The notes beneath the pieces were generated by a model that searched no databases, was not told the origin of the DNA, and saw only the letters and a list, made by a program, of their open reading frames with translations. A DNA stretch of 64,000 bases from Letharia columbiana. Its lineage: Eukaryota; Ascomycota; Lecanoromycetes; Lecanorales; Parmeliaceae. Position 1 is the stretch's first letter, and every line of letters starts with the position of its first letter. Both the position numbers and the translations under genes were made by a program. Location: NCBI RefSeq assembly GCF_014066305.1, contig NW_023501065.1:558001-622000 (forward strand), in the 5' to 3' direction. Shown in pieces: positions 1 to 64,000 of this stretch.

Positions 1-274
1 CAACGCGGCCATGCAGATTGGTTTCGGCAACTTCGGCGGCATCATCGCCAGCAACATATACGTAACGAACCAGAGACCTCGATACCCGGTCGGTTATGGA
101 GTTTCACTGGCACTGATCTGGATGTGTGGAATCGCTTGCACAGTCTTTGCCATTGGTCTGAGACTTGAAAACCAGAGGAGGGAGAGAGGCGAGAGAGATG
201 CCAGGCTGAGTCTACCCAGAGAGGAGGTAGAAAACCTTGGCGATGACCATCCAAATTTTCGATTCACCTACTAG
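1..274 (+). CDS. MFS transporter, allantoate/nicotinate permease type (3' end only)
   Basis: The gene starts before the window. The open frame runs from base 2 to the stop at 272-274 and gives the last ~90 residues. It holds a Gly-rich helix (GNFGGIIASNIY), a YPVGYG loop, one more hydrophobic helix and a charged cytoplasmic tail. This arrangement, ending in an RLENQRR-type tail, is typical of the final two transmembrane segments of the fungal anion:cation symporter branch (Dal5/Tna1-like), which imports small organic anions such as allantoate or nicotinate across the plasma membrane. Substrate cannot be told from this fragment. No intron is visible. Confidence 0.8.
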   Translation, partial: NAAMQIGFGNFGGIIASNIYVTNQRPRYPVGYGVSLALIWMCGIACTVFAIGLRLENQRRERGERDARLSLPREEVENLGDDHPNFRFTY

Positions 275-1389
275 GTGGGGATGTAGCTTAGTGTTGTTTC
301 CAATGGGTGGTTGGAGGGAGGGAAAATGAGCCGGACAAGTGCGGTGCTTGAGAGGTGCATGGGTATTGCGTTCGCATTGCAGGAGTAGAGTACTCTGATA
401 CACATGGGATGAAGCGCTTGTCATTGTCTTCCGTGAAGCTTTTCGGCTCTCTTTCGGAGCAATGACGGCGGGAAATGTTACACGTATGCAATCTTTTGAC
501 GATGATGATATATATAACCGTATGCTCGGTTCAACGTACACATAAGTCCCAGAGCTATATGGTAAGCGATTCCAAATACATGGTCAGTCAGAGTTGGTCT
601 CCTTGCCGCGGCATGCAGTCTTGAGTCTTGAGTACTGAGTTTTGAGTACTGAGTATTGAGAGTGTTGAGTGCTGAGGGTTGAGTGTTGAGTGTTGCGTCT
701 TGCATGCTGCACATGCAGAGGCGAATCGTCGGTAATTCGGTAATCGAGATTCGAGGATCGAGATGGACTCATCTCCGGAGAATTTATACGATCGACGACA
801 CGATCGACACGGACACTAGGAGAATAGACTTTTCAGCTTGGCTATCAAGGTACAGGTACTTTACCTGTATGGCATTCATCACTTTGTCAATAATTTCCGC
901 GGATCAGTTACTTGCTCGCTTGCTTGCTCGAGCTGGACTATCGCTCTGCTCAATGCGAGTCATGGCTCTTCAGAATGTACATGTAGGCACCGTTTCAGCC
1001 TTGGCCCAAGTTGCCTTTTGTTAACAGTCACTCAAAAGAGATTAAGACTTTATTATCATGTTATTATCATGTTGCTAAAGTATTAAGTATTGAGGTTTTG
1101 TTCTTTAGCATACAAGTACGGTACATAATACCTTAGCCTAGCTCTGTCAAGGGACCATGAAGCTTGTTCTCCGCCAGCGAGTCAGCGACACCCTAATGTA
1201 AAGTAATGTACAAGACCCATCTGCCAGCCGAATAGTACCATGGTACTTGTACATTGTTAAAGTACTTCATCCTTCCGCTCTCCATCGCCGCCCTCCACCA
1301 CTCCCTCAATCCATCATCCATCATCCTATCATGTCCTCCCAAATGAATTGCTCCGTAGCATAAGTGCACTTCACCTTTACACACTTACC
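275..1389. other. Intergenic, about 1.1 kb
   Basis: No gene supported. It holds a short minisatellite (617-706) and AT-rich stretches upstream of the gene starting at 1390. The small open frames on both strands lack family motifs and splice partners. Confidence 0.6.
617..706. repeat. TTGAGT-type minisatellite
   Basis: Imperfect tandem copies of short units related to TTGAGTACTGAG and TTGAGTGCTGAG fill about 90 bp. No function is implied. The array is a possible length polymorphism. Confidence 0.7.
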
Positions 1390-2078
1390 ATGACCTTCCA
1401 ACAAGAGGCTGCATCATGGATCTTCCCATCCCGGCTCTCCACATCTCCCATACCATCCATTGCCGTTAACGCCCCGTCCACATCAAAGCTCCCACTTCCC
1501 AACCCCAATGTGAATCCCACAATCATTACCTTCCTCCGCCACTGCGGGTGCCCCTTCGCCGAAAAGACCTTCCTATCCTTTCGTGCCGCGGCCTCCGCCC
1601 ACCCATCCATCAACTTCGTCGCCGTCTCCCACAGCGATCAGTCCGCCACGAACAGATGGCTCGAAGCCGTTGGCGGCGCCGACCATGTCCGCATCATTGT
1701 GGACAGTGAGAGGGAGCTATTTGCACGTTGGGTCTGGGCGTGAGTAGCTTCTGGCATGTTTTGAACCCAGCGAGTATGTGGAGTGTGTATAGATTGGGAA
1801 AAGAGCAAGGAATTGTAAGCAACGAGCTCCGCATTTTCTTTCCTAACCCATGGCCTCATGTGCGTCGCCGGGCACGCTGCGGGAGCATGTCATCTTCAAC
1901 AGAAAGTTACTGATTGAAGATGCTGCAGTGGAATAGGCCTACGGAGAGTGGGAGTAGATGGCAAACTAGCGGAAGCTTTGCTGTGAATAGAAACGGAGTG
2001 CTCAGATGGGGAGGGGCTGCTGAGAGGGCGGACTGGATACCGGACTTTGAGGAAGCTGTGAAGGCCGTGGAGGAATGA
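1390..2078 (+). pseudogene. Peroxiredoxin-like (PRX-like2/AhpC-TSA fold) protein with a 1-nt frameshift
   Basis: ATG at 1390 lies in a good context (accATGa). The N-terminal part carries the thioredoxin-fold motif RHCGCPFAEKTF, where a thiol would sit. The frame then breaks near 1726-1733: the family segment expected after FARW (GLGVSSFWHVLNP) continues in the next frame, as if one G were missing from a GGG run. An intron at 1815-1928 (GTAAGC..CAG) joins to an exon that starts WNRPTESGSRWQ and ends at the stop 2076-2078. Exon 1 (425 nt) plus exon 2 (150 nt) is one base short of 576, which agrees with a single-base loss; intact it would be about 191 aa. A sequencing error in the G run is as likely as true decay. 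Confidence 0.75.
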
Positions 2079-2923
2079 TTCAAAAGGTCGAACGAAGGCT
2101 ACGAGCACGACGCGAGGAGACGGGCAATTTTGGACAACGGCCGGCGAATCCCCAAAAAGCGCCGTCTACAACGCATGATGGCAAGATTATAACGTACCTC
2201 GGGAGCGAGGTTCCCTACCAAAAGCGCTGTCTTCCCAGGATGACGAGGCCGTGTATCTGCTTGAGACACTTTGTGAGCTCGTAATGATCCACCAGCAATA
2301 TGGTCGGCAGATATGGTGTCGTAAGACGCAACGGGCCATAGCGCCATCAATCAAGAAGTATGAGTGGAACCGGCTGATTGGCTCATGCTACATGTCGCTG
2401 CCTGGCTACGCAACCAGAAACACCTCTGTGACCGACTTTCTGGCTCTTGTCATCCTTCCGTCATCGAAATCGATTGGTCGCTTCTGATTCGAAAATAATG
2501 AAATCTCGTCAGCGCACTAACGCTGCAGCTAGGACTGACTCGCATCAGGGGGTCAGGATATGATTGATCCATTGCTTATTCCAGCTCTGCCATCGTATTG
2601 GGTATCACTCTGAGGGCATGATCTGCTCAGGATGACAGTGGATGAGAAGAACAGCATTCGCGCCTCTTGCACAGTATATACACTATCCTTCAAAATCTCA
2701 GTCTTTCCCACAGTGCTCACCAAAACCATCCGTTCGCGAACGCGCTCCGCAGTGTTACGGTCAGTGTCTTCATAGCATAGGCACAGGCACAGTCAGTACC
2801 AGGACCCAGATCCACTCCCATTGCAAACCAGTTGGTCTCGATTGGTCTCGCTACAAACGACGTTAGGGATTCCCCGTCTCTTGATCGCTGTGTTGGCGCG
2901 CAATCGGCCCACCAAGCTACACA
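2079..2923. other. Intergenic, about 0.85 kb
   Basis: No coding signal that I can support. This is presumably the 3' flank of the peroxiredoxin-like gene and the promoter of the next gene. Confidence 0.5.
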
Positions 2924-3460
2924 ATGGAACGTAAACAGGAGGGAAGTCGGGTTCAGTCGGCATGTCACCAGTGCATCGAAGGCAATGCTCCATGCAACGG
3001 CCAAATACCTTGCCACCGCTGCGGACATTACTCACTGGATTGCGTTTACCTCAGTCAAGCTCAGCCACCTTGTCTCGAATGCAGTCGGACCGCTTCTGAA
3101 TGCGATGGCGAGACGCCTTGCCAACGCTGCAGACAACGAACCGTGCAGTGCGTGTATTCTACCAGAGTGGACTGGGACCAAAGAGCGAGTGCGTCGGCAG
3201 TCGTGGCTAGCCAATCGGAGGAAGCTTGGCTTGAGCAAAACTCATTTGGGTCCCGACCAGGGGAAATAGAGACCAGACCATCGGCAGTTGCTGTTGGGCT
3301 TGGAGATAGCCAGGCAGCTTTGGGGGAAGGAGAGACAAGACATGATACTCGCGAGCCAGACTCGTACTTCATAATGGAACATAACAAGGGCATAGACGAA
3401 GACCATTTATCGAAATTTAAGCCGGACAAGAAGGAGTGGAAGATGGACAGGAATGTATAG
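2924..3460 (+). CDS. Small protein with two tandem Zn2Cys6-like clusters
   Basis: Single-exon frame of 178 aa; ATG in acaATGg context. Two consecutive cysteine clusters both fit C-x2-C-x6-C-x5-C-x2-C-x6-C exactly (roughly residues 14-37 and 49-72). They resemble each other and the ordinary Zn2Cys6 domain of the regulator at 34653-32177, which reads CNGQNPCQRCGNLSLEC where this one reads CNGQIPCHRCGHYSLDC. The Lys/Arg-rich loop between the second and third Cys, which contacts DNA in GAL4-type proteins, is absent: it reads IEGNAP in the first cluster and SRTASE in the second. The rest is low-complexity and polar, with no fungal transcription-factor middle domain. A metal-binding or protein-interaction role is more likely than classic DNA binding. 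Further exons downstream cannot be excluded. Confidence 0.65.
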   Translation: MERKQEGSRVQSACHQCIEGNAPCNGQIPCHRCGHYSLDCVYLSQAQPPCLECSRTASECDGETPCQRCRQRTVQCVYSTRVDWDQRASASAVVASQSEEAWLEQNSFGSRPGEIETRPSAVAVGLGDSQAALGEGETRHDTREPDSYFIMEHNKGIDEDHLSKFKPDKKEWKMDRNV

Positions 3461-4338
3461 CAGCCGCGACTCTGAAGAACAGCGAGTGAGATTGGGCATG
3501 GATTGTGGTTCTTCGTAAGGGATTGGAGTCATGGCCAGGCGTGGCCGGTCCATCAAGGGGAACAGGGAACCTCCGTTCTATCGATCAACATGCTTCTAAC
3601 CCCTAGATACTTACAAAGAGTTTCCACATTTGCGTCTACTGTGGAAGTGTTCGTGTGCATCGCTGTTCTCTTTTTTGCCGTGAAACCTGACCGCATTTCA
3701 ACTCCCAGGGACGATCTTCTGCAAGTCGAAAACTCTATCAATGAAGAAGTCGCCGGCTTATGATTGTGGTGAGAGTTCACCACCATGTATTGGAGGATTG
3801 ATTCGGCCGTCGACCTATCCTTAATCTTTACGGACGGCCCACCCGGAGGCGCTAAACTCTGCCTTCCATGGATTCCTCAAGCTTGAAGCCTCAAAACCAG
3901 CAGTCTTGCTCAAAGCTTCGAACCAAGACCGTACGGGTATAGAAGCTGGTTGAGCTGCGACATTGGCAGAAGCTGGTTGATGGTGCCTTCAGGTGACTGT
4001 GTTGACCCACTACTATTCACTCCCCTCCATGAAACATGTATCGTTGAGTGGTAGCACACTGGCCATGCGGGTCCGTAGGTTTGCACTCGCATGGTAAAGC
4101 ACATTTTTCTCACAGCTGTTCGGCATCGTAAAGCTGATTGTCTAAGCCTCATCCCTGGATGATTTGCCTTTCGCTTCTCAATTTGATACTGATTCATATG
4201 GGCTGTTTCTCTTCTTTTTGTCCCCTTTTGTTTTGGATGTTTCAATTTCAACACTCGCTTCATGTCATTCTTCAAATACATTTCGGCACTCGTCAGTCGA
4301 TGAATAGCTGGCTGGAGGACCGGAGTATTCCCACCCTT
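3461..4338. other. Intergenic, about 0.9 kb
   Basis: No gene supported. The frames at 3503-3763 and 3910-4281 lack recognisable motifs and have AT-rich, unbiased codon use. The region lies between the plus-strand cluster gene and the 3' end of the minus-strand CIA30 gene. Confidence 0.5.
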
Positions 4339-5237
4339 TCATCCCCTGAAGGTGCAGAGCCCTGAAACCCAGTCGATCCAGCCAATCCCCCTTTCCTTTC
4401 CCAGTCGATGATCCGCCGTGTCCGTGTTCTCAGGCCCAGGGCCTTGCGACCTGCCCACGGCGTCCATAGCGTTCCGCTCCTCCGCCCCTCCCTCCTCCCC
4501 TGCATTGGTCTTCCTTGCGCAAATGGCCCTCAGCACGACGCCGAAGTCGCCCTCTTGCTTCCCGAAGTAGCTGATCATAGCTCAGCGGAGATGCATCGAT
4601 AACCCCTCTCGGCAACGGACTCACCTCCTCATCATCAACCCTATCCACCTGACCTCCCCCTTCTTCAACTCCCCGGCATCTTCCTTCTCCTTGCCTCGAA
4701 ACGTAGCCTTGAATCCCCTCCACGGCGCAAAGAACCTCGTCACGTCGCCGCCGCCCTCTCCCTCCTCCCCTCCGACCTTGAAATCCACCTCCCAATTGAT
4801 CCCGGCCTTCTCTCTCCCGTCTCCCCTCTTGCCGGCCGCCTCCTCGTCTTTCAATATCAAGGTGTAAATCTTCCGGTCACCCGTCCCCGCCACCACCTCT
4901 ACCTCGATGCCATCGTAAGCACTCAAGTCCCAGCTTCGCTCCTCATCCCCGCCGTCCTTTGCGGTCCCCGCGGCTTCTGGGGGGCTGAATTGCGACGCGA
5001 AGCCCGCTCCGCCTAGCGTGGATGTGTCGAGATGCCCGTGGAAGTTTGCGCAGTTGTCGGGGAGGGCGGAGAGGTAGGATTGGGAGGCGCCGCCGCGGAC
5101 TCGGTCGTCGGTTGTAGTCCAGGGTGGGGGGAGCCAGGGTCTGACGGAGTTAGGATATGGGAGAGAGGGGAGGATTGACGGGGGGCCACATACTTGGTTG
5201 AGCCGAAAAGGACGTAGGGTTGAAGTGTGGTGTTCAT
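4339..5237 (-). CDS. CIA30 family protein (complex I intermediate-associated protein 30-like)
   Basis: Three exons: 5237-5194, 5140-4625 and 4570-4339, giving 263 aa. The join at 5193-5141 creates STKPW and then the family start motif DDRVRGGASQSYL. Next come the galactose-binding-like fold segments FHGHLDT, LGGAGFASQF and YDGIEVEV, and the second join recreates MMRSYFGKQEGDF, the conserved C-terminal signature. CIA30/NDUFAF1 proteins help assemble the membrane arm of mitochondrial complex I. This short version has no obvious long targeting sequence, and many fungi carry cytosolic-looking paralogues, so the mitochondrial role is inferred. A Gly/Glu-rich insertion sits before FFAPWRGFKATFRG. 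Confidence 0.85.
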
Positions 5238-5500
5238 TGCGCATACTGTGGGAAGATGATTTAACATGATGGAACAGTTCAGGTCAAATGATGTCTAAAA
5301 TAAGTACTACAATAAATATAGGTGCTCGAGCATTCCGAGATACTAGATATATTTTGGCCTTTGCTAGCACTCGACGGCCTTCTGTCTTCTGCTTGCTGTT
5401 CAAGTGTTGCTATTGCGTTGAAGAGGGACGGAGCAGCATCAAAGTTGCTGGGGGCAGAACGAAAGCACGCTATCAATTCAGTGCCACAGCATATGCCTTT

Positions 5501-6556
5501 TCACCGGAACCACCAGTTCACAGATCCCGTGATTCCGTCGCCTACGCCCTTGACACTATGCCACCATCCTTTCGGGATGAATAGACCGTCGCCTCTCCCA
5601 ACATGTGCTTCATATCCACCCTCGCCGGCCTCGTCCAGTACGGAAGTATCATTCCAGAGTTGGTCCTCGAGCAATCTCTTTTCCTCCCCCTTCATCATAT
5701 CTTCTCCTCTGAAGGCTGCGGACCCTGATCGGCCCAAAGCATTTTGGACCTGTTCGAAGACCTTGTCCCCGATCTCTGGGGGCAGGATTCGAACAATCTT
5801 ATGACCGGCGAGTTGTACAAAGAGGTTTGGGTCTTCAAGGTTGTTTCTGGGTCAGCATTCCTTCTGTAAGTAGAGATTTGAGGCGTGAAGCATGTCAGTC
5901 AGAGCAATACACTCTCAAGACATGTCTTACCACTCAAAATTGGGTAAAGGTTGAGGAGAAACCACTCCGAAAAGTGACTCACTAGGATCACGATGGAGTG
6001 GTGTGTAGGTGGGTGGAATACCCATCCAGATATTCGTATCATAGATATCGCCTATACCAGAATTTGCCACGATCTCAGGCGTGGGCAAGTCCACTTTCAA
6101 AGCTTCTGGTAGATTAGCAAAAGAAGCCTGTGCGAGATACAGTCGCTCTGAAGTCTCCCAGGATGCAGATTTGGTCCATTCCAGGAATATGTACAAAGGC
6201 ACGTCGGCCCGCTGGAAGGAGTCTTCGTACTGGTTCGCGGCAGATGCTGTAGACAGACGTGTAAACTCTAGAGGCACGATGGCATCACCGAACTTGCTGA
6301 GATGCGAGTAGTTGAGAGCCACTCCTCCCGTCCCATCTTGGGTGGTGCGGAACCACTTCTGTATGCTTGGAAGTGCAATGAAATGTGCTTTGGGTAGCAG
6401 AGCTGGCTTCGACGGGATAAAGGCATTATCGCGGAAGGTGTGCAAGCTGCTATCTTCCAGAGTGCGCAGTGAACGCCATCTTGCCGTCAAAGTGTAGATA
6501 GGACGAAGATTGATTCGGGGCAATGCGGTTCGTACTATGGAAAGGTTGTGGATCAT
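5501..6556 (-). CDS. JmjC/cupin-8 domain 2-oxoglutarate Fe(II) oxygenase
   Basis: Two exons, 6556-5983 and 5832-5501, give 301 aa. The 150-nt intron starts GTGAGT and ends CCTTGAAG; splicing recreates TPLHRDPNPNLFVQLAGHK, the JmjC core with HRD as the HxD iron ligand pair. The distal His lies in IPKGWWHSVKG, followed by a GSVNWWF C-terminus. The fold and ligands point to a protein or RNA hydroxylase of the FIH/JMJD5/cupin-8 group; the substrate is unknown. The N-terminus is Arg-rich with few acids, so mitochondrial import is possible. The intron is one of the introner-like introns in this window. Confidence 0.85.
5833..5982 (-). mobile_element. Introner-like intron (JmjC gene)
   Basis: A 150-nt intron, two to three times the usual size here. 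It holds the 12-bp palindrome AAGACATGTCTT, a near-5' segment CTTTTCGGAGTGGTTTCT and a 3' AATGCTGACCC branch region. Both features recur in introns of unrelated genes in this window. Confidence 0.6.
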
Positions 6557-7044
6557 CAGGAGGTTGGAGAGCCACTATTCGTAGAGAAGGAGCCTCTGCA
6601 ACCCTTGCCCAGAAGGATACTAAAGCTCAGCTGCGTTCCAGTTATTCCTTGATGCAGGCTAAGCTGCATTTGGCTAGTGTGGCTTGGCGCACAGTGCCGT
6701 TGCTGGAGGGAAGTACAAGTAGAGTACCGAGAGTACATGACTGCTCCCTAGATCCTAGATTCACTACTTTGATTCGTTGTACAAGTACCAATATCACTAT
6801 AGCAGTAGCAATACAGGTGGGAAAGGATTATTACTGCGGCCTCAAGGGCGCCATGATTCACTTTCTTGGGCCATGTTTCGCGGACAGGTCTCGGGTACAG
6901 ATAGAGGTATCAATAGGGCCTACAAGTAGACGCTCAGAGGACCCTTTAGGATTTCCGGACGTTGATACTCCTTCCAGTCCTATTAACTCAAGGTACCTTC
7001 TTCCAGTCTGCTCGATGGTCCTCGTGACCATGTAGGGACCTAAA
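6557..7044. other. Intergenic, about 0.5 kb
   Basis: Promoter side of the JmjC gene and 3' flank of ADE17. A 170-codon plus-strand frame overlaps it (6523-7035) but shows no family motif and runs antisense over the JmjC start; I treat it as chance. Confidence 0.5.
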
Positions 7045-10000
7045 TCAATGATGGAACTATGGCCTCAGGTTAGCCATGATCCGGCAATCTTTCATATGAT
7101 TTGACTTACAAGCCGCACGCTCTGCTCGACGAACGTGATATTCAGCTTTTCGCAAGCAGCGAATATATCCTGGTCTGCCACACTGCCTGTCGGACACGCA
7201 ACATATTTTACTCCGCTTCTGGACGCCCTGTATACGTTATCCGTAAAAGGAAACTAGGTACAAACATATAAATTAGCATGCGACAATGTAGAACCAAAAT
7301 TCGGAGAAGCTATCCTTGGCTAGCTCACAAATGCATCTGATGACACGGCCACTCCACTCAATTGGCTCAACCATTCTTCCCGTTCTTCATTCGTGAATGC
7401 CACAGGTGCCCTGTTGGTGTCGAAGTTCTGCAAGAAATCTTGTGTTTCAATGTCTGACTTCGATAATTGCCCCAAGCGTCCGCTACAGAGCATGTCGATA
7501 GCACTGCAAGATACTCGAGTCAATATCTATCATCTGAGGTTGGAACCGAGGTATGGAACTGCTCTGAGAAGCCGAGATTCTTAAAGGAGGCCTCGTAACT
7601 TATAATGAGGGTAGCAGGAAGGAAACTAACGAACAGGAGAAACTCACTTGCTTTTGTCGGCACGCTTGATCCCTTTCTTCCATTGCAAAGTACTTGTTCT
7701 TTCTACCCAATTTCGGAGTCAGCATGTCTTCTTCAAGCCAGGGTTTGAACCAAAAAGCCGTTGAAATGACTTTGCAGTCGCCAGACATATCTTGAAAAGG
7801 AAGGAATAAATGCAGAGGGGTGGATACCGTGAAACCTCATCCACCAGTTGTCGGCCTTGTCACCCGCCAACCTCGTACAATGAATGCGTGATTGCTGTCC
7901 AGCGCCTTCGAGGGAAGATAAGCTTCATCGATGTGTTTTGACAGAGCCAACCTGGCTTACCTAGTCCAATGACCTGGCCATTAAGAGCTACAGGATATTC
8001 GAAATTCAGCACGTCTCTTTCAAGACCCATGAGGAGTTGCGAAACAAGTTTGAGGGGTACGTGGAGAGTCCTGTCATGACTTTCGACATCGCTAACTCAA
8101 AGGGTACGTACCGTAGCACACTGAATTGGATTGCGTGTATTTGACGGCAATGGTCTGTTGAACAGATGGAATCAGCGTCAGCCCTTTAAACTTACAGCTG
8201 AATCATAAGACATGTCTCGAGACTCATTAGAAGCCGAAATACGTTCTCGCTCTGGAAATATGTTTCGCGGCTCAGATTCAACGGCGGACTGGGCAAGATG
8301 GGCTTTGAGAACTACGTACCGCAACTGTCAAATCTCGAAGAGCTACAGAAAAATGTAGAGTCAGTATCTAGAATCTCGAGGACAAGTAGAGGTCGAATGC
8401 TTGCGGGAGATGTCTCGTAATTGGCCTTAGGGCATTGCAAAATCACTCACCAGACTCTGGGAGCGGCGGGCAGTCTTTGGGAGTGATGATGGCATTGAAG
8501 GTATCCTTTGGGCTAATTTTGACGTCATTTCGAGGTTGCTAATACTCTCAAGGTCAGTAATACTCTTGGGCAATGAAGGATCTCGATTCGACTGTAACAC
8601 GACTCATGTTCGGTACCGATCAGGGCTGGAGAAGACCGGGCAAAAGCCTACCTGCAGCTGTAGTCCGTAGACGGTCCGACTTTCAGTTGTAGGAGGCTCG
8701 TACGCCTCGTCCATCTGCAAGATCATGTACCTTCGCAAGAATGAGTGGACATAACCGTTCACAGGCTCCGAAACTTACTTTCCGCCCTTCTTTCTCGACA
8801 GTATGTCGAACGCTTCTTTAGAATACCCAGGAGCAATCACACTAAAGAAAGATTGAAGGTCAGCGGATATCTTCAAGCTCCAAATGGAGGACGAGACGCT
8901 TCTCTAGAATCAAGCAGCACCCAAAGACATGAGGTCGATATGTTTTTAATGTTGTTGGTAGAACACGGGATAAACTTCACACACCCATCGGATACTTCGC
9001 GCGAGATAATCTGTGTTCGGGTTTTGGGTCAGCATTGCCATCCACTATAGACACCAGGGTTGCAAGCTAAGGCTAGTCCCTGAGTTGGTCACACGTACCT
9101 TTGCAGTCGGGACATCCACAGAATCTGAGAGCGCAACAATATCTCCAAAACTTGACCTACGGCGACGAGTCAGCATCTTCAGATCAAGGCACAGAAAAGA
9201 GAGATGAAATATCTTTGAGAAGCATATACTCCTAAAACGGATGCTTTGCTCTCAAACATAATTTACGGCTCGGATAGTGTTATAGATGGGAAAAGAGCCG
9301 TACATCCTGTCAGCTCCTCTCGCGCGCGTATAAGCCATAGCCAGAGCCGAATCCGAAAGTCCTTCAATATCTGCGACCATACACACTTCTTTCTCTCTCT
9401 CTGTCAAGGCAACGCCAACAGCTGCTCCGGCCGGCGAGACATGCTTGAAGCTTGCTGCTGCTGGGAGACCCAGGGCTTGCTTCAGCTCTTTCACCAGAGG
9501 CCAAGCATTAAGCGAGTCCAGCAGATTGATGTATCCAGGTGCTCCATTCAGTACTTTAAAAGGCAGTGGACCGTCTTTGCAGAATGCTGCTGCAAATTTC
9601 TGATGCGGGTTTGCTCCATATCTTAAGGACAATTGTTGGATGCCGTCTGAGGCATACTTCTTGCGAAAGAAATCTGCTATTGTAGTATCGAAGTCTGCAG
9701 TCTGTTCAAAAGCTTTGAGAGCGTAGAGTTGGCGACTTCTCTCAGTGACCTCGCCCTTGTCCATCGCTTGCAAGAATTCGGCATAATCTTGTGGATCTGA
9801 CAGCACACAGACGCGAGCATGATTCTTTGCTGCGGCCCGGAGCAATGTAACGCCTCCTATGTCGATGTCTTCCACGGCTTCCTCTATTGTGACGTTGATC
9901 TTTGCAATGGTGTCCTTGACTATAGTACTTCCGAGTCAGAATATCCTTGGGCCAAGATTTGACTCATATGATACGGCTCAAGAGTAACATCGTCCGTTGG

Positions 10001-10650
10001 GGCTCGATGATCGTTAAGATAAAAAAAGTTGGATCCAAGATGTTGCTTACACGGATACAAGTTGCAGACAACAAAATCCACTTTGTCTATACTTTGCTCG
10101 GCAAGGTCCTTTTCGTCACTCTCTGAGTTCGTGGACAGGATACCCGCATGAACTTTTGGATGCAGGGTCTTGACTCTCCCTTTCAGGATCTCTGGAGAAT
10201 TGGTGATTGCAGAAATATCTCTGTCCAGTAAAGCGTCTCAGCCTGTCGTGTAGAAAATGTTACAGAAAAGGACTTTCAGCTCACTCTACCTCGAAGCCTG
10301 CCTCGCGAATGACTGTAGGCCCAAATTTAGTCGTGCCGTTCCATAACAAGACATGTGCTGTACGCATTGCCCAGGAGATAACCAGAGAGCCAATACTTCT
10401 GCGGCATGTCTTCTTACGGACACAGCCAAAGTGCCGAGGAAGACAGTGATTGTTTCAGGAAAAGGACTCACGCTTCGCTGTGCCTCCCGAAGCCAGGAGA
10501 CGGATGTCATGTTTAATCAAGCCTTTAGCAAGGTCCAGTAGGCCCTGCTTATTGTACACGCTGAGGATTGCTAGAACAATGGAATTGACGGTTAGTGGGC
10601 GTTTGAAGATTAAAGCTGTGGGAGGGTTCACCAGTCTTCCTTGGTGCCAT
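7045..10650 (-). CDS. ADE17: Bifunctional AICAR transformylase / IMP cyclohydrolase
   Basis: Catalyses the last two steps of de novo IMP synthesis in the cytosol. I could follow the whole protein (~590 aa) from MAPRKT at 10650 to the terminal FHH at 7045 through about 18 exons. The N-terminal MGS-like cyclohydrolase part shows [37 protein letters not shown] and VVCNLYPF. The transformylase part shows RYGANPHQ, the catalytic KH in [67 protein letters not shown] and [13 protein letters not shown]. All motifs are intact and every splice site used is GT-AG, so the gene looks functional. Introns range from short to 165 nt; three belong to the introner-like class. About 17 introns is far more than I would expect for this gene in an ascomycete. 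Confidence 0.93.
8155..8319 (-). mobile_element. Introner-like intron (ADE17, after TVA)
   Basis: A 165-nt intron, GTACGT..CAG. It contains CGAGACATGTCTTATGATTC, with the AGACATGTCT palindrome shared with introns of other genes. Confidence 0.6.
9157..9303 (-). mobile_element. Introner-like intron (ADE17, within RM-SSFGD)
   Basis: A 147-nt intron starting GTACGGCTCTTTTCCCAT and ending ATGCTGACTCGTCGCCGTAG. It shares the TTTCCCAT segment and branch region with the zinc-knuckle and permease introns but lacks the AGACATGT core. Confidence 0.5.
10313..10471 (-). mobile_element. Introner-like intron (ADE17, after GGTAK)
   Basis: A 159-nt intron, GTGAGT..CAG. It carries two relatives of the palindromic core (AAGACATGCC and CACATGTCTTGTTATGG) about 70 nt apart, as in the permease intron. 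Confidence 0.55.
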
Positions 10651-11457
10651 GTTGGCGTTTTTGCAAGAATTGAGTATTAGCAAGATAAATCACGATCAAA
10701 GAAAGTAAGTAACAAAATAAAATCAAAAGTTTGCCAACCAATCGGAACAATGCTCCGACTGCGCAAAAGTGATGCAACCTGCACCATCCATTGCGAGAGC
10801 GAGATTCCGGAGACTAGTCTAAGCGAGCCAAGCGCGCATGTTGTCATAGAATGTTGGAGCCTTGGAGGCAGCTCTGCAGATTTTAAGTAATGTACTGAGT
10901 TGACATTATCCTAGCTCTCTTGACCAAGTGTGCGCGGTAAAGAGATGAATGGCGCTGCTGGATGGGCAAAGATGCGGAACATGTCGCTATTACATTCAGA
11001 GTCTTCCGTACTGTTGGGACGATAGAGCTGTTATAATTATTCACCAAGCTTGATAAATACTTTTCCGTAGGCATTCGGACACACATGTGACAGCAGCGTC
11101 TTTATCCTCTTCCGACTGATCATTCAAATGAGCTGTTTGACATATCTGATTATGCTACCAGCTCCTGCCATTGACCATGCCGCTTTTCTGACCCTGGAAA
11201 GCAGTTCCATCTGACATTAGGAAGGCGGCCCCTTCCAGTCTCGTTCAGCATGCAGAAAGCGGAAAGGGCACTGAATCCGGACCATTACATCTGTCTATTT
11301 CTTCTCTCTTCCTCTTCTTCTTCGTTATCCATAATAGCTGAATTCTTCTTCGGCGTCCATTCATTAAGCTGCAACATCAGCATACATTCTTTTACGCTGC
11401 TCTAGCATCCCTTCGTTTACTCTGCATACTCTAGTCCGTTGAAAACTTATCGCTATC
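10651..11457. other. Divergent promoter region, about 0.8 kb
   Basis: Lies between the divergently transcribed ADE17 and metallopeptidase genes. A pyrimidine-rich stretch (TCTTCTCTCTTCCTCTTCTT-like) around 11300 precedes the peptidase start, as is common in ascomycete promoters. No gene is supported. Confidence 0.5.
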
Positions 11458-13117
11458 ATGCTCTTCACCAATCTCACCGTGTGGTTGGCTTCCTCTCTGT
11501 CTCTCATTGCTTCAGCGCAATCCGTATGGTCGGCAGCCACACCAGTAACGAAATTCCCCATACTACCTCGAACGGCAAACCAGAGTACCACCGGCGTTAG
11601 CCCTGCAAGTGGAACTAAGAAGTACTTCGCCGAGACATTTTGTACACCCTACCAAAAACTCATCGAGAAGATCGCTTGGCGTGATGCCCTGCAATACGCG
11701 CAATCGTTGGCCAGTTGGCAGCCCAATGGTAGCTTCCAGCCCGCCATGGACTTATACATGGGCAACGACAGCAGAGGTCAATTAGGTGCAACCCTTCGAG
11801 GTATGGCTAGTGACCCTCGACAGGATATCGGTATCCCAATCGCATGCTGACTGTGAACATTCTAGCCAATATTGATGGCGCAGTGAGAATACACGACCAA
11901 TCGACCTGGCCACGGAACCAGAGACTCTTTGTCTTCTGCAGCGAGCCTATGATATTCGTAGAAAATGGAGGAATGTGCGGCGAGGCTCTCGCTTACGCGT
12001 GAGAGAAAGCTCTCTCCCCATTCTGGAAGCAGTCACTGATCTTATATGCAGATTCAATATCAATGGCACCTACTATGTATGTACCGATGCGCGTCATAGC
12101 GAACGAACTCAAGACGCTAACGTCAGGTCACAGGATAATCACTATGTCGTCTTCTGCCCGCCCTACTATGAGTTGCAAACACTTTATAAGACCCTCTCCA
12201 TCACCGATGCTTTTCCACTAGAACGTCTCCTTGTGACATCAGCAAACGATTTCGATGAAAACCAAGGCGAAATATATTTTCATGAATCATTGGTGTGTGG
12301 TGGAGCGTGAATCATTTTGCCACATGCTAAAAGCTCTGTCTTAGCATTTTGCGGACTTGACAACCCCGGTGAACCACCCAAGTAAGTCTTCGCACAAACG
12401 CAGAAGCATGGATGGCGAGCTCACACATTCGTAGTTCATGATAACAACGGTAACGAACCAGACATATACGGTCCATATGATGTTGCCATGGAAGCTGAGT
12501 CAAAGAACACTGCGGCTTGTCTTCACATAGGTAACCTACATTTCTCATCATGCTAATACCTTGTAACGCCTATATACTGACAAAAGTATTTTTCTCATCT
12601 AGCGGATGCCTATACCCATGCAGCAGCCGGTGAGTGAGCCTCTAGATATCCGTCCGTGGAGACTCTGAAGATGTTTTTAGCCATATTGATACAGCAACGC
12701 TATAACCTTGCTGATCCGCCCAAGCCAAGGAAATCTGTTTTTCAACGGAATCTCGGCTCGCAAGCCAATGGTTGGAACGATACCTTCGAACGCCTGCCAC
12801 AATTACCTAATCCCAATACACCTGACAATCACATCGTCTCCAACGACTTCGGAATCGGTCCGGTTGCGTCATCCAGTCATCAGCTCATACCGGGGTCGAG
12901 TAGTCTGTCGAAGCGCGTGGTATGGCCACCCAAGTTTCCTTGCACAGCCGAGAATCGGTGAGTTGGACTACTGCTTCTATTCGTCACCTTGGCTTGTGAC
13001 TAACAGCGTGTTGACAGTTGCGTAAGATCCATGGCAGCCACAATTGCCACCACCATCAGTGGACCTTTGATCTGCTTTCTTGTTGCTGGGCTGTGTGTGC
13101 TATCCTTCCTTCTGTAA
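11458..13117 (+). CDS. Secreted M35/aspzincin-like metallopeptidase with C-terminal hydrophobic anchor
   Basis: Eight exons: 11458-11800, 11866-11998, 12052-12292, 12345-12381, 12435-12530, 12603-12629, 12681-12957 and 13018-13117, about 417 aa. A signal peptide (MLFTNLTVWLASSLSLIASA) is followed by a Cys-containing ectodomain. Splicing at 12293-12344 creates the zinc site HESLH, and the next exon supplies the DIYGPYDVA segment expected for the third ligand, then NTAACLHIADAYTHAA. This pattern fits fungal M35-like peptidases. The last exon ends in a hydrophobic tail (GPLICFLVAGLCVLSFLL) after a Ser/Thr-rich stretch, consistent with a GPI signal or membrane anchor. An optional 57-nt intron (GTATGT from ~12079, branch GCTAAC) could shorten exon 3 in frame. 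Substrate unknown. Confidence 0.75.
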
Positions 13118-13547
13118 CGCTAGACCCGGTTGATGCGACCATTGGCTCTTTCACTTTGAGATTCTCGGTAAATAGCAGTGATTCGGCGCTCCTGAGCGTC
13201 TTGTGATAACGGAGAAGAGGCGAAATACCTACAGTACTTCCACAAGTCAATAGACAGATTCAAGTAACGAGTGTGGTTGCTGCAAACGTTTCTTCATCAA
13301 GCCCGTCTCCGTATTTTGTACGTTATCACACCCATGCCCATCCATGCCAGGTCTTGCCCTAAGGTCGTCACTTTTCTTTTCGCTACTGCCTTGATCCAGA
13401 GCATTGACGAATCAGAGACAGCAGGTCGGCAAACCTGCCGATTTTGAACAGACACTCTACGTGCTTCAATGGACGTATATTTACCGATGCAGCATTTCCC
13501 TAGTCTCAGTACTCAGACTCTATTCGGAAGGGTTGGTGGTAGTGATA

Positions 13548-14044
13548 CCCCTGTTTTCTTAATCATTGGGAAACTAAAAAAAATCTGCGATTTTGGCACC
13601 CCCGATAATCAAATATCAAAATTTGAATTTCCTATATAACCTCACCACCACTTATTTTTACAGGCTAAAAACTTTACGAAATCTACTTACTATATTAAGG
13701 AATCTACTCGTAAATTTAGAAAGATTTTAATTCTAATCTTATAAGTGAAATGTAAAAAGCGAGAATATATCGCGAACCTCAAAAAATTTACCTCGGCTAT
13801 TTTTTTACCGCCAAGACTATCTCGAGAAAATCTAAGAATTTATTAAATCCTTATTCTATAATAGAACGAATAATTAAAATCTTCTATAATTTGATAATCA
13901 TAATCTCTCGTATAATTATTAAAATCTATAAAGTTTTTAGAGCGTTGTAAGTTATCGTTGTGAGGCTATTAGAAAGCACTTTTTTGTTTTTAGATGGGGG
14001 TGCCAAAATCGCGTTCTAGTTTCTAATGATTAAGAAAATAGGGG
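13548..14044. mobile_element. Tc1/mariner-type MITE, RIP-mutated
   Basis: Inverted repeats of about 50 bp start CCCCTGTTTTCTTAATCATT on the left and end AATGATTAAGAAAATAGGGG on the right, each closed on the inside by a CGATTTTGGCACCCCC block. A TA lies directly outside both ends (13546-13547 and 14045-14046), the duplication typical of Tc1/mariner. At 497 bp without coding potential it is non-autonomous. It is inserted close to the left end of the outer element. Confidence 0.8.
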
Positions 14045-14185
14045 TAGGTCGGAAAACCCTTTTTCGGGCCGAAAATTCGTCATACCCTTCCCCTAGAGTC
14101 TGAGTAGGAAACCCTGAAATCGCTACATTGACCGTTATTTTGTATGGGATCCTCACCAAAATTGACCGAAATAGAAAATAAACAG

Positions 14186-17100
14186 TTCTTTTAAATACAA
14201 CTTTTTATTAAGAATTCTAATAAAGAAATAGTCTTTTATAAAATAACTATTTAAATACCGTAGAATTTTTTTTTTCGATTTTTAATAAAATAGCTTAATT
14301 AATTATTTTTAGAAGATTTAAATTAGAGTTTTAAAAACTATACTTTTAACCCCCCTCTTATTCTTTAACGTGCACCGGTAAAACTCTAAAAATAATATCA
14401 AAATACTCGTTATATTTATAAGTCTATTTAAGATTATTATTATAGAATTCTCTAAGCTAGATTTTACATATTAATATTTCTTATATTTATATTTAAAATT
14501 TATTTATCTAAGCTATTATCTTAAATAATTTAGATAGCGACTACGCGTATAGCCTCTATTTACTAGGCGTATAGCCCCTATTTACTAGGCGTATAGCCTT
14601 TATCTATTAGGCGTATAACCCCTCTAATTAAATTAGCGACCGCGCGGAAGCTAATAAAATCTAATTAGAAATAATAAAGAACTCGTATCTAGTATCTTCG
14701 AGATTCTTATAAAGATACTTAATAATAGTAGAATAAGCCTCTCTATATCTCTCTCTATAGATTTATAATATCGAATAATTTTAATTTATCGATTAATAAG
14801 GTCTTTAAATAATTCTACTATAGCGATAGCTAATTAGCTAATTACTCTCTCTACTTACTATTAAAAATACGCCTATTATATTTAATTATTTACTATCTAT
14901 TAATTAGCTAATCTTTTTATATCTAAAATATATTAAATATAGTCTTATTACTTTATATATAGACCGATATAATACTATCTCGCTATTCTTATATAATACT
15001 ACCTCGCTATTCTCGTATAGTATTACCTCGCTATTCTCCTCTTATAGTCTATTTAGTCTATTTATCTTATCGCCTTTCTTATATAATATCTAGTTATTAA
15101 AATAATTATTATAGCGATTATAAAGCTTATAATATAGAGATAGATATAAAGATAGATATAGATATACGCTTTAATTCTTAGTCTTTAATATTAAAGAACG
15201 CGTTTATCTTATTCTTCTTCTCTTATTATTTTATCTAACTCGCCGTAATTACTAGTTATTATTATCGCTATATATACTTAAATCGAGAGAGCTCGCGTTA
15301 GATAAAGTCCTCGAAGACTTTCTCGCGAGTACGCTTCTTCTTCTTATTCTTAACTCTTATCGATCGGCCTTTAGATTAAATTATAGCTGATTTATTAATA
15401 TATAAAAGCGCGTTCGTAGTGTCATCCTTCTCCTTCTTATCGCTCTCCTCCTTATTATTCTTATTCTTACTTTTATAATAACGCGTATTAATAGACTTAT
15501 CGACTCGCTAATAAGAGTAAATATCTTTAAGTAATAATACCTTAGCTCTCTCTAATATATAACGCTCTATAACGTATATATATAATAGTCTTATTATTAT
15601 AGTAAAGTATTTAATATATAACTTTATAATATAACTAATTACTTTATTATAGTAAGATAGTATTTTTATAAGAGCGAATAATAAAACTTTAATATATAGG
15701 TCTCGAAAAATAGGCTTCTTGATATAAATAGAAAGGCGTATTTAGATCTTATTAAGTGCGATATTATAATTTAAACGCTTATTTATAAGTATTAAATTAA
15801 TAGCGTTTATAATAGTCTTTAAGTTATCTATAGTATTCTTCGATTAATTTATTACTCTATTATATAGAGTAAGAGTAATCTTATTAATAGATAAGCTATA
15901 TAGCTATCTCTTAAGCTTATTATTATTTAACTCCCCTCGCGAAGTAGCTTAATTATTAAAATATAGATATTAATTAATTTAAAAGATTATCTACTTCTTC
16001 TTTTAAGAAATTAAATTATTCGCGATATAGATAATCGCGAATAGATAGTACTTAATATAATTCTTCTATAAGGCGTTTTATTTCTATTTAAATAACTTCT
16101 TAATAGCTATATATATAATATAACGAAAGTCCTTCTTAAAGATATTTAGTTTCTCTTACTTATTAAAGTACTAACTATAATTCGATATAACGTTATTCTT
16201 AATATATTAAATATAAAGTATATACTCGGCTCTTAAAAAGACGAGTTTATAGACTCTAATTAAAGCGTTTTACGCGTTTATTAGAAGTATATTTAAATAA
16301 GAAAGATTAAGCTTATTATATAGGGCTTTAAGTTACTTTATTATCTATACGTAGTTCTTAATATATTTTAATTTTATAAAGGCGAACCTTACGTAGAAGA
16401 ATATATTAAGGGCGATAATTTCGATAATTATAAGAAGTAAAAGCTTATATTTATTAATTTTATATATCGCGTCTAAGATTAATACCTCTAAATTAAGTTA
16501 TAATATTCGTTATAATAATTTTCTAGCGAAGAAGAAAAACTTAATCTACTACGTTCGCTAATTCTTCTTTATATATATAAATTAATTCTCTTATATATAT
16601 AGCTATCGTATTAAGGCCTATACGAAAATTAAAGATTTAAGCGCCTCGCTCTTAATCTTAGTCTTAATATTATAGACGTCGCGTGGCTTTAGAATAAGAT
16701 CTTTCTCGTCTTAATTAAGTCGTAAGAATAAAATAATCTATTTCGATAAGACTTTAGAACGCGTCTAATTAACGATAGTATTCTAAACGTTCTAAGTTAT
16801 AGCGATTTTACGTATTATTAAATATACTTTAAATAAGATATAGTTATAATTATAAGTGAAATTAATAATTATAAGAGTAAAATCCGTCTGAATATCGCTT
16901 ATTCTAATACGCTACGTAATAGTCTAAAACGAATAATTTATTAATCGACTAAATCTAATACGCTTATCTATACTCTTATTATTCTTTTTTAACTTTTTAC
17001 TATAATCACACCGCAGCTATATCTTTCTTATAAGTTTATTCTTAAAAATAATTATACGCCCCTTAAGGATAGTATAGTTTTAAGATTCTACGTACTACTA

Positions 17101-17685
17101 TATACGTAGAATAAGCGTATTAAATAAGATATTCGTTTAGTCATCGAGAGATAAAGCTAGGGCTATTACTATTAAGCGAAGAATATAGACGAGCGATAAG
17201 ATAAGAGTTAGTTTTACTATTATAAGATATTCTACTATAAAGATATTCGACTCGAAGATACTAGATATAAGTTCTTTATTATTTTCGATTAGATTTCGTT
17301 AGCTTTCGCGCGGCCGCTAATCGAATTAGAGGGGCTATACGCCTAGTAGATAGAGGCTATACGTCTAGTAAATAGAGGCTATACGCCTAGTAGATAGAGG
17401 CTATATATATAGTTACTATTATAATCTATTAAATAATTTATAATTTTAAATAATTATTTAATAATTTATAGATATAAGTAAAGATGTATAAAGTTTTATT
17501 AATATTATTTTTTAATTTATATAATTTATTTAATTATCTTAAGACTTTTAGAAAAAAAATTAAAAAGCTTAATAACTTTAAAGACTTCGAACTTCAAATT
17601 TAGGAAATTTAATATATTTTTTTTATATATACTAAGAATATATTTATAAATTTTAATTAAAAGTGATAGTTCGGTTATCGAGTAA
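14186..17685. mobile_element. RIP-degraded element with inverted arms carrying 22-bp tandem repeats
   Basis: About four copies of a 22-bp unit near GGCGTATAGCCTCTATTTAC lie at 14545-14620, and the same units occur in inverted orientation at 17327-17405. Both sets abut a GCGACCGCGCGG-like block facing inward (14634-14647 and 17306-17316). Long inverted arms with subterminal tandem repeats recall Mutator-like (MULE) elements. The 2.65 kb between the arms is extremely AT-rich with no readable frame. Outer limits are approximate; the superfamily is inferred from architecture only. Confidence 0.5.
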
Positions 17686-19930
17686 TAATATATCGAAGTT
17701 CATTTGCAAATCTGAAAAGTTCCTTTCCGCACGATTTCCGCCGGGTCCGCACTATAAGCACGATTTAGCCTATTCAGCAGACTTTGCCTATATTCAACCC
17801 TTTCCGCCGATTTAGCAACTATCCTAATCCTTTTCGCCAGTTCTATCAGTTTAGCAACTTCAAAATTTTCAGCAACTTTAAAAATTTTGCGTAATGCACT
17901 CTAATATACTCTAAGTACTATTCTACATACATATAGCATTAATATATTAGTCTCAGTAATTCAGACTTACGGCTAGCCGGGGTATCTATAGCCAGCCCTA
18001 TACTCATGCCTCGCTTCGGGGGTTAATCATATCGCAAGCTCATTACGGTATACCCCTCTCTTAGAGTCTAAGTAGGAAACCCCCGAATCGCTATATAAAT
18101 CGTTAATTTATATAGGCCTATCGTAATAATCACCCGTTATCTGAATGTCGCGACTTCCTCTATTTTTCAGTTATTATCATATTATCTTTTAATATCAATT
18201 AAGAGGATAATAGGCCTTTCGAGATCTCTAAATAAGTATATAAACTTTTTATTATAATCGAATAGCTCGTTATTATCGTATAAGCTTATTCGAATACGCG
18301 TTCTCCGCTAATAATTATAGTATCTACTTTTAGTCGATTACTCTTCGATAATTAAATTTTAGACGATAGCGTATTATATTTAATATTATTAAAAGATTAT
18401 ATAACGAGTTGAGTGTAATAATTAAATTATAAGTTTAATCGTATTATTATTTAATGAAAATCGAGTACTAAAGCTATCCCCTCTATATATATATTTATTA
18501 ACTTAAAGATATATTACTTAGAAATTAGAGGGAGTATAAAATATATATCTTAAATAATTTTAACGCGTTTAACGCGTTTAAAATGGACTTAAGCGTATAA
18601 GGAGACTATAAGGGGCGCTTAGATACGCGATTTTCTCTCCGACGACGATAGCGAGGTATTTTCGAATTATATATACTAACCTCTTTATAGCTTATAAATA
18701 TATCCTTTCTCCTGATGAACACGAAGTTTTAAGACATTTGGCGGATTAGTTCTGGAGCAAAGAAAAAAGTTATATTTGAATCCGGGTATGAAAGTAGGGA
18801 GATAACCTCCATGACGACGACGCAGACCTTCCTGCATTCAAAGACGTCTTTTTCTACGTTCCATATACCTATAAGAGACTCCGACGTCGTGCGAGATATT
18901 CTTATTCATCGATGTCGCCGCTATTAATATCTGACTTCGCACTAAAAGGATGAATTATCTCCGCTTCGCTCTCCGCTCTACTCTCCGCAAGTTCGGTAGC
19001 TATACAATTGCTTGCATGCATGCTTGCTTGTTTACACGCATCGCCGCGGCGACTCTCGTAAGCTGGGCCGTCCAAAAAATAGGGGGAGACTGCGGCGTCT
19101 GACCGAAGTAATGAACTGACTGGCGAGGCCACGGCATTTTCCCCAACACGCCGCGCCGTCGGTCCGGCGAGTACCATGGCGGTTACCCCGAGGATTGATG
19201 TACTATGGGGGAATTCCTGTGTGGTGCTGCGCGTCTGTTGAGACGTACGGCGTTCTTGAGTACTGGTGCCGCTGCTATGGCTGAGTTAGCTGAGTTTTTT
19301 AGTGGAATGGAATTGGAAACCTACTTCTTAACCACTGCACCACAGCTCCTAATTTGACGAGGGCCTATTTAATTATTTATTCGACTTTTTTTCAAGAATT
19401 CCAAAAAGGCCATATCACGTAGTTGCGCATTTTTGTTAAGGATCATATGTACGCAGGGTGTGAATATTACATATCGGGCGATACACCAAAAAATTAAGTC
19501 TTGGCAGGGTTTCCCACTCAGACCCACCTCAAGGCCGGTGGGGCCAAGCTGAGACTATCAATATATATCATCATCAACATACGCATCATTATGCGCCATA
19601 CCAGAGCATCACCCACGCGACTAATTTCATTAAATCGTCTAATTCCGTAACCAAATTTGAGTTGGCGTTAATACTCGTCGCCGTAGAACCTTACCGTCGC
19701 AACGTCGATTATTAGAACTTTTCTTTTTCGTGCGTATTGCTACTAAACTAGCAGAACTGGCGGAAAAGGTGCGGATTCTAATCAGATTTGCTGAACCGGG
19801 CAGAATTTGGGCGGATTCTAATCAGATTTGCTGATCCGGCGGATTTTGTGATTTCCGCGACACACGCGCGATCAGCAATTTCAAATTTTGCAGGAACTTT
19901 TCAGATTTGCAGATGTTATAGATTATTAAG
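17686..19930. repeat. Inverted arms (about 200-240 bp) flanking the inner element copy
   Basis: The segment at about 17686-17890 resembles the reverse complement of about 19690-19930. Both contain GCAAATCTGAAAAGTTCC, CGCCAGTTCT and TAGTTTAGCA-like blocks. The arms enclose the copy at 17948-19557, which suggests a foldback-type element into which that copy inserted. Identity is lowered by C-to-T changes in the left arm. Confidence 0.5.
17948..19557 (+). mobile_element. TAGTCTCAG-family element, copy A (strongly RIP-mutated left half)
   Basis: Starts TAGTCTCAG at 17948 and ends CTGAGACTA at 19557. The flanks TTAATATA and TCAATATA match in 7 of 8 positions, the difference being C to T; the left repeat sits one base off the terminus. 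The sequence matches the reverse complement of 35743-37488 along its length, but its first ~770 bp have turned AT-rich while the rest is little changed. No transposase is recognisable, so it looks like a non-autonomous derivative. Confidence 0.7.
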
Positions 19931-20353
19931 TCTTTAAAATAGTTTCGGGGTAGCTTCGGGGTAGCTCGCTCCGAGGCAAAGCTACCCCGGAACTTACTAA
20001 TGCTGATATATACCCAGGGGTAAATATCTCATATCAGCCAAACCACCAAAAAACCGAGGCTTGGCAGGGTTTCCTACTCGACACTGCGTGGGGCCTTTTC
20101 TGAGACTACATTTCCCCACCGGCAGCATTTGCCACATGCCCATTGCATCATATCAAACACGAGTACTGGGATACATAATTTCTTGGCAAAATTGACAGCT
20201 TCTGATGCGCCCACCAGGCCAATGCGGGGTGGGCTCGCCGGTCTTCCAAGTTCCCTGTCCTCTTGGTCATGGCGTTGCTATAAACTGCACATACCACCTC
20301 AACTCCATTCCTTGTATCATAAGATTAGTCACTTAAAATCAGAACTCATAGTC

Positions 20354-22565
20354 ATGCCAGATCTCTCTAATACCGTTCATGTCGTCAATGGATACGACAA
20401 AGATGCCTACACTTACTATCCTGTCATCATCGTGGGCGCTGGGGAATCGGGCATAGCAATGGCTTGTCGCTTGAAGGAGAAACTGGGCTTCGATCAGTTC
20501 CGCATATTTGACAGACAAGCTGGTATGGGAGGAACATGGTGGATCAACAGATATCCTGGAGTTGCTTGTGATGTGTTAGTCTCCCTCTACCGGACTCGAT
20601 AATTGCTGAAGCCGGCACAGTCCTGCCGTATTCTACAGCTTCTCCTTCTCGCCGAACCACAAGTGGTCTGCCTATCATCCTCCGGGGGAAGAGATTATTC
20701 GGTACCTCCAGGATGTATGTGAGAAATACCAGATTGTCGACAAGATCCAACTGAATACAGACGTGTCCGAGGTGCGATGGCTCGAGGACGAGGAGCTATG
20801 GGAAGCAACTCTTCTTCACATGATGCCTGGTACTGGTGATCTGTCTACCAAAGAGCGAAAAAAGATGATGACTGAGAAAGGACGCGAAAGCGTGTACCTT
20901 AAGGAAGAGAAGGTCAAAGCCAAGATCATATGCAGCGCTGCCGGCGGTCTCGTCGAGCCGAACGCATGGCCAGACAGTGTCCCAGGCCGGGATCTTTTCC
21001 AAGGCGATGTATTCCACTCTGCTCGGTGGGACTATAACGTCGACCTTCGCGGTAAAGATGTCATCGTTGTGGGCACAGGCTGTAGTGCCGCGCGTACGTA
21101 CATTTCGGAGCTGATTCTTCCTTTTTGGTAATGAAGTTGAGTCGCAAGACATGTTTCAGGAGCAAGAAGACCTTTCTAAAGCAGAGACCTGTCTTGCAAC
21201 TCCATTTCCTAGCTCGAATAAACAGTGCTGACTCCGAAATCTGCGTAGAATTCGTGCCTCGATTGTCGAAAGAGCCATACAACGTAAAGTCTGTCCTTCA
21301 AATCATGAGGTCCCCCCCTTGGGTAGTGCCTCGTCCCGGTCCCCTTTTGGGTCTTATCAAGCAGGAGACTTGGGAGAAGTGGACACCAAGACTCTTTCCT
21401 CGTATTCCTGGACTTGGTAGGGCCTATAGAACTTTTTTGTTCTGCCTTAGCGAACTCGACTTCTTTCTTATATTTACCGGTAAAAACGCCGCAGCAAAGA
21501 CGCGCAAGAAGGTCGAAGCGCAGCTAGTTCAGCATATGAGGTCTATCGTACCCGAGCAGTACCATGAGATTTTAACCCCAAATTATGGCGTCGGCTGCAA
21601 GAGGAGAATATTCGACGCTTTCTGGCTTGAGAGTCTCAACGATCCCAAGATTGACCTCACGACCCAGCCCATCACCAGCCTGCAACCCAAGGGGGTCACG
21701 TTGGGACCGGGCCGCACCTACCCTGATCCAGAAGACAAGGCCAGCAAAGCACCAACAGACGAAAAGCACCTCCCAGCCGACGTCATAATCCTCGCCAACG
21801 GCTTCGAACTCACTACGTGGCTTTCACCACTCAAGGTAATCGGCAAAGGCGGTGCCGTCATGCAAGAGGTATGGGATGAGCGTGGGGGTCCACAGGCCTA
21901 CATGGGAAACGCAATGGATGGCTTTCCCAATTTCTTCATCATTTTCGGGCCGAACACCGCAACAGGACATTCCTCTGTAATACTCGCAAGCGAAAATATG
22001 GTGGAGTACACGTTGAAATTCATCAAGAATATACTGAGGAAAGACGTCAAAACCTTCGACGTGAAGAAAGAAAAGGAAATAGCATGGACGACCGAGATGC
22101 AAGAGAAGTTGAAGGGCACCGTCTGGCATAGTGGTGGATGTCATAGCTGGTACAAGACAGCCAATGGCTGGAATGCTACTGCTTACCCGTAAGCACTATC
22201 CTTCTCAGGCTCCCCATTCGCGCCATCAAGCAATCTCGCAAGATGATTACTCAACTGCTAACATTCTCCAATAAAGATTTTCGCAGGTGGACTACAGTAT
22301 CCGATGCATGTTTCCGAAATGGAGTGATTGGAACATCCAATACACGACCAAGGGACTCATCAAGCAGCGGCTAAAGCAAACACTTCGAGTCGTCACCCTT
22401 CTTGCGAGTATTGTGGGACTATATCATATACGGAAAGATGTAAGAGGTGGATTGAGCGCATTTGATAGCTCGATGAAGCAGAGGGTCAAGTTTGGACTGT
22501 TGAGATTATTAGTTTGGGTGGAGAAGGGTGTTCGTATGTTGCCTGAGCAGAGTACGATTTTGTGA
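20354..22565 (+). CDS. Baeyer-Villiger-type flavin monooxygenase
   Basis: Four exons (20354-20574, 20621-21093, 21249-22188, 22277-22565) give 640 aa. The FAD-binding motif VIIVGAGESGIAMA is near the N-terminus, followed by GGTWWINRYPGVACDVPA. The BVMO fingerprint FQGDVFHSARWD fits FxGxxxHxxxW(P/D). A second Rossmann motif VIVVGTGCSAAQ would bind NADPH. The C-terminal part has ILANGFELTTW and NFFIIFGPNTATGHSS. Such enzymes insert oxygen next to a ketone or oxidise other carbonyl substrates. The last exon adds a possible hydrophobic segment (VVTLLASIVGLYHI). The 155-nt second intron is introner-like. The gene starts 245 bp after the transposon island. The upstream ATG at 20129 adds only low-quality residues, so I start at MPDLSN. 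Confidence 0.88.
21094..21248 (+). mobile_element. Introner-like intron (monooxygenase gene)
   Basis: A 155-nt intron, GTACGTACATTTCGGAG at the 5' end and TGCTGACTCCGAAATCTG near the 3' end. The two ATTTCGGAG/CTCCGAAAT blocks are reverse complements, so the ends can pair. The core reads CGCAAGACATGTTTCAGG. Confidence 0.65.
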
Positions 22566-23193
22566 GCTGGGAGGGGAGCATTTGGGGAAAGCTTTGGAGA
22601 TGAGCATTTGGATGGTTTTCAAGGAGTACACAGCATCATGGTTGGATCATTGTGTGGTATGTAGGTATGTTTGATTGCCTCGATTACATTCCATCCGCCC
22701 ATTGGGTGCTCTATCTGCTCAATTTGGTATCCATCGCAATGTCACATAAGGAAACCTCCAACCGAAACCATCACTCTCTAGTGTGAGCTTTTCCCGTACG
22801 GGCCGTGTCACTCACAGCTTCTCCAACCGAGGTACTCATCCAATTTCCTCATCTCAGATCCAACCGGAACACGGTCTTCTTGGGTCAGAACGGCTGTAAT
22901 CTTGATGGATGCTAGAAGATCGGCAATAAGCCTCGATAGAGACTTGATGATAGGATGGTCCCTAAACAGATGTGCAGTCGGAAAGACAGCACGCCAAACC
23001 GCGGGGACAGAAGGCAGGATGATGCCCGGTGGATTTTTGTACGAGCGTGGGGTAGGGAACCCCACAGGTGGTGCAGGGGAGGTATCGAGCGGCACCGGGC
23101 GGCACCAATGCCGGACTGTCGAGACATTCGCGTCCGACGGCAGGGGAACATTTGTCGGCCGAGCGCTATCCACACAGGCGCCCAGCCCGTGCT
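22566..23193. other. Region between convergent genes, with an unexplained 121-codon minus-strand frame
   Basis: From 22566 to about 22800 I see no gene. At 23173-22808 (minus) an open frame of 121 codons, rich in Pro at first and then helix-like (HPIIKSLSRLIADLLASIKI), directly follows the stop of the zinc-knuckle gene in another frame. It may be that gene's original C-terminus after a frameshift, or chance. Confidence 0.4.
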
Positions 23194-25210
23194 TCAGCGC
23201 CGGCGCAGCTCGGCCAGTCGTTCTTCGTGCTCCTCTTCCTGCTTTTGAACGGCTGCTCTCCTCGCCAGGTCCGCATCCCGCTTCTTCTGGTTGATTTTTT
23301 CCTCCAATTCGTGCTCAAACTCCTGCCTCTGTTGGCGCTTCTTCTGGGCCAATTCCTCCTCGTGCTGCTTCTGCCTGACACGCTCTTCCTCTTCGAATGC
23401 CTTCATACGAGCTTCGATAGTCTCGAGACTGTGATCTGCCGAGTGCTCGTTCGGGTCGGAAACCGGTGTAGGGTGGTCTTCGATGCGGGTAGGAGCCTGT
23501 GAAGAGCGGTGGTCTATTTGGTTGGGAGCCTGTGAGGGGCGATCTTCGTTTTGAGTATGCGCCGGCGAATGGTGGTTGTCTTTCTGGCCAGAAGCCTGCG
23601 GTACGCCCTCCTTTTTCCCGCCGGAGGCTGGTGGAACATACGCTTCTCTCTGGCTAGAAGAGTGTGAGTGGTGCTCTTCTTGCCGGACGGAAGCCTGCGA
23701 AGGAGTGGCACCGACTCCATGCGGCCTATGTTGAGACGGGTTGGAAGGTGGCTCTCCAAGCATCTGAGGTTCAACTGATAAAACTTCGCTAGGCTCTAGC
23801 GACATTCGCAAGGATTGGAGAGGCGATACAAGTGGTGTCAAAGCCGAGCCTCGCTTTAGTCGTGGATCTCGTGGTGATATATTGGGTTGAGTCGATGGAG
23901 GAGTGAACGTTTTTCCGCGCGCTTGTGTCAAAATTGTGAGCTGTTCGGAGGTGCTTGTTGTACTCATACGTCCCTGTAGACTTGAGCCTGGTATGGGGGT
24001 ATGCCGAAGACGTTGCAAGTCTCGGTCAGTTGTGGTTTCAGACACGCATTCCTCTACAGGCGCAGACTTCTGTGGCTGTGAGTCCTGACGGGGACCGGAC
24101 CTAGGATCGAAGACGTTGCGAGAGGCCTGCCGAACCTCTGGTCCGTCTCTGCTGGGCAACACAATATTCACAGGCTTCTTTGGTAGAGAATCTTTCCCAT
24201 GCGCATGCTCTAATAATTCTTTTCGTGCACGGTAAGAAGCTGGCTCAGTGGGCGGATGCGGATTGCAGGCGCGAGGCCGCGACTTTCCACTCTGGGTGAG
24301 CTCAAAGTCCTCACAGTACTTTGCGGTGTGACGCTCTTCCCCACAGCGAGTGCAGGTCATGGGGCAGCGGGACCAATAGTGGCTATATTCTGGAGTCAGC
24401 ATGCCCCTTCCGAGATTCAGAGCCGAATCATAAGACAAGAAGACCAAATTCTCTACAGTTTCTCAGAACATGTCTAACGAGCTGCATTGAGGTCCAATAA
24501 TGGGAAAGGACCACTCCAAAATGTACCGACCTGATTGAACGGCAGCCCCAGCATATCATTGGCTTATCACAGTCTGAGTATGCGTGATCTTCCATACACA
24601 TATAGTTCTTGCACCAATACCTCGGAGGCGGTCTGTAATTGTCTGATGTTCTAATAGCCTCCTCCTCCTCCTCCTCTGTACCACGACGGCGCTTGATAGA
24701 GCGGTCAATAGCCTCATCATCGAGAGGGCGTTTCAGTTCGTATCCACCGAGGCGTAACACATTTGAGGGTGGGGGAGAAGAACCGTAGAACCCACGGCTT
24801 TGGGCCTCAGATGCGTTCCTCCTGTCAGGGTTGACAGTCCGAGATGAGCGTCGCGACGGTGCTGTGTCAGGCATGCTCGTGTCTTTGCGTTCTTTCGTGG
24901 GCATTTGGATTAGCTGTTTCGGATCGTGGCCAGTGGATGGTGATTTTTCGTTGGGGACAGAAGCAGCAGCGGCACTGTGATCATCAGATTGGCCGCGTGA
25001 AAACTTCAGAGCCAACGACGCGTCATCTCGTGGTGTTGTGTTGCTAGAATATTCGGCCCGGTGCCAGATCTTATTAGAATGATGTCGAACCGCCTTTGAT
25101 TCCGTAGCAATGGTTGATGATCGGTCTTCTGAGGAAGTCTCACCTTCTGCAGCTGGCCGATAGCTGTCGTAGTAACGATGGTCCCAACCCATATCCTGGT
25201 CACGAACCAT
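23194..25210 (-). CDS. Zinc-knuckle and coiled-coil protein of unknown function
   Basis: Two exons, 25210-24531 and 24382-23194, give 622 aa. The N-terminal ~195 residues are Ser/Thr-rich and disordered, with a basic RSIKRRRG patch that could be a nuclear signal. Around residues 197-250 lie Cys/His-rich knuckle modules (CKNYMCMEDHAYSDC, CWGCRSISHYWSRC, CTRCGEERHTAKYC), and the intron falls inside the middle one. A long low-complexity middle follows with repeated SQAxxQ-type units. The last ~90 residues are a charged coiled coil (EEERVRQKQHEEELAQKKRQ). CCHC-like knuckles suggest RNA or single-stranded DNA binding. The protein ends in LAELRRR; an adjacent open frame hints that the C-terminus may once have been longer. 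Confidence 0.7.
24383..24530 (-). mobile_element. Introner-like intron (zinc-knuckle gene)
   Basis: A 148-nt intron. The 5' part reads ACATTTTGGAGTGGTCCTTT and the core TTAGACATGTTCTGAG. A GTCTTATGATTC block is shared with the ADE17 intron 8319-8155. The 3' end is CATGCTGACTCCAGAATATAG. Confidence 0.65.
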
Positions 25211-25963
25211 TGCTTTTGAAGGTGTTAGTGGGGAGACGCTTGCTGAAGAGGGAAACGTACTGAGGACCGTGACAAAGGATGGTTGGGGTTGTGGACGTCA
25301 GTTGTTTTGAAAGGATTGATTGTGGCATCAGATCTGGATAGCAATAAAAGTCTCTTGCCCGACTTTCAGAAGCCAATTGGATCTGAGGCGAGTTCCTGAT
25401 GGGCGATTTGACCGATCTTTGGTATATGTCTTAGGTCTAGAGGGTCAACAACACTGACACTGGCGGGGCAGATCGACGAGCGTGCTGCCTACCGTTTTCA
25501 TTCTTGCCAAAACATGTATCCAAAGGGCATGTCTTTGTCTTCAATTTTTCAAATGCAGCATTTGTTATAACCCAATTGGCAGGACTGCAGGCAAGCTGTG
25601 AGAAATCCGGGCAGCCAAGGGAGCTGGCACCTTTCAATCTTGGCATAGTGTGGGTATCAAGGCGAGCAGATACGCTCTGGCACTCAGAAAGTCTTCTCTT
25701 TAGCGGTGCAGTATTTGACTGAGGATACCGTCAGAACCATCAAATTTCCACGCAGCGCGTCTCACTGAGAACATTAAGAGACCGTTCTATCATACTGATC
25801 ATCTATCATTTTCATGCAAGCAAGCAATTGTGCAAAATATGCAAGAGCCCGCTATTAAGTTCCATCAGAACGGAAGCACATATGCATTCACCCGTCTGAT
25901 GCCGCTGTCTCTCATGCCAAGCTCACAGGTAGGCAGACACCAGCTATTTCTCACTTGCAACCC
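25211..25963. other. Intergenic, about 0.75 kb
   Basis: Promoter side of the zinc-knuckle gene and 3' flank of the bHLH gene. Short overlapping frames at 25437-25722 occur on both strands with no motif. Confidence 0.5.
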
Positions 25964-27086
25964 TTAATGACTTAGCAGGTCTCGAACCGACATTGCCCTT
26001 CCTCCTTTAGGATACCTACGGTCCTTGTTCAGCATCAACAATGCAGCTGTAGCCTCTTGGTCTTGCTCTCTGCTTGGCATGATAGTTGGAGACGTCGAGG
26101 CAGACAGAGAGAATTGAGATTGAGGACCTCGGTGGCCGTGTTGTGGTTCGAAAGCAGGTGACGGAAGCGTGGAAACTGAGGAGGCATAGGACGAGTGGTG
26201 GTGATTGGATTGTGCTTCTATCGCAGGGGATGCGCTAATTGACTGAGGACTCGTGTAGGCGTATGCTTTACTTGCAATCGCCATGATTGACGGAGAAATG
26301 CAATTGGATCCTGAATCACCCATGGTAACATCTTCATCATCTTGATCTTCGTCATCGTCCTCATCGTTCTCTTTAGGCGTGACGGCATCGAAACGAGGCG
26401 GAGGCGCTTGAGGCTGTGTAAGTGGAGTCGACAGAGAATTGTTGGCGGCTTTGAGGTCTGCGATGCATTTTTCTAGATAGCGAAGGTAGTCGATGCTTGC
26501 CTACTCACACTGTCAGCAGAAAGGGATAGCTCCTCACAACAACGGTCTTACGCACTTGCAAAATAGCGAGCTTGTGCATTTCTTGGTCCGTGCAAGCGGG
26601 TATCATAGCCTTCAAGGTCCCAAACTCTTCGTTCATCTTCGACCTCCGTCTCCTTTCGATCACACTGTGCGCTGTCTTCCTGGCAATCTTCTTGCCGGCA
26701 ACACTGGTCGAGCTAGGCTGCTTCTTTCCTGCCGTAGCAGTGGCACTTGAGGATGTCGAGGTCTTCTTATTTGAACCTTTCGGACCTTGCTGCATAGGGG
26801 ATCTTACTGAATCTTCTGAGGACTGCGGCTTTGGCTTCATTTGAATGATGGTGCGAGACCTGGTAGGAGGTGGAGGTAAAGAGAAGCACGGGCCCAGGGC
26901 CGACTGAGTCTGTTTCTGAGCAGTGGAAGTGCCATTGTTTCGTTGAGACTCGATAGCCGGAGGAGGTAGGTTGAAGGACTTTTCTGTTGCAGAAATTGGA
27001 GAGCCATCTTTGCCCTGGATTTCGGTTGAGGCAGCGGGCGTTGGGGGCAGACTTGTGCGAGGCATGATTGGTCGTCGGCTTTGCAT
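25964..27086 (-). CDS. bHLH transcription factor (Esc1/DevR-like)
   Basis: Two exons, 27086-26556 and 26500-25964, separated by a 55-nt intron, give 355 aa. The bHLH is basic region HSVIERRRRSKMNEEF, helix 1/loop GTLKAMIPACTDQ, then helix 2 KLAILQ-ASIDYLRYLEKC, with the intron between LQ and AS. The E-R-R/K spacing fits E-box binding. The N-terminal half is Pro/Ser-rich; after the bHLH comes an acidic run (ENDEDDDEDQDDEDV), then a low-complexity tail ending SVRDLLSH. The domain resembles ascomycete factors related to S. pombe Esc1 and Aspergillus DevR, which act in development; that assignment is by resemblance only. The first ATG (MQSRRPIMPR) is chosen; the MPR eight codons later is an alternative. 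Confidence 0.85.
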
Positions 27087-27875
27087 CAACAGTCAAAGAG
27101 AGTAGATTGTCACGTGCGGAGGATACGAAGGATAGTCAATGAATTGGGATAGAGACTTCGCATTGAGGCAAATGAAGTGTGTAGATAGCGCAGAAGGGGA
27201 AGAAGAAGAAGAAGAAGAAGAAGAAGATGCTGGTGTCAAATTAAGAGATGAGTGGTCATATAATAATAATAAAAAGAAGAAGAAGAAGAGGTGTGCCCCT
27301 CTTCCTTGATAAAGAGCAGAAACCCCCCCATGTTTAGAGTCGATCAAGAGTCGCGTGCCTTCTGAACGTGCACCATCTTCAATCCTGATTGGCTGGAGTC
27401 CCAAAGGCGGCAATGACACACATTTTTGGGACGATTGTTCACCTCTTACTTTCGCATGCTCCCCATCTCAGGCACCGAGGACGCTCGAATCGCTACTATT
27501 GACATAATCAGTTGCATTGCCATTGAGCAATGAATCTTTAGTGGGGAGGTATTAGTGTTTATGTGTATCAATAGAGTCAGGTACGGTAGAGTATTATTGA
27601 GGTATCCTCCTTCATTCATCTGCGAGACATAATTTCTGCCAAGCCCCGCAGTCCCGTGTATTAGCCCATTACCTTAAGGTACCTTACTTTACTTTACTTT
27701 ACTGTATTCAATTCACTTCCGCCAAATAAATGCCAAGACATTTTCGGCGTCAGCCACCACCGATCACCGCCCTGCGCTAAGGTACTCCCGCAACTGCTCT
27801 CACTTCCTCTCGTCTGAGTCGTCTCTTTGTTCTTCTTTCAATACCTACTCCGTCCATGAATAGCGGAAGCAGCCT
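27087..27875. other. Divergent promoter between the bHLH gene and MED19, with microsatellites
   Basis: Contains a GAA run (about 27199-27227) and a second AAG run (about 27275-27290). Further on are repeated ACTTT units just before 27700 and TTCTTCTTTC close to MED19. No gene is supported; the minus-strand 109-codon frame there only translates the microsatellite into poly-Ser and poly-Phe. Confidence 0.6.
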
Positions 27876-29059
27876 ATGAACCAGCTCAAAACCTCGCAAA
27901 CCTCTATCCTCACTCACCCACTCCTCACATCAAATCATGGGAAGAAGATATCTGCCATCGCCATGGACGTCGATGATGCCGGCCAGCGCATCGCGGATCG
28001 CATTCAAGACAAAGACATTATGGATACTACCCTAGACAATGTTCAGGAAGCTTCGTCGAATGTCGCCGATCCAGAAGCTCCAGAAAAGGGCCAAGCCGCA
28101 GCAGGAGCGGAAACCACGCCCGTTCCCGAGAACTCAACAGAGAAGGATGACGAGACCCAGCAGTCGTCAAAGCAAAAGCGTAAGACCCCACACTGACTCT
28201 GCCTGACCCTTCTCTTGTAGAGCATGGGTTGACACATGAGTCTCGTGGTAGCACCAATACCACAAACCCTGCCACTCACGCAAAATCTCATTTCCTTGTT
28301 CGGCCTTCAGCCGCTCGCAGCTACAGTCGCAAGATCCGACCCAGTCACAGGCGAGAAGATCAACAAGATGAGGAAGTCTTATGAAGGTCAACTCAAGACA
28401 CTTGGACTAGCTGGCAGAAATCGATCGGTCAAGCACCAGGAAGGAAAACTGATGGGGCTGAGGGAGATGACGCTATGGCCGGAGGAGGAGTGGCAGAATC
28501 AGAAAATCGGCGGCAAAGACATTCACAAGGGTCTTCCAAGTGGAATACTGGCCAAGCTGGACAAGGCTATGCAGATGCAGCCAGGGCCATTGCCAAACAA
28601 CAATGAGTGGGAGAATCTTCTGGGGAATGACAACCCAAAACCGGTCGAGGCGACCAAAGCGTCGAAAATTCCTAATAAACCTTTGGCCAAAGCGAACGGC
28701 CAGGTTAACGGTAATACTGCGAACGCTGAAACCGTTCGACCACAGCGCACCAATAAAAAGCGATCATATGGCGACGCCAGCTTCGAAGGCTACACAGGTT
28801 ACGCCGAAGGAATTGAGGACGATGACGCTGACACTGGAGGAGGCTACTCATCTGGCGATACTCAATTTAGCCGGAAGAGTGGCCGCGCCGCCAAGAAGCG
28901 GAAGAAGGTGAGATCCTCCGATGATCTCGATGCTATTTATATTCCCTGATCTATCTACTTACTCTTATCAAGGGCTATGGGAATAATTCTACAGGTTTTG
29001 GCGATCGAAGTGGCAGCTTTAGCTCCGGTATGGTTGGTGTAGGCGCCTACAATCGGTAG
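27876..29059 (+). CDS. MED19: Mediator subunit 19 (Rox3 family)
   Basis: Three exons (27876-28179, 28252-28907, 28973-29059) give up to 348 aa. An acidic, Gln/Glu-rich N-terminus precedes the conserved Rox3 block LPLTQNLISLFGLQPLA, then VARSDPVTGEKINKMRKSYE. The middle has KHHEGK-like and WPEEEWQNQKI segments. The C-terminus is Lys-rich (AAKKRKK), and the third exon supplies a Gly/Ser tail ending GMVGVGAYNR, the usual fungal end; without it the frame stops early in unrelated residues. MED19 sits in the Mediator head and links it to regulators of RNA polymerase II. The better Kozak context at 27963 (gccATGGAC) could be the true start, giving 319 aa. The first intron uses the TAG at 28251; the earlier TAG at 28220 would shift the frame. 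Confidence 0.88.
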
Positions 29060-30046
29060 CACCGAAGGACTGGGACCTGCTACATCCCACCTCATCTACA
29101 TCTTTGTGGAGAACCAGCGCAGCCAATGGGTTGACGCGGGAAAGGTCCTGAAAGAATCCCACGAGAACACAACTCACCTCGCTTGTTCGATAACGCCCCT
29201 TCGGTCAAAGCATTCCAGTATTTCTCTCGATTCACAATTTTCCACAATCACACACACCATACCACTACACCATGCCGTTACACCATACCGTTTGCACCAA
29301 ATCATCACATCATCTCGCCAAATCTACGCCTCGACATACTCCGTCACTCAGCCTAACCACAGCATCCACCACTACAACCTATTCCCTATGTCTTTCATGT
29401 ATTAACGACTGGGTATACCCGTAATCGGTGTTACTGGCTTCTTGGCAGGAAAGGCGTTTTTCTCTAAGCGATCAAAGACCAGGCGTTTTGAGGCTCTATA
29501 TGCCTTTCGTAGCATCAATGGACATGCTACATGAGAAACCGGCATGTGTGCATGCAATAGGCTAGGAAGAACGAGATACAATTACGATGGAAACCAATCG
29601 GGATAGACGACTTTGGTTGCTGTTCTCCTTTGCCAATGTGACTGCATATTGAACTTCCCTTCTTTCCCCCAGGTAGGTATGAGTCCTCTCACATACGGCT
29701 CTCTCGGGCCCTTTGCCTTCTGGACATGCCAGCAGTTACTGTCCTTGTTTCCGAGCCCCTGGAGCACATGCCTGAGCGCCGGCTACTCCCCGCAACCGTT
29801 TCCCACCATCTGGCTACAGTGTTCGAGATATGAGGCGGTCTGAGATACCTGGCTGAGCATTCGGACGGAAGCATTTACACATGGTAGACACGCTGCGAGA
29901 GCAACATTTGCAATCTCAATCATTGATACAGAGACCTAAGCGTAGCCTCTTCTTCTGCTCAAGTACCCTTCTTGAATGCCAACAAAAGTGCCTTGTAACC
30001 CCATACGCCAGAACACTCCTTTGCAGTGGTCCAATCACTGCAAGTG
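29060..30046. other. Intergenic between convergent MED19 and CK2 beta genes
   Basis: About 1 kb. The plus-strand frame at 29106-29405 and others here have no motif and low codon bias. I see nothing else. Confidence 0.5.
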
Positions 30047-31372
30047 TCAGATCGCCTCCACTCCACCCCCATTTACGGCCCCTGGATCTGTCACGCCAAC
30101 CCCTCTCTTTCGACTCCTCGCCGCCTTCTTCCTCCTCCCACTCGGGACCTCCACTTGTGCTCCCCCATTCTCTCCGCCTCCTCCAATCTGTACATCGTCC
30201 TCCGTACCACCATAAAGCTCATGCCATTTTCTCGACTCGTCTAGTTCATTCATGTCCGCTGGCCTCATTCTTAGCCACTTCATCCTTGGACCGGTCTTCG
30301 ACCTTTCACTGACTCGGAAGCCGTAGATGCGCGGTTCGTGTATCCTTCCAGGGCCTAAGCCAGGCGCGAGGTTAGACGTAGCGATTCCATTCAAATGGCT
30401 CGGCTGTACTGGTAAAGGTTCTGGTGTGATGGATGAGAGTGTTGTAGGATTTAAAGTGGCTGTGACAGGAGTAGAAGTCAACGAGGAAGAACGCGAGTGT
30501 TTTGTTGTTTCTGCTGCGGCAGAATTTGTGGCTGCTTGCGAAGTGGGTGAAGGAGGTGCATAGGCGGGATGTGTAGCGGCGAGGTTCAGTGGATCGCCTT
30601 TGGCGGAGACGTCAAACTCGGGGAAAGTCATAAAGAAGAGACAACCGAATGTGGTTCCGAAGAAGGCACCGTCGACAGATTGGAACCGGCTGTTTGGGGG
30701 CGTGTAGACGTCCAGGCAAGAGGGGCAGAAGAGCTTCACAGTTTCTTGGCCCGGTATGTCATTGCAGCCGACGGGAAGGACACGGGCTTGATTGCAAAAG
30801 ACGCGTGGGCAGGATCCAAAGTGCTGAAGCTCGTATTTGTCTGCCATCTGTTGTATGCCGGGCCTAGATGTTATGTAACGTTGGTGAATAAGACCGTAGA
30901 GGAGCTCTGCGCTGCTTTCTATTTCGGTAATGTCGTTGGCAACTTTCATATGCCGGCGTTCAGCACCTCTCCTGTAAGGCACACTGTTGCCGTTTTCATC
31001 TCGCATCTCAACGTCATTTTCCTCGTCCTCGTCCTCATCTTCCTCCTCTTCTTCTTCCTCTTCTTCCTCCTCGTCTTCTTCTGGTTCCACGTCTAGTATC
31101 ATTTCTAACGCTTCTTTGTACATGGGAACTTGATTTTGAAGGCCGGTGAGATTGAAGTCGTCTTCAATAAAATCTTCTGAAACTTCGGCAAAGTATTCGT
31201 GGCCGAGGAGGCCGCAGAAGGAAGAGATCCAAGATTCGGGGGTACCTGAGGAGGTAGACATGACGGAGGTTGTTGAGTGGGTGACAGAGAGCGTAGATCC
31301 AGATGCTACAGGCGAAGCAAGGCTCAAATCCGCAAGCTGAGGCGCCAACGACGGATCCCCGTTGGCAGACAC
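30047..31372 (-). CDS. Casein kinase II regulatory (beta) subunit
   Basis: Intronless, 441 aa. The core is unmistakable: SWISSFCGLLGHEYFAEVSE, then DDFNLTGLQNQVPMYKEALE, then AELLYGLIHQRYI. The zinc ribbon is made by CPRVFC and FCPSC, followed by DVYTPPNSRFQSVDGAFFGT. The beta subunit dimerises through the ribbon and tunes the substrate choice of the CK2 catalytic subunit. Two features stand out: a run of some 25 almost purely Glu/Asp residues plus linker inserted after ILDVEPEED, and a Ser/Thr/Pro-rich insert of about 75 residues between FPEFDVS and the conserved PRIYGFRVSE. The C-terminal tail is Gly- and Lys-rich. The start (MSANGDPSLAP) is the first in-frame ATG. Confidence 0.95.
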   Translation of the reverse strand: MSANGDPSLAPQLADLSLASPVASGSTLSVTHSTTSVMSTSSGTPESWISSFCGLLGHEYFAEVSEDFIEDDFNLTGLQNQVPMYKEALEMILDVEPEEDEEEEEEEEEEEDEDEDEENDVEMRDENGNSVPYRRGAERRHMKVANDITEIESSAELLYGLIHQRYITSRPGIQQMADKYELQHFGSCPRVFCNQARVLPVGCNDIPGQETVKLFCPSCLDVYTPPNSRFQSVDGAFFGTTFGCLFFMTFPEFDVSAKGDPLNLAATHPAYAPPSPTSQAATNSAAAETTKHSRSSSLTSTPVTATLNPTTLSSITPEPLPVQPSHLNGIATSNLAPGLGPGRIHEPRIYGFRVSERSKTGPRMKWLRMRPADMNELDESRKWHELYGGTEDDVQIGGGGENGGAQVEVPSGRRKKAARSRKRGVGVTDPGAVNGGGVEAI

Positions 31373-32176
31373 CGTGGTGGTTGATCCTGTTTTTGGGGGA
31401 ATGCTGTGGATTATCCCAAAAAAATACGCCCTACTCCGGGGGCCAGATGATTTAAATGTAGGGGTCGCTCAATGGTGACAAGGTCTATGCCACGAAAATT
31501 AGAACGATAATCACAAGGCTTCCAAGTGCGGGATCGGTGGTGAAAGTATCAACGAAGTAGTGAATGTCCGAAATGTCCGAAGTGGGGACGGTAATGGTGG
31601 ATGGAGTATGATAGAGATAGATTTGGTGTCAAGATGCATCATAGGCGCATATCAGGTCAGATCCTTTTGCAGACTCGCTGCTCTGGCTCTCGCGACTGCC
31701 TCGAGTGCTGCACCCAAGGTCACTTGAGGAATGGTGAAAGTGTGGCTAGTAGTATACGACACCCACTAAATCGGATCAGTCAAGCTGTGAAGATCACCAA
31801 AACATCCGATAGTCGGTGGATGGTGTTTTTTGCGCATTCATATGTGATCTCCGAGGCTCATTACAGCTGACCAGTGACCAGCAAATTGATATCAAATTAG
31901 TGGGGTTTCAATGGGCTGTGCACTGCGGCTAAGGCGCCTATTCTAACCTTGCCAAGCCTCTTTCCCACCGGGGCTTACCGTAAGTAAAGTTGTACTACCG
32001 AGATTACTAAAGTACAGTACTTACCTTAGGTACCTCACTCAAGTACAGGACTACCACTCTTAGCCAAGTAATGTAAGAAGTTGAGAACGATTCTGATCTT
32101 TCATAGCCAACGCAAGAACTATGGACCAGTACCAGTATTCGTGTCCCTACCGATTGGGTATATGCAAGCCTAGCAA
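31373..32176. other. Intergenic, about 0.8 kb
   Basis: Promoter of the CK2 beta gene and 3' flank of the Zn2Cys6 gene. Contains short GTACT/AAGTA-rich patches near 31980-32060. No gene is supported. Confidence 0.5.
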
Positions 32177-34653
32177 TTAAAAGAGGTATTCCATAATCCT
32201 CGAAAATTCCCCCTCATTGCCATAGACTCCACTGATGCCCCCTGTTGCAGGAACCATCTCTCCCTGAGATCCTACGAAGCCACTCACTCCATCCAAGGCC
32301 TGATTACTTGCAAAGAGATTATTGCCGTAACCACCTGCTGCTTCAAACAGATTGGTCAATTCATCCTTCATCTGCTGGCCGTCCAAGGGACTGCTGCCCA
32401 GCGAACTCGGTTGCTGAGTTGAAGTGAACGCGGCCACCCGATCAACTTGATGGCCAGCTAGACCAGCCATGGCGACTGCCGCCGAGGAGTGAGCGTCGTC
32501 CGGATCGGTCAGTGCTTGGCGCGAGATGACTCCAAGCTTCGGTCCAACCTCCTTCAACCCCTTGATCATTTTCCAAAGGCGCTTCGAGATGTATGATTTC
32601 GCACTAAATCCTTTGATGAGATCCAGGGCCATGTAGAATTCATCTCTGACTTGACGACTGAACTCCACAGGCGCATGCGCGACCGCGAGGAAAAGTACAG
32701 CTAGTGCTGAGATGAGGAAGTAGTTGAAGCAGACTTGTTGCGTGCGGTAGATGTCAGTAGTCTCGTTCAGGCGAGTCAGCACCCTAATCGTGTCCTTAGC
32801 CACGTCCACTACGGTTTGAGCGTAGCTCCTATTTTCCATAATGTTCGTAGCCGAGTGTAGAACAGGTCTGTAGATTAACACCCGCATCTGATTTGTCCGC
32901 AATATGAGGATCACTTGCAGACGACGTTGTCCCCGACTGGTAGGGTTGGTATCCATGGCATTGTCCACTTGACGGAACCTGAGGCTCTCGGGGATGTTAT
33001 TGTGCCATTGCAGGATCTGAAAATCGAGATAGCCAATGCCGTCTTTGTTGATCTCACTGCCGGGGCCTTCAAATTTGGTGGTGGACCGCCAGACTTGGGA
33101 TGAGATACGACTGTACGCGATCATAGCGGTTAAATAGGGGGTCGAGTCGTCCTGGTCTGTTAGCGTCATAACGTCAACTGAAGAACCATCTGATCTTACC
33201 GGCTGCGGCAAGTGAGGGTCAATGTCCGCGTCCTGCAGAGCGAAAGGCATCCCTGTACCAAAGCTCCACCGCCGATCTAAAACATAGATTGACCAAAAAA
33301 GTTTGGTAGCCCACGATCGGTCTTCACCATTGGGAAAGATCTTCGCGATGGTTTGACGACCATGCAGACCTATCTCTAGACATAGACGGGATGCTAGACC
33401 AATGATTCGGTAAGCCTGGACTTCCTCATCCTGTTGAAAATGATACTCTGCCTTCATCTGGAGTCAGCATAAACTTGAATATGAGCTCATTGGTATTCAT
33501 ACCACAAGTACTAAGAGAATCAGGCCCTTGATCTCGACCGGGCCTGACAATCGTCCTTCGAAAGCTTCTCGACAACTCTCGTACAGCATCGTTCCCAGGT
33601 CACTCTGACCCCCTCCTTCCACAATCAATGCAATAGCCAGCACCATCTTGAGAATATTGACGTCGTTGTTCGCGAGCCGATCAGGGCCGGACATGGCTCC
33701 GTTCAAAAGGCCTGTTCGCGCTGCTGCCTCTGTGAAAGTGAACAATATGTTCGCTTGTGTAATAATTTTCTCCATATCGATTATAGGATACATGATACCC
33801 ATCTCTTCCTCGTAGACATGGCAAAGCCTGATCGCTTCTTCTTTGCCTATCTTCCATAATGGGTCTTTGTTGGGATGCACCGTCATTGAGGCTATTGGGG
33901 CTTGGAGCTGGCGCGGTGAACCTCTGGGAGTCATCTCATCGTCATTATATCCTCCGTCTTCCTGCATTTCTGGTGCGGTTATCCCCATTGTTTGTAAGCT
34001 CGAGCGAGCAACATCGAAGCTGAAAGCAGAGCTTGTGGGGCCCTGGAAACGAGGCTGGCTTCCGTGAGCCTGTGAGGGCGATGAAGCGTTCCGATATGGC
34101 CCCGAGGAGTCCGAGTGAGCAAGAGCAGGATGTAAGGGGAATGGTTCCTGGGCATGGTTTGGCTGGGTAATATACCCCTGCCCATTGCGCAGAGCTTCGA
34201 GGTTAGCATAGAGGATGTTGACCTGTTCCTGCAGTGACTGGATATGGGCACTCATGGCACGATACTCCCTGTACAACGGGTGAGCATGGATGTATAAGCT
34301 CACTGAAGATGCTTACGGTGAGTCCTTAAAGCCGGCAGAGCACGCACAGTTGGGAGCATAGACACACTCCAGAGACAAGTTGCCACATCGCTGGCAAGGA
34401 TTCTGTCCATTACACTTGATTTTGCGGCGTTTGCATTCATTACTGTGACATGAAATGGTTAATTAGGGATTCCGTGTTTGTTCGTTGGATGGGCGCCTCA
34501 CCAAGCAATGGAGATATATCGGTTTCGCTTTGTCTTCTTGTCAGATTCGGGAGGGCCGTCATCTTCACTTTTCCTCTTGTCTCCTGCCTGGGATGTCTTG
34601 GTGACATTGTAATAGGGGCCATCCGTGGTGTGATGATTCTCTTGACCGTTCAT
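32177..34653 (-). CDS. Zn2Cys6 transcription factor with fungal-specific middle domain
   Basis: Four exons (34653-34502, 34442-34317, 34268-33503, 33457-32177) give 774 aa. A basic N-terminus (DKKTKRNRYISIAC) leads into a standard cluster, CNECKRRKIKC then CNGQNPCQRCGNLSLEC, split by the first intron. A coiled-coil linker follows (SAHIQSLQEQVNILYANLEAL). The middle homology region begins near ICHVYEEEMGIMYPIID-like text and contains the RLCLEIGLHGRQT and FWSIYVLDRRWSFGTGMPFAL motifs. The C-terminus is Gly/Ser-rich with a short acidic end (EFSRIMEYLF). It should act as a nuclear DNA-binding regulator; target genes are unknown. No biosynthetic cluster lies beside it. The third intron (45 nt) ends ATGCTGACTCCAG, the branch text shared with the introner-like introns. 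Confidence 0.9.
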
Positions 34654-35559
34654 GGTGTAACGAGAGGCGCATACGTCCCGATTCAGAGGGGCGGAATTTT
34701 GGTTGAAAGATGGCGGAAGAGGTGCGCACGGCAAGTTGCCGAAATGCCAAGACCTTCAAAAACCACCCACCGTACTTTGTGGTGTGTTGACATTATCAAC
34801 ACCCACCGTCCACCCAATGCCAGGAGTTACATCGAATTAGGCCCAAGCTTCATGCAGCTTCATTAGTGAATAACCGCTTCTCGTTACTCTACTCTCATTC
34901 GGCGCAAAAGCAAAATTGTCGCCGCCCTCTAGTAGACGGTAAGATTTTCTGACAGCTTGCCTGGCCATGTTTACTTTCTATGAGGCTTCAATCATAGCTC
35001 GACAACGAGAAAACAGATCTTAAAGCTTTTGGTGTATAGGCAGGCACGTATTCGAAGCACCAAGGAAAAGACCTGCGAGCCTTTGCCAGCAGTATTTCCT
35101 ATCGCCGCTCTTCCTCCCCGGATCCCACGCTCAGACCTGGTAGATTTCGAACGGCACGCTGCGCTTGACGTCCTTGGTCCTGATACTCGTTGATATAATA
35201 TTAATCTGTAGGCTTCATGGAAAGCTGAGAAATGTAAGATGCGGCATCTAGGCTCATTGTCCACCGATATTCCAAACCCTTCAGAAATGGATGCAGACAT
35301 ACAACGCAAAAACCCAGCCATGCATGCAATGGGAAGAGAGAGGAGGGTTAAGGAGTAAAGGGTCGCAGAGGGAAATCAATCCAGCAAACGGAAGACTCCT
35401 AGTAGACTTGAGGAAATTAAGTACAGTGCTACGTCGGATAGGCTGCCTGATCAAAATCACCATGGTAGGCATACCACACTGAGTATAGGAAGGTCTTCCG
35501 GATCATTAATCTGGGTAGGTACTCTGTAATTGCAGAGAAAAAGAAGCACCCAAACACCA
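34654..35559. other. Intergenic, about 0.9 kb
   Basis: Upstream of the Zn2Cys6 gene. Short overlapping frames on both strands without motifs. I see no RNA gene. Confidence 0.5.
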
Positions 35560-35628
35560 ATTAAACACCCCCAATAGAAAACCCACCAAAAAAAAAAAAA
35601 AAACCCCCAAAAAAAAAATCCCAACGGG

Positions 35629-35685
<57 letters not shown>

Positions 35686-35742
35686 AAAAAAATTTAAAAA
35701 AAAAAAAAATTAATTTTTTTGGTTTTTTTTTTTTTTTTTTTT
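35560..35742. other. Homopolymer tract of doubtful sequence quality
   Basis: About 180 bp made almost only of A runs, then T runs, with a few C or G. It ends exactly where the element copy B should begin and replaces the first seven bases of its terminus. This looks like an uncorrected or collapsed assembly join rather than genomic sequence. Confidence 0.7.
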
Positions 35743-37488
35743 AGCTTGGCCCCACCGGCCTTGAGGTGGGTCTGAGTAGGAAACCCTGCCAAGACTTATT
35801 TTTTGGTGTATTGCCCGATATGTAATATTCACACCCTGCGTACATATGATCCTTAACAAAAATGCGCAACTACGTGATATGGCCTTTTTTGGAATTCTTG
35901 AAAAAAGTCGAATAAATAGTCAAATAGGCCCTCGTCAAATTAGGAGCTGTGGTGCAGTGGTTAAGAAGTAGGTTTCCAATTCCATTCCACTAAAAAACTC
36001 AGCTAACTCAGCCATAGCAGCGGCACCAGTACTCAAGAACGCCGTACGTCTCAACAGACGCGCAGCACCATACAGGAATTCCCCCATAGTACATCAATCC
36101 TCGGGGTAACCGCCATGGTACTCGCCGGACCGACGGCGCGGCGTGTTGGGGAAAATGCCGTGGCCTCGCCAGTCAGTTCATTACTTCGGTCAGACGCCGC
36201 AGTCTCCCCCCTTTTTGGACGGCCAGGCAAATAAGCAAGCAAGCATGTATGCATGAAAATTATATAGCGACCGAACTTGCGGAGAGCAGAGCGGAGAGCA
36301 GAGCGGAGAGCGAAGCGGAGATAATTCATCCTTTTGGTGTGAAGTCAGATATTGGTGGCGGCGACATCGATGAATGAGAATATCTCGCACGACGTCGGAG
36401 TCTCTTATGGGTATATGGAACGTAGAAAAAGACGTCTTTGAATGCAGGAAGGTCTGCGTCGTCGTCATGAACGAGCTGATCGAATGTCGCTTGGTGATCT
36501 CAACGCTGTGATTCCAAGAAAACATTGGAGGACATCAGGCTCTAGGTCTATCAGCAGTTAGTGTATTCCTCATCAAAGGAGGTTGGAAGTTGAGCAACAT
36601 TCCCTTCACTTTGAACGTCAAAATGTTCTTCTCCCTACTTTCATGCCCGGGAATCAAATATGACTTTTCTTCTTTGCTCCAGAACTGGTCCGCCAAATAT
36701 CTTAAAACTTCGTATTCGTCAGGAGAAAGGATATTCCTGTAAGCTATAAAGAGGTCAGTATATGTAGTTCGAAAATACCTCGCTGTCGTCGTCGGAGAGA
36801 AAATCGCGTACCTAAGCGCCCCTCACAGTCTCCTCGTCCGCCTAAGTCCGTTTTGAACGCGTCAAGCGCGTCAAAACCATTCAAGGTATGTGTTTTATGC
36901 TCCCTCCAACTCCTAAGTGATGCACCTTCGAGTTGATAGATGTGTATATAGGGGGGATAGCTCCGGTGCTCGATTTCCATCAGACAGTAACACGGTCAAA
37001 CTTGTGATCCAATCATTACACCCGACTCGTTATATGATCTTTCAATAATGCTGAACACGATGCGCCATCGTCTGGAATTTAATCATCGGAGGGTGACCGG
37101 CTGGAGGTGGGTGCTGTAACCGTCAGCGGAGAACGCGGGTCCGGATGAGCTTATGCGACAACAACGAGCTATCCGATCATAATAAAAAGTTTATGTACTT
37201 GTTCAGCGACCTCGAAAGGCCTATTGCCCCCTCAATTGATATTAAAAGACTATGTGGTGATGGCTGGAAAATTGGAGGAAGTCGCGACTTCCCGATAACG
37301 GGGTGATTATTGCGGTGGGCCCATACAAATTAACGGTCAATGTAGCGATTCGGGGGTTTCCTACTCAGACTCTAAGGGAGGGGTATGCCGTAATGAGCTT
37401 GCGATATGATTGGCCCCCGAAGCGAGGCACGAGTGTAGGGCTGGCCATAGGTACCCCGGCTAGCCGTGAGTCTGAATTACTGAGACTA
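35743..37488 (-). mobile_element. TAGTCTCAG-family element, copy B (inverted relative to copy A)
   Basis: Reverse complement of the 17948-19557 element, ending CTGAGACTA at 37488; the other end has lost TAGTCTC at the homopolymer tract. GC content stays close to that of the flanks, so RIP has been light. Conserved landmarks include TCTGAGTAGGAAACCC at both ends and a TGGTGCAGTGGTTAAG motif at about 35950. The 111-codon minus-strand frame inside (36190-36525) has no recognisable domain. Probably non-autonomous. Confidence 0.7.
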
Positions 37489-37588
37489 ACTGCTTATGGT
37501 TCCATCGCTTCACCGCTTGGCCAGCTGATAATTTCTGTATGTAATATGGACAGTCGCACAATGAGTCAGTCTGTAAATGCAATCTCCC

Positions 37589-37739
37589 CCAACCAAAAAC
37601 CCAAACCCCCCCCGAATTTTTTTCCCAAACCCCCCCCCCCTTTTTTTTTTTTTTTCCAAAAAAAAAAAAAAAAATTTAAAAAAAAAAATTACAAAAACCC
37701 CCCCCCCCCCCAAAAAAAAAAAAAACCCCCCCCACATAC
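37589..37739. other. Second homopolymer tract of doubtful quality
   Basis: Alternating runs of C, T and A up to about 15 bases. They produce poly-Pro, poly-Phe and poly-Lys frames with no biological meaning. The tract lies 100 bp past the end of element copy B, so both sides of that copy carry suspect sequence. Confidence 0.7.
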
Positions 37740-38267
37740 CTGAACAATCCGATGACGCCAGCGAGCTGATGGCTCTCCTGCTGCCTGCGAATTCATGCTG
37801 TTGGGGGAGTCACTGCGGCTTCGCGGGTTTTCACAGCCTTCTTCTACGCGGCGAGGCCTCTCGCAAATCGCCACGGAGGCTCTCCAGCCTTATAGGGGAG
37901 CTCCCGCCTGCCCTATCGATCTTTCTGAGGTACGGTAACGTAGAGGTGCATTAGGGGGCCTTTAGGGTTACATCCAAATCATCCAGGCCCCCAGTAGCTC
38001 GATTCACGTAATCTCGGCTTTAAAAGTACCTAGTTGTAAATAGCCCCCACCGAAGGATTTCAACCCCTCCTCGCACGAGCGTGAAAACATAAAAGGTATG
38101 ACCTCGCCGCCAATGTCTTCAATGTTTTTCTAGCCGCTACTCTTCCTCATAACCCCCAGGTAGAAATTGGGCCTTTTCTTTTACGCTCAACTCCGCTTCC
38201 AATCTGAACTTCGACCGAACATTCCACCGAACAGAAGACCGAACCCAAGCCTCGTACAGCAGCAGCA
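37740..38267. other. Intergenic, about 0.5 kb
   Basis: Promoter region of the DUF8035 gene. No gene supported. Confidence 0.5.
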
Positions 38268-39378
38268 ATGGAGCATGGGGAGTGGCCTGGGGCCGATGGA
38301 TTTCCCGTCGTTATGAATACTCGCCCTGGCCGCAACAGGGGACGGCTGGGCCAAACAGTCTATTACCAAGACGGCAACGGGCTCCTCGTCCCCGCCGGCG
38401 CAGCCATAGGTGGAGGCCTTCACCGCTCCCACTCAGCAGCGGCGCGGCGTCCCGCGCAGATCGTCATCAATAACAGGCAGTATGAAGACCGCTCTGTCAG
38501 CCGCAGCCCGCACGGCCATAGTCACCACCGGAGAAGCTCCTATGGACATGACCATCACTACGATGATTCAGAAGATGAGTATCACGAACGAGCGTATAGC
38601 CCTCATCGGAGAAGGCGGCCCAGTAGGAGTCATGGTAGTAGGAGTCCCAGCCCATATTACGACTATGAGTTGGAAAAGAAGATGAAGAAGTTGGAGGAGC
38701 TTGAGGAGAAGGAGAAGGAGGAATTAGCGCGCGAGAAATACGAGGAGGAACTGATCCTGAAAGAAGCCAAGAAGGCCAAGAAGAAGAAGGAAGAGGACGA
38801 GTTCAAAGTAAAAGCGATCGAAGAGTACAACAAGAAGCAGGCGGAGGAAGAAGTCAAGAAGGAGAAGGCGAAGGAAGAGGCAGACGAAGAATTCAAGAAG
38901 AGGGTAAAGAAGACATTTGGCCAGGCAGGGTATGACGAGGATAGTATCGAGAAGATACTGAAGAAGGGGGAGAAGGGAAAGGGACATGGTCATGGCAAGG
39001 AGATCAAGATCAAGGACTTGACGCGGCCGACGTACATCAAGGTGCATCGGAAGCATGTGAGTCCGGAAACATTGGATGAATACAATCTGCCTTGGGAGTG
39101 GGACGAGGTGGGTTTCTATTCCCTTGCCGTATCGAATGTCTGTATCGCTGACACCACTTTATCAGCGTGACTCGAACTACATCGTCATCAAGCAGTGGAT
39201 TCCAGAAGGCGATCAAACACTCCTCTTTGACCACACAAAGAAACTGCGCGAGAGAAAATTGATCACTGACTCCACTGTAGAGCTCAGGAGGGAAAAGGAC
39301 AATCTGCTACTGGTAAGGAAGAAGTCGCCCGGAAGGTCCAGGTCGCGTTCTAAGTCACGGTCCTGGATGTTTACATGA
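38268..39378 (+). CDS. DUF8035-type fungal protein with long charged helix
   Basis: Two exons, 38268-39107 and 39166-39378, give 350 aa. The N-terminal ~135 residues are rich in Gly, Arg, Ser and His. Residues ~135-220 form a highly charged single helix or coiled coil (EELEEKEKEELAREKYEEE). The C-terminal globular part starts KKTFGQAGYDEDSIEKIL and continues RPTYIKVHRKHVSPETLD, with the intron joining EWDE to RDSNYIVIKQWIPE. I recognise this as the fungal DUF8035 architecture. Function is unknown. An Arg/Ser tail (SRSRSKSRS) ends the protein and could be an SR-type interaction motif. Confidence 0.8.
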
Positions 39379-39593
39379 AGCAAGAGCCCGGCTAGCTGGG
39401 GCAACGATGACGACGCTTGATTTACGAGGCTAACGAATCTTATGGTGTATTGGTGGCCTCTTGCATGTTTCTTGTTTGATTTGAGATATCTCCCTTCCCC
39501 AGCTTTCTGGCGGTCTGTAGTCCGATGTTTCTTAGATTTGGAAATTTAGATAGCTTGGGACCTCTACTTGTTTTACGCGTCCATCTTACTCTT

Positions 39594-40547
39594 TCAATTA
39601 GTCTCCACAACGTCGACAACATCCCTCCTAAGATGCAGAGGCATCTCCTTCCTCACCTTTTCCAAATCTCCCAAGTCGACCTCACCCACGCTGATCTCCG
39701 GCTCGCCCTTCCATTCCTCCACACCACCCGCCTCGGCGACAATCTTACCCCAGGGATCGATTATCATACTGTGCCCATAGCTCACTCTTTTCTCATTATG
39801 CGGCCCGACTTGTGCAGCAGCAATGACGTACGATTGCGTCTCAATGGCTCTGGCCCGAAGGAGCGTTTCCCAGTGTACCTTGCCTGTCGGCACTGTGAAG
39901 GCGGACGGATATGTGATAATTTGAGCGCCGAGATCACGGATTCGGACAGACAGTGCGGGAAACCGCAGGTCAAAGCATATCATCAAGCCCATCGAGCCGA
40001 GACTGGTCGGGAAAGGAGGCAGGATAGAGGAGCCGGGCTCAACACTTTTGCTTTCGATTATTGAAGGACCGTCTTTGATTTCGACATCGAAAAGATGGAG
40101 TTTTTGGTAGCGCTGAGTAATAACTCCTCCCTCATCGATCCAAATGAGCGTGTTCTTCACTCTTTTCCCTCCGGTCGCTGGCTCATGAATGCCAACATTA
40201 ATCGGCAACCTTGCTTGGAGAGCCTCATGTTGTAGACCTTTCACGAAAGGGCTGTCCTCTGTAGAACGAGCTAAAGACACTGTCTCTGCGGGCGAGGACG
40301 CTATGTAGTCGCTTGCTTCGGGCAGGAAAAGTGCCTAGGGAGCTAAGACGCTGAGTGGATGGGTGAGATCGCAGGATGCATGAAGACGGACCTTTGCGCC
40401 AGCTGCAACAGCTTTTCTGACCAACATCTGACATTGGGCGAGGTTGTTGGACATGCTCGCCGTCGAACATATCTGGCCCACTGCCTTGAATAAATATCAG
40501 AGCTGCATACTCTGTTTACAGATAGATCACCTTACCGCGATCGCCAT
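39594..40547 (-). CDS. Carbon-nitrogen hydrolase, Nit/deaminated glutathione amidase type
   Basis: Three exons give 281 aa: a 12-nt first exon (40547-40536, MAIA), 40484-40392 and 40334-39594. The catalytic triad is present: Glu in GAKALFLPEASDY, Lys in RYQKLHLFDV and Cys in GLMICFDLRFP. Further family blocks are VKNTLIWIDEGG, YPSAFTVPTGKVHWETLLRARAIE and SMIIDPWGKIVAEAG. The sequence resembles the eukaryotic Nit1/Nit2 branch, which hydrolyses deaminated glutathione or omega-amides (metabolite repair). Spacing to the DUF8035 stop is about 215 bp, tail to tail. The tiny first exon is needed to supply an ATG ahead of AVGQICST. Confidence 0.9.
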
Positions 40548-41070
40548 AGTGTATGAGTACTTCCAGGACAAATAGATCCAGACCCAGAACCTCAGAAAAT
40601 TGTTGCGATGCTGATAGATGTGGGAATTATTGAAAGGTAGACTCGTACTTTAGGTGCCCTAATTATAGGGATCGCCTCAGGGATGGCCCGGCAGCGGGTC
40701 GGCAAGAGCTGACGTTCGACGGAGAGGCTCCGACATCGTCTAAAGTACAGTCTACACTTCTGAAACGAGTGAGGAATAACCTTTGATCCAGACACTCTGG
40801 CACCTACAGTATTATCTGCTGACGGTAATCTTATCTAACAGCAAGAATCAATTATTCTTGATCAGCAACGTCCGAAAGTTGCGAGGAACATTTTTATCTG
40901 ATGCGCTTACACTCCAGAAAAATGCACTCTTCGTACTCGGCAAAGCATGTCATAGTTTAGGTGCATGCGAGGGTCTCCGAAGTCCATCAGTGCACCCGCA
41001 GACCTCTGATACTGATACAGTATGTTCTTGAACTGCCAGGCTTTGGAGCAATCGAGAATTCGCGCTTGAG
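40548..41070. other. Divergent promoter, nitrilase and TMF1-like genes
   Basis: About 0.5 kb shared by two genes that are read outward. No clear element and no gene. Confidence 0.5.
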
Positions 41071-43811
41071 ATGGCATCACAGCCTCCTACAGCGCAAAAA
41101 TCGACTTCAAGATGGGGCTCCTTCCTAGCTGGAGTCGAGTCGAGGCTGGACACCATTTTGGCAGACGAAGAGACAAAAGCCCCACTGGCAAAAACTGATG
41201 GAGGTACACAAGAGCAACCAGGGAAGAAGGATGGCATGGCAGTTCCCCTGGCCGCAATGCCGACACCTTCAAGGACAGCGTCAGCCAATCGAGCTCAAGA
41301 GCGTCTCAATGAGAAATTGGCAAAGGCAATGGCCAACCGCAATCTTGCCAAAAAGGGTGATACTTCAGTGACACCCTCGGGTGTACCTTCACGGACAGCC
41401 AGTCCAGCAAACGTTGCGGCCAGTCCAAGGACAAGTTCCGATCATCAGAGGGAGTCTAAGCGCGAGCAAGATGGCAAAAATGAGCAAGGGCAAAGCGAGC
41501 AAGAGATGGCATCAGGTGATACAGTAACGGTCAATAGGACGAGCGAAGATCAGGAGCTTGAAGATCAGCGCTCTGAAGCAACTTCTACAGGGACCCCGCC
41601 TACAGCTCAGTCGCCCGTGGCTACGGTAGAGGACACCAAAGACGAGTCCGATATCCCACGCCCTTCAACCGACTCGCGTGGCTCCATTTCAGCGCGGCAG
41701 TCTCTGGAGTTGACAAGGGCTACGACACCCAATGCAAATGACTCTCCTAAGTTGAATGGCATCCTTATCGACTCAAGCCTGAAAATGCCAGCAGAATACG
41801 AAAAAATAATTGAGCAGATGCGATCGGATTATGAAGCAGCGGAGCTACGGCGCCAAGAGGAGACGCATATATACCTAGAGCGGATAGATGCTCTACAATC
41901 TAAGCTACAGTATTTAACTAAAGAGGCTGCCGAAGTCGCCAAGAATGCTTCAGCGGAGGCTCAATCGGGTAGCATTGAGCACAAGATGGCTGCAAAGGAC
42001 GAGAAAATCGCATTGTTAATTGAAGAGGGTCAAAAGCTCTCTCAGACCGAGCTAAAACATATAAGTATCATCAAAAAGCTGCGAGTGAAGTCGACCGAAG
42101 ACGACAAGGTCGTAGCTGACTTCAAGCGGACGAACGAAAAATATGAGAAGTCGGCTCGGGAGGCTCAGGAGAGAGCGAAGCGGGCTGAGAGCTCCGAAAA
42201 GCGGGCACTGGAAAGGCTTAAGTCCCTCGGACGAATTGAGAAAGATCTGGAAAATGTCAGGGCAGACCGAGATGCCAAAGACTCGCTCATGCAGGATCTT
42301 CAGATCGAGCTCTCGCAGGCAACCTCCGCCGCCAAAGAAGCGGAAGTCAAAGCCAACGCTGAAGCGCTAGCGGCAGAAAAGAGACATGCGGCAGACCTGA
42401 CAGATGAGCTTTCAAGCATCAAAGCCGAAAAAGAGCTAGCTGAGAAACAACACCAACATAAGCTGCGGGAGCTCAAGGAGAAAGCCGAACGAGAAAAGGA
42501 GCGGGCCGGGGTCGCCGAGATAGAACGACAAGGCGAGCAGAATATTTTAGAGAGCAGACTAGAAGCCTACCGCGCCCGAGCTGAAGAGGCTTCAGCCGGC
42601 CAAACAGGGGATGTGCAGGCCAAGCTTCTTCGCCAGTTTGAGACCTTGCAAAACCAGTATGCCATTGCTAGTGAAAATTGGCAGGGTATCGAGGGATCGC
42701 TGTTGTCTCGGGCTACTATCTTGGAGAAGGAGAGGGACGACATTGCCAAACGGGAAGCCGATATACGACGAAAGGCTCGGGAAACAGTATGGTCTTCTTT
42801 TGTGACCCATTCTATGGACCGATCGCTAACGTACAGCAGAGCATGAAGTCTAGACGAATCGAAGAGGAGCTCGAAAGGGTCAATGCTAAAACAGAGGATA
42901 TGGACCACGAGCTTTCTTCCCGCAGCATCCAACTCGCTACTCTCAACGAGCGATTGGCCAAATCTGAGGCTGAAGTCACAGCAACAAGAGAGGACCTCAA
43001 AGCCGAACGTGAAGCATGGGAAGCACGCCAAGCGCAACGAATCGAAGAAGAAAAGGCTCGAATGAAAGAAGAAAATGTGCGGTCCAACACTCCAGACACA
43101 CTTTACCAGCAGTTCCGAACCGAGTCCCCAACTATCCACAATCGCACACGCAAATCGTCCAACGCGGACCGCAGCCCACACGCCCGCCGTATCCAAGGTC
43201 TCGCAATCACTGGGGCTACCAGCCACCCATCCAGTGAACGGCCGCTCAGCAGACGCTCATCCTCGCAGCCTCTGCACAATCTGCAAACTTCAAATCTCGA
43301 GCACCACCGGCCTGTATCTCGTCATGACTCTTTGAGCACTGTGCCCCAGCTATCTGTCAATAACGGTGTGCCTGGAACGCCCTCTGGATATGACAACGAT
43401 GACTTCTTCGATGTTCAAACCCCCGCCACCCCTGAACGAACCATCAATGACGCAATCTCTGCATCCACCGCCGGTGCCGGCCCCTCTGTCCAATTAGTCG
43501 AGCGCATGTCCGCTGCGGTTCGGCGTCTTGAAAGCGAGAAAGCTAGTCACAAAGATGAGCTCAGTCGCTTGTCTGGTCAAAGAGATGAAGCAAGGGATCA
43601 GATTGTTGGGCTCATGAAGGAGGTGGACGAGAAGAGAGGGTGGGAGAGCAGAGTCAAAGAATTAGAGAATGAGATGAAGGGGGTGGAGGAGAGGTATCTT
43701 ACCACGCTTGAGATGCTTGGGGAGAAGAGCGAGCGGGTGGAGGAGCTGAAGGCTGATGTGCAGGATTTGAAAGGCATGTATCGGGAATTGATTGAAAACA
43801 CTATGCAGTGA
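41071..43811 (+). CDS. TMF1-like golgin (TATA element modulatory factor family)
   Basis: Two exons, 41071-42786 and 42837-43811, joined by a 50-nt intron (branch GCTAAC), give 896 aa. The N-terminus MASQPPTAQKSTSRWGSFLAG is followed by a Ser/Pro-rich part and the RAQERLNEKLAKAMANRN block typical of fungal TMF1/Sgm1 proteins. Residues ~245-680 are almost continuous coiled coil. A disordered Ser/Pro segment then precedes the C-terminal TMF DNA-binding/GRAB-like coiled coil (LVERMSAAVRRLESEKASHK ... VEERYLTTLEMLGEKSERVEEL). Family members sit on Golgi membranes, bind Rab6/Ypt6 and tether vesicles; the DNA-binding name is historical. Role here is inferred from homology. Confidence 0.85.
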
Positions 43812-43908
43812 TATGCTCTGGGAAGCGGGTCGCTGTACTCAGGAGTACAATATCCTGAGGCGTTCGGGTGGGTTGTTCTAGCGGATACCCCATTCAGGGT
43901 ACGGATAA

Positions 43909-45060
43909 CTACTGCGGTTCTTCAATGTCCACGCCTTCTCTCTCCGCACTTTGCAATACGAACTGCCGTATCTAGTATAAGTACTTAGTCATGTTGAGAT
44001 GCAAGTGTCGGATCTTATGTTTCACCTTCTTGTCTGGTGCCAAATCGATCGCCAGATTCCCGTCTACATCTCTCTTGTCCGTCTCAGCGCCGGATTTTAG
44101 CAATACCAGCGCAGTGTCTCCATGCCCTTCCGAGATCGCTTTTGAGTCATCAGCCTCCAATTCATCATCCGCTGACCCAAAAAGAGTGCAGCGAACTTAC
44201 CATGATGCAAAGCAGTAAGGCCCGAGATATCAGTAGCGTTCAAGGGACTCTTATTTTCGAGCATCAGGTTCACCATAGGCACCGAACCAATAGCAGCAGC
44301 TCGGTGAAGAGGCAATTGCCCTCTCTTGTCTTTCACGCGAGCTGTGGCTCCGTGGGATATGAGTCTCCGCGCTATTTCGAGGTTGTTTTTTGAGGCTGTA
44401 AAATGTAATGCTGTCTGAAAAAGGCTGGATCAGCTTTCGGTCTAGGTGATGCAATGAGATAGGTCTAGGGAAGAAATTGACCTGTCCGCTGTAGTCTGAA
44501 TATGTAGAAACATAGAGTCAGCATGGGAATACTGCAACCATCATTCTCTGAACCTTTTGCTTAATTAGAGACATATTGAAAGCCTACTCTTCGCGTTCAC
44601 GTCAGCTTCCTTGCTCAGCAGCATATCGACCAAGGATTCCCCTTCTCGCAAACTCGCAGCGATCATCAACGGCGTCCAGCCTGAAGCATCCTGCCACGCA
44701 TGTCAGCAGTAAAAATGGCAGACCACTCTCTCACGAGTAAGAGAGTACTTGAACATCGGGATCAAAGTCTTGTCTCGACACTAGCAGCTCAACTACAGGC
44801 ATGTGATTGTAGGAAACGGCCCAATGTATAGGGAGCCGTTCGTCATCATCTCGCCTTGTTGCAAGCCGAGGATTGGCCTGGAGCGGTTAGCTTCGAGGAT
44901 TAGTATTGGAGAGTGATATTTTACGTTGATGAGAGACTCTACAGCTGCAGCTATGGTCTTGTAAGCCGGGGTCCGATGTCAGAGCAGAAAACTATGGCAT
45001 ACTTCTACCCTCGCGAGCGGCCTCATGAATCGCAAATTTCGAGTGTTGTTCCGGATCCAT
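43909..45060 (-). CDS. NAS6: 26S proteasome assembly chaperone Nas6 (gankyrin)
   Basis: Eight exons give about 240 aa of ankyrin repeats: LPIHWAVSYNHMPVVELLVS, DASGWTPLMIAASLREGE, GQTALHFTASKNNLEIARRL, GQLPLHRAAAIGSVPMV and GLTALHHAISEGHGDTA. The end is AERE-GVDIEEPQ. Nas6 binds the Rpt3 ATPase and guides assembly of the 19S regulatory particle. One exon (44495-44482) is only 14 nt long. The first intron uses GTATGC at 45002 and the TAG at 44951, giving AAREGRTAAVESLIN as in relatives. The gene ends about 100 bp from the TMF1-like gene stop and shares a 248-bp promoter with PRP46 on the other side. Confidence 0.92.
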
Positions 45061-45308
45061 AGTAAGAAGTGAGTGTGGTAAATCCTAGCGAAAATACAGA
45101 TTAAGAGTCCAGATTGAAGGGGGTTCTTTGTGGTTGCATGTTGAAAGGATCAACCCTAGCTCGCTTAGCTTGCTGCTTGGTGATACATTGACCAAAGAAG
45201 CTTAGCGCTGTATAATCTCAATAACGGTTTGTATTTTGACTAGGGTTATTCTTCTCTCCACAGTTCAACAACATCCGCACAAGACGCCATCCCATTGCAA
45301 TCTACAAA

Positions 45309-46739
45309 ATGACTGCCGTCTCCGCGCCCGTAGACTCACTTGCAAAGAGTTCCGCTAAGAGAACAAGAGAGCTCTTTGGATCTGATTACACCACACCAGC
45401 GCCATATTTTGCCGAACGGCCCCAGGAGAATCCTTTCCAACTCGCAGAACGAGCTGGCCTAGCTTCACGGATACGAAGCGAATATGAAGATGTTCGAGAG
45501 CTTCCTCCAGCTCTTGCGACGAAACAGAAGACTGCTGCTGCGGGAGCACGGCGCAAAAAAGTCAAGCAAGAAGGATCTGATTCCCAAACGGCCAAGATGA
45601 TTGAGGGAATGCCTCTCAAATCCGAAGCGAACGGAGGGTCATCTACAGCTTTGACATTGCGTGCTCCTGGGTCTGGGGCTACTCCGAATATCAATGGAAC
45701 TACCACGGGGCGCTCTTCATCGAGCTTGATACGGAGGGAGAACATACAGCAACCGAAGCCCGACTGGCATGCGCCATGGGAACTTATGCGCGTCATATCA
45801 GGTCATCTGGGCTGGGTACGGGCTCTGGCTGTCGAGCCGAACAATCAGTGGTTCGCGAGTGGAGCTGGGGATCGAACGATCAAGATCTGGGACCTGGCGT
45901 CTGGGTCGCTGAGGTTGACACTCACGGGGCATATATCGACTGTACGAGGACTGGCAGTTTCACCTAGACATCCGTACCTGTTTTCATGTGGGGAGGACAA
46001 GATGGTCAAATGCTGGGATCTAGAGACGAATAAGGTCATACGGCATTACCACGGGCACCTGAGCGGCGTCTACACCTTAGCACTACATCCTACCCTGGAC
46101 GTGCTAGTCACAGGAGGTCGAGATGGTGTTGCAAGAGTCTGGGATATGAGGACAAGAAGCAACGTCCACGTACTCAGCGGCCATAGGCAGACAGTCTCGG
46201 ATCTCAAATGCGAAGCAGCTGAGCCTCAAGTCATCACTTCATCGCTCGACACGACTGTTCGACTCTGGGACTTGACAGCTGGAAAGACTATGGGCGTTTT
46301 GACCCACCACAAAAAAGGCGTCCGAGCTCTTGCTCTCCACCCCACAGAATGGACCTTCGCTAGTGGCAGCGCGGGCAGCATCAAGCAGTGGAAATGCCCC
46401 GAAGGCGCGTTCATGCAGAATTTCGACGGACAGAACGCTATCATCAACACTTTGAGCGTGAACGAAGACAATGTGCTCTTCTCTGGCGGTGACAATGGAT
46501 CAATCTCGTTCTGGGACTGGAAGACGGGCCATCGCTATCAGTCGTTGGATACTACCGCGCAGCCGGGATCCTTGGATGCGGAGTCTGGCATCTTCGCTTC
46601 GACGTTTGACAAGACGGGTTTGCGGCTGATATGCGGAGAGGCAGATAAGACGATCAAGGTCTGGAGGCAGAATGCTGATGCGACACCTGAGACGCACCCG
46701 CTTGAGTGGAAGCCGACCCTTGGCCGTCAAAAGTTCTAG
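45309..46739 (+). CDS. PRP46: Pre-mRNA splicing factor Prp46/PRL1 (WD40)
   Basis: Intronless, 476 aa. A low-complexity N-terminus of about 145 residues leads into [20 protein letters not shown] and seven WD repeats with clear GH...WD pairs (for example [63 protein letters not shown]). It ends [11 protein letters not shown], a family signature. Prp46 belongs to the NineTeen-related complex of the spliceosome and helps activate it. The divergent partner is NAS6; the 3' end faces ORC1 across 142 bp. Confidence 0.95.
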
Positions 46740-46881
46740 AACTGTGATCCAATTGGCTTGAAGCATTTGATTAAACAACTGCTTCTAGATATCATCATAT
46801 CATAGCGCAGGTGTTCAGGATTCAGGGGGTATCATCGAAAAAACGCTTCAGGGCGTCAAAAGCATTATACCAAACCCAGTT

Positions 46882-49183
46882 CTATCCAAACCCCAATCCT
46901 CTCACCTCCACATCGTCTTTCAACGCAAGCTTGACCTCCTCATCGCCTACTCCCAGCCTGACCTTCCCAACCCTGTCACCGCTTCTTCCACCCTCCATCC
47001 CAATCACGCCCGCATCTGCCAACTCCGCTGCGGCGAAACCCATGCCTAACACTCTGGGCACGGCGCCTGCTTTTGCCCCTTTCTTGAGCCCTAGACTCAA
47101 GCCATCCTCTTGGCTTGCGCTCGCAGCACTATCCGTCAACAGAAATTCATGAACATTCGGGAAGTCCGCTGCCATCACTCCTAGCCTTTTCGCCTCCTCT
47201 ACAACATCGCCTAGTATACATTCACTGACTCCGCTTCTTCTTGTGCGTGCTGAAAGGGCTGCAAGAAACAATTTCGCGGCTAGTGGTAAGGCTTTCAGAT
47301 ACTGTTGTAGAGGACTGGATGTCGCCTCATTGATCGCTTGCTTGACTGTTGCAATGGTGACTTTGCCCCCCTTAGACTTCTCATGTGCAAAAGTAGTATT
47401 ATTCTTCTCCTTTCTCCTTGCCAACTTGCTGGGTGTAGCCAGCAGGGGGTCCTCAGCAGCAATGTTCTCAGCTTCAGCGATTTCAACAGCTCGCCGACAG
47501 ATATCTAGAGCACGCCTTGCGTCGCCGCTCACCGCTGCAACTTTTCGACTGGCGAATTGGATGGCGTCTGGGTCGACGATATTGTCTGGGACGTGGGAGA
47601 GGCGGGAGCGGATGATCTCTTGCAATTGTTCATGTGTATACCCTGGGAAGAGTATTCGAGTCAAGCCAAGCCGACTGCTGATCTTGTTGCTCAGTGTCCG
47701 CTCTGGCAAGTCCATGGTATTGGCCACGGCCAGCACGATCAGTCGACTGTGACGCAGGCCAGGCCAATTGAAGAAGTTGTACATGACGCTCTGATTCTTC
47801 GTTACAAGCTGGTCCAGCTCATCCATCAGTACCACACACGGCACTCTCCTCGGACTCGGATGGTCAAACTCTCGTTCCAGCAATCCCAGAGCATGCGATG
47901 CGCTCACCCGTTCCCCCTTCAAGGCCTCCCATAATAGCGAGTAGCTCTGATGTGGATCCGTGACTTTCATACCATTAATCTCGACAAAGATGAAATCATC
48001 CAGCTCCTCCGCCTGCACACTGGCATTCAACTGACTGACGACTTCGCGTACTGTAGCCGTCTTGCCTGTGCCAGGCGTGCCAGAAATGTATATACAAGCG
48101 CCAGAGCCCGCGGAGATGGCTGCTTCGAGGTGGGTGTAAACGGTGTCGAACTCAGCGGTCCGGCAGGGGAGCGTAAGAGGGACGGATGAGACATGGAGAT
48201 TTGTGCGGGCGAGCTGAAAGGGAGAAGATGTGTGGTGCGGGGACAGGATGCGGGTGGACAAAGGTGTAAATGTCAAGGCTTTCTTGATCACTATGCGCTT
48301 GTGCGTTGGGGTGATGAACTTTTGAGGAGTACGCTTTGCTTTCGAGGTTGGAGTTGAGGCTTGACTGAACTTGCGCTTCTTACTCGGAGTTTTGGGCTCG
48401 TCTGGCTCGTTGCTGGGATCCCAATCATCCGCAGGGTCTTCGTTAGCAACATCGCCCCTTTTCCTCTTCCTTGTTGCCTTGGTCTGGTTTTGAACCCGCT
48501 CGATCAATGGCAGTATATCGTCGGCAGAACTGTATATATGTTCCCAATCGAATTCATCGGTGTAGGTAGCTGTCCGAGTATTGCAGCCTCTCCGGCAGAT
48601 GAAGATCTTGCCATAATCTTTTGACGATCGTGGAACCCTCCCAGACGGATACTTGGATTTGAACTTCTCGGCTGAGACGATGGAAGCTCTACCGTTGATT
48701 GAGGTCAAAGGGTTTATGTCCCACGAAGGAGTAATGTAGACTTCGTACTGCCACACACTTAGCCTCGAATACAGCTTGAAGAAATTCCGAACGTACTGGC
48801 AGCGCATCTGTCCTCTTCTTTTCCTTGTTCCTAATCTCCCTCTCGGTAGAAAACCACATGAAATCCGCCGCCTTCTCGCCATCATCGTCCTCCTCAAACG
48901 TGCAGATCATGCCAATCCATGCTTCGTTCGTGCCCTCTGCCTTTAGCAAGACGCAGTCGCCGACCATGCACTGGAAGTCTCCCATGCGGGCTCCCACAAC
49001 GTCTCGCTTATCGCCGGCTCTCTTTGCTGGCTCCTTCGAGTAGATCCATTCCCATGGAAGGTCCTCGAGTCCCAACTCATCGTCCGAGTCTTCTCGCGCG
49101 ACGCCGCCAACGGAAAGGTATTGTCTTGCGCGCTCGGCTTTTGACTTGGTGGTGCTGGTGGGAGAGGACGTTCTGTGAGGCAT
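46882..49183 (-). CDS. ORC1: Origin recognition complex subunit 1
   Basis: Two exons, 49183-48797 and 48747-46882 (49-nt intron), give 750 aa. An N-terminal BAH domain (DFQCMVGDCVLLKAEGTNEA, MICTFEEDDDGEKAADFMWF) is followed by a KRKR-rich linker. The AAA+ module has Walker A GTPGTGKTATVREV, Walker B CVVLMDELDQL, a sensor 1 region VLAVANTMDLPER, and GDARRALDICRRA as sensor 2. A winged-helix-like part lies at the end (LAAKLFLAALSARTRRSG). ORC1 binds origins in the nucleus and with ORC2-6 and Cdc6 loads the MCM helicase. The ATPase residues look intact. Confidence 0.96.
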
Positions 49184-49280
49184 GTTTGCGTATCCGTACG
49201 TCTTCTCAGAAGATCAAGAGTCTCTATTCCAGTATTGCAGCGAAGCGATACATGTGTTCGACCACTAAGGGCTTGGGGTA

Positions 49281-49293
49281 ACGCGCCGACGCG
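49281..49293. promoter_or_regulatory. Two ACGCG (MCB-like) motifs upstream of ORC1
   Basis: ACGCG occurs twice, at 49281-49285 and 49289-49293, about 98-110 bp before the ORC1 ATG. This is the core of the MBF/MCB element that drives G1/S transcription of replication genes in yeasts. A role here is inferred from motif and target only; the same 307-bp spacer also serves the divergent gene at 49491. Confidence 0.4.
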
Positions 49294-49490
49294 GCACGCT
49301 AATGCAAGCACTTTTCATTTTCGTGATTCTGCCAAGACCCGAGACCACACACTGTTCCGGGCGGAGAACCATATTCAACGTGGAGTCGAGAACCTTTCAA
49401 CTCCTCAAATCTTCACTTTTTTGACAGCTTGCCCGGCCAGCGCAACGGCACGAGAGTCTATAGGAGGGAAAAAAGAATCTCTACAATGCT

Positions 49491-50169
49491 ATGACTAGGG
49501 GACAATGGCTATTAGCCGTATGGGCTGCACGGTCCCGTCCTGCACTTGCCTTGAGAGCCAAAGGGCGTTCAGCTTTTGCCACCAAGCCGGATGATATCAA
49601 GCCCGAAGCCTCCCAAAAGACCCGCTCTCGCATCGTCCGCATCACTTCCCGCTTGCCTAAGTTTTTGCAGGGCTACACTACGCCATTGATCAATGCACCC
49701 CTGACTCACATATCTGCATTTCTGCTCCTCCATGAATTGACTGCCGTCATCCCGCTCTTTGGACTGGCCGCAACGTTTCACTACACAAGATGGATGCCTC
49801 CATTCGTCGGCGAAGGGAAGTGGGTCAGTGATGGGGTCGAGAAATTTGGGAACTATTTCAGGAAGAAGGGGTGGCTGGGTGAAGAGGGCAAGGCTAGGAG
49901 GTATAGGTGGTGGGGACGGGGCGAAGGAGGGACCAGGATTGTTGTTGAGTATGTCGGCCTTACCATTGCAAATTACATTGTACGAACCGGTCTGGGGTTT
50001 CTATAGCTGACCAAATTAAAGGTTCGCCACAGCATATGCAATTACAAAGGCGTTGTTGCCACTCAGATTGATCCTTAGTGTCTGGGCAACACCCTGGTTT
50101 GCCAGGGCTGCCATTGTGCCGTCCACCAATTTGATTAGGAGAATATTCACAAGGAGGAAAAAGAAGTAG
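49491..50169 (+). CDS. Small mitochondrial inner-membrane-type protein (resembles fungal MRX11)
   Basis: Two exons, 49491-49948 and 50022-50169, give 201 aa. The N-terminus (MTRGQWLLAVWAARSRPALA) is basic with no acids, as in mitochondrial presequences. A conserved core reads LPKFLQGYTTPLINAPLTHI followed by a hydrophobic helix (SAFLLLHELTAVIPLFGLAA). A second helix (TKALLPLRLILSVWATPWFA) is supplied by exon 2, and the tail is very basic (TRRKKK). I recall similar fungal proteins grouped with yeast MRX11/YPL041C, linked to the mitochondrial expression system, but I am not certain. No enzyme motif is seen. Confidence 0.6.
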
Positions 50170-51576
50170 CAATGCTGATGGTAGCTTGGATAGCATCACA
50201 TGGCGATAAAAAGATGTCTGCCCTTTCGCAAATTGTACAAGTCCTTAGGAGGTTTGTTCTCCGGGATTGCCGTGTAGCTGGGTAGTTGCAACCGGAGTTC
50301 ATCTACTCATCGAACCTGCTGCAATGTTCTGCTGCTGTGAGGTCCCCGCTCGGTAATCACGACACACTTTTATGCGATATATACATGGCAGCTTCATGAC
50401 TGTTGCACCATTATGATCAGAGATATTAGCCTTCTGCGCTGCCAAATCGTGAAAGAGCTCGCGGATTGCATCCACCAGTACCATAATGGAATCTATGGCC
50501 ATCTCGGGATGTTACGATGCCGGCTACTAATAACCCCAGTCACATTCATCTGGCTAGGATTCAATTTCTTACAACGTACTTGATTTTTTTACGGGACAGA
50601 CGAATGCAAGTATCCGCTCAAATTGCTAGCAGTACACGTCACACTCTCAGAATTGCCAGCCAATTGATCTGAGACTCTGTGGAAAGCGGTTTGCCCAGCA
50701 TTCACCCTCAGCATTCACCCTCAGCATCTGAAATCACCGTCGACGTTCATTCCCTTGGTGGCTACAACATCCGCTTTCACCACTACATTTTACACAAATA
50801 ACCCGGCAACTTTACTTCTCTGCCACCACCATCCGTACATTTCCCACGCAACCTTTCCAGACCTGCTCACACTCCTAGGCTTTGGGTTCGAGGTTCCAAT
50901 GAGAGCAATTAATGCATAAGTGAGAGCGGAGTTCGCATCATTATCCGCAGCAACTATAAGGCTTCACTGGTCGAGCTGGCCTGTGCTCGAAAAGTTTCCC
51001 GTTCTAATCTGTGATCGCTGTTTGTTACCCTCATCAATATCATTCAAGCTTAAATCTTGAACGGAGAAGTGAAAGCTCACTTTACTTTACGCCAAAACCT
51101 GCAGTGACATCCGCGCTTCACTGTACGAGTCGGTTTGTTTTCCAAACTCATTTCTTCAGTGCTGTGACGCTAACTTGTCAGTCTCAATCTTTGTCACCCA
51201 AGCTGAGATCTGAGCGAGCAAGCAAGCGCCAACTTCACTCCAACATCTGCAGTAACATTGGCGCTTCCTATTGGAGCTGATACGATCTCGGAAGCCACTC
51301 ATCCAAAAGCGTGACACCTACCTGGCCGCTTCGAAGCGTACCTTTTAACATCAATCATCTCAATACAAGCCTAACATTTCCGATTGTTTGTCTGGTCCAA
51401 GCAACTCCAGAAGTGTATCTTCTATTACCTGAACTCAAGTACCTCCAAGCAAAGGATTGCCAAGAGGCCTTTTGCAGAGACTTCGTCGGGTTTGACCACA
51501 TCACTATACTGTTGGATTTCATCATCTTGGGATCTCGTTCTCCGGTTTACATCAACACTGAGCAACTTCACACAAT
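50170..51576. other. Long intergenic or 5' leader region, about 1.4 kb
   Basis: No gene supported. A 14-bp unit (ATTCACCCTCAGC-type) is directly duplicated near 50700-50728. The plus-strand frames at 51311-51767 overlap the next gene in other frames and look like shadows. Part of this may be a long 5' leader of the gene at 51577. Confidence 0.5.
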
Positions 51577-54172
51577 ATGTCACCAACCGAACCCTCCGAC
51601 GAGCCCTGGCATGTGGTGGATCGTCGCACGCGGAAGAATCAGGCTCTGTTACAAGCAGGGCCCAGTGGCAGAGCTTCGCCAAAAACTCAGCTTCCATCAC
51701 AGACAGCTTCAAACGGCCAAGGTCTATCGAGATACCAGCCTGCATCCCAGATAGTTCCCAAGGATAGTGATTCACAGAACCCTCAATTTCCCACACGGCC
51801 AGCCCCTACCTTTCCGAGCTTATCAAATTCTCAGTTTGTGCTGTCGTCAGCTCCCAATGGCCGTGTCCCGTCCAAAATCCAGGCTCACTCAAAATCAGCT
51901 CCGAAGCAGAAGGAAGACATCCCGTATGAGATCAAGAATGCGAGGGAGTGGGACCCGAAGAGACGACTGCAAGCTGACTCCTCATCTGAGAGCTCTGACG
52001 ATGACGATTACTACGATTCAGATTATGATGAAAGCCAGCAAGTTTTCGGAGATGGCTCCCGGACCATGGCAGACGATGTGTTTCAGCCTGTGACCAACAA
52101 AGGCTCCCAATCCAATGCACGTTCTCATGGGCGACCGCCAGCTCAACTCAAACCCTACCCTCACCGCAAGCCCTCAGGTCAGCGTCGAGCACATCGGCGG
52201 GTCAATTTCAACTACAACAAAGATAACCTAGCTAGGGCCGCCTTCCGGAAGAGACTAGACCCTACAGGAACATTCATGCTACCCAAAGACTGCTCTGAAA
52301 TTGAGCCGAATCAAAAGAGAATGTACGATATGTTCGACGAGATCGGGGTTCGTCTGCGATCGTTCATCCGCCCACCTCAGCACGCCAAGGATCGTGAGCT
52401 TCTTCTGTGGGGAGACGCTCGTCAAATTCAGGCCACCAAAGCCGAGCTTCAAGGGCTTGTCAATCGTTTCATTGGCTTTCCGCAAAAGTCAGCCAAGGAA
52501 AAATTCGCCAGGGAGACATCAAGTATAGGTGATCAGTATCACCGATCGAATAAGAAGATGCAGAAGGAGACAAAGATTCTAGAGTTCCAACAAGTGCCAG
52601 CAGAAGACCGGATCTTCCCATATACAGGTACTTTTCTATGGCCAATCGACGAGGTACGGCCGGAAGATATTCTAGGTTCGAGCTTGGAGGCATTCGATCC
52701 CATTCGCTTCCAATACCAATGCCACATCGTCTTCGATAACAAACTTTCATCCTTCAGGATCTTCAGCGACAAAGAAGAGTCTGTGAAAAGGACTATGGAT
52801 CGTATTGAAGGGACGAAGAGAGAGTACGTTGCAAAGATCGCCCAACCTGATATAATAGTTCTGGTAGAGCCACCAAATCCATCAGCGATCAGGAAAGATG
52901 TCAAGGTACTTCCTGCCTCCCTCAGCGATCCGAAGATAGCCATGAGCATGATTCCTGTGTTGACGGGGAGTACACTGGACCGGGAGGCTCGCAAAGAATG
53001 GCTTAATGAGAGTAATGAATTGACGATGAAGAACAATCGCCGCATGGAGCTATCACTACGGAAATGCATTGGATATCTACCTCACTACCGTGGTCTGGTC
53101 CGAATGCGCATTCAATTTGGGACATTCGCATTGAAAGTATTCCGTTGGAAGGAAGGGGCAGATTCCATTCCCTTTGAAGATTTCATGAATAATACGACTA
53201 TGTCAGAGACGAAGGGCGTAATGATTAGAGAGTAAGCCAACCTCTGAATATATTCCAGTGCTTTACTTATCTTGATATCTAGTCTACAAATTAAGAAAGA
53301 CGCAACGACGATCATAGCCCAAGTCCAAAAGGCCACCGATCTTTTCCTACCGATGGACAGCTCCAGCACTTCTCTTGAAGAGGTTGTGCCGTCCTTCAGC
53401 GCTTGCTTCGAATTCAGGAACCCGAATAGCCCATCAATGAACTTCACGCTCGAAATGAGCAGTACTTCCGCGGCTCCAACCATCTACGAAAAAGTCCAAG
53501 AGCTGTGGATAAGGACGGATCGTCGAGGCATTGCGGTTCCTTTGGAAGCATTCATGGTTAGACTTGATAGGTATGTTATCCAGATTTCGCCCCCAAACGC
53601 CTTACTGACAGGTTGACAGTGGGGTTTCTTGGAAGCTTAACGTCTCTTCCGAAAACAGTATCGACTCCAGTCGAATCAATCCTCAAATGATAGAATTCGC
53701 GGAGAGTGTCAAGCTATCGAAGATTCCAAAGGCCAGGACTGAGCTCACTGGCCAAAAAGTGTTCACATGGAAGAAAGATCTCTCAGGCATTATGCAGCCC
53801 TCGACATTCCAGCAAAAGACAGCTATGAGATATCGACTAGCCCATCAACCTGAGTGGGAGTTCGAGCTTGCCCGGTACGACAACTATGGTGATCCAAAGA
53901 ACGAAAACGTCCCGGCGGAGACGAATTGGGGCGCTTCACTATATAACACAAACTGGGACTCCATTCTCAGGCTCAATTCCACCTTAAGCATTGGTGAAGC
54001 AGCTAGATGGGACCCAAACCTCGAGACTTTCTTTCCGTCGAGACCTGGCACTGTCGATATGGAAGGAGTGGGAGGAGCGGATCCTCGGGTGATAGATTTC
54101 TTAAAGAATGTGGAAGTCGTCACCAAATTCATTGACTGCATCAAGAAAGAGCTGCCCCATCTCAGAGGGTAG
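51577..54172 (+). CDS. Large fungal orphan protein (DUF7905-like)
   Basis: Three exons (51577-53231, 53283-53570, 53620-54172) give 831 aa. The first ~200 residues are low complexity with an acidic stretch (SSESSDDDDYYDSDYDES). A structured part begins near DMFDEIGVRLRSFIRPPQHA with KH-like features (LLWGDARQIQATKAELQGLV), then IFPYTGTFLWPIDEVRPEDI. A later globular part holds CIGYLPHYRGLVRMRIQFGTF, then, after exon 2, WEFELARYDNYG. I recall similar architecture in ascomycete proteins annotated DUF7905, without known function; an RNA-binding role through the KH-like part is a guess. Splice phases agree at both joins. Confidence 0.7.
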
Positions 54173-54295
54173 GTCGGCGGCTGGTAAATAGACATGACGA
54201 TTCACATCAAATCCCGGAGGAGATGGTAAGTCCGGATTTGGCTCAGGCGTTGGCTTTAGATTAGCACATCAAATATCACTTGACATGCAGCATCT

Positions 54296-55231
54296 TCACG
54301 TGCCACCGTCGTCTCCACTATTGCTGCTTTCGCTAACTACTTTCTGTCGTAAAACTACAAGTACACCCAGTCAGCCACTTTGCAACCATTTCCTCCTCCC
54401 TTCAACCAAAAATATGAAAGCAACGAGCGTGCACTCACCATCTTCGACAACACTCAAATTCCCCTGCTTCCCCTGCACGATCCTCTCAAGATCCTGCAGG
54501 TTCCTCCCCAGCTCCTCGACTTTCCGTGAATAGAACTCGCGCGCAGCTGGTGGTGTCTGGATGTAATTGAGATCAGTTCGGATACTCCTCCCAACACCTG
54601 TGTGGTCGGTCGACAGACCTTCTCAACGTAGAAGCCCGTTCCGATATCCACTAGGACCGCATCTGTAGATGCCAGTTTGCCGGGGACGTAGAGTGAGGGT
54701 GTCAGAGGGACGAGGATGGGTGTGCCTGTGGTGGACCGGCTCTCATCAGCATTCGTGCCTCCCATCCCTCTGCGCTCTTTCTTTCCTTCCTCCCCACCAT
54801 CCTCATCTCGGACCTCCCCATCTCCCTGCCCTCCTCTCCATCAATCTGTACCAATTACCTACTCCCGACGATCCCGCCCGATCCCCTTTCCCCTTCCCCT
54901 TCCCCCTCCCCGTCCCTCACAACAACAAAAAAGAAACCCAACCTACCCTCATCTCTCCCCAACCCATCCCGAACACTGACGCCACAGTCCCTGAACTTCC
55001 CCTGCGCGGCCTTGAGCCGACTGAATGATGTTGTCATATGCTGCAGTTCTTGCGTGAGCTGGTTTTTCACGTTGTTGAGTTGGGCCGTGGGGAGGGAGGA
55101 GAGGTCGACTGTTTGTTGTTATCAGCTGGGAAACGTGTGGGATGTGGTGGAGGGGTCTATTTGGAGGAACGTGTTGGAGAGTGCGGTGGGGGCGTACTGG
55201 TTTGAGGTTGGGATTGAGTGGTTGATGCCAT
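54296..55231 (-). CDS. PFD5: Prefoldin subunit 5
   Basis: Five exons (55231-55198, 55108-54947, 54725-54619, 54556-54439, 54354-54296) sum to 480 nt, 159 aa. The alpha-type prefoldin layout is clear: first helix LPTAQLNNVKNQLTQELQHM, then SFSRLKAAQGKFRDC, the beta hairpin PILVPLTPSLYVPGKL and VLVDIGTGFYVEK, and the second helix EFYSRKVEELGRNLQDLERI ending SVVEDVLRQKV. Prefoldin 5 (Gim5) is part of the cytosolic hexamer that hands nascent actin and tubulin to the CCT chaperonin. Four introns in 159 codons is dense. The gene lies tail to tail with the DUF7905-like gene, 123 bp apart. Confidence 0.9.
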
Positions 55232-55595
55232 GTTGTTGCTGAAGGGAGGTGGGGGGGAGGGGGGTGCTGAAGGAGTTTGGAAATGGGGGTTCTTTGGCGG
55301 AGCGGAGGGACCTCGGCTGGGTGCCATTTTGGCCAAATTTGGTGTTGGTTTTTGTGGGCCGTTGATATCATCATAACTTCGTACGTTGTCGAACCATCAT
55401 CTACTCAATGCATTTGCTTACATCCATCGAATGGAACGTTCTCATCATGTGCATTGACTTAAAATCTTCTGAATTTTTTTACAATTTGGGTATCAAGTCT
55501 CGCAGCGTTGCATCTATCAAAGTTTCTGACTGTCTTCCGCCGTCTTAATTGTAGAATTTATCAAGGAGGACAAAGAATTTGTTCCTAAGTCTCTG
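55232..55595. other. Intergenic, about 0.36 kb
   Basis: Prefoldin promoter and 3' end of the permease gene. No gene supported. Confidence 0.5.
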
Positions 55596-58082
55596 TCAGT
55601 ATCGATTCACTTCACCCCAAATTCTGTCTGCTGACTTTGAAGGCGTCGGCACATAATCTCTAGTGTATTCTTCTATCACATCAACGTCCTTCAATAGGTC
55701 AACAGCATTGGGCTCTAGCCATCGCGTCTTCTTATAAAATTTCCAGAAAATGAAGAGGACCGGGAAGACACCAATCATTGTATACGAAAAGAGGAATGTT
55801 GGAATGCTCCACTGTCCGGGCAGAAATACGGTATAGCCTCCAACAAAGGTCATGACGAAACAACCGGAGAGCGCGTACCATGCGAGGTAAGGCTGGAACC
55901 GGCCTTTATAGGGCAGAGAATCTCTTGATAGGCCTTGAGCATCGCAAGCCTTCTTGAAGCGGATAAAGGTGAAGGACATAACCGAGAAATTGATCAGTTG
56001 AGATGCGGTGACCTGATATATCTCAGCCTGGAGCAATACTTAGGCATAACCCATACAACATACCAAATTGACGAACCATTGCAGCACCACTGCCGCTCCA
56101 GACTGGTGATTGTGGAGTCAGCATTACTCTTTCGGGAGGTTTTTTGAATCGCGAGACATGTCTTAGGAGCACAGAACTCTCTGGACATGCTTGACGACTC
56201 ATAAGACTGCATGAATGGGGAAGAGTTGCCTCGGAAATTATAACGTACGCTGACCTGCAGGAAGCTCAGCAAGCTCAGCGCCAGCACCAATAACACACAA
56301 TATACCGGAACGCCACTCCTCGTACACCTAGTGAATATCTTTGGCGCCTTGCCTTCCAGTGCCAATCCAAGGAGACTTCGACTCGCACAGTACACATAGC
56401 TGTTGCCTGCACTGAACGCTGCCGACAGAACGAGCGCATTGACAATATCTGGCAGCACTTTGATACCAAGGCGATTCATAGCGACCACGTACGGACTTGC
56501 TGCTGCTCCAGGTTCCGAACTTGTAAATGCATCTACAAGCTCTGGATCATTGTACGGTACATTGATTCCTACAGCCAGGCTACCGAGCACAAAAAAGGCC
56601 ATCAATCGTGCAAAGACCTTGTTGTACGCCCTCGGCATCACTACCCGTGGATTTTCGGCCTCGCCTGCCGCCATGGAGACATAATCGGGACCGGCGACAG
56701 TGAAACTTGCTTGGATGAGGCATTGCAGAAATCCAAGAAAGCGGCCAAGTGAGCCTGTCTTATAAAGCTCGGCGAACGATCCAGGATTCTTCCAGTAGCG
56801 AAAGCCGAAACGGTCGTGGTTTGGATTGCCACCAAGCATGGTGATGAAGGTGTAGGCAATGAGGCCGACAATGAGTGTTACTTTGCCTAGGGCAAGCCAG
56901 AACTCAGATTCGCCGTACCATTTCACCGCAAAAACATTGATAAATCTTATCTCGAGCTATTAGCGATTCGATTTCCCTATGTCGAAAGGAGCATGTACCC
57001 ATATAGGACGATGATGATGGCAATGATCCCGCCTGTTGGGACGGCGTCACTCCAATAATGGATGATGAGATTACAAGCGACGACTTCAAACGGGACGAGC
57101 ATGGCTTCGAAGACGAAGAAATTGTATCCTGCAGCGACACCGAAGGCTTCGTCGACGTATCGGCCAGCAAAGCGGATGAAGGGGGAGGATATGGGAAGGT
57201 AAGTGACCATTTCAGCCATAGCTAAACAGTCATTTTGTCAGCATTTCATGTGATATTGAGGAACACGCTGCTTTTGCGAATTCCAATATTGGGCTGTATC
57301 TTCAGGTCTCGCCGGTCATAGGGCCATGTTTTACGGATTCGAGTTCACAGACGTCCTTTCTGATTTCTTCCGATAGTCAAGCTACCGAAGAATCGGTGGG
57401 AGCGATCTCATCGTCTAAGTCCAACGGGCACCCTCACACTCACGACGAACAGAAGAGAAAGTGGGTTTCGTACAAATCGTGACACATAATATGAATGTAC
57501 ACCTAGATCACAGGTTGATAAGATACGGAGTCTTCCTGTTTTAAAGACAGGGGTCCAAGAAGGTACGCTCCCTCTTCCATCCAACGTCTGTGAAGTGTGT
57601 CCTCTGGGATGTTCCTAACAATCTTTTTCGAGTCGACAGGGATGGAGGACTTACCAGAAGGCGAATGCGATGAAGAGTGACCCTGGACCACCCTGAACGA
57701 GACCGTGACCTGTTCTCGCAGTCGGCAACCTTCGGATTGCATTGGTGTGAGCTCGACGCACCTATCTGCACATAGAGCGCTGTTCCAATTGTCCTGTGCA
57801 AAAGGAGCAATCCTCAGCATCCGTCTTCCACGAAAGTAGCGTTTTCTTCTTCACATACCCTCCAATTCCAATCAGCTGTATATGCCTTGGCTTCAGCTTG
57901 CGGTGCGTGCTATCGAATAAGGGCTTGTTGGAGTCATGCGAGCTGGGCGAAGATGTTCTGACTTCCTCGTCGACACCGTGCGCGACGGGTGGTGCGTCCA
58001 TACCATGTGTCTCGTCCTTCTCGTTGTTATGGATCGAAGGCACGTCGGCCATGGTGGGGCGATCGAGGCCAATCGAGGCCAT
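55596..58082 (-). CDS. Amino-acid permease (fungal YAT family)
   Basis: Eight exons (58082-57859, 57793-57762, 57709-57655, 57502-57474, 57221-56999, 56945-56249, 56102-56064, 56012-55596) sum to 1716 nt, 571 aa. The N-terminal cytosolic part has the family entry motif KPRHIQLIGIGGTIGTALYV, then GLVQGGPGSLFIAFAFW. Further blocks are AEMVTYLPISSPFIRFAGRYVD, GGNPNHDRFGFRYWKNPG and WFVNLVTASQLINF. About twelve hydrophobic segments are visible. It should import amino acids through the plasma membrane with protons; substrate unknown. A 29-nt micro-exon (57502-57474) encodes WCTFILCVTIS with its neighbours; without it the reading frame cannot be carried from FAFW to MAEMV. One intron (56248-56103) is introner-like. 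Confidence 0.88.
56103..56248 (-). mobile_element. Introner-like intron (permease gene)
   Basis: A 146-nt intron, GTACGT..CAG. The 5' part reads ACTCTTCCCCATTC, the core TAAGACATGTCTCGCGATTC, preceded by a related half GTCTTATGAGTCGTC. The 3' branch region is AATGCTGACTCC. Confidence 0.65.
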
Positions 58083-58807
58083 GGCGGGGTCGAGGTCAGT
58101 CAGACGGACGCTGAGGCCCAGGAGGGAGAGGAGTGACTAGTTAAAGAATGTAGGAGAGTTGAATAAGGTAGGTGTGCGAAGAACGGCCATGTCGTTCATA
58201 CTCGTAAGGTCGGTGCAAAGAAACGGTCAGTTGACCAGGACAGTTTGGGGGACAGGGTCCAGGGGTCCAGGGGTCCAGGATGTTTTCGTACCACTGGCCA
58301 TTCGCACCATCGGAAATCAAGGGCTTACAGACTCAGGAAAGGAAAACAGTTGTCCTGCCATTAAGGTTTCTTGGTTTGATGATTTATTACATTCATTGCT
58401 AGGTGGCTGCCATCTAATTATGGCGGCAAGTTCAGAATTGAAAATGCATGGGATGGATCTCTCGGGATGTATCTTGCTAGATTACCTTAGGAATCTGTAC
58501 CTAAGTATCACTTCAAGCTACCGTTGGGCGGCAGCGGAATGCGAATGAAGACAGGATGCGCTTCACGCGGCTCATAACGACTTGACGGCATCGTGTTGGT
58601 TAGCATGCGATAGGCACAATGTGTTTCAAGTCTTTGGGATCTGTGTTATTGCCTCCCCACATTCATCCCCCACTTCTTTCCACGTTACTTTGGCATATCC
58701 CAAATTCTGATTCATACATCAATGTTAGACTCTTGAGCGTTCGAGCTTGCTATGCACTTTGCCTATCCTCACAGTCTTCCTGAGAACGTCTCGCTCCTTC
58801 ATGCAAC
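58083..58807. other. Intergenic, about 0.7 kb
   Basis: Divergent upstream region between the permease and the peptidase-like gene. Contains a triple GGTCCAGG-type direct repeat near 58256-58280. The 129-codon plus-strand frame here (58159-58548) has no motif. Confidence 0.5.
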
Positions 58808-59872
58808 ATGATCTTCATGGCTGCGATACTCACAGCAGGGGCGATAATTGCACCTATCAATTCTCTGCATACGCCGTCAAGTAACATTCTCCGGTTCCGT
58901 TGTCCAGAAGACCACGCTGACAATAGCCAGTGGTTGGTCTAAACCAATCACTCAATGCAGGCCCCGGCGAAGTGGCCAACCTGACCAACATCAATCACTT
59001 CATTGTGGAGAACTGCGGTGACAGAACTTTCGATATCTACGAAACAGTCGCCCAAACCAAAATGCTGGCAAGATCCGCCCTTGCCGATGCTCTGCTAGAG
59101 GGAACGGACAGCGATTTTGGATATCAGGCTATGTTCAAGGAGGACGAGGCTCAGAAGGCTGTCGTGTCAATTTTAGATCACATCTATAATTCCAGAGGCA
59201 AGGCAAATCTGAGACCTCGTCCAGATACATTCTCTTCCCCTCGTCTCTCCTGCGTGACCGAGGATTCTGCAAAACTCTACGGTTATCTGAACTTGGGCTA
59301 CGATCCTTGGCATAGGTGTCTTGCGGGCGGCCCTCGCTCCACGCCCATCCAAGCGTTCTACGCCGACGGTACAATCTACACGTTCCTGTGCCCAGCGGTT
59401 TTCGTTCAACCGCCTATGTCAACAAGGAATCATTGTCCTTCTGTCACGGGCAACAGATTTTTCGGGGACTCGGGAATATTTTATGGGAATTATCAGACGT
59501 ATATTATGCTATACCAGCTCATTCGCTTCTACCTCGGCGACAACGCATTGACAAATAATACTGATCCCAAAGAGCAGCTAGACTGGAACGACTGTGTACA
59601 TTTGAACACGTTGAACTCCGTGCTCAATCCAACAAATCTTCAAATTTATATCGCATGTAAGTAAAGTCCCATTCAAGGTTTTCACACAAAATCTATCATC
59701 GACTAATTCGGTATGTGTAGTGGTATCACAGCAGTGCACCAGCTGGCCCAATCCTTTCGCGCCACCGTTCTATCCTTTGGACCTGCTGTCTTTGACTTTG
59801 AGCCTAATCCGCTCTCCACTCTCGTCCATACCACGTAATACACTCTTACAGCCAATCTCGACACAGACATAA
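58808..59872 (+). CDS. Secreted metallopeptidase-like protein with destroyed zinc site
   Basis: Three exons (58808-58880, 58931-59656, 59721-59872) give 316 aa. A hydrophobic N-terminus (MIFMAAILTAGAIIAPI) is a likely signal peptide. The layout matches fungal secreted M35-like peptidases: a helical N-terminal part, the CPAVFVQPP segment, the helix that should hold HExxH, then LDWNDCVHLNTLNSVLNPTN and a CTSWPNPF end. In the expected helix the residues are YQLIR (IMLYQLIRFYLGDNAL), so both His ligands and the catalytic Glu are replaced. The frame is otherwise intact across both introns, so this looks like a kept pseudo-enzyme rather than a dead gene. An intact relative is at 11458-13117. The short first exon is the weakest part of the model. 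Confidence 0.65.
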
Positions 59873-59966
59873 TGCTCTGCCAGTATTCGAAATCTGCCAA
59901 ATTCATCAATTGCCATGCTGCTCCTGCCCAATAACCTCTCAATTTTCGGTGCGAATGTTGCAGAGT

Positions 59967-60560
59967 CATGACGGGTCTTAAAGGCCTAATACCCTATCCA
60001 GATGACAAAGGAGCTCCAGAGCTCAATGAAGCGTCAAAGACCACAATGCATTGTCTCTACATTCGCAGTTCCAAAGGCAGCCGTACCTTTCCACACATCC
60101 AAGCTCTCCACAAATTGTTGGATGAGCAGCATCTCGAGATCTAGATCCTCTCTCTTGATGGCGCTGACCTATGCAAATTGTGGATTTGGTGCAAAATACC
60201 AGACTGAATACGCTATCTGGGCACGAGTTGACAAAATAATGGGTTGAGCTGAGGACTGCTCTTTACTTGCATCGCTTTCCCTTCCTCTTCCAATACCGCT
60301 GAGAAGCGAGGAACACCAGCTATCGACGTTATAGGCAAGGACGGGGCCTTTAGCCAGGAGTGGTTCGCATGTTAGCAGGCAAGCACAAACAATGGAGAAA
60401 CAGTTCTCTATGCATGCCCCCTAAAACACTGGCGTTTGAGGAGACTGATCGTCGTTGGGAGGGAAGCCGCCATGGTGGACCGGAATGTTATAGATTTTAT
60501 CGAACGTGCTCTGTACCTCAGCCATCCACACTATCCCGGCCACCAGGACCCTAGGTTTTT
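59967..60560 (+). pseudogene. Possible gene remnant(s), unidentified
   Basis: From ATG at 59967 a frame of about 58 codons reads like protein (LKGLIPYPDDKGAPELNEA, then HIQALHKLLDEQHLEI). Around 60480-60560 another plus-strand piece (VIDFIERALYLSHPHYPG) looks similar in character. No splice pattern joins them cleanly, and I do not recognise a family. They could be exons of one gene with unseen introns, or decayed coding sequence. Confidence 0.3.
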
Positions 60561-60565
60561 TCATG

Positions 60566-60802
60566 TCAGCTACGGCTAATAGTGGAAAGGTCGGTCGGAC
60601 AGAAATTGGACTCACATGCCTCGAAAAACTGATTTGCAGACACATGAACCTTCCGCTGCACTGGCAATTGAGGACCACTACTAAACCCTAGTAGTAGGCA
60701 AAGCATAATGAGAATGATTGGGTAGAGAATTGGGGGTGTCTTTATCGGTGTTCGAGACTTCGGGAACGGATAGTATTGCTCATTTGAGCGCCGGGGTCGC
60801 AA
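60566..60802 (-). CDS. Small single-span membrane protein, hypothetical
   Basis: A frame of up to 78 codons with a basic N-terminus and one clear hydrophobic helix (ILYPIILIMLCLLLGF), then a short polar part ending in FFEA. A GTGAGT donor and a GCTGAC..TAG acceptor follow, suggesting that splicing replaces the last residues by a short tail. No family is recognised. It could be chance. Confidence 0.3.
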   Translation of the reverse strand: MRPRRSNEQYYPFPKSRTPIKTPPILYPIILIMLCLLLGFSSGPQLPVQRKVHVSANQFFEACESNFCPTDLSTISRS

Positions 60803-61183
60803 AGAAATGCGGGAAGGTCAAGGAAAGGGCTGATGCGTCAGCGAAGGTTTGTATAACAAGCAAGGTATTAGAGAAAGTGACAGTGACAGCGGTCCCAAAT
60901 TATCCAAAAACTGATGAAGAGCAGGATCGAAGACAAGATTATCCGGTTCCTTAATGCTTTCTCAAGCAATCTTCATCTTGAAACCCAGACTGTTTCGAAC
61001 TGATTCCCCAAACAAAAGTCAAGACAGGAAACTCTCGCGAATCAATACTGCTTCCTTCCCTAGGTAGCTATAAAAACACCCGGGTCTAAGCAAACTTTTG
61101 TTACATTCTTACGGGCGTAATGCCAAGAAGGTGCAGACATCATTGCTCTTGTCAAAAAGTATGCTCGTGAAGTAGTTGCTGTT

Positions 61184-61429
61184 CTACCGAAAGCTCTTGA
61201 ACACGGCGAAGCTACCTTTACATCCCTTCCCGCATACCGCAACCCAAGCTGTCGTGGGCACTCCAATCTCGTCTCCAGATTGGATGCAGAACTTGGCCTC
61301 GTGATCATCCAGTACCTGAGCAGTGACTGCCGGGAGCCTGGCCTTCTCCTCCTCCGTCCACTTCTTCGCGACCATGGCTTGAAAGTTCTCCAGCAAGACA
61401 TTATCAAGTCTTTCCTTCCGGTGCCCCAT
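61184..61429 (-). CDS. Hypothetical short ORF
   Basis: 81 codons, of which AMVAKKWTEEEKARLPAVTA and SGDEIGVPTTAWVAVCGKG look protein-like. Longer frames overlap it on both strands, so I cannot separate it from chance. No motif recognised. Confidence 0.25.
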   Translation of the reverse strand: MGHRKERLDNVLLENFQAMVAKKWTEEEKARLPAVTAQVLDDHEAKFCIQSGDEIGVPTTAWVAVCGKGCKGSFAVFKSFR

Positions 61430-61937
61430 ATCCCTTCTATTACTGAAGTCATCTCAATGCTAGTGAAGCCTCCTTCTTGAAGGGTCTTGCCTTAATAGAA
61501 TCCCGTCGCACCACGGTATCATGAGTGGCAATTTGGTAAGAGGATTTGCTGGTTTGAATCTTTTCTGCACTTGTCACAATATAGGCTTAAAATCCGAACT
61601 CATGATCCGACATGGTTGATTTGTCCAAAAACCGGCGGCCTGCATACGCCTTTCCGATGCGTCCGAAACATCATACACTTTATTTGCACTGCGAAACTTG
61701 GAAACTGCAAGAGCCCCTTAGGCCGCGTCCAGGTATCCTCTCTCTCTCATCCTTCTACAACCCGTGCATCCTTTCGGGAAATTTAACATGGCACGTCGTG
61801 TGAGAATATGCTCCTAGCCGTGTAGGGTTGGCCACAATTACTACATCACGTACCTAGTAGGCTTCACAGCCGGCCTTCTTCCTCCTAATATAACAACTTC
61901 CCACTCCACATTACAACACTTTGTCCAGAACCAGAAC

Positions 61938-62365
61938 ATGAACCTCCTCCCAGCACAGCTACGCTCTGAAAACCGCGTCCCAGTCCTTGACCCAGAAGCT
62001 TGCAAATGCTGTCTCGTCGCTGTCTCTCAACTTGATGGTCCGTTCATGTCACTGCGGAAATCCTTCCACAAATAGGGATGCTGACTTCCTTAGCTGCCAA
62101 ATTCATCATCCTCGACATACCCAGATTCCATCCCCACTTCGACATACATGGCTCCAACGAATTTGATACGGAGAGTACCTACATTGTCGTTACACGCAAT
62201 GAGCATACGGAGGTGGGGAAAAGCTTTGTTGTGCGTTTGCACTTCTATCGGCTAGGCTGGTGGCGTGCCGGCATTCTGCGGATGGTTGGGAAGAGGTATA
62301 GGCAGCTGTGGGTTGGGCCGATGCCCGCGTGCCCGAGAGGGGTTAGCGAAGTTGCCGAGAGGTGA
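61938..62365 (+). CDS. Orphan small protein, 123 aa
   Basis: Two exons, 61938-62037 and 62094-62365, joined in frame by a 56-nt intron whose branch is ATGCTGACTTCC. The protein starts MNLLPAQLRSENRVPVLDPE, has a CKCC motif, then a beta-rich looking part (AAKFIILDIPRFHPHFDIHG, STYIVVTRNEHTEVGKSFVV) and ends with Arg/Trp-rich text. I do not recognise the family. The good splice signals and clean frame make a real gene plausible. Confidence 0.45.
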
Positions 62366-63436
62366 ATTGGTAAGTTATTTTGCCTCTGAAAGCGATCGAG
62401 AATGATGTTCCGGAATTTATGGTGGAGCTGAGGCTGACTGTATCCCTTCGTAGGAACACGGAATGCTGAGTCACAGGACGATGGAAAGTAATTGCGGCCG
62501 GAGAAGCGTAACCGAGAATCCTGGCTCGTGCTGCTCTTCGGGTCTGACTGTGTCCGGTCACAAGCTCCACGACACATGCTACAATAGACCTAGAGTGACC
62601 TACGGCACGCGTGCTTAGAGCATAGTTACAAACGTGTTCAGTACCATGCACTTACCAAGTCATATTTACTCCAGATACTTGTACCCTACCCCGAGTCTGA
62701 TTGTTGCAAGATCACCCATGATGATAATCTTCCTGGGTACGGGTGGTCTTTTGCTACCCAGACCCTAGCGAAATGGGCTCTCCTCTGCCCTGCATAACCT
62801 TCAGAGGAAAGCTCCGCTAAGGACTTGGGAGACTGGGTACCTAGTGGTGGTTGGAAAATCGTTTCTTTTTTGCAGGGGACGAGTCGGCCAGGTCATGGAG
62901 GTGTCTTCCGGTAGAGCGTCCGCAGGCTCTCTACAACCATGTATTAATGCGGCTTGCTGAATGCGGCCAACGCGTTAGACTAAGATTACGGTAATCAGCT
63001 TAGGATTGGTTAGATCCAGCTAATTACCTCGAACTTGAGGCTGGAATTTTGACATGCAAGTGATTGAGTGATTGAGCCACCGAGACTGATCTGTGTAGAC
63101 TCAGGATCTCTCATATGTTCCCCCTGGTGTTTTTTAGCTCACAATCTAGAAAAGACTGCCCTACACAGGCAATAAAAAAGACCGAAATCTGCTTGGGTTA
63201 ACGTGAGCGCATCATAGTAGCGTCACGTAAAGAAAGCCCCAACCCTTCTGGATGCCTATCCGGTTCTTCACAAGCCCATCACCTCGCAATACTTCGTGCC
63301 CCTGATTTCTTCCCTATCCATTTCCCCTTGGATTTCCAATCCCTTCGAAAGTCATGGATGTACCCGAACTATGAGTCAGAGATTACTTGATATCGAGTCC
63401 GAATCCGTGCGAAGTGGATGATCTGCCAGGGGGCCA
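62366..63436. other. Intergenic, about 1.1 kb
   Basis: Nothing recognisable. Short frames only; no RNA gene seen. Confidence 0.5.
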
Positions 63437-64000
63437 ATGTATAGGATTCGGTGCTTTGAAGACAGCAGCCGCTGCACTTCAGACGTGACGACGAGCCGAC
63501 TGATATACAGTCGAGCCAAGAAGCTTTTGTCTTCAATCTCATCCGTGGGCCGGGTGACGATCGCGTGCGATGCGTGGGAAGTCCCTTTGGCCAGCTCATT
63601 GGACCCAAACACGTCAAATTGGCGGCGCAACCTCGGCACATTCACCGTATCGAATTTCGAGGCTAAACATAATTCTCAGACCCTTTCAATAGCAGCAACA
63701 TGGGGACAGGGACAGACCATCGATTTTGTTTCTGGGGAGTCTCCGGAGATCCTTGGACTCGGGGTCAAAGACGGCTACCTTTTGCTCATGGGAGATCGAT
63801 TGGAGCTATGGGATTTGGATGTATCGCGAAAACACATTGTTCGCCGGCAACAACGCTGCTGCAATATATACACGCAGAGCGAGACTGAAAGACGAGACAG
63901 TGCGAACTGTCAGTGTGAGAGTTCAGCTGGAAGGTGCCGTGACATTGATTTTGATTGGCGCCGAGGGCACGCCAGCATGACATGGTTCCATCAGCAGTGG
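63437..64000 (+). CDS. Partial ORF running off the right edge, hypothetical
   Basis: From ATG at 63437 the frame stays open for 188 codons to the last base, preceded by an in-frame stop. It looks like protein: IYSRAKKLLSSISSVGRVTI, ACDAWEVPLASSLDPN, QTIDFVSGESPEILGLGVKD then GYLLLMGDRLELWDLD. The LELWDLD segment recalls a beta-propeller blade or the ligand side of an F-box protein, but one blade proves nothing. The opposite strand carries two shorter frames without motifs. Confidence 0.45.
   Translation, partial: MYRIRCFEDSSRCTSDVTTSRLIYSRAKKLLSSISSVGRVTIACDAWEVPLASSLDPNTSNWRRNLGTFTVSNFEAKHNSQTLSIAATWGQGQTIDFVSGESPEILGLGVKDGYLLLMGDRLELWDLDVSRKHIVRRQQRCCNIYTQSETERRDSANCQCESSAGRCRDIDFDWRRGHASMTWFHQQW

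Follow-up and report, generated by a model that had tools for sequence, protein, structure and literature searches.

Introner-like introns in Letharia columbiana: exon bases flanking family A copies follow the intron lineage

Introduction

How spliceosomal introns newly arise has long been debated. For fungi the mechanism is disputed, with reverse splicing, DNA transposition and break repair as the contenders. Introner-like elements (ILEs) are already known as a class in fungi, and three described systems are close to the introns reported here.

The ILEs of Dothideomycetes, as far as the consulted parts of the source describe them, are multicopy spliceosomal introns in unrelated genes (Collemare 2015, PMC4457414; van der Burgt 2012, as cited). 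Several families per genome decay towards ordinary introns, the structure is stable, and gains are not found in relatives. The introns analyzed here are alike in all these respects. They differ in their host, which is apparently a lichen-forming fungus and no Dothideomycete; the separation from published ILEs is based on such descriptions. The ILEs of Z. tritici and F. fulva are given as 98-99% identical (PMC4457414), compared with at most 92% identity to the query here. The target preference of ILEs is quoted as AG/GY (van der Burgt 2012, as cited in the consulted part of PMC8469720), whereas the sites found here are C|A or G|N, depending on the lineage.

A second likeness is to introns of Hypoxylaceae/Xylariaceae, namely symmetrical stwintrons and their cropped sister introns (Fekete 2021, PMC8469720; Fekete 2025, PMC12403724, both in the parts consulted). 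Those introns also have intron-wide inverted repeats with unpaired terminal Gs, and near-terminal complementary elements of 9-10 nt, the 3' one directly after the branch site. They are also inserted seamlessly, without target-site duplication (TSD) and in the coding strand only. Families A and B, introduced below, appear to be single introns, unlike stwintrons. A family C (duplicated core, internal AG|GT in some copies) recalls the relation between a stwintron and its cropped intron. The consulted parts of these two papers report no bias of the bordering exon bases, whereas positions -1 and +1 are strongly biased in family A, and the bias is inherited.

Transposon-type introners, finally, are repeats present in many genes that extend over the whole intron between its two splice sites (Gozashti 2022, PMC9860276, in the part consulted; Huff 2016, as cited), as are the introns described here, and the inverted termini of family A fit this type. 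They differ from family A in that C|A sites here lack a TSD. The same source describes ascomycete introner families without terminal inverted repeats or TSDs; family A has inverted ends.

Results

Introns of the window

The window is the whole stretch of 64,000 nt that was analyzed. A sequence-only reading had assigned seven long introns in it to one introner-like family. All seven begin with GT and finish with AG. They are listed together with two further introns.

21094..21248, + strand: introner of family A (155 nt) in the gene for a flavin monooxygenase (FMO); flank C|A, splitting a Gln codon
56103..56248, - strand: introner of family B (146 nt) in the gene for an amino-acid permease; flank C|T
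5833..5982, - strand: decayed introner in the gene for a JmjC/cupin-8 protein; flank A|A
8155..8319, - strand: decayed family A introner in the PurH (ADE17) gene; flank G|A
24383..24530, - strand: decayed family A introner within the coding sequence for a CCHC zinc knuckle; flank G|C
9157..9303, - strand: candidate member from the sequence-only reading, in PurH; has TGCTGACTC and is without AGACATGT
10313..10471, - strand: candidate member from the sequence-only reading, in PurH; has AAGACATG and ACATGTCTT, which are able to pair
7703..7827, - strand: extra family member overlooked in that reading, in PurH; exact TGCTGACTCCGAAAT; flank G|A
9920..10050, - strand: possible decayed member (weak candidate) in PurH; CTGACTCGGAA close to the 3' end

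The assignment to one family holds in part. The introns at 21094 and 56103 have many close relatives, and those at 5833, 8155 and 24383 can be kept as decayed members. The intron at 5833 has two relatives with 74-78% identity and matches the family B profile with 33 bits. For the intron at 8155, a covariance model gives 20 bits (E 0.003) and the A profile a weak 24 bits; the values for 24383 are 10.3 bits (E 0.65) and a weak 18 bits. BLAST returned only the query itself for both. Membership of the introns at 9157 and 10313 is unproven. The former reaches only 8.8 bits (E 1.5), over a part of its length, with the covariance model and gave no match in the profile search; the latter has a moderate fold (MFE -48.7, z -1.85), and only itself was found by BLAST. 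The overlooked intron at 7703 reaches 17 bits (E 0.014) with the covariance model and 17 bits across 7708-7793 with the profile. The weak candidate at 9920 reaches 7.5 bits (E 3.1) with the covariance model and has three mismatches to the 3' motif. The long introns had been described as two to three times the usual length, which is roughly right for a very small sample (four neighbouring ordinary introns of 42, 46, 51 and about 90-98 nt, measured by eye).

The motif AGACATGT occurs nine times (six distinct places) in the window, with 2.2 expected, and none of 100 shuffles reaches nine. It had been reported as common to six of the seven introns, and indeed all six places lie inside six of the seven introns; the seven together make up 1,070 of the 64,000 bases. 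It is, however, one portion of a hairpin arm rather than the defining core. The palindrome AAGACATGTCTT was rejected as family core: exact matches stand at 11 genomic places, compared with 4 for the reversed pattern. The diagnostic parts of the family are the intron ends, GTACGTACATTTCGGAG and TGCTGACTCCGAAAT. With up to two mismatches, GTACGTACATTTCGGAG has 167 matches in the genome, compared with 11 for the reversed control; this total includes inverted 3' ends and is thus not a number of copies. The 3' motif TGCTGACTCCGAAAT has 257 matches with up to one mismatch, compared with 3 for the control. CTGAC inside the 3' block resembles the branch site consensus and would be expected in many introns regardless.

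Families and copy number

Family A (about 155 nt; query 21094-21248) has at least 39 further matches, which cover at least 145 of 155 nt (mostly 1-155) with 79-92% identity to the query, short of near-identity. Family B (about 147 nt; query 56103-56248) also has at least 39, covering 123-146 of 146 nt with 80-87% identity. Both numbers are lower bounds, because the best 40 of 102 candidates (A) and the best 40 of 58 (B) were scored. In both families it is the intron itself, GT to AG, that is repeated, and the copies stop at the splice sites. Multicopy groups containing two of the seven introns thus exist, and similarity up to the splice sites in unrelated host genes supports the introner-like reading; the case that no such group contains these introns did not arise. 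Families A and B probably belong to a set of related spliceosomal introns together with an older, longer family C, in which the core is duplicated. Of 11 aligned copies of C, 4 have AGGT where the repeats join, the others having a variant or none. In a [D1,2] stwintron, the donor of an external intron is split by an internal one; a recurrent internal acceptor-donor was not seen in the A and B consensus.

Profile searches gave 182 matches, and 135 of these (98 A, 37 B) were used, having both ends and enough flank, while 47 were dropped. The family A tree comprises the 81 A copies with a score of 60 bits or more; 65 of these 81 form the strict-boundary subset. The only Rfam match near the 21094 intron lies outside of it and is far below the gathering score.

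Host genes, splicing and strand

Splicing as predicted restores conserved motifs at the junctions: HRDP|NPN in the JmjC protein, ADR|MSSFGD in PurH (9157 intron), SAA|QFVP in FMO and LQVS|SGA in the permease. Pfam matches were obtained for 17 of 20 spliced host segments (19 of them picked by eye, all already spliced). The best families are 17 different ones (one match being below the curated cut-off), which bears out the claim that the host genes are unrelated. The open reading across the spliced junction, taken on its shorter side, has a median of 58 aa in sense and 23 aa in antisense orientation (91 copies), and a shift by 1-2 nt reduces the 58 aa to 34.7 and 33.0 aa. The sense frame is no longer than the antisense frame in 20 of the 91 copies and no longer than both shifted frames in 29. 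From these reading frames, we infer that each copy is removed by splicing. Neighbouring copies lie on the same strand in 37 of 37 pairs (60-1,200 nt apart, 29 loci), a count that omits nine pairs less than 60 nt apart (mostly pieces of one element) and two repeats. Selection alone could account for this agreement.

Hairpin structure

In family A the consensus forms a single long inverted repeat, which folds into a full-length hairpin with only the first and last G unpaired. The consensus of young copies has an MFE of -65 (z -9.1), that of the 50-100-bit group an MFE of -74 (z -10.8). A stable fold or symmetry is likewise present in the family B consensus. In individual copies, which vary, the median z decays from -3.8 to -1.1 (exon control -0.2), and z is above -2.5 in five of the seven window introns. 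The complementary ends described for the monooxygenase intron are confirmed: ATTTCGGAG and CTCCGAAAT are near-terminal inverted repeats, and the intron folds end to end. The terminal 17 nt of family A show a median of 12 inverted matches, compared with 4 in shuffles, and thus are terminal inverted repeats. Family B is at the shuffled level (4 of 17) and has lost the terminal stem. Since 36 full-length copies of it nevertheless entered the analysis, the terminal stem is not always required.

Folding of consensus sequences gave a clearer picture than RNAalifold on copies, which for 21 family A copies recovered only part of the fold, 3 of its 29 pairs being doubly changed. Among six subfamily consensuses, a two-sided change was kept in 3 of 57 pairs, and 60 of 192 variable-pair cells are unpaired. 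We therefore make no claim that selection maintains the hairpin.

Seamless insertion into a pre-existing site

Among the homologues listed for FMO, the permease and the JmjC protein, 358 of 360 read straight through the insertion point, a comparison at the protein level in which some entries may be spliced gene models. Four FMO entries were counted as uninterrupted as they keep GTGCSAAQFVP, with a one-residue length difference further on. The JmjC site (5833 intron) and the permease site (56103 intron) are each uninterrupted in 119 of 120 homologues. The exceptions, P0051 and P0248, respectively, read into the intron and are from the same or a sister organism. No residue is gained or lost at the three sites, so that the insertions are seamless. 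The comparison supports a recent gain of the three introns and, at the protein level, their absence from the corresponding position in relatives.

Every one of the 27 strict-boundary copies that carry C at -1 carries A at +1, and none of them shows a target-site duplication. No base is common across the junctions in 29 of the 65 strict copies, including all 27 C|A copies; in the other 36, an exon base matches the base at the opposite end of the intron, and a one-base duplication is possible there. A TA target-site duplication, with the element starting a few bases further in, was rejected because it would delete four coding bases, in conflict with the uninterrupted homologues.

At 21094, C|A splits a Gln codon, and 120 of 120 relatives have Gln there. 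Four further hosts were picked for junction residues because their protein is recognisable. Rab11 and malic enzyme keep the split Gln at the C|A junction; phosphomannose isomerase keeps Asp|Lys, with only A at +1 being certain. In the remaining host (L050), Gln stands against Glu, and a pre-existing CA is not supported. Junction residues are conserved in four of the five C|A hosts, indicating that the target site pre-existed. In the permease, the Ser codon after the intron is Asn in 73 of 120 relatives.

Exon bases -1 and +1 follow the family A lineage

Within an A lineage, the copies have the exon bases at -1 and +1 in common. On the tree of 81 copies, parsimony requires 12 changes at -1 and 19 at +1, compared with 30.9 and 32.9 after shuffling (0 of 200 shuffles as low). 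In the strict subset (n = 65) there are 11 changes at each position, compared with 26.9 and 21.4 (0 of 500 as low). The nearest relative has the identical -1/+1 pair in 41 of the 65 strict copies (shuffled mean 15.1). Within six exon bases, only these two positions clearly track the tree. No -1/+1 inheritance was found in family B, where C is enriched at -2 (20 of 36) and +2 (21 of 36). Weak inheritance is seen there at +2, with 2 of 200 shuffles as low. In a search for a guide within the intron, the candidate columns changing together with -1 or +1 each had only 3-8 independent pairs.

Discussion

Mode of multiplication

We consider it likely that these fungal introner-like elements copied themselves into many genes, with a mobile form defined by splicing and a target dinucleotide set by the lineage. 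On this reading, what moves would be the intron after excision and folding, as RNA or as a DNA copy. Its target would be the coding strand of transcribed genes, where it would be joined in at a short recognised site with a dinucleotide set by the element lineage. The inherited exon bases are awkward for a purely spliced-RNA intermediate, as it carries no exon, and the end-to-end inverted repeat counts against a mobile form defined by splicing because it resembles a DNA transposon. Such an element (non-autonomous, a MITE-like palindrome the ends of which double as splice sites, with no target-site duplication and with copies surviving only where spliced) is a serious but rather unlikely alternative. 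The terminal matches of family A fit it, and a DNA intermediate carrying one flanking base at each end would explain the inherited -1 and +1. C|A sites without duplication argue against it, as does family B, which multiplied without terminal repeats. In addition, none of 16 inspected loci with the 5' motif has a full-size partner with the same ends; one of them (L068) has no recognisable 3' end nearby.

The flanking bases might also reflect selection for splicing rather than insertion, if each intron subtype were spliced well only beside certain exon bases. Positions -1 and +1 are indeed closest to the splice sites, and many older copies have G at -1. Ordinary introns often have G at this position, and C is not the usual preference. 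We regard this account as improbable, because identical intron ends go with C|A in one clade and with G|A in another, C at -1 runs against the usual preference, and the Gln codon at 21094 is conserved. Duplication of gene segments, by which the flanks would be shared and the insertions not independent, is hardly credible: one pair (L013/L014) has identical flanks and was merged before counting, but among the 81 copies only two pairs exceed 60% identity over a 30-nt flank, and only upstream (67%; downstream 27%), and the 17 Pfam-matched hosts fall into different families. That the introns are ordinary long ones, alike through shared splice signals, has next to no probability. It draws on the branch-site likeness of CTGAC and on the 9157 and 10313 introns, which are backed by little beyond short motifs; it is refuted for 21094 and 56103, the former having 79-92% identity over at least 145 nt at 39 or more further places.

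It is tempting to speculate that every introner lineage has a target dinucleotide of its own, via an internal guide or one co-carried base per end, and thereby chooses the next insertion site. We put this forward tentatively, as a possibility somewhat short of an even chance.

Significance

New here is that the family A exon bases at -1 and +1 are inherited with the intron lineage. A search of the literature (titles and abstract openings) found no description of lineage-inherited target choice in seamless spliceosomal intron gain; if true, a target choice inherited by the intron lineage would be new for this process. Any mechanism has to account for such a rule at the level of single bases, passed on with the lineage. 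The exon-free lariat of plain reverse splicing predicts no such rule, whereas it would be predicted by a DNA intermediate that carries the flanking bases or by a guide encoded in the intron. The question of mechanism thus becomes testable in one genome and its sisters, and a lichen-forming fungus is apparently added to the known introner hosts.

Introns of the window and their families

The Letharia columbiana genome (52.2 Mb, 161 contigs) was searched for relatives of the long window introns, named here by their start positions. The sequence-only reading had placed seven of them in one introner-like family, six of them sharing the core AGACATGT: 5833 (JmjC protein), 8155, 9157 and 10313 (PurH), 21094 (flavin monooxygenase, FMO), 24383 (zinc-knuckle protein) and 56103 (permease). 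All seven begin with GT and end with AG. The core occurs nine times in the window, at six places (2.2 expected), and all six lie inside these introns.

Multicopy membership stood for part of the set. Intron 21094 has at least 41 genomic matches among the best 40 of 102 first-look candidates, which were those scored: the self-match, 39 that span 145 nt or more of its 155 nt at 79-92% identity (two of these, L013 and L014, share the same flanks and are possibly a single locus that was assembled twice), and one 23-nt piece; its relatives are termed family A. Intron 56103, the reference of family B, has at least 40 (itself and 39 at 80-87%, from 58 candidates). Intron 5833 has two relatives in the genome, and BLAST of the genome with 8155, 24383 and 10313 returned only the self-match. 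Within the loci searched, a profile search links 5833, 8155 and 24383 to the families (E <= 0.001), together with the PurH intron 7703-7827, a member overlooked by the sequence-only reading. Membership of 9157 and 10313 is unproven. Genome-wide, the 5' motif has 167 occurrences (some being inverted 3' ends) versus 11 for the reversed control, the family B 5' motif 42 versus 4, and the shared 3' motif 257 versus 3.

The PurH gene (about 10700-7100, minus strand) has five long introns of 125-165 nt and several short ones; at least two of the long ones are family members. Introners seem to accumulate in certain genes (PurH; also loci L091, L090 and L026). The window also contains a large inverted repeat pair (17947-19550 / 35743-37489; arms of 607, 419, 189 and 179 nt, 80-97% complementary, spaced by 16-19 kb), long pure A runs and T runs at 35588-35742 (perhaps an assembly artefact), and very AT-rich repeats at 14400-17700, where 22-nt tandem units recur inverted (14540-14623, 17330-17417) and which resemble the pattern of repeat-induced point mutation (RIP).

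Family C comprises longer, more diverged introns (length about 218 nt; 12 matches with the self-match counted, of which 8 span 208 nt or more; full-length ones are 67-81% identical) and resembles family A with its core duplicated.

L085:749-966, minus strand, family C intron
L023:1278-1500, family C intron
L071, L076, L082, L095, L096, L106 and L139-L142, further loci with family C introns

Of 11 aligned copies, 4 carry an acceptor-donor-like AGGT where the two repeats meet. Duplicated core and AGGT recall how stwintrons relate to cropped introns in Hypoxylaceae (PMC8469720). By this analogy, family C is possibly a stwintron-like compound, for which two-step splicing would be hypothetical. At L023:1278-1654 (G000:C34:217253-217629), a family C intron is followed by a family A intron with zero bases between them, so that two introners stand back to back.

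Hairpin anatomy

The 155-nt family A consensus folds end to end, with just the G at each end left unpaired (MFE -65.1, z -9.1; -74.2 and -10.8 for the group scoring 50-100 bits). Its near-terminal elements are ATTTCGGAG and CTCCGAAAT, the latter directly 3' of the presumed branch site CTGAC. Since AGACATGT is part of the stem, it may occur in both orientations. From high to low profile score, single copies have median z values of -3.8, -3.3, -3.1 and -1.1 (exon control stretches, -0.2); we read this order as young to old, with the hairpin decaying with age. In family B the inner stem is present (consensus z -5.5) but the terminal one is not, with 4 of 17 inverted matches, the shuffled level. 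Compared with shuffles, just two window introns fold clearly better, 21094 (z -4.3) and 56103 (z -2.8); 9157 (z -2.3) and 10313 (z -1.9) do somewhat better, and 8155 folds worse (z +1.6).

Host genes and strand

In 91 copies flanked by 500 nt or more, intron removal yields an open frame with a median of 58 aa on the shorter side in sense versus 23 aa in antisense, and 34.7 or 33.0 aa when the spliced junction is shifted by one or two bases. The sense frame exceeds antisense in 71 copies, and in 62 it exceeds both shifts. In all 37 pairs of neighbouring copies at distances of 60-1,200 nt (29 loci), the two copies share their strand. That the hosts are unrelated was borne out: 17 of 20 spliced segments (9/10 and 8/10) have a Pfam match, one under its curated cut-off, and every family is different (among them phosphomannose isomerase, Ras, malic enzyme, P450, GTP cyclohydrolase II, CobW, aconitase, peptidase M13, MFS and ABC proteins). 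For one host protein, the best named homologues are from the lichen-forming Mycoblastus sanguinarius (62%) and Lecanora helva (59%); the top full-length homologue reaches 85%. These matches point to a lichen-forming Lecanoromycete as host.

Recent gain

The 120 best homologues each of the JmjC, monooxygenase and permease hosts were compared at the insertion sites. Absence of the intron from relatives is supported at protein level: 119, 120 and 119 homologues, respectively, cross the site without a break, with no residues gained or lost, although spliced gene models may be among the entries (P0121 spans all three FMO intron positions). The two exceptions, P0051 (JmjC; 97% identity across 65% of the protein) and P0248 (permease), run from exon into intron. 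A very close organism thus carries the JmjC and permease introns, which the other entries do not show, and the protein collection includes unspliced open frames. Of the 120 FMO entries, 35 have 440-475 aa, about the length between two neighbouring introns, as expected for unspliced frames lacking the 21094 intron. Judging from these alignments, intron gain is recent and seamless at the three sites tested.

Exon bases at the insertion site

The exon bases adjoining the intron (-1 and +1, written -1|+1) are C|A in 25 of 63 family A copies of at least 100 bits; CA makes up 7.0% of nearby dinucleotides (p 2.5e-13). On a tree of 81 family A introns, built with flanking bases excluded, -1 changes 12 times (30.9 when shuffled) and +1 19 times (32.9), values as low in 0 of 200 shuffles; from -6 to -2 and from +2 to +6 the counts stay close to those of the shuffles, 22 to 196 of 200 being as low. 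In the 65 strict copies, those with unambiguous ends, both -1 (26.9 expected) and +1 (21.4) change 11 times (0 of 500 shuffles as low), with a slight effect at -2 (31 versus 35.5; 17 of 500). C at -1 is followed by A at +1 in 27 of 27 strict copies, T by G in 5 of 6, and in 41 of 65 the pair matches that of the nearest relative (15.1 expected, maximum 26 across 1,000 shuffles). These are separate insertions, since the 30-nt flanks are unlike between copies. No base is common to both junctions in 29 of the 65, C|A copies included, and these thus have no target-site duplication; in the other 36, a single-base duplication is indistinguishable from chance.

The Gln codon split by intron 21094 encodes Gln in 120 of 120 relatives. 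Among PDB relatives, those of the Rab and malic enzyme hosts retain the split Gln, and that of phosphomannose isomerase the Asp|Lys at the junction; in the fifth host checked (L050), the relative has Glu. On this conservation, the target site was evidently there before insertion.

CA and TG are one dinucleotide on opposite strands (C|A 27, T|G 5 of 65 strict copies), and RIP prefers CpA; the C|A and T|G lineages may be linked through strand complement, or to this preference. In family B, the intron-tree test gave no -1/+1 inheritance. Its copies have C at -2 in 20 of 36 and at +2 in 21 of 36 (e.g. 56103-56248). The permease codon 3' of the intron encodes Ser; relatives have Asn (73 of 120) or Ser (32).

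Relation to known introners and mechanism

Fungal introner-like elements are established (PMC4457414, PMC9860276), and Gozashti et al. (PMC9860276) describe ascomycete families without TIRs and TSDs. The introns of Fekete et al. 2021 (PMC8469720) and 2025 (PMC12403724) have TIRs, a near-terminal 10-nt stem, no TSDs and no exon bias; family A is alike in structure but unlike in having an exon bias. The titles and abstract beginnings listed in searches of openly licensed papers yielded no description of introners in lichen fungi, though both words occur in two papers.

Splicing probably defines the mobile form of the element. This is favoured by the exact splice-site ends in families with differing ends and by the spread of family B without a terminal stem, but inherited flanks are not predicted by an exon-free intron alone. 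A guide within the intron could set the target pair; a search for intron columns varying with -1/+1, as a guide would, gave columns with 3 to 8 independent pairs each, no clear result either way. Alternatively, an intermediate could retain one exon base per end and require a matching target. We have no strong preference between the guide and the flank-retaining intermediate. The repeated unit itself is the whole intron, symmetrical, in strand agreement between neighbouring copies, seamless at three sites and without duplication at C|A, with a target pair that is inherited in family A.
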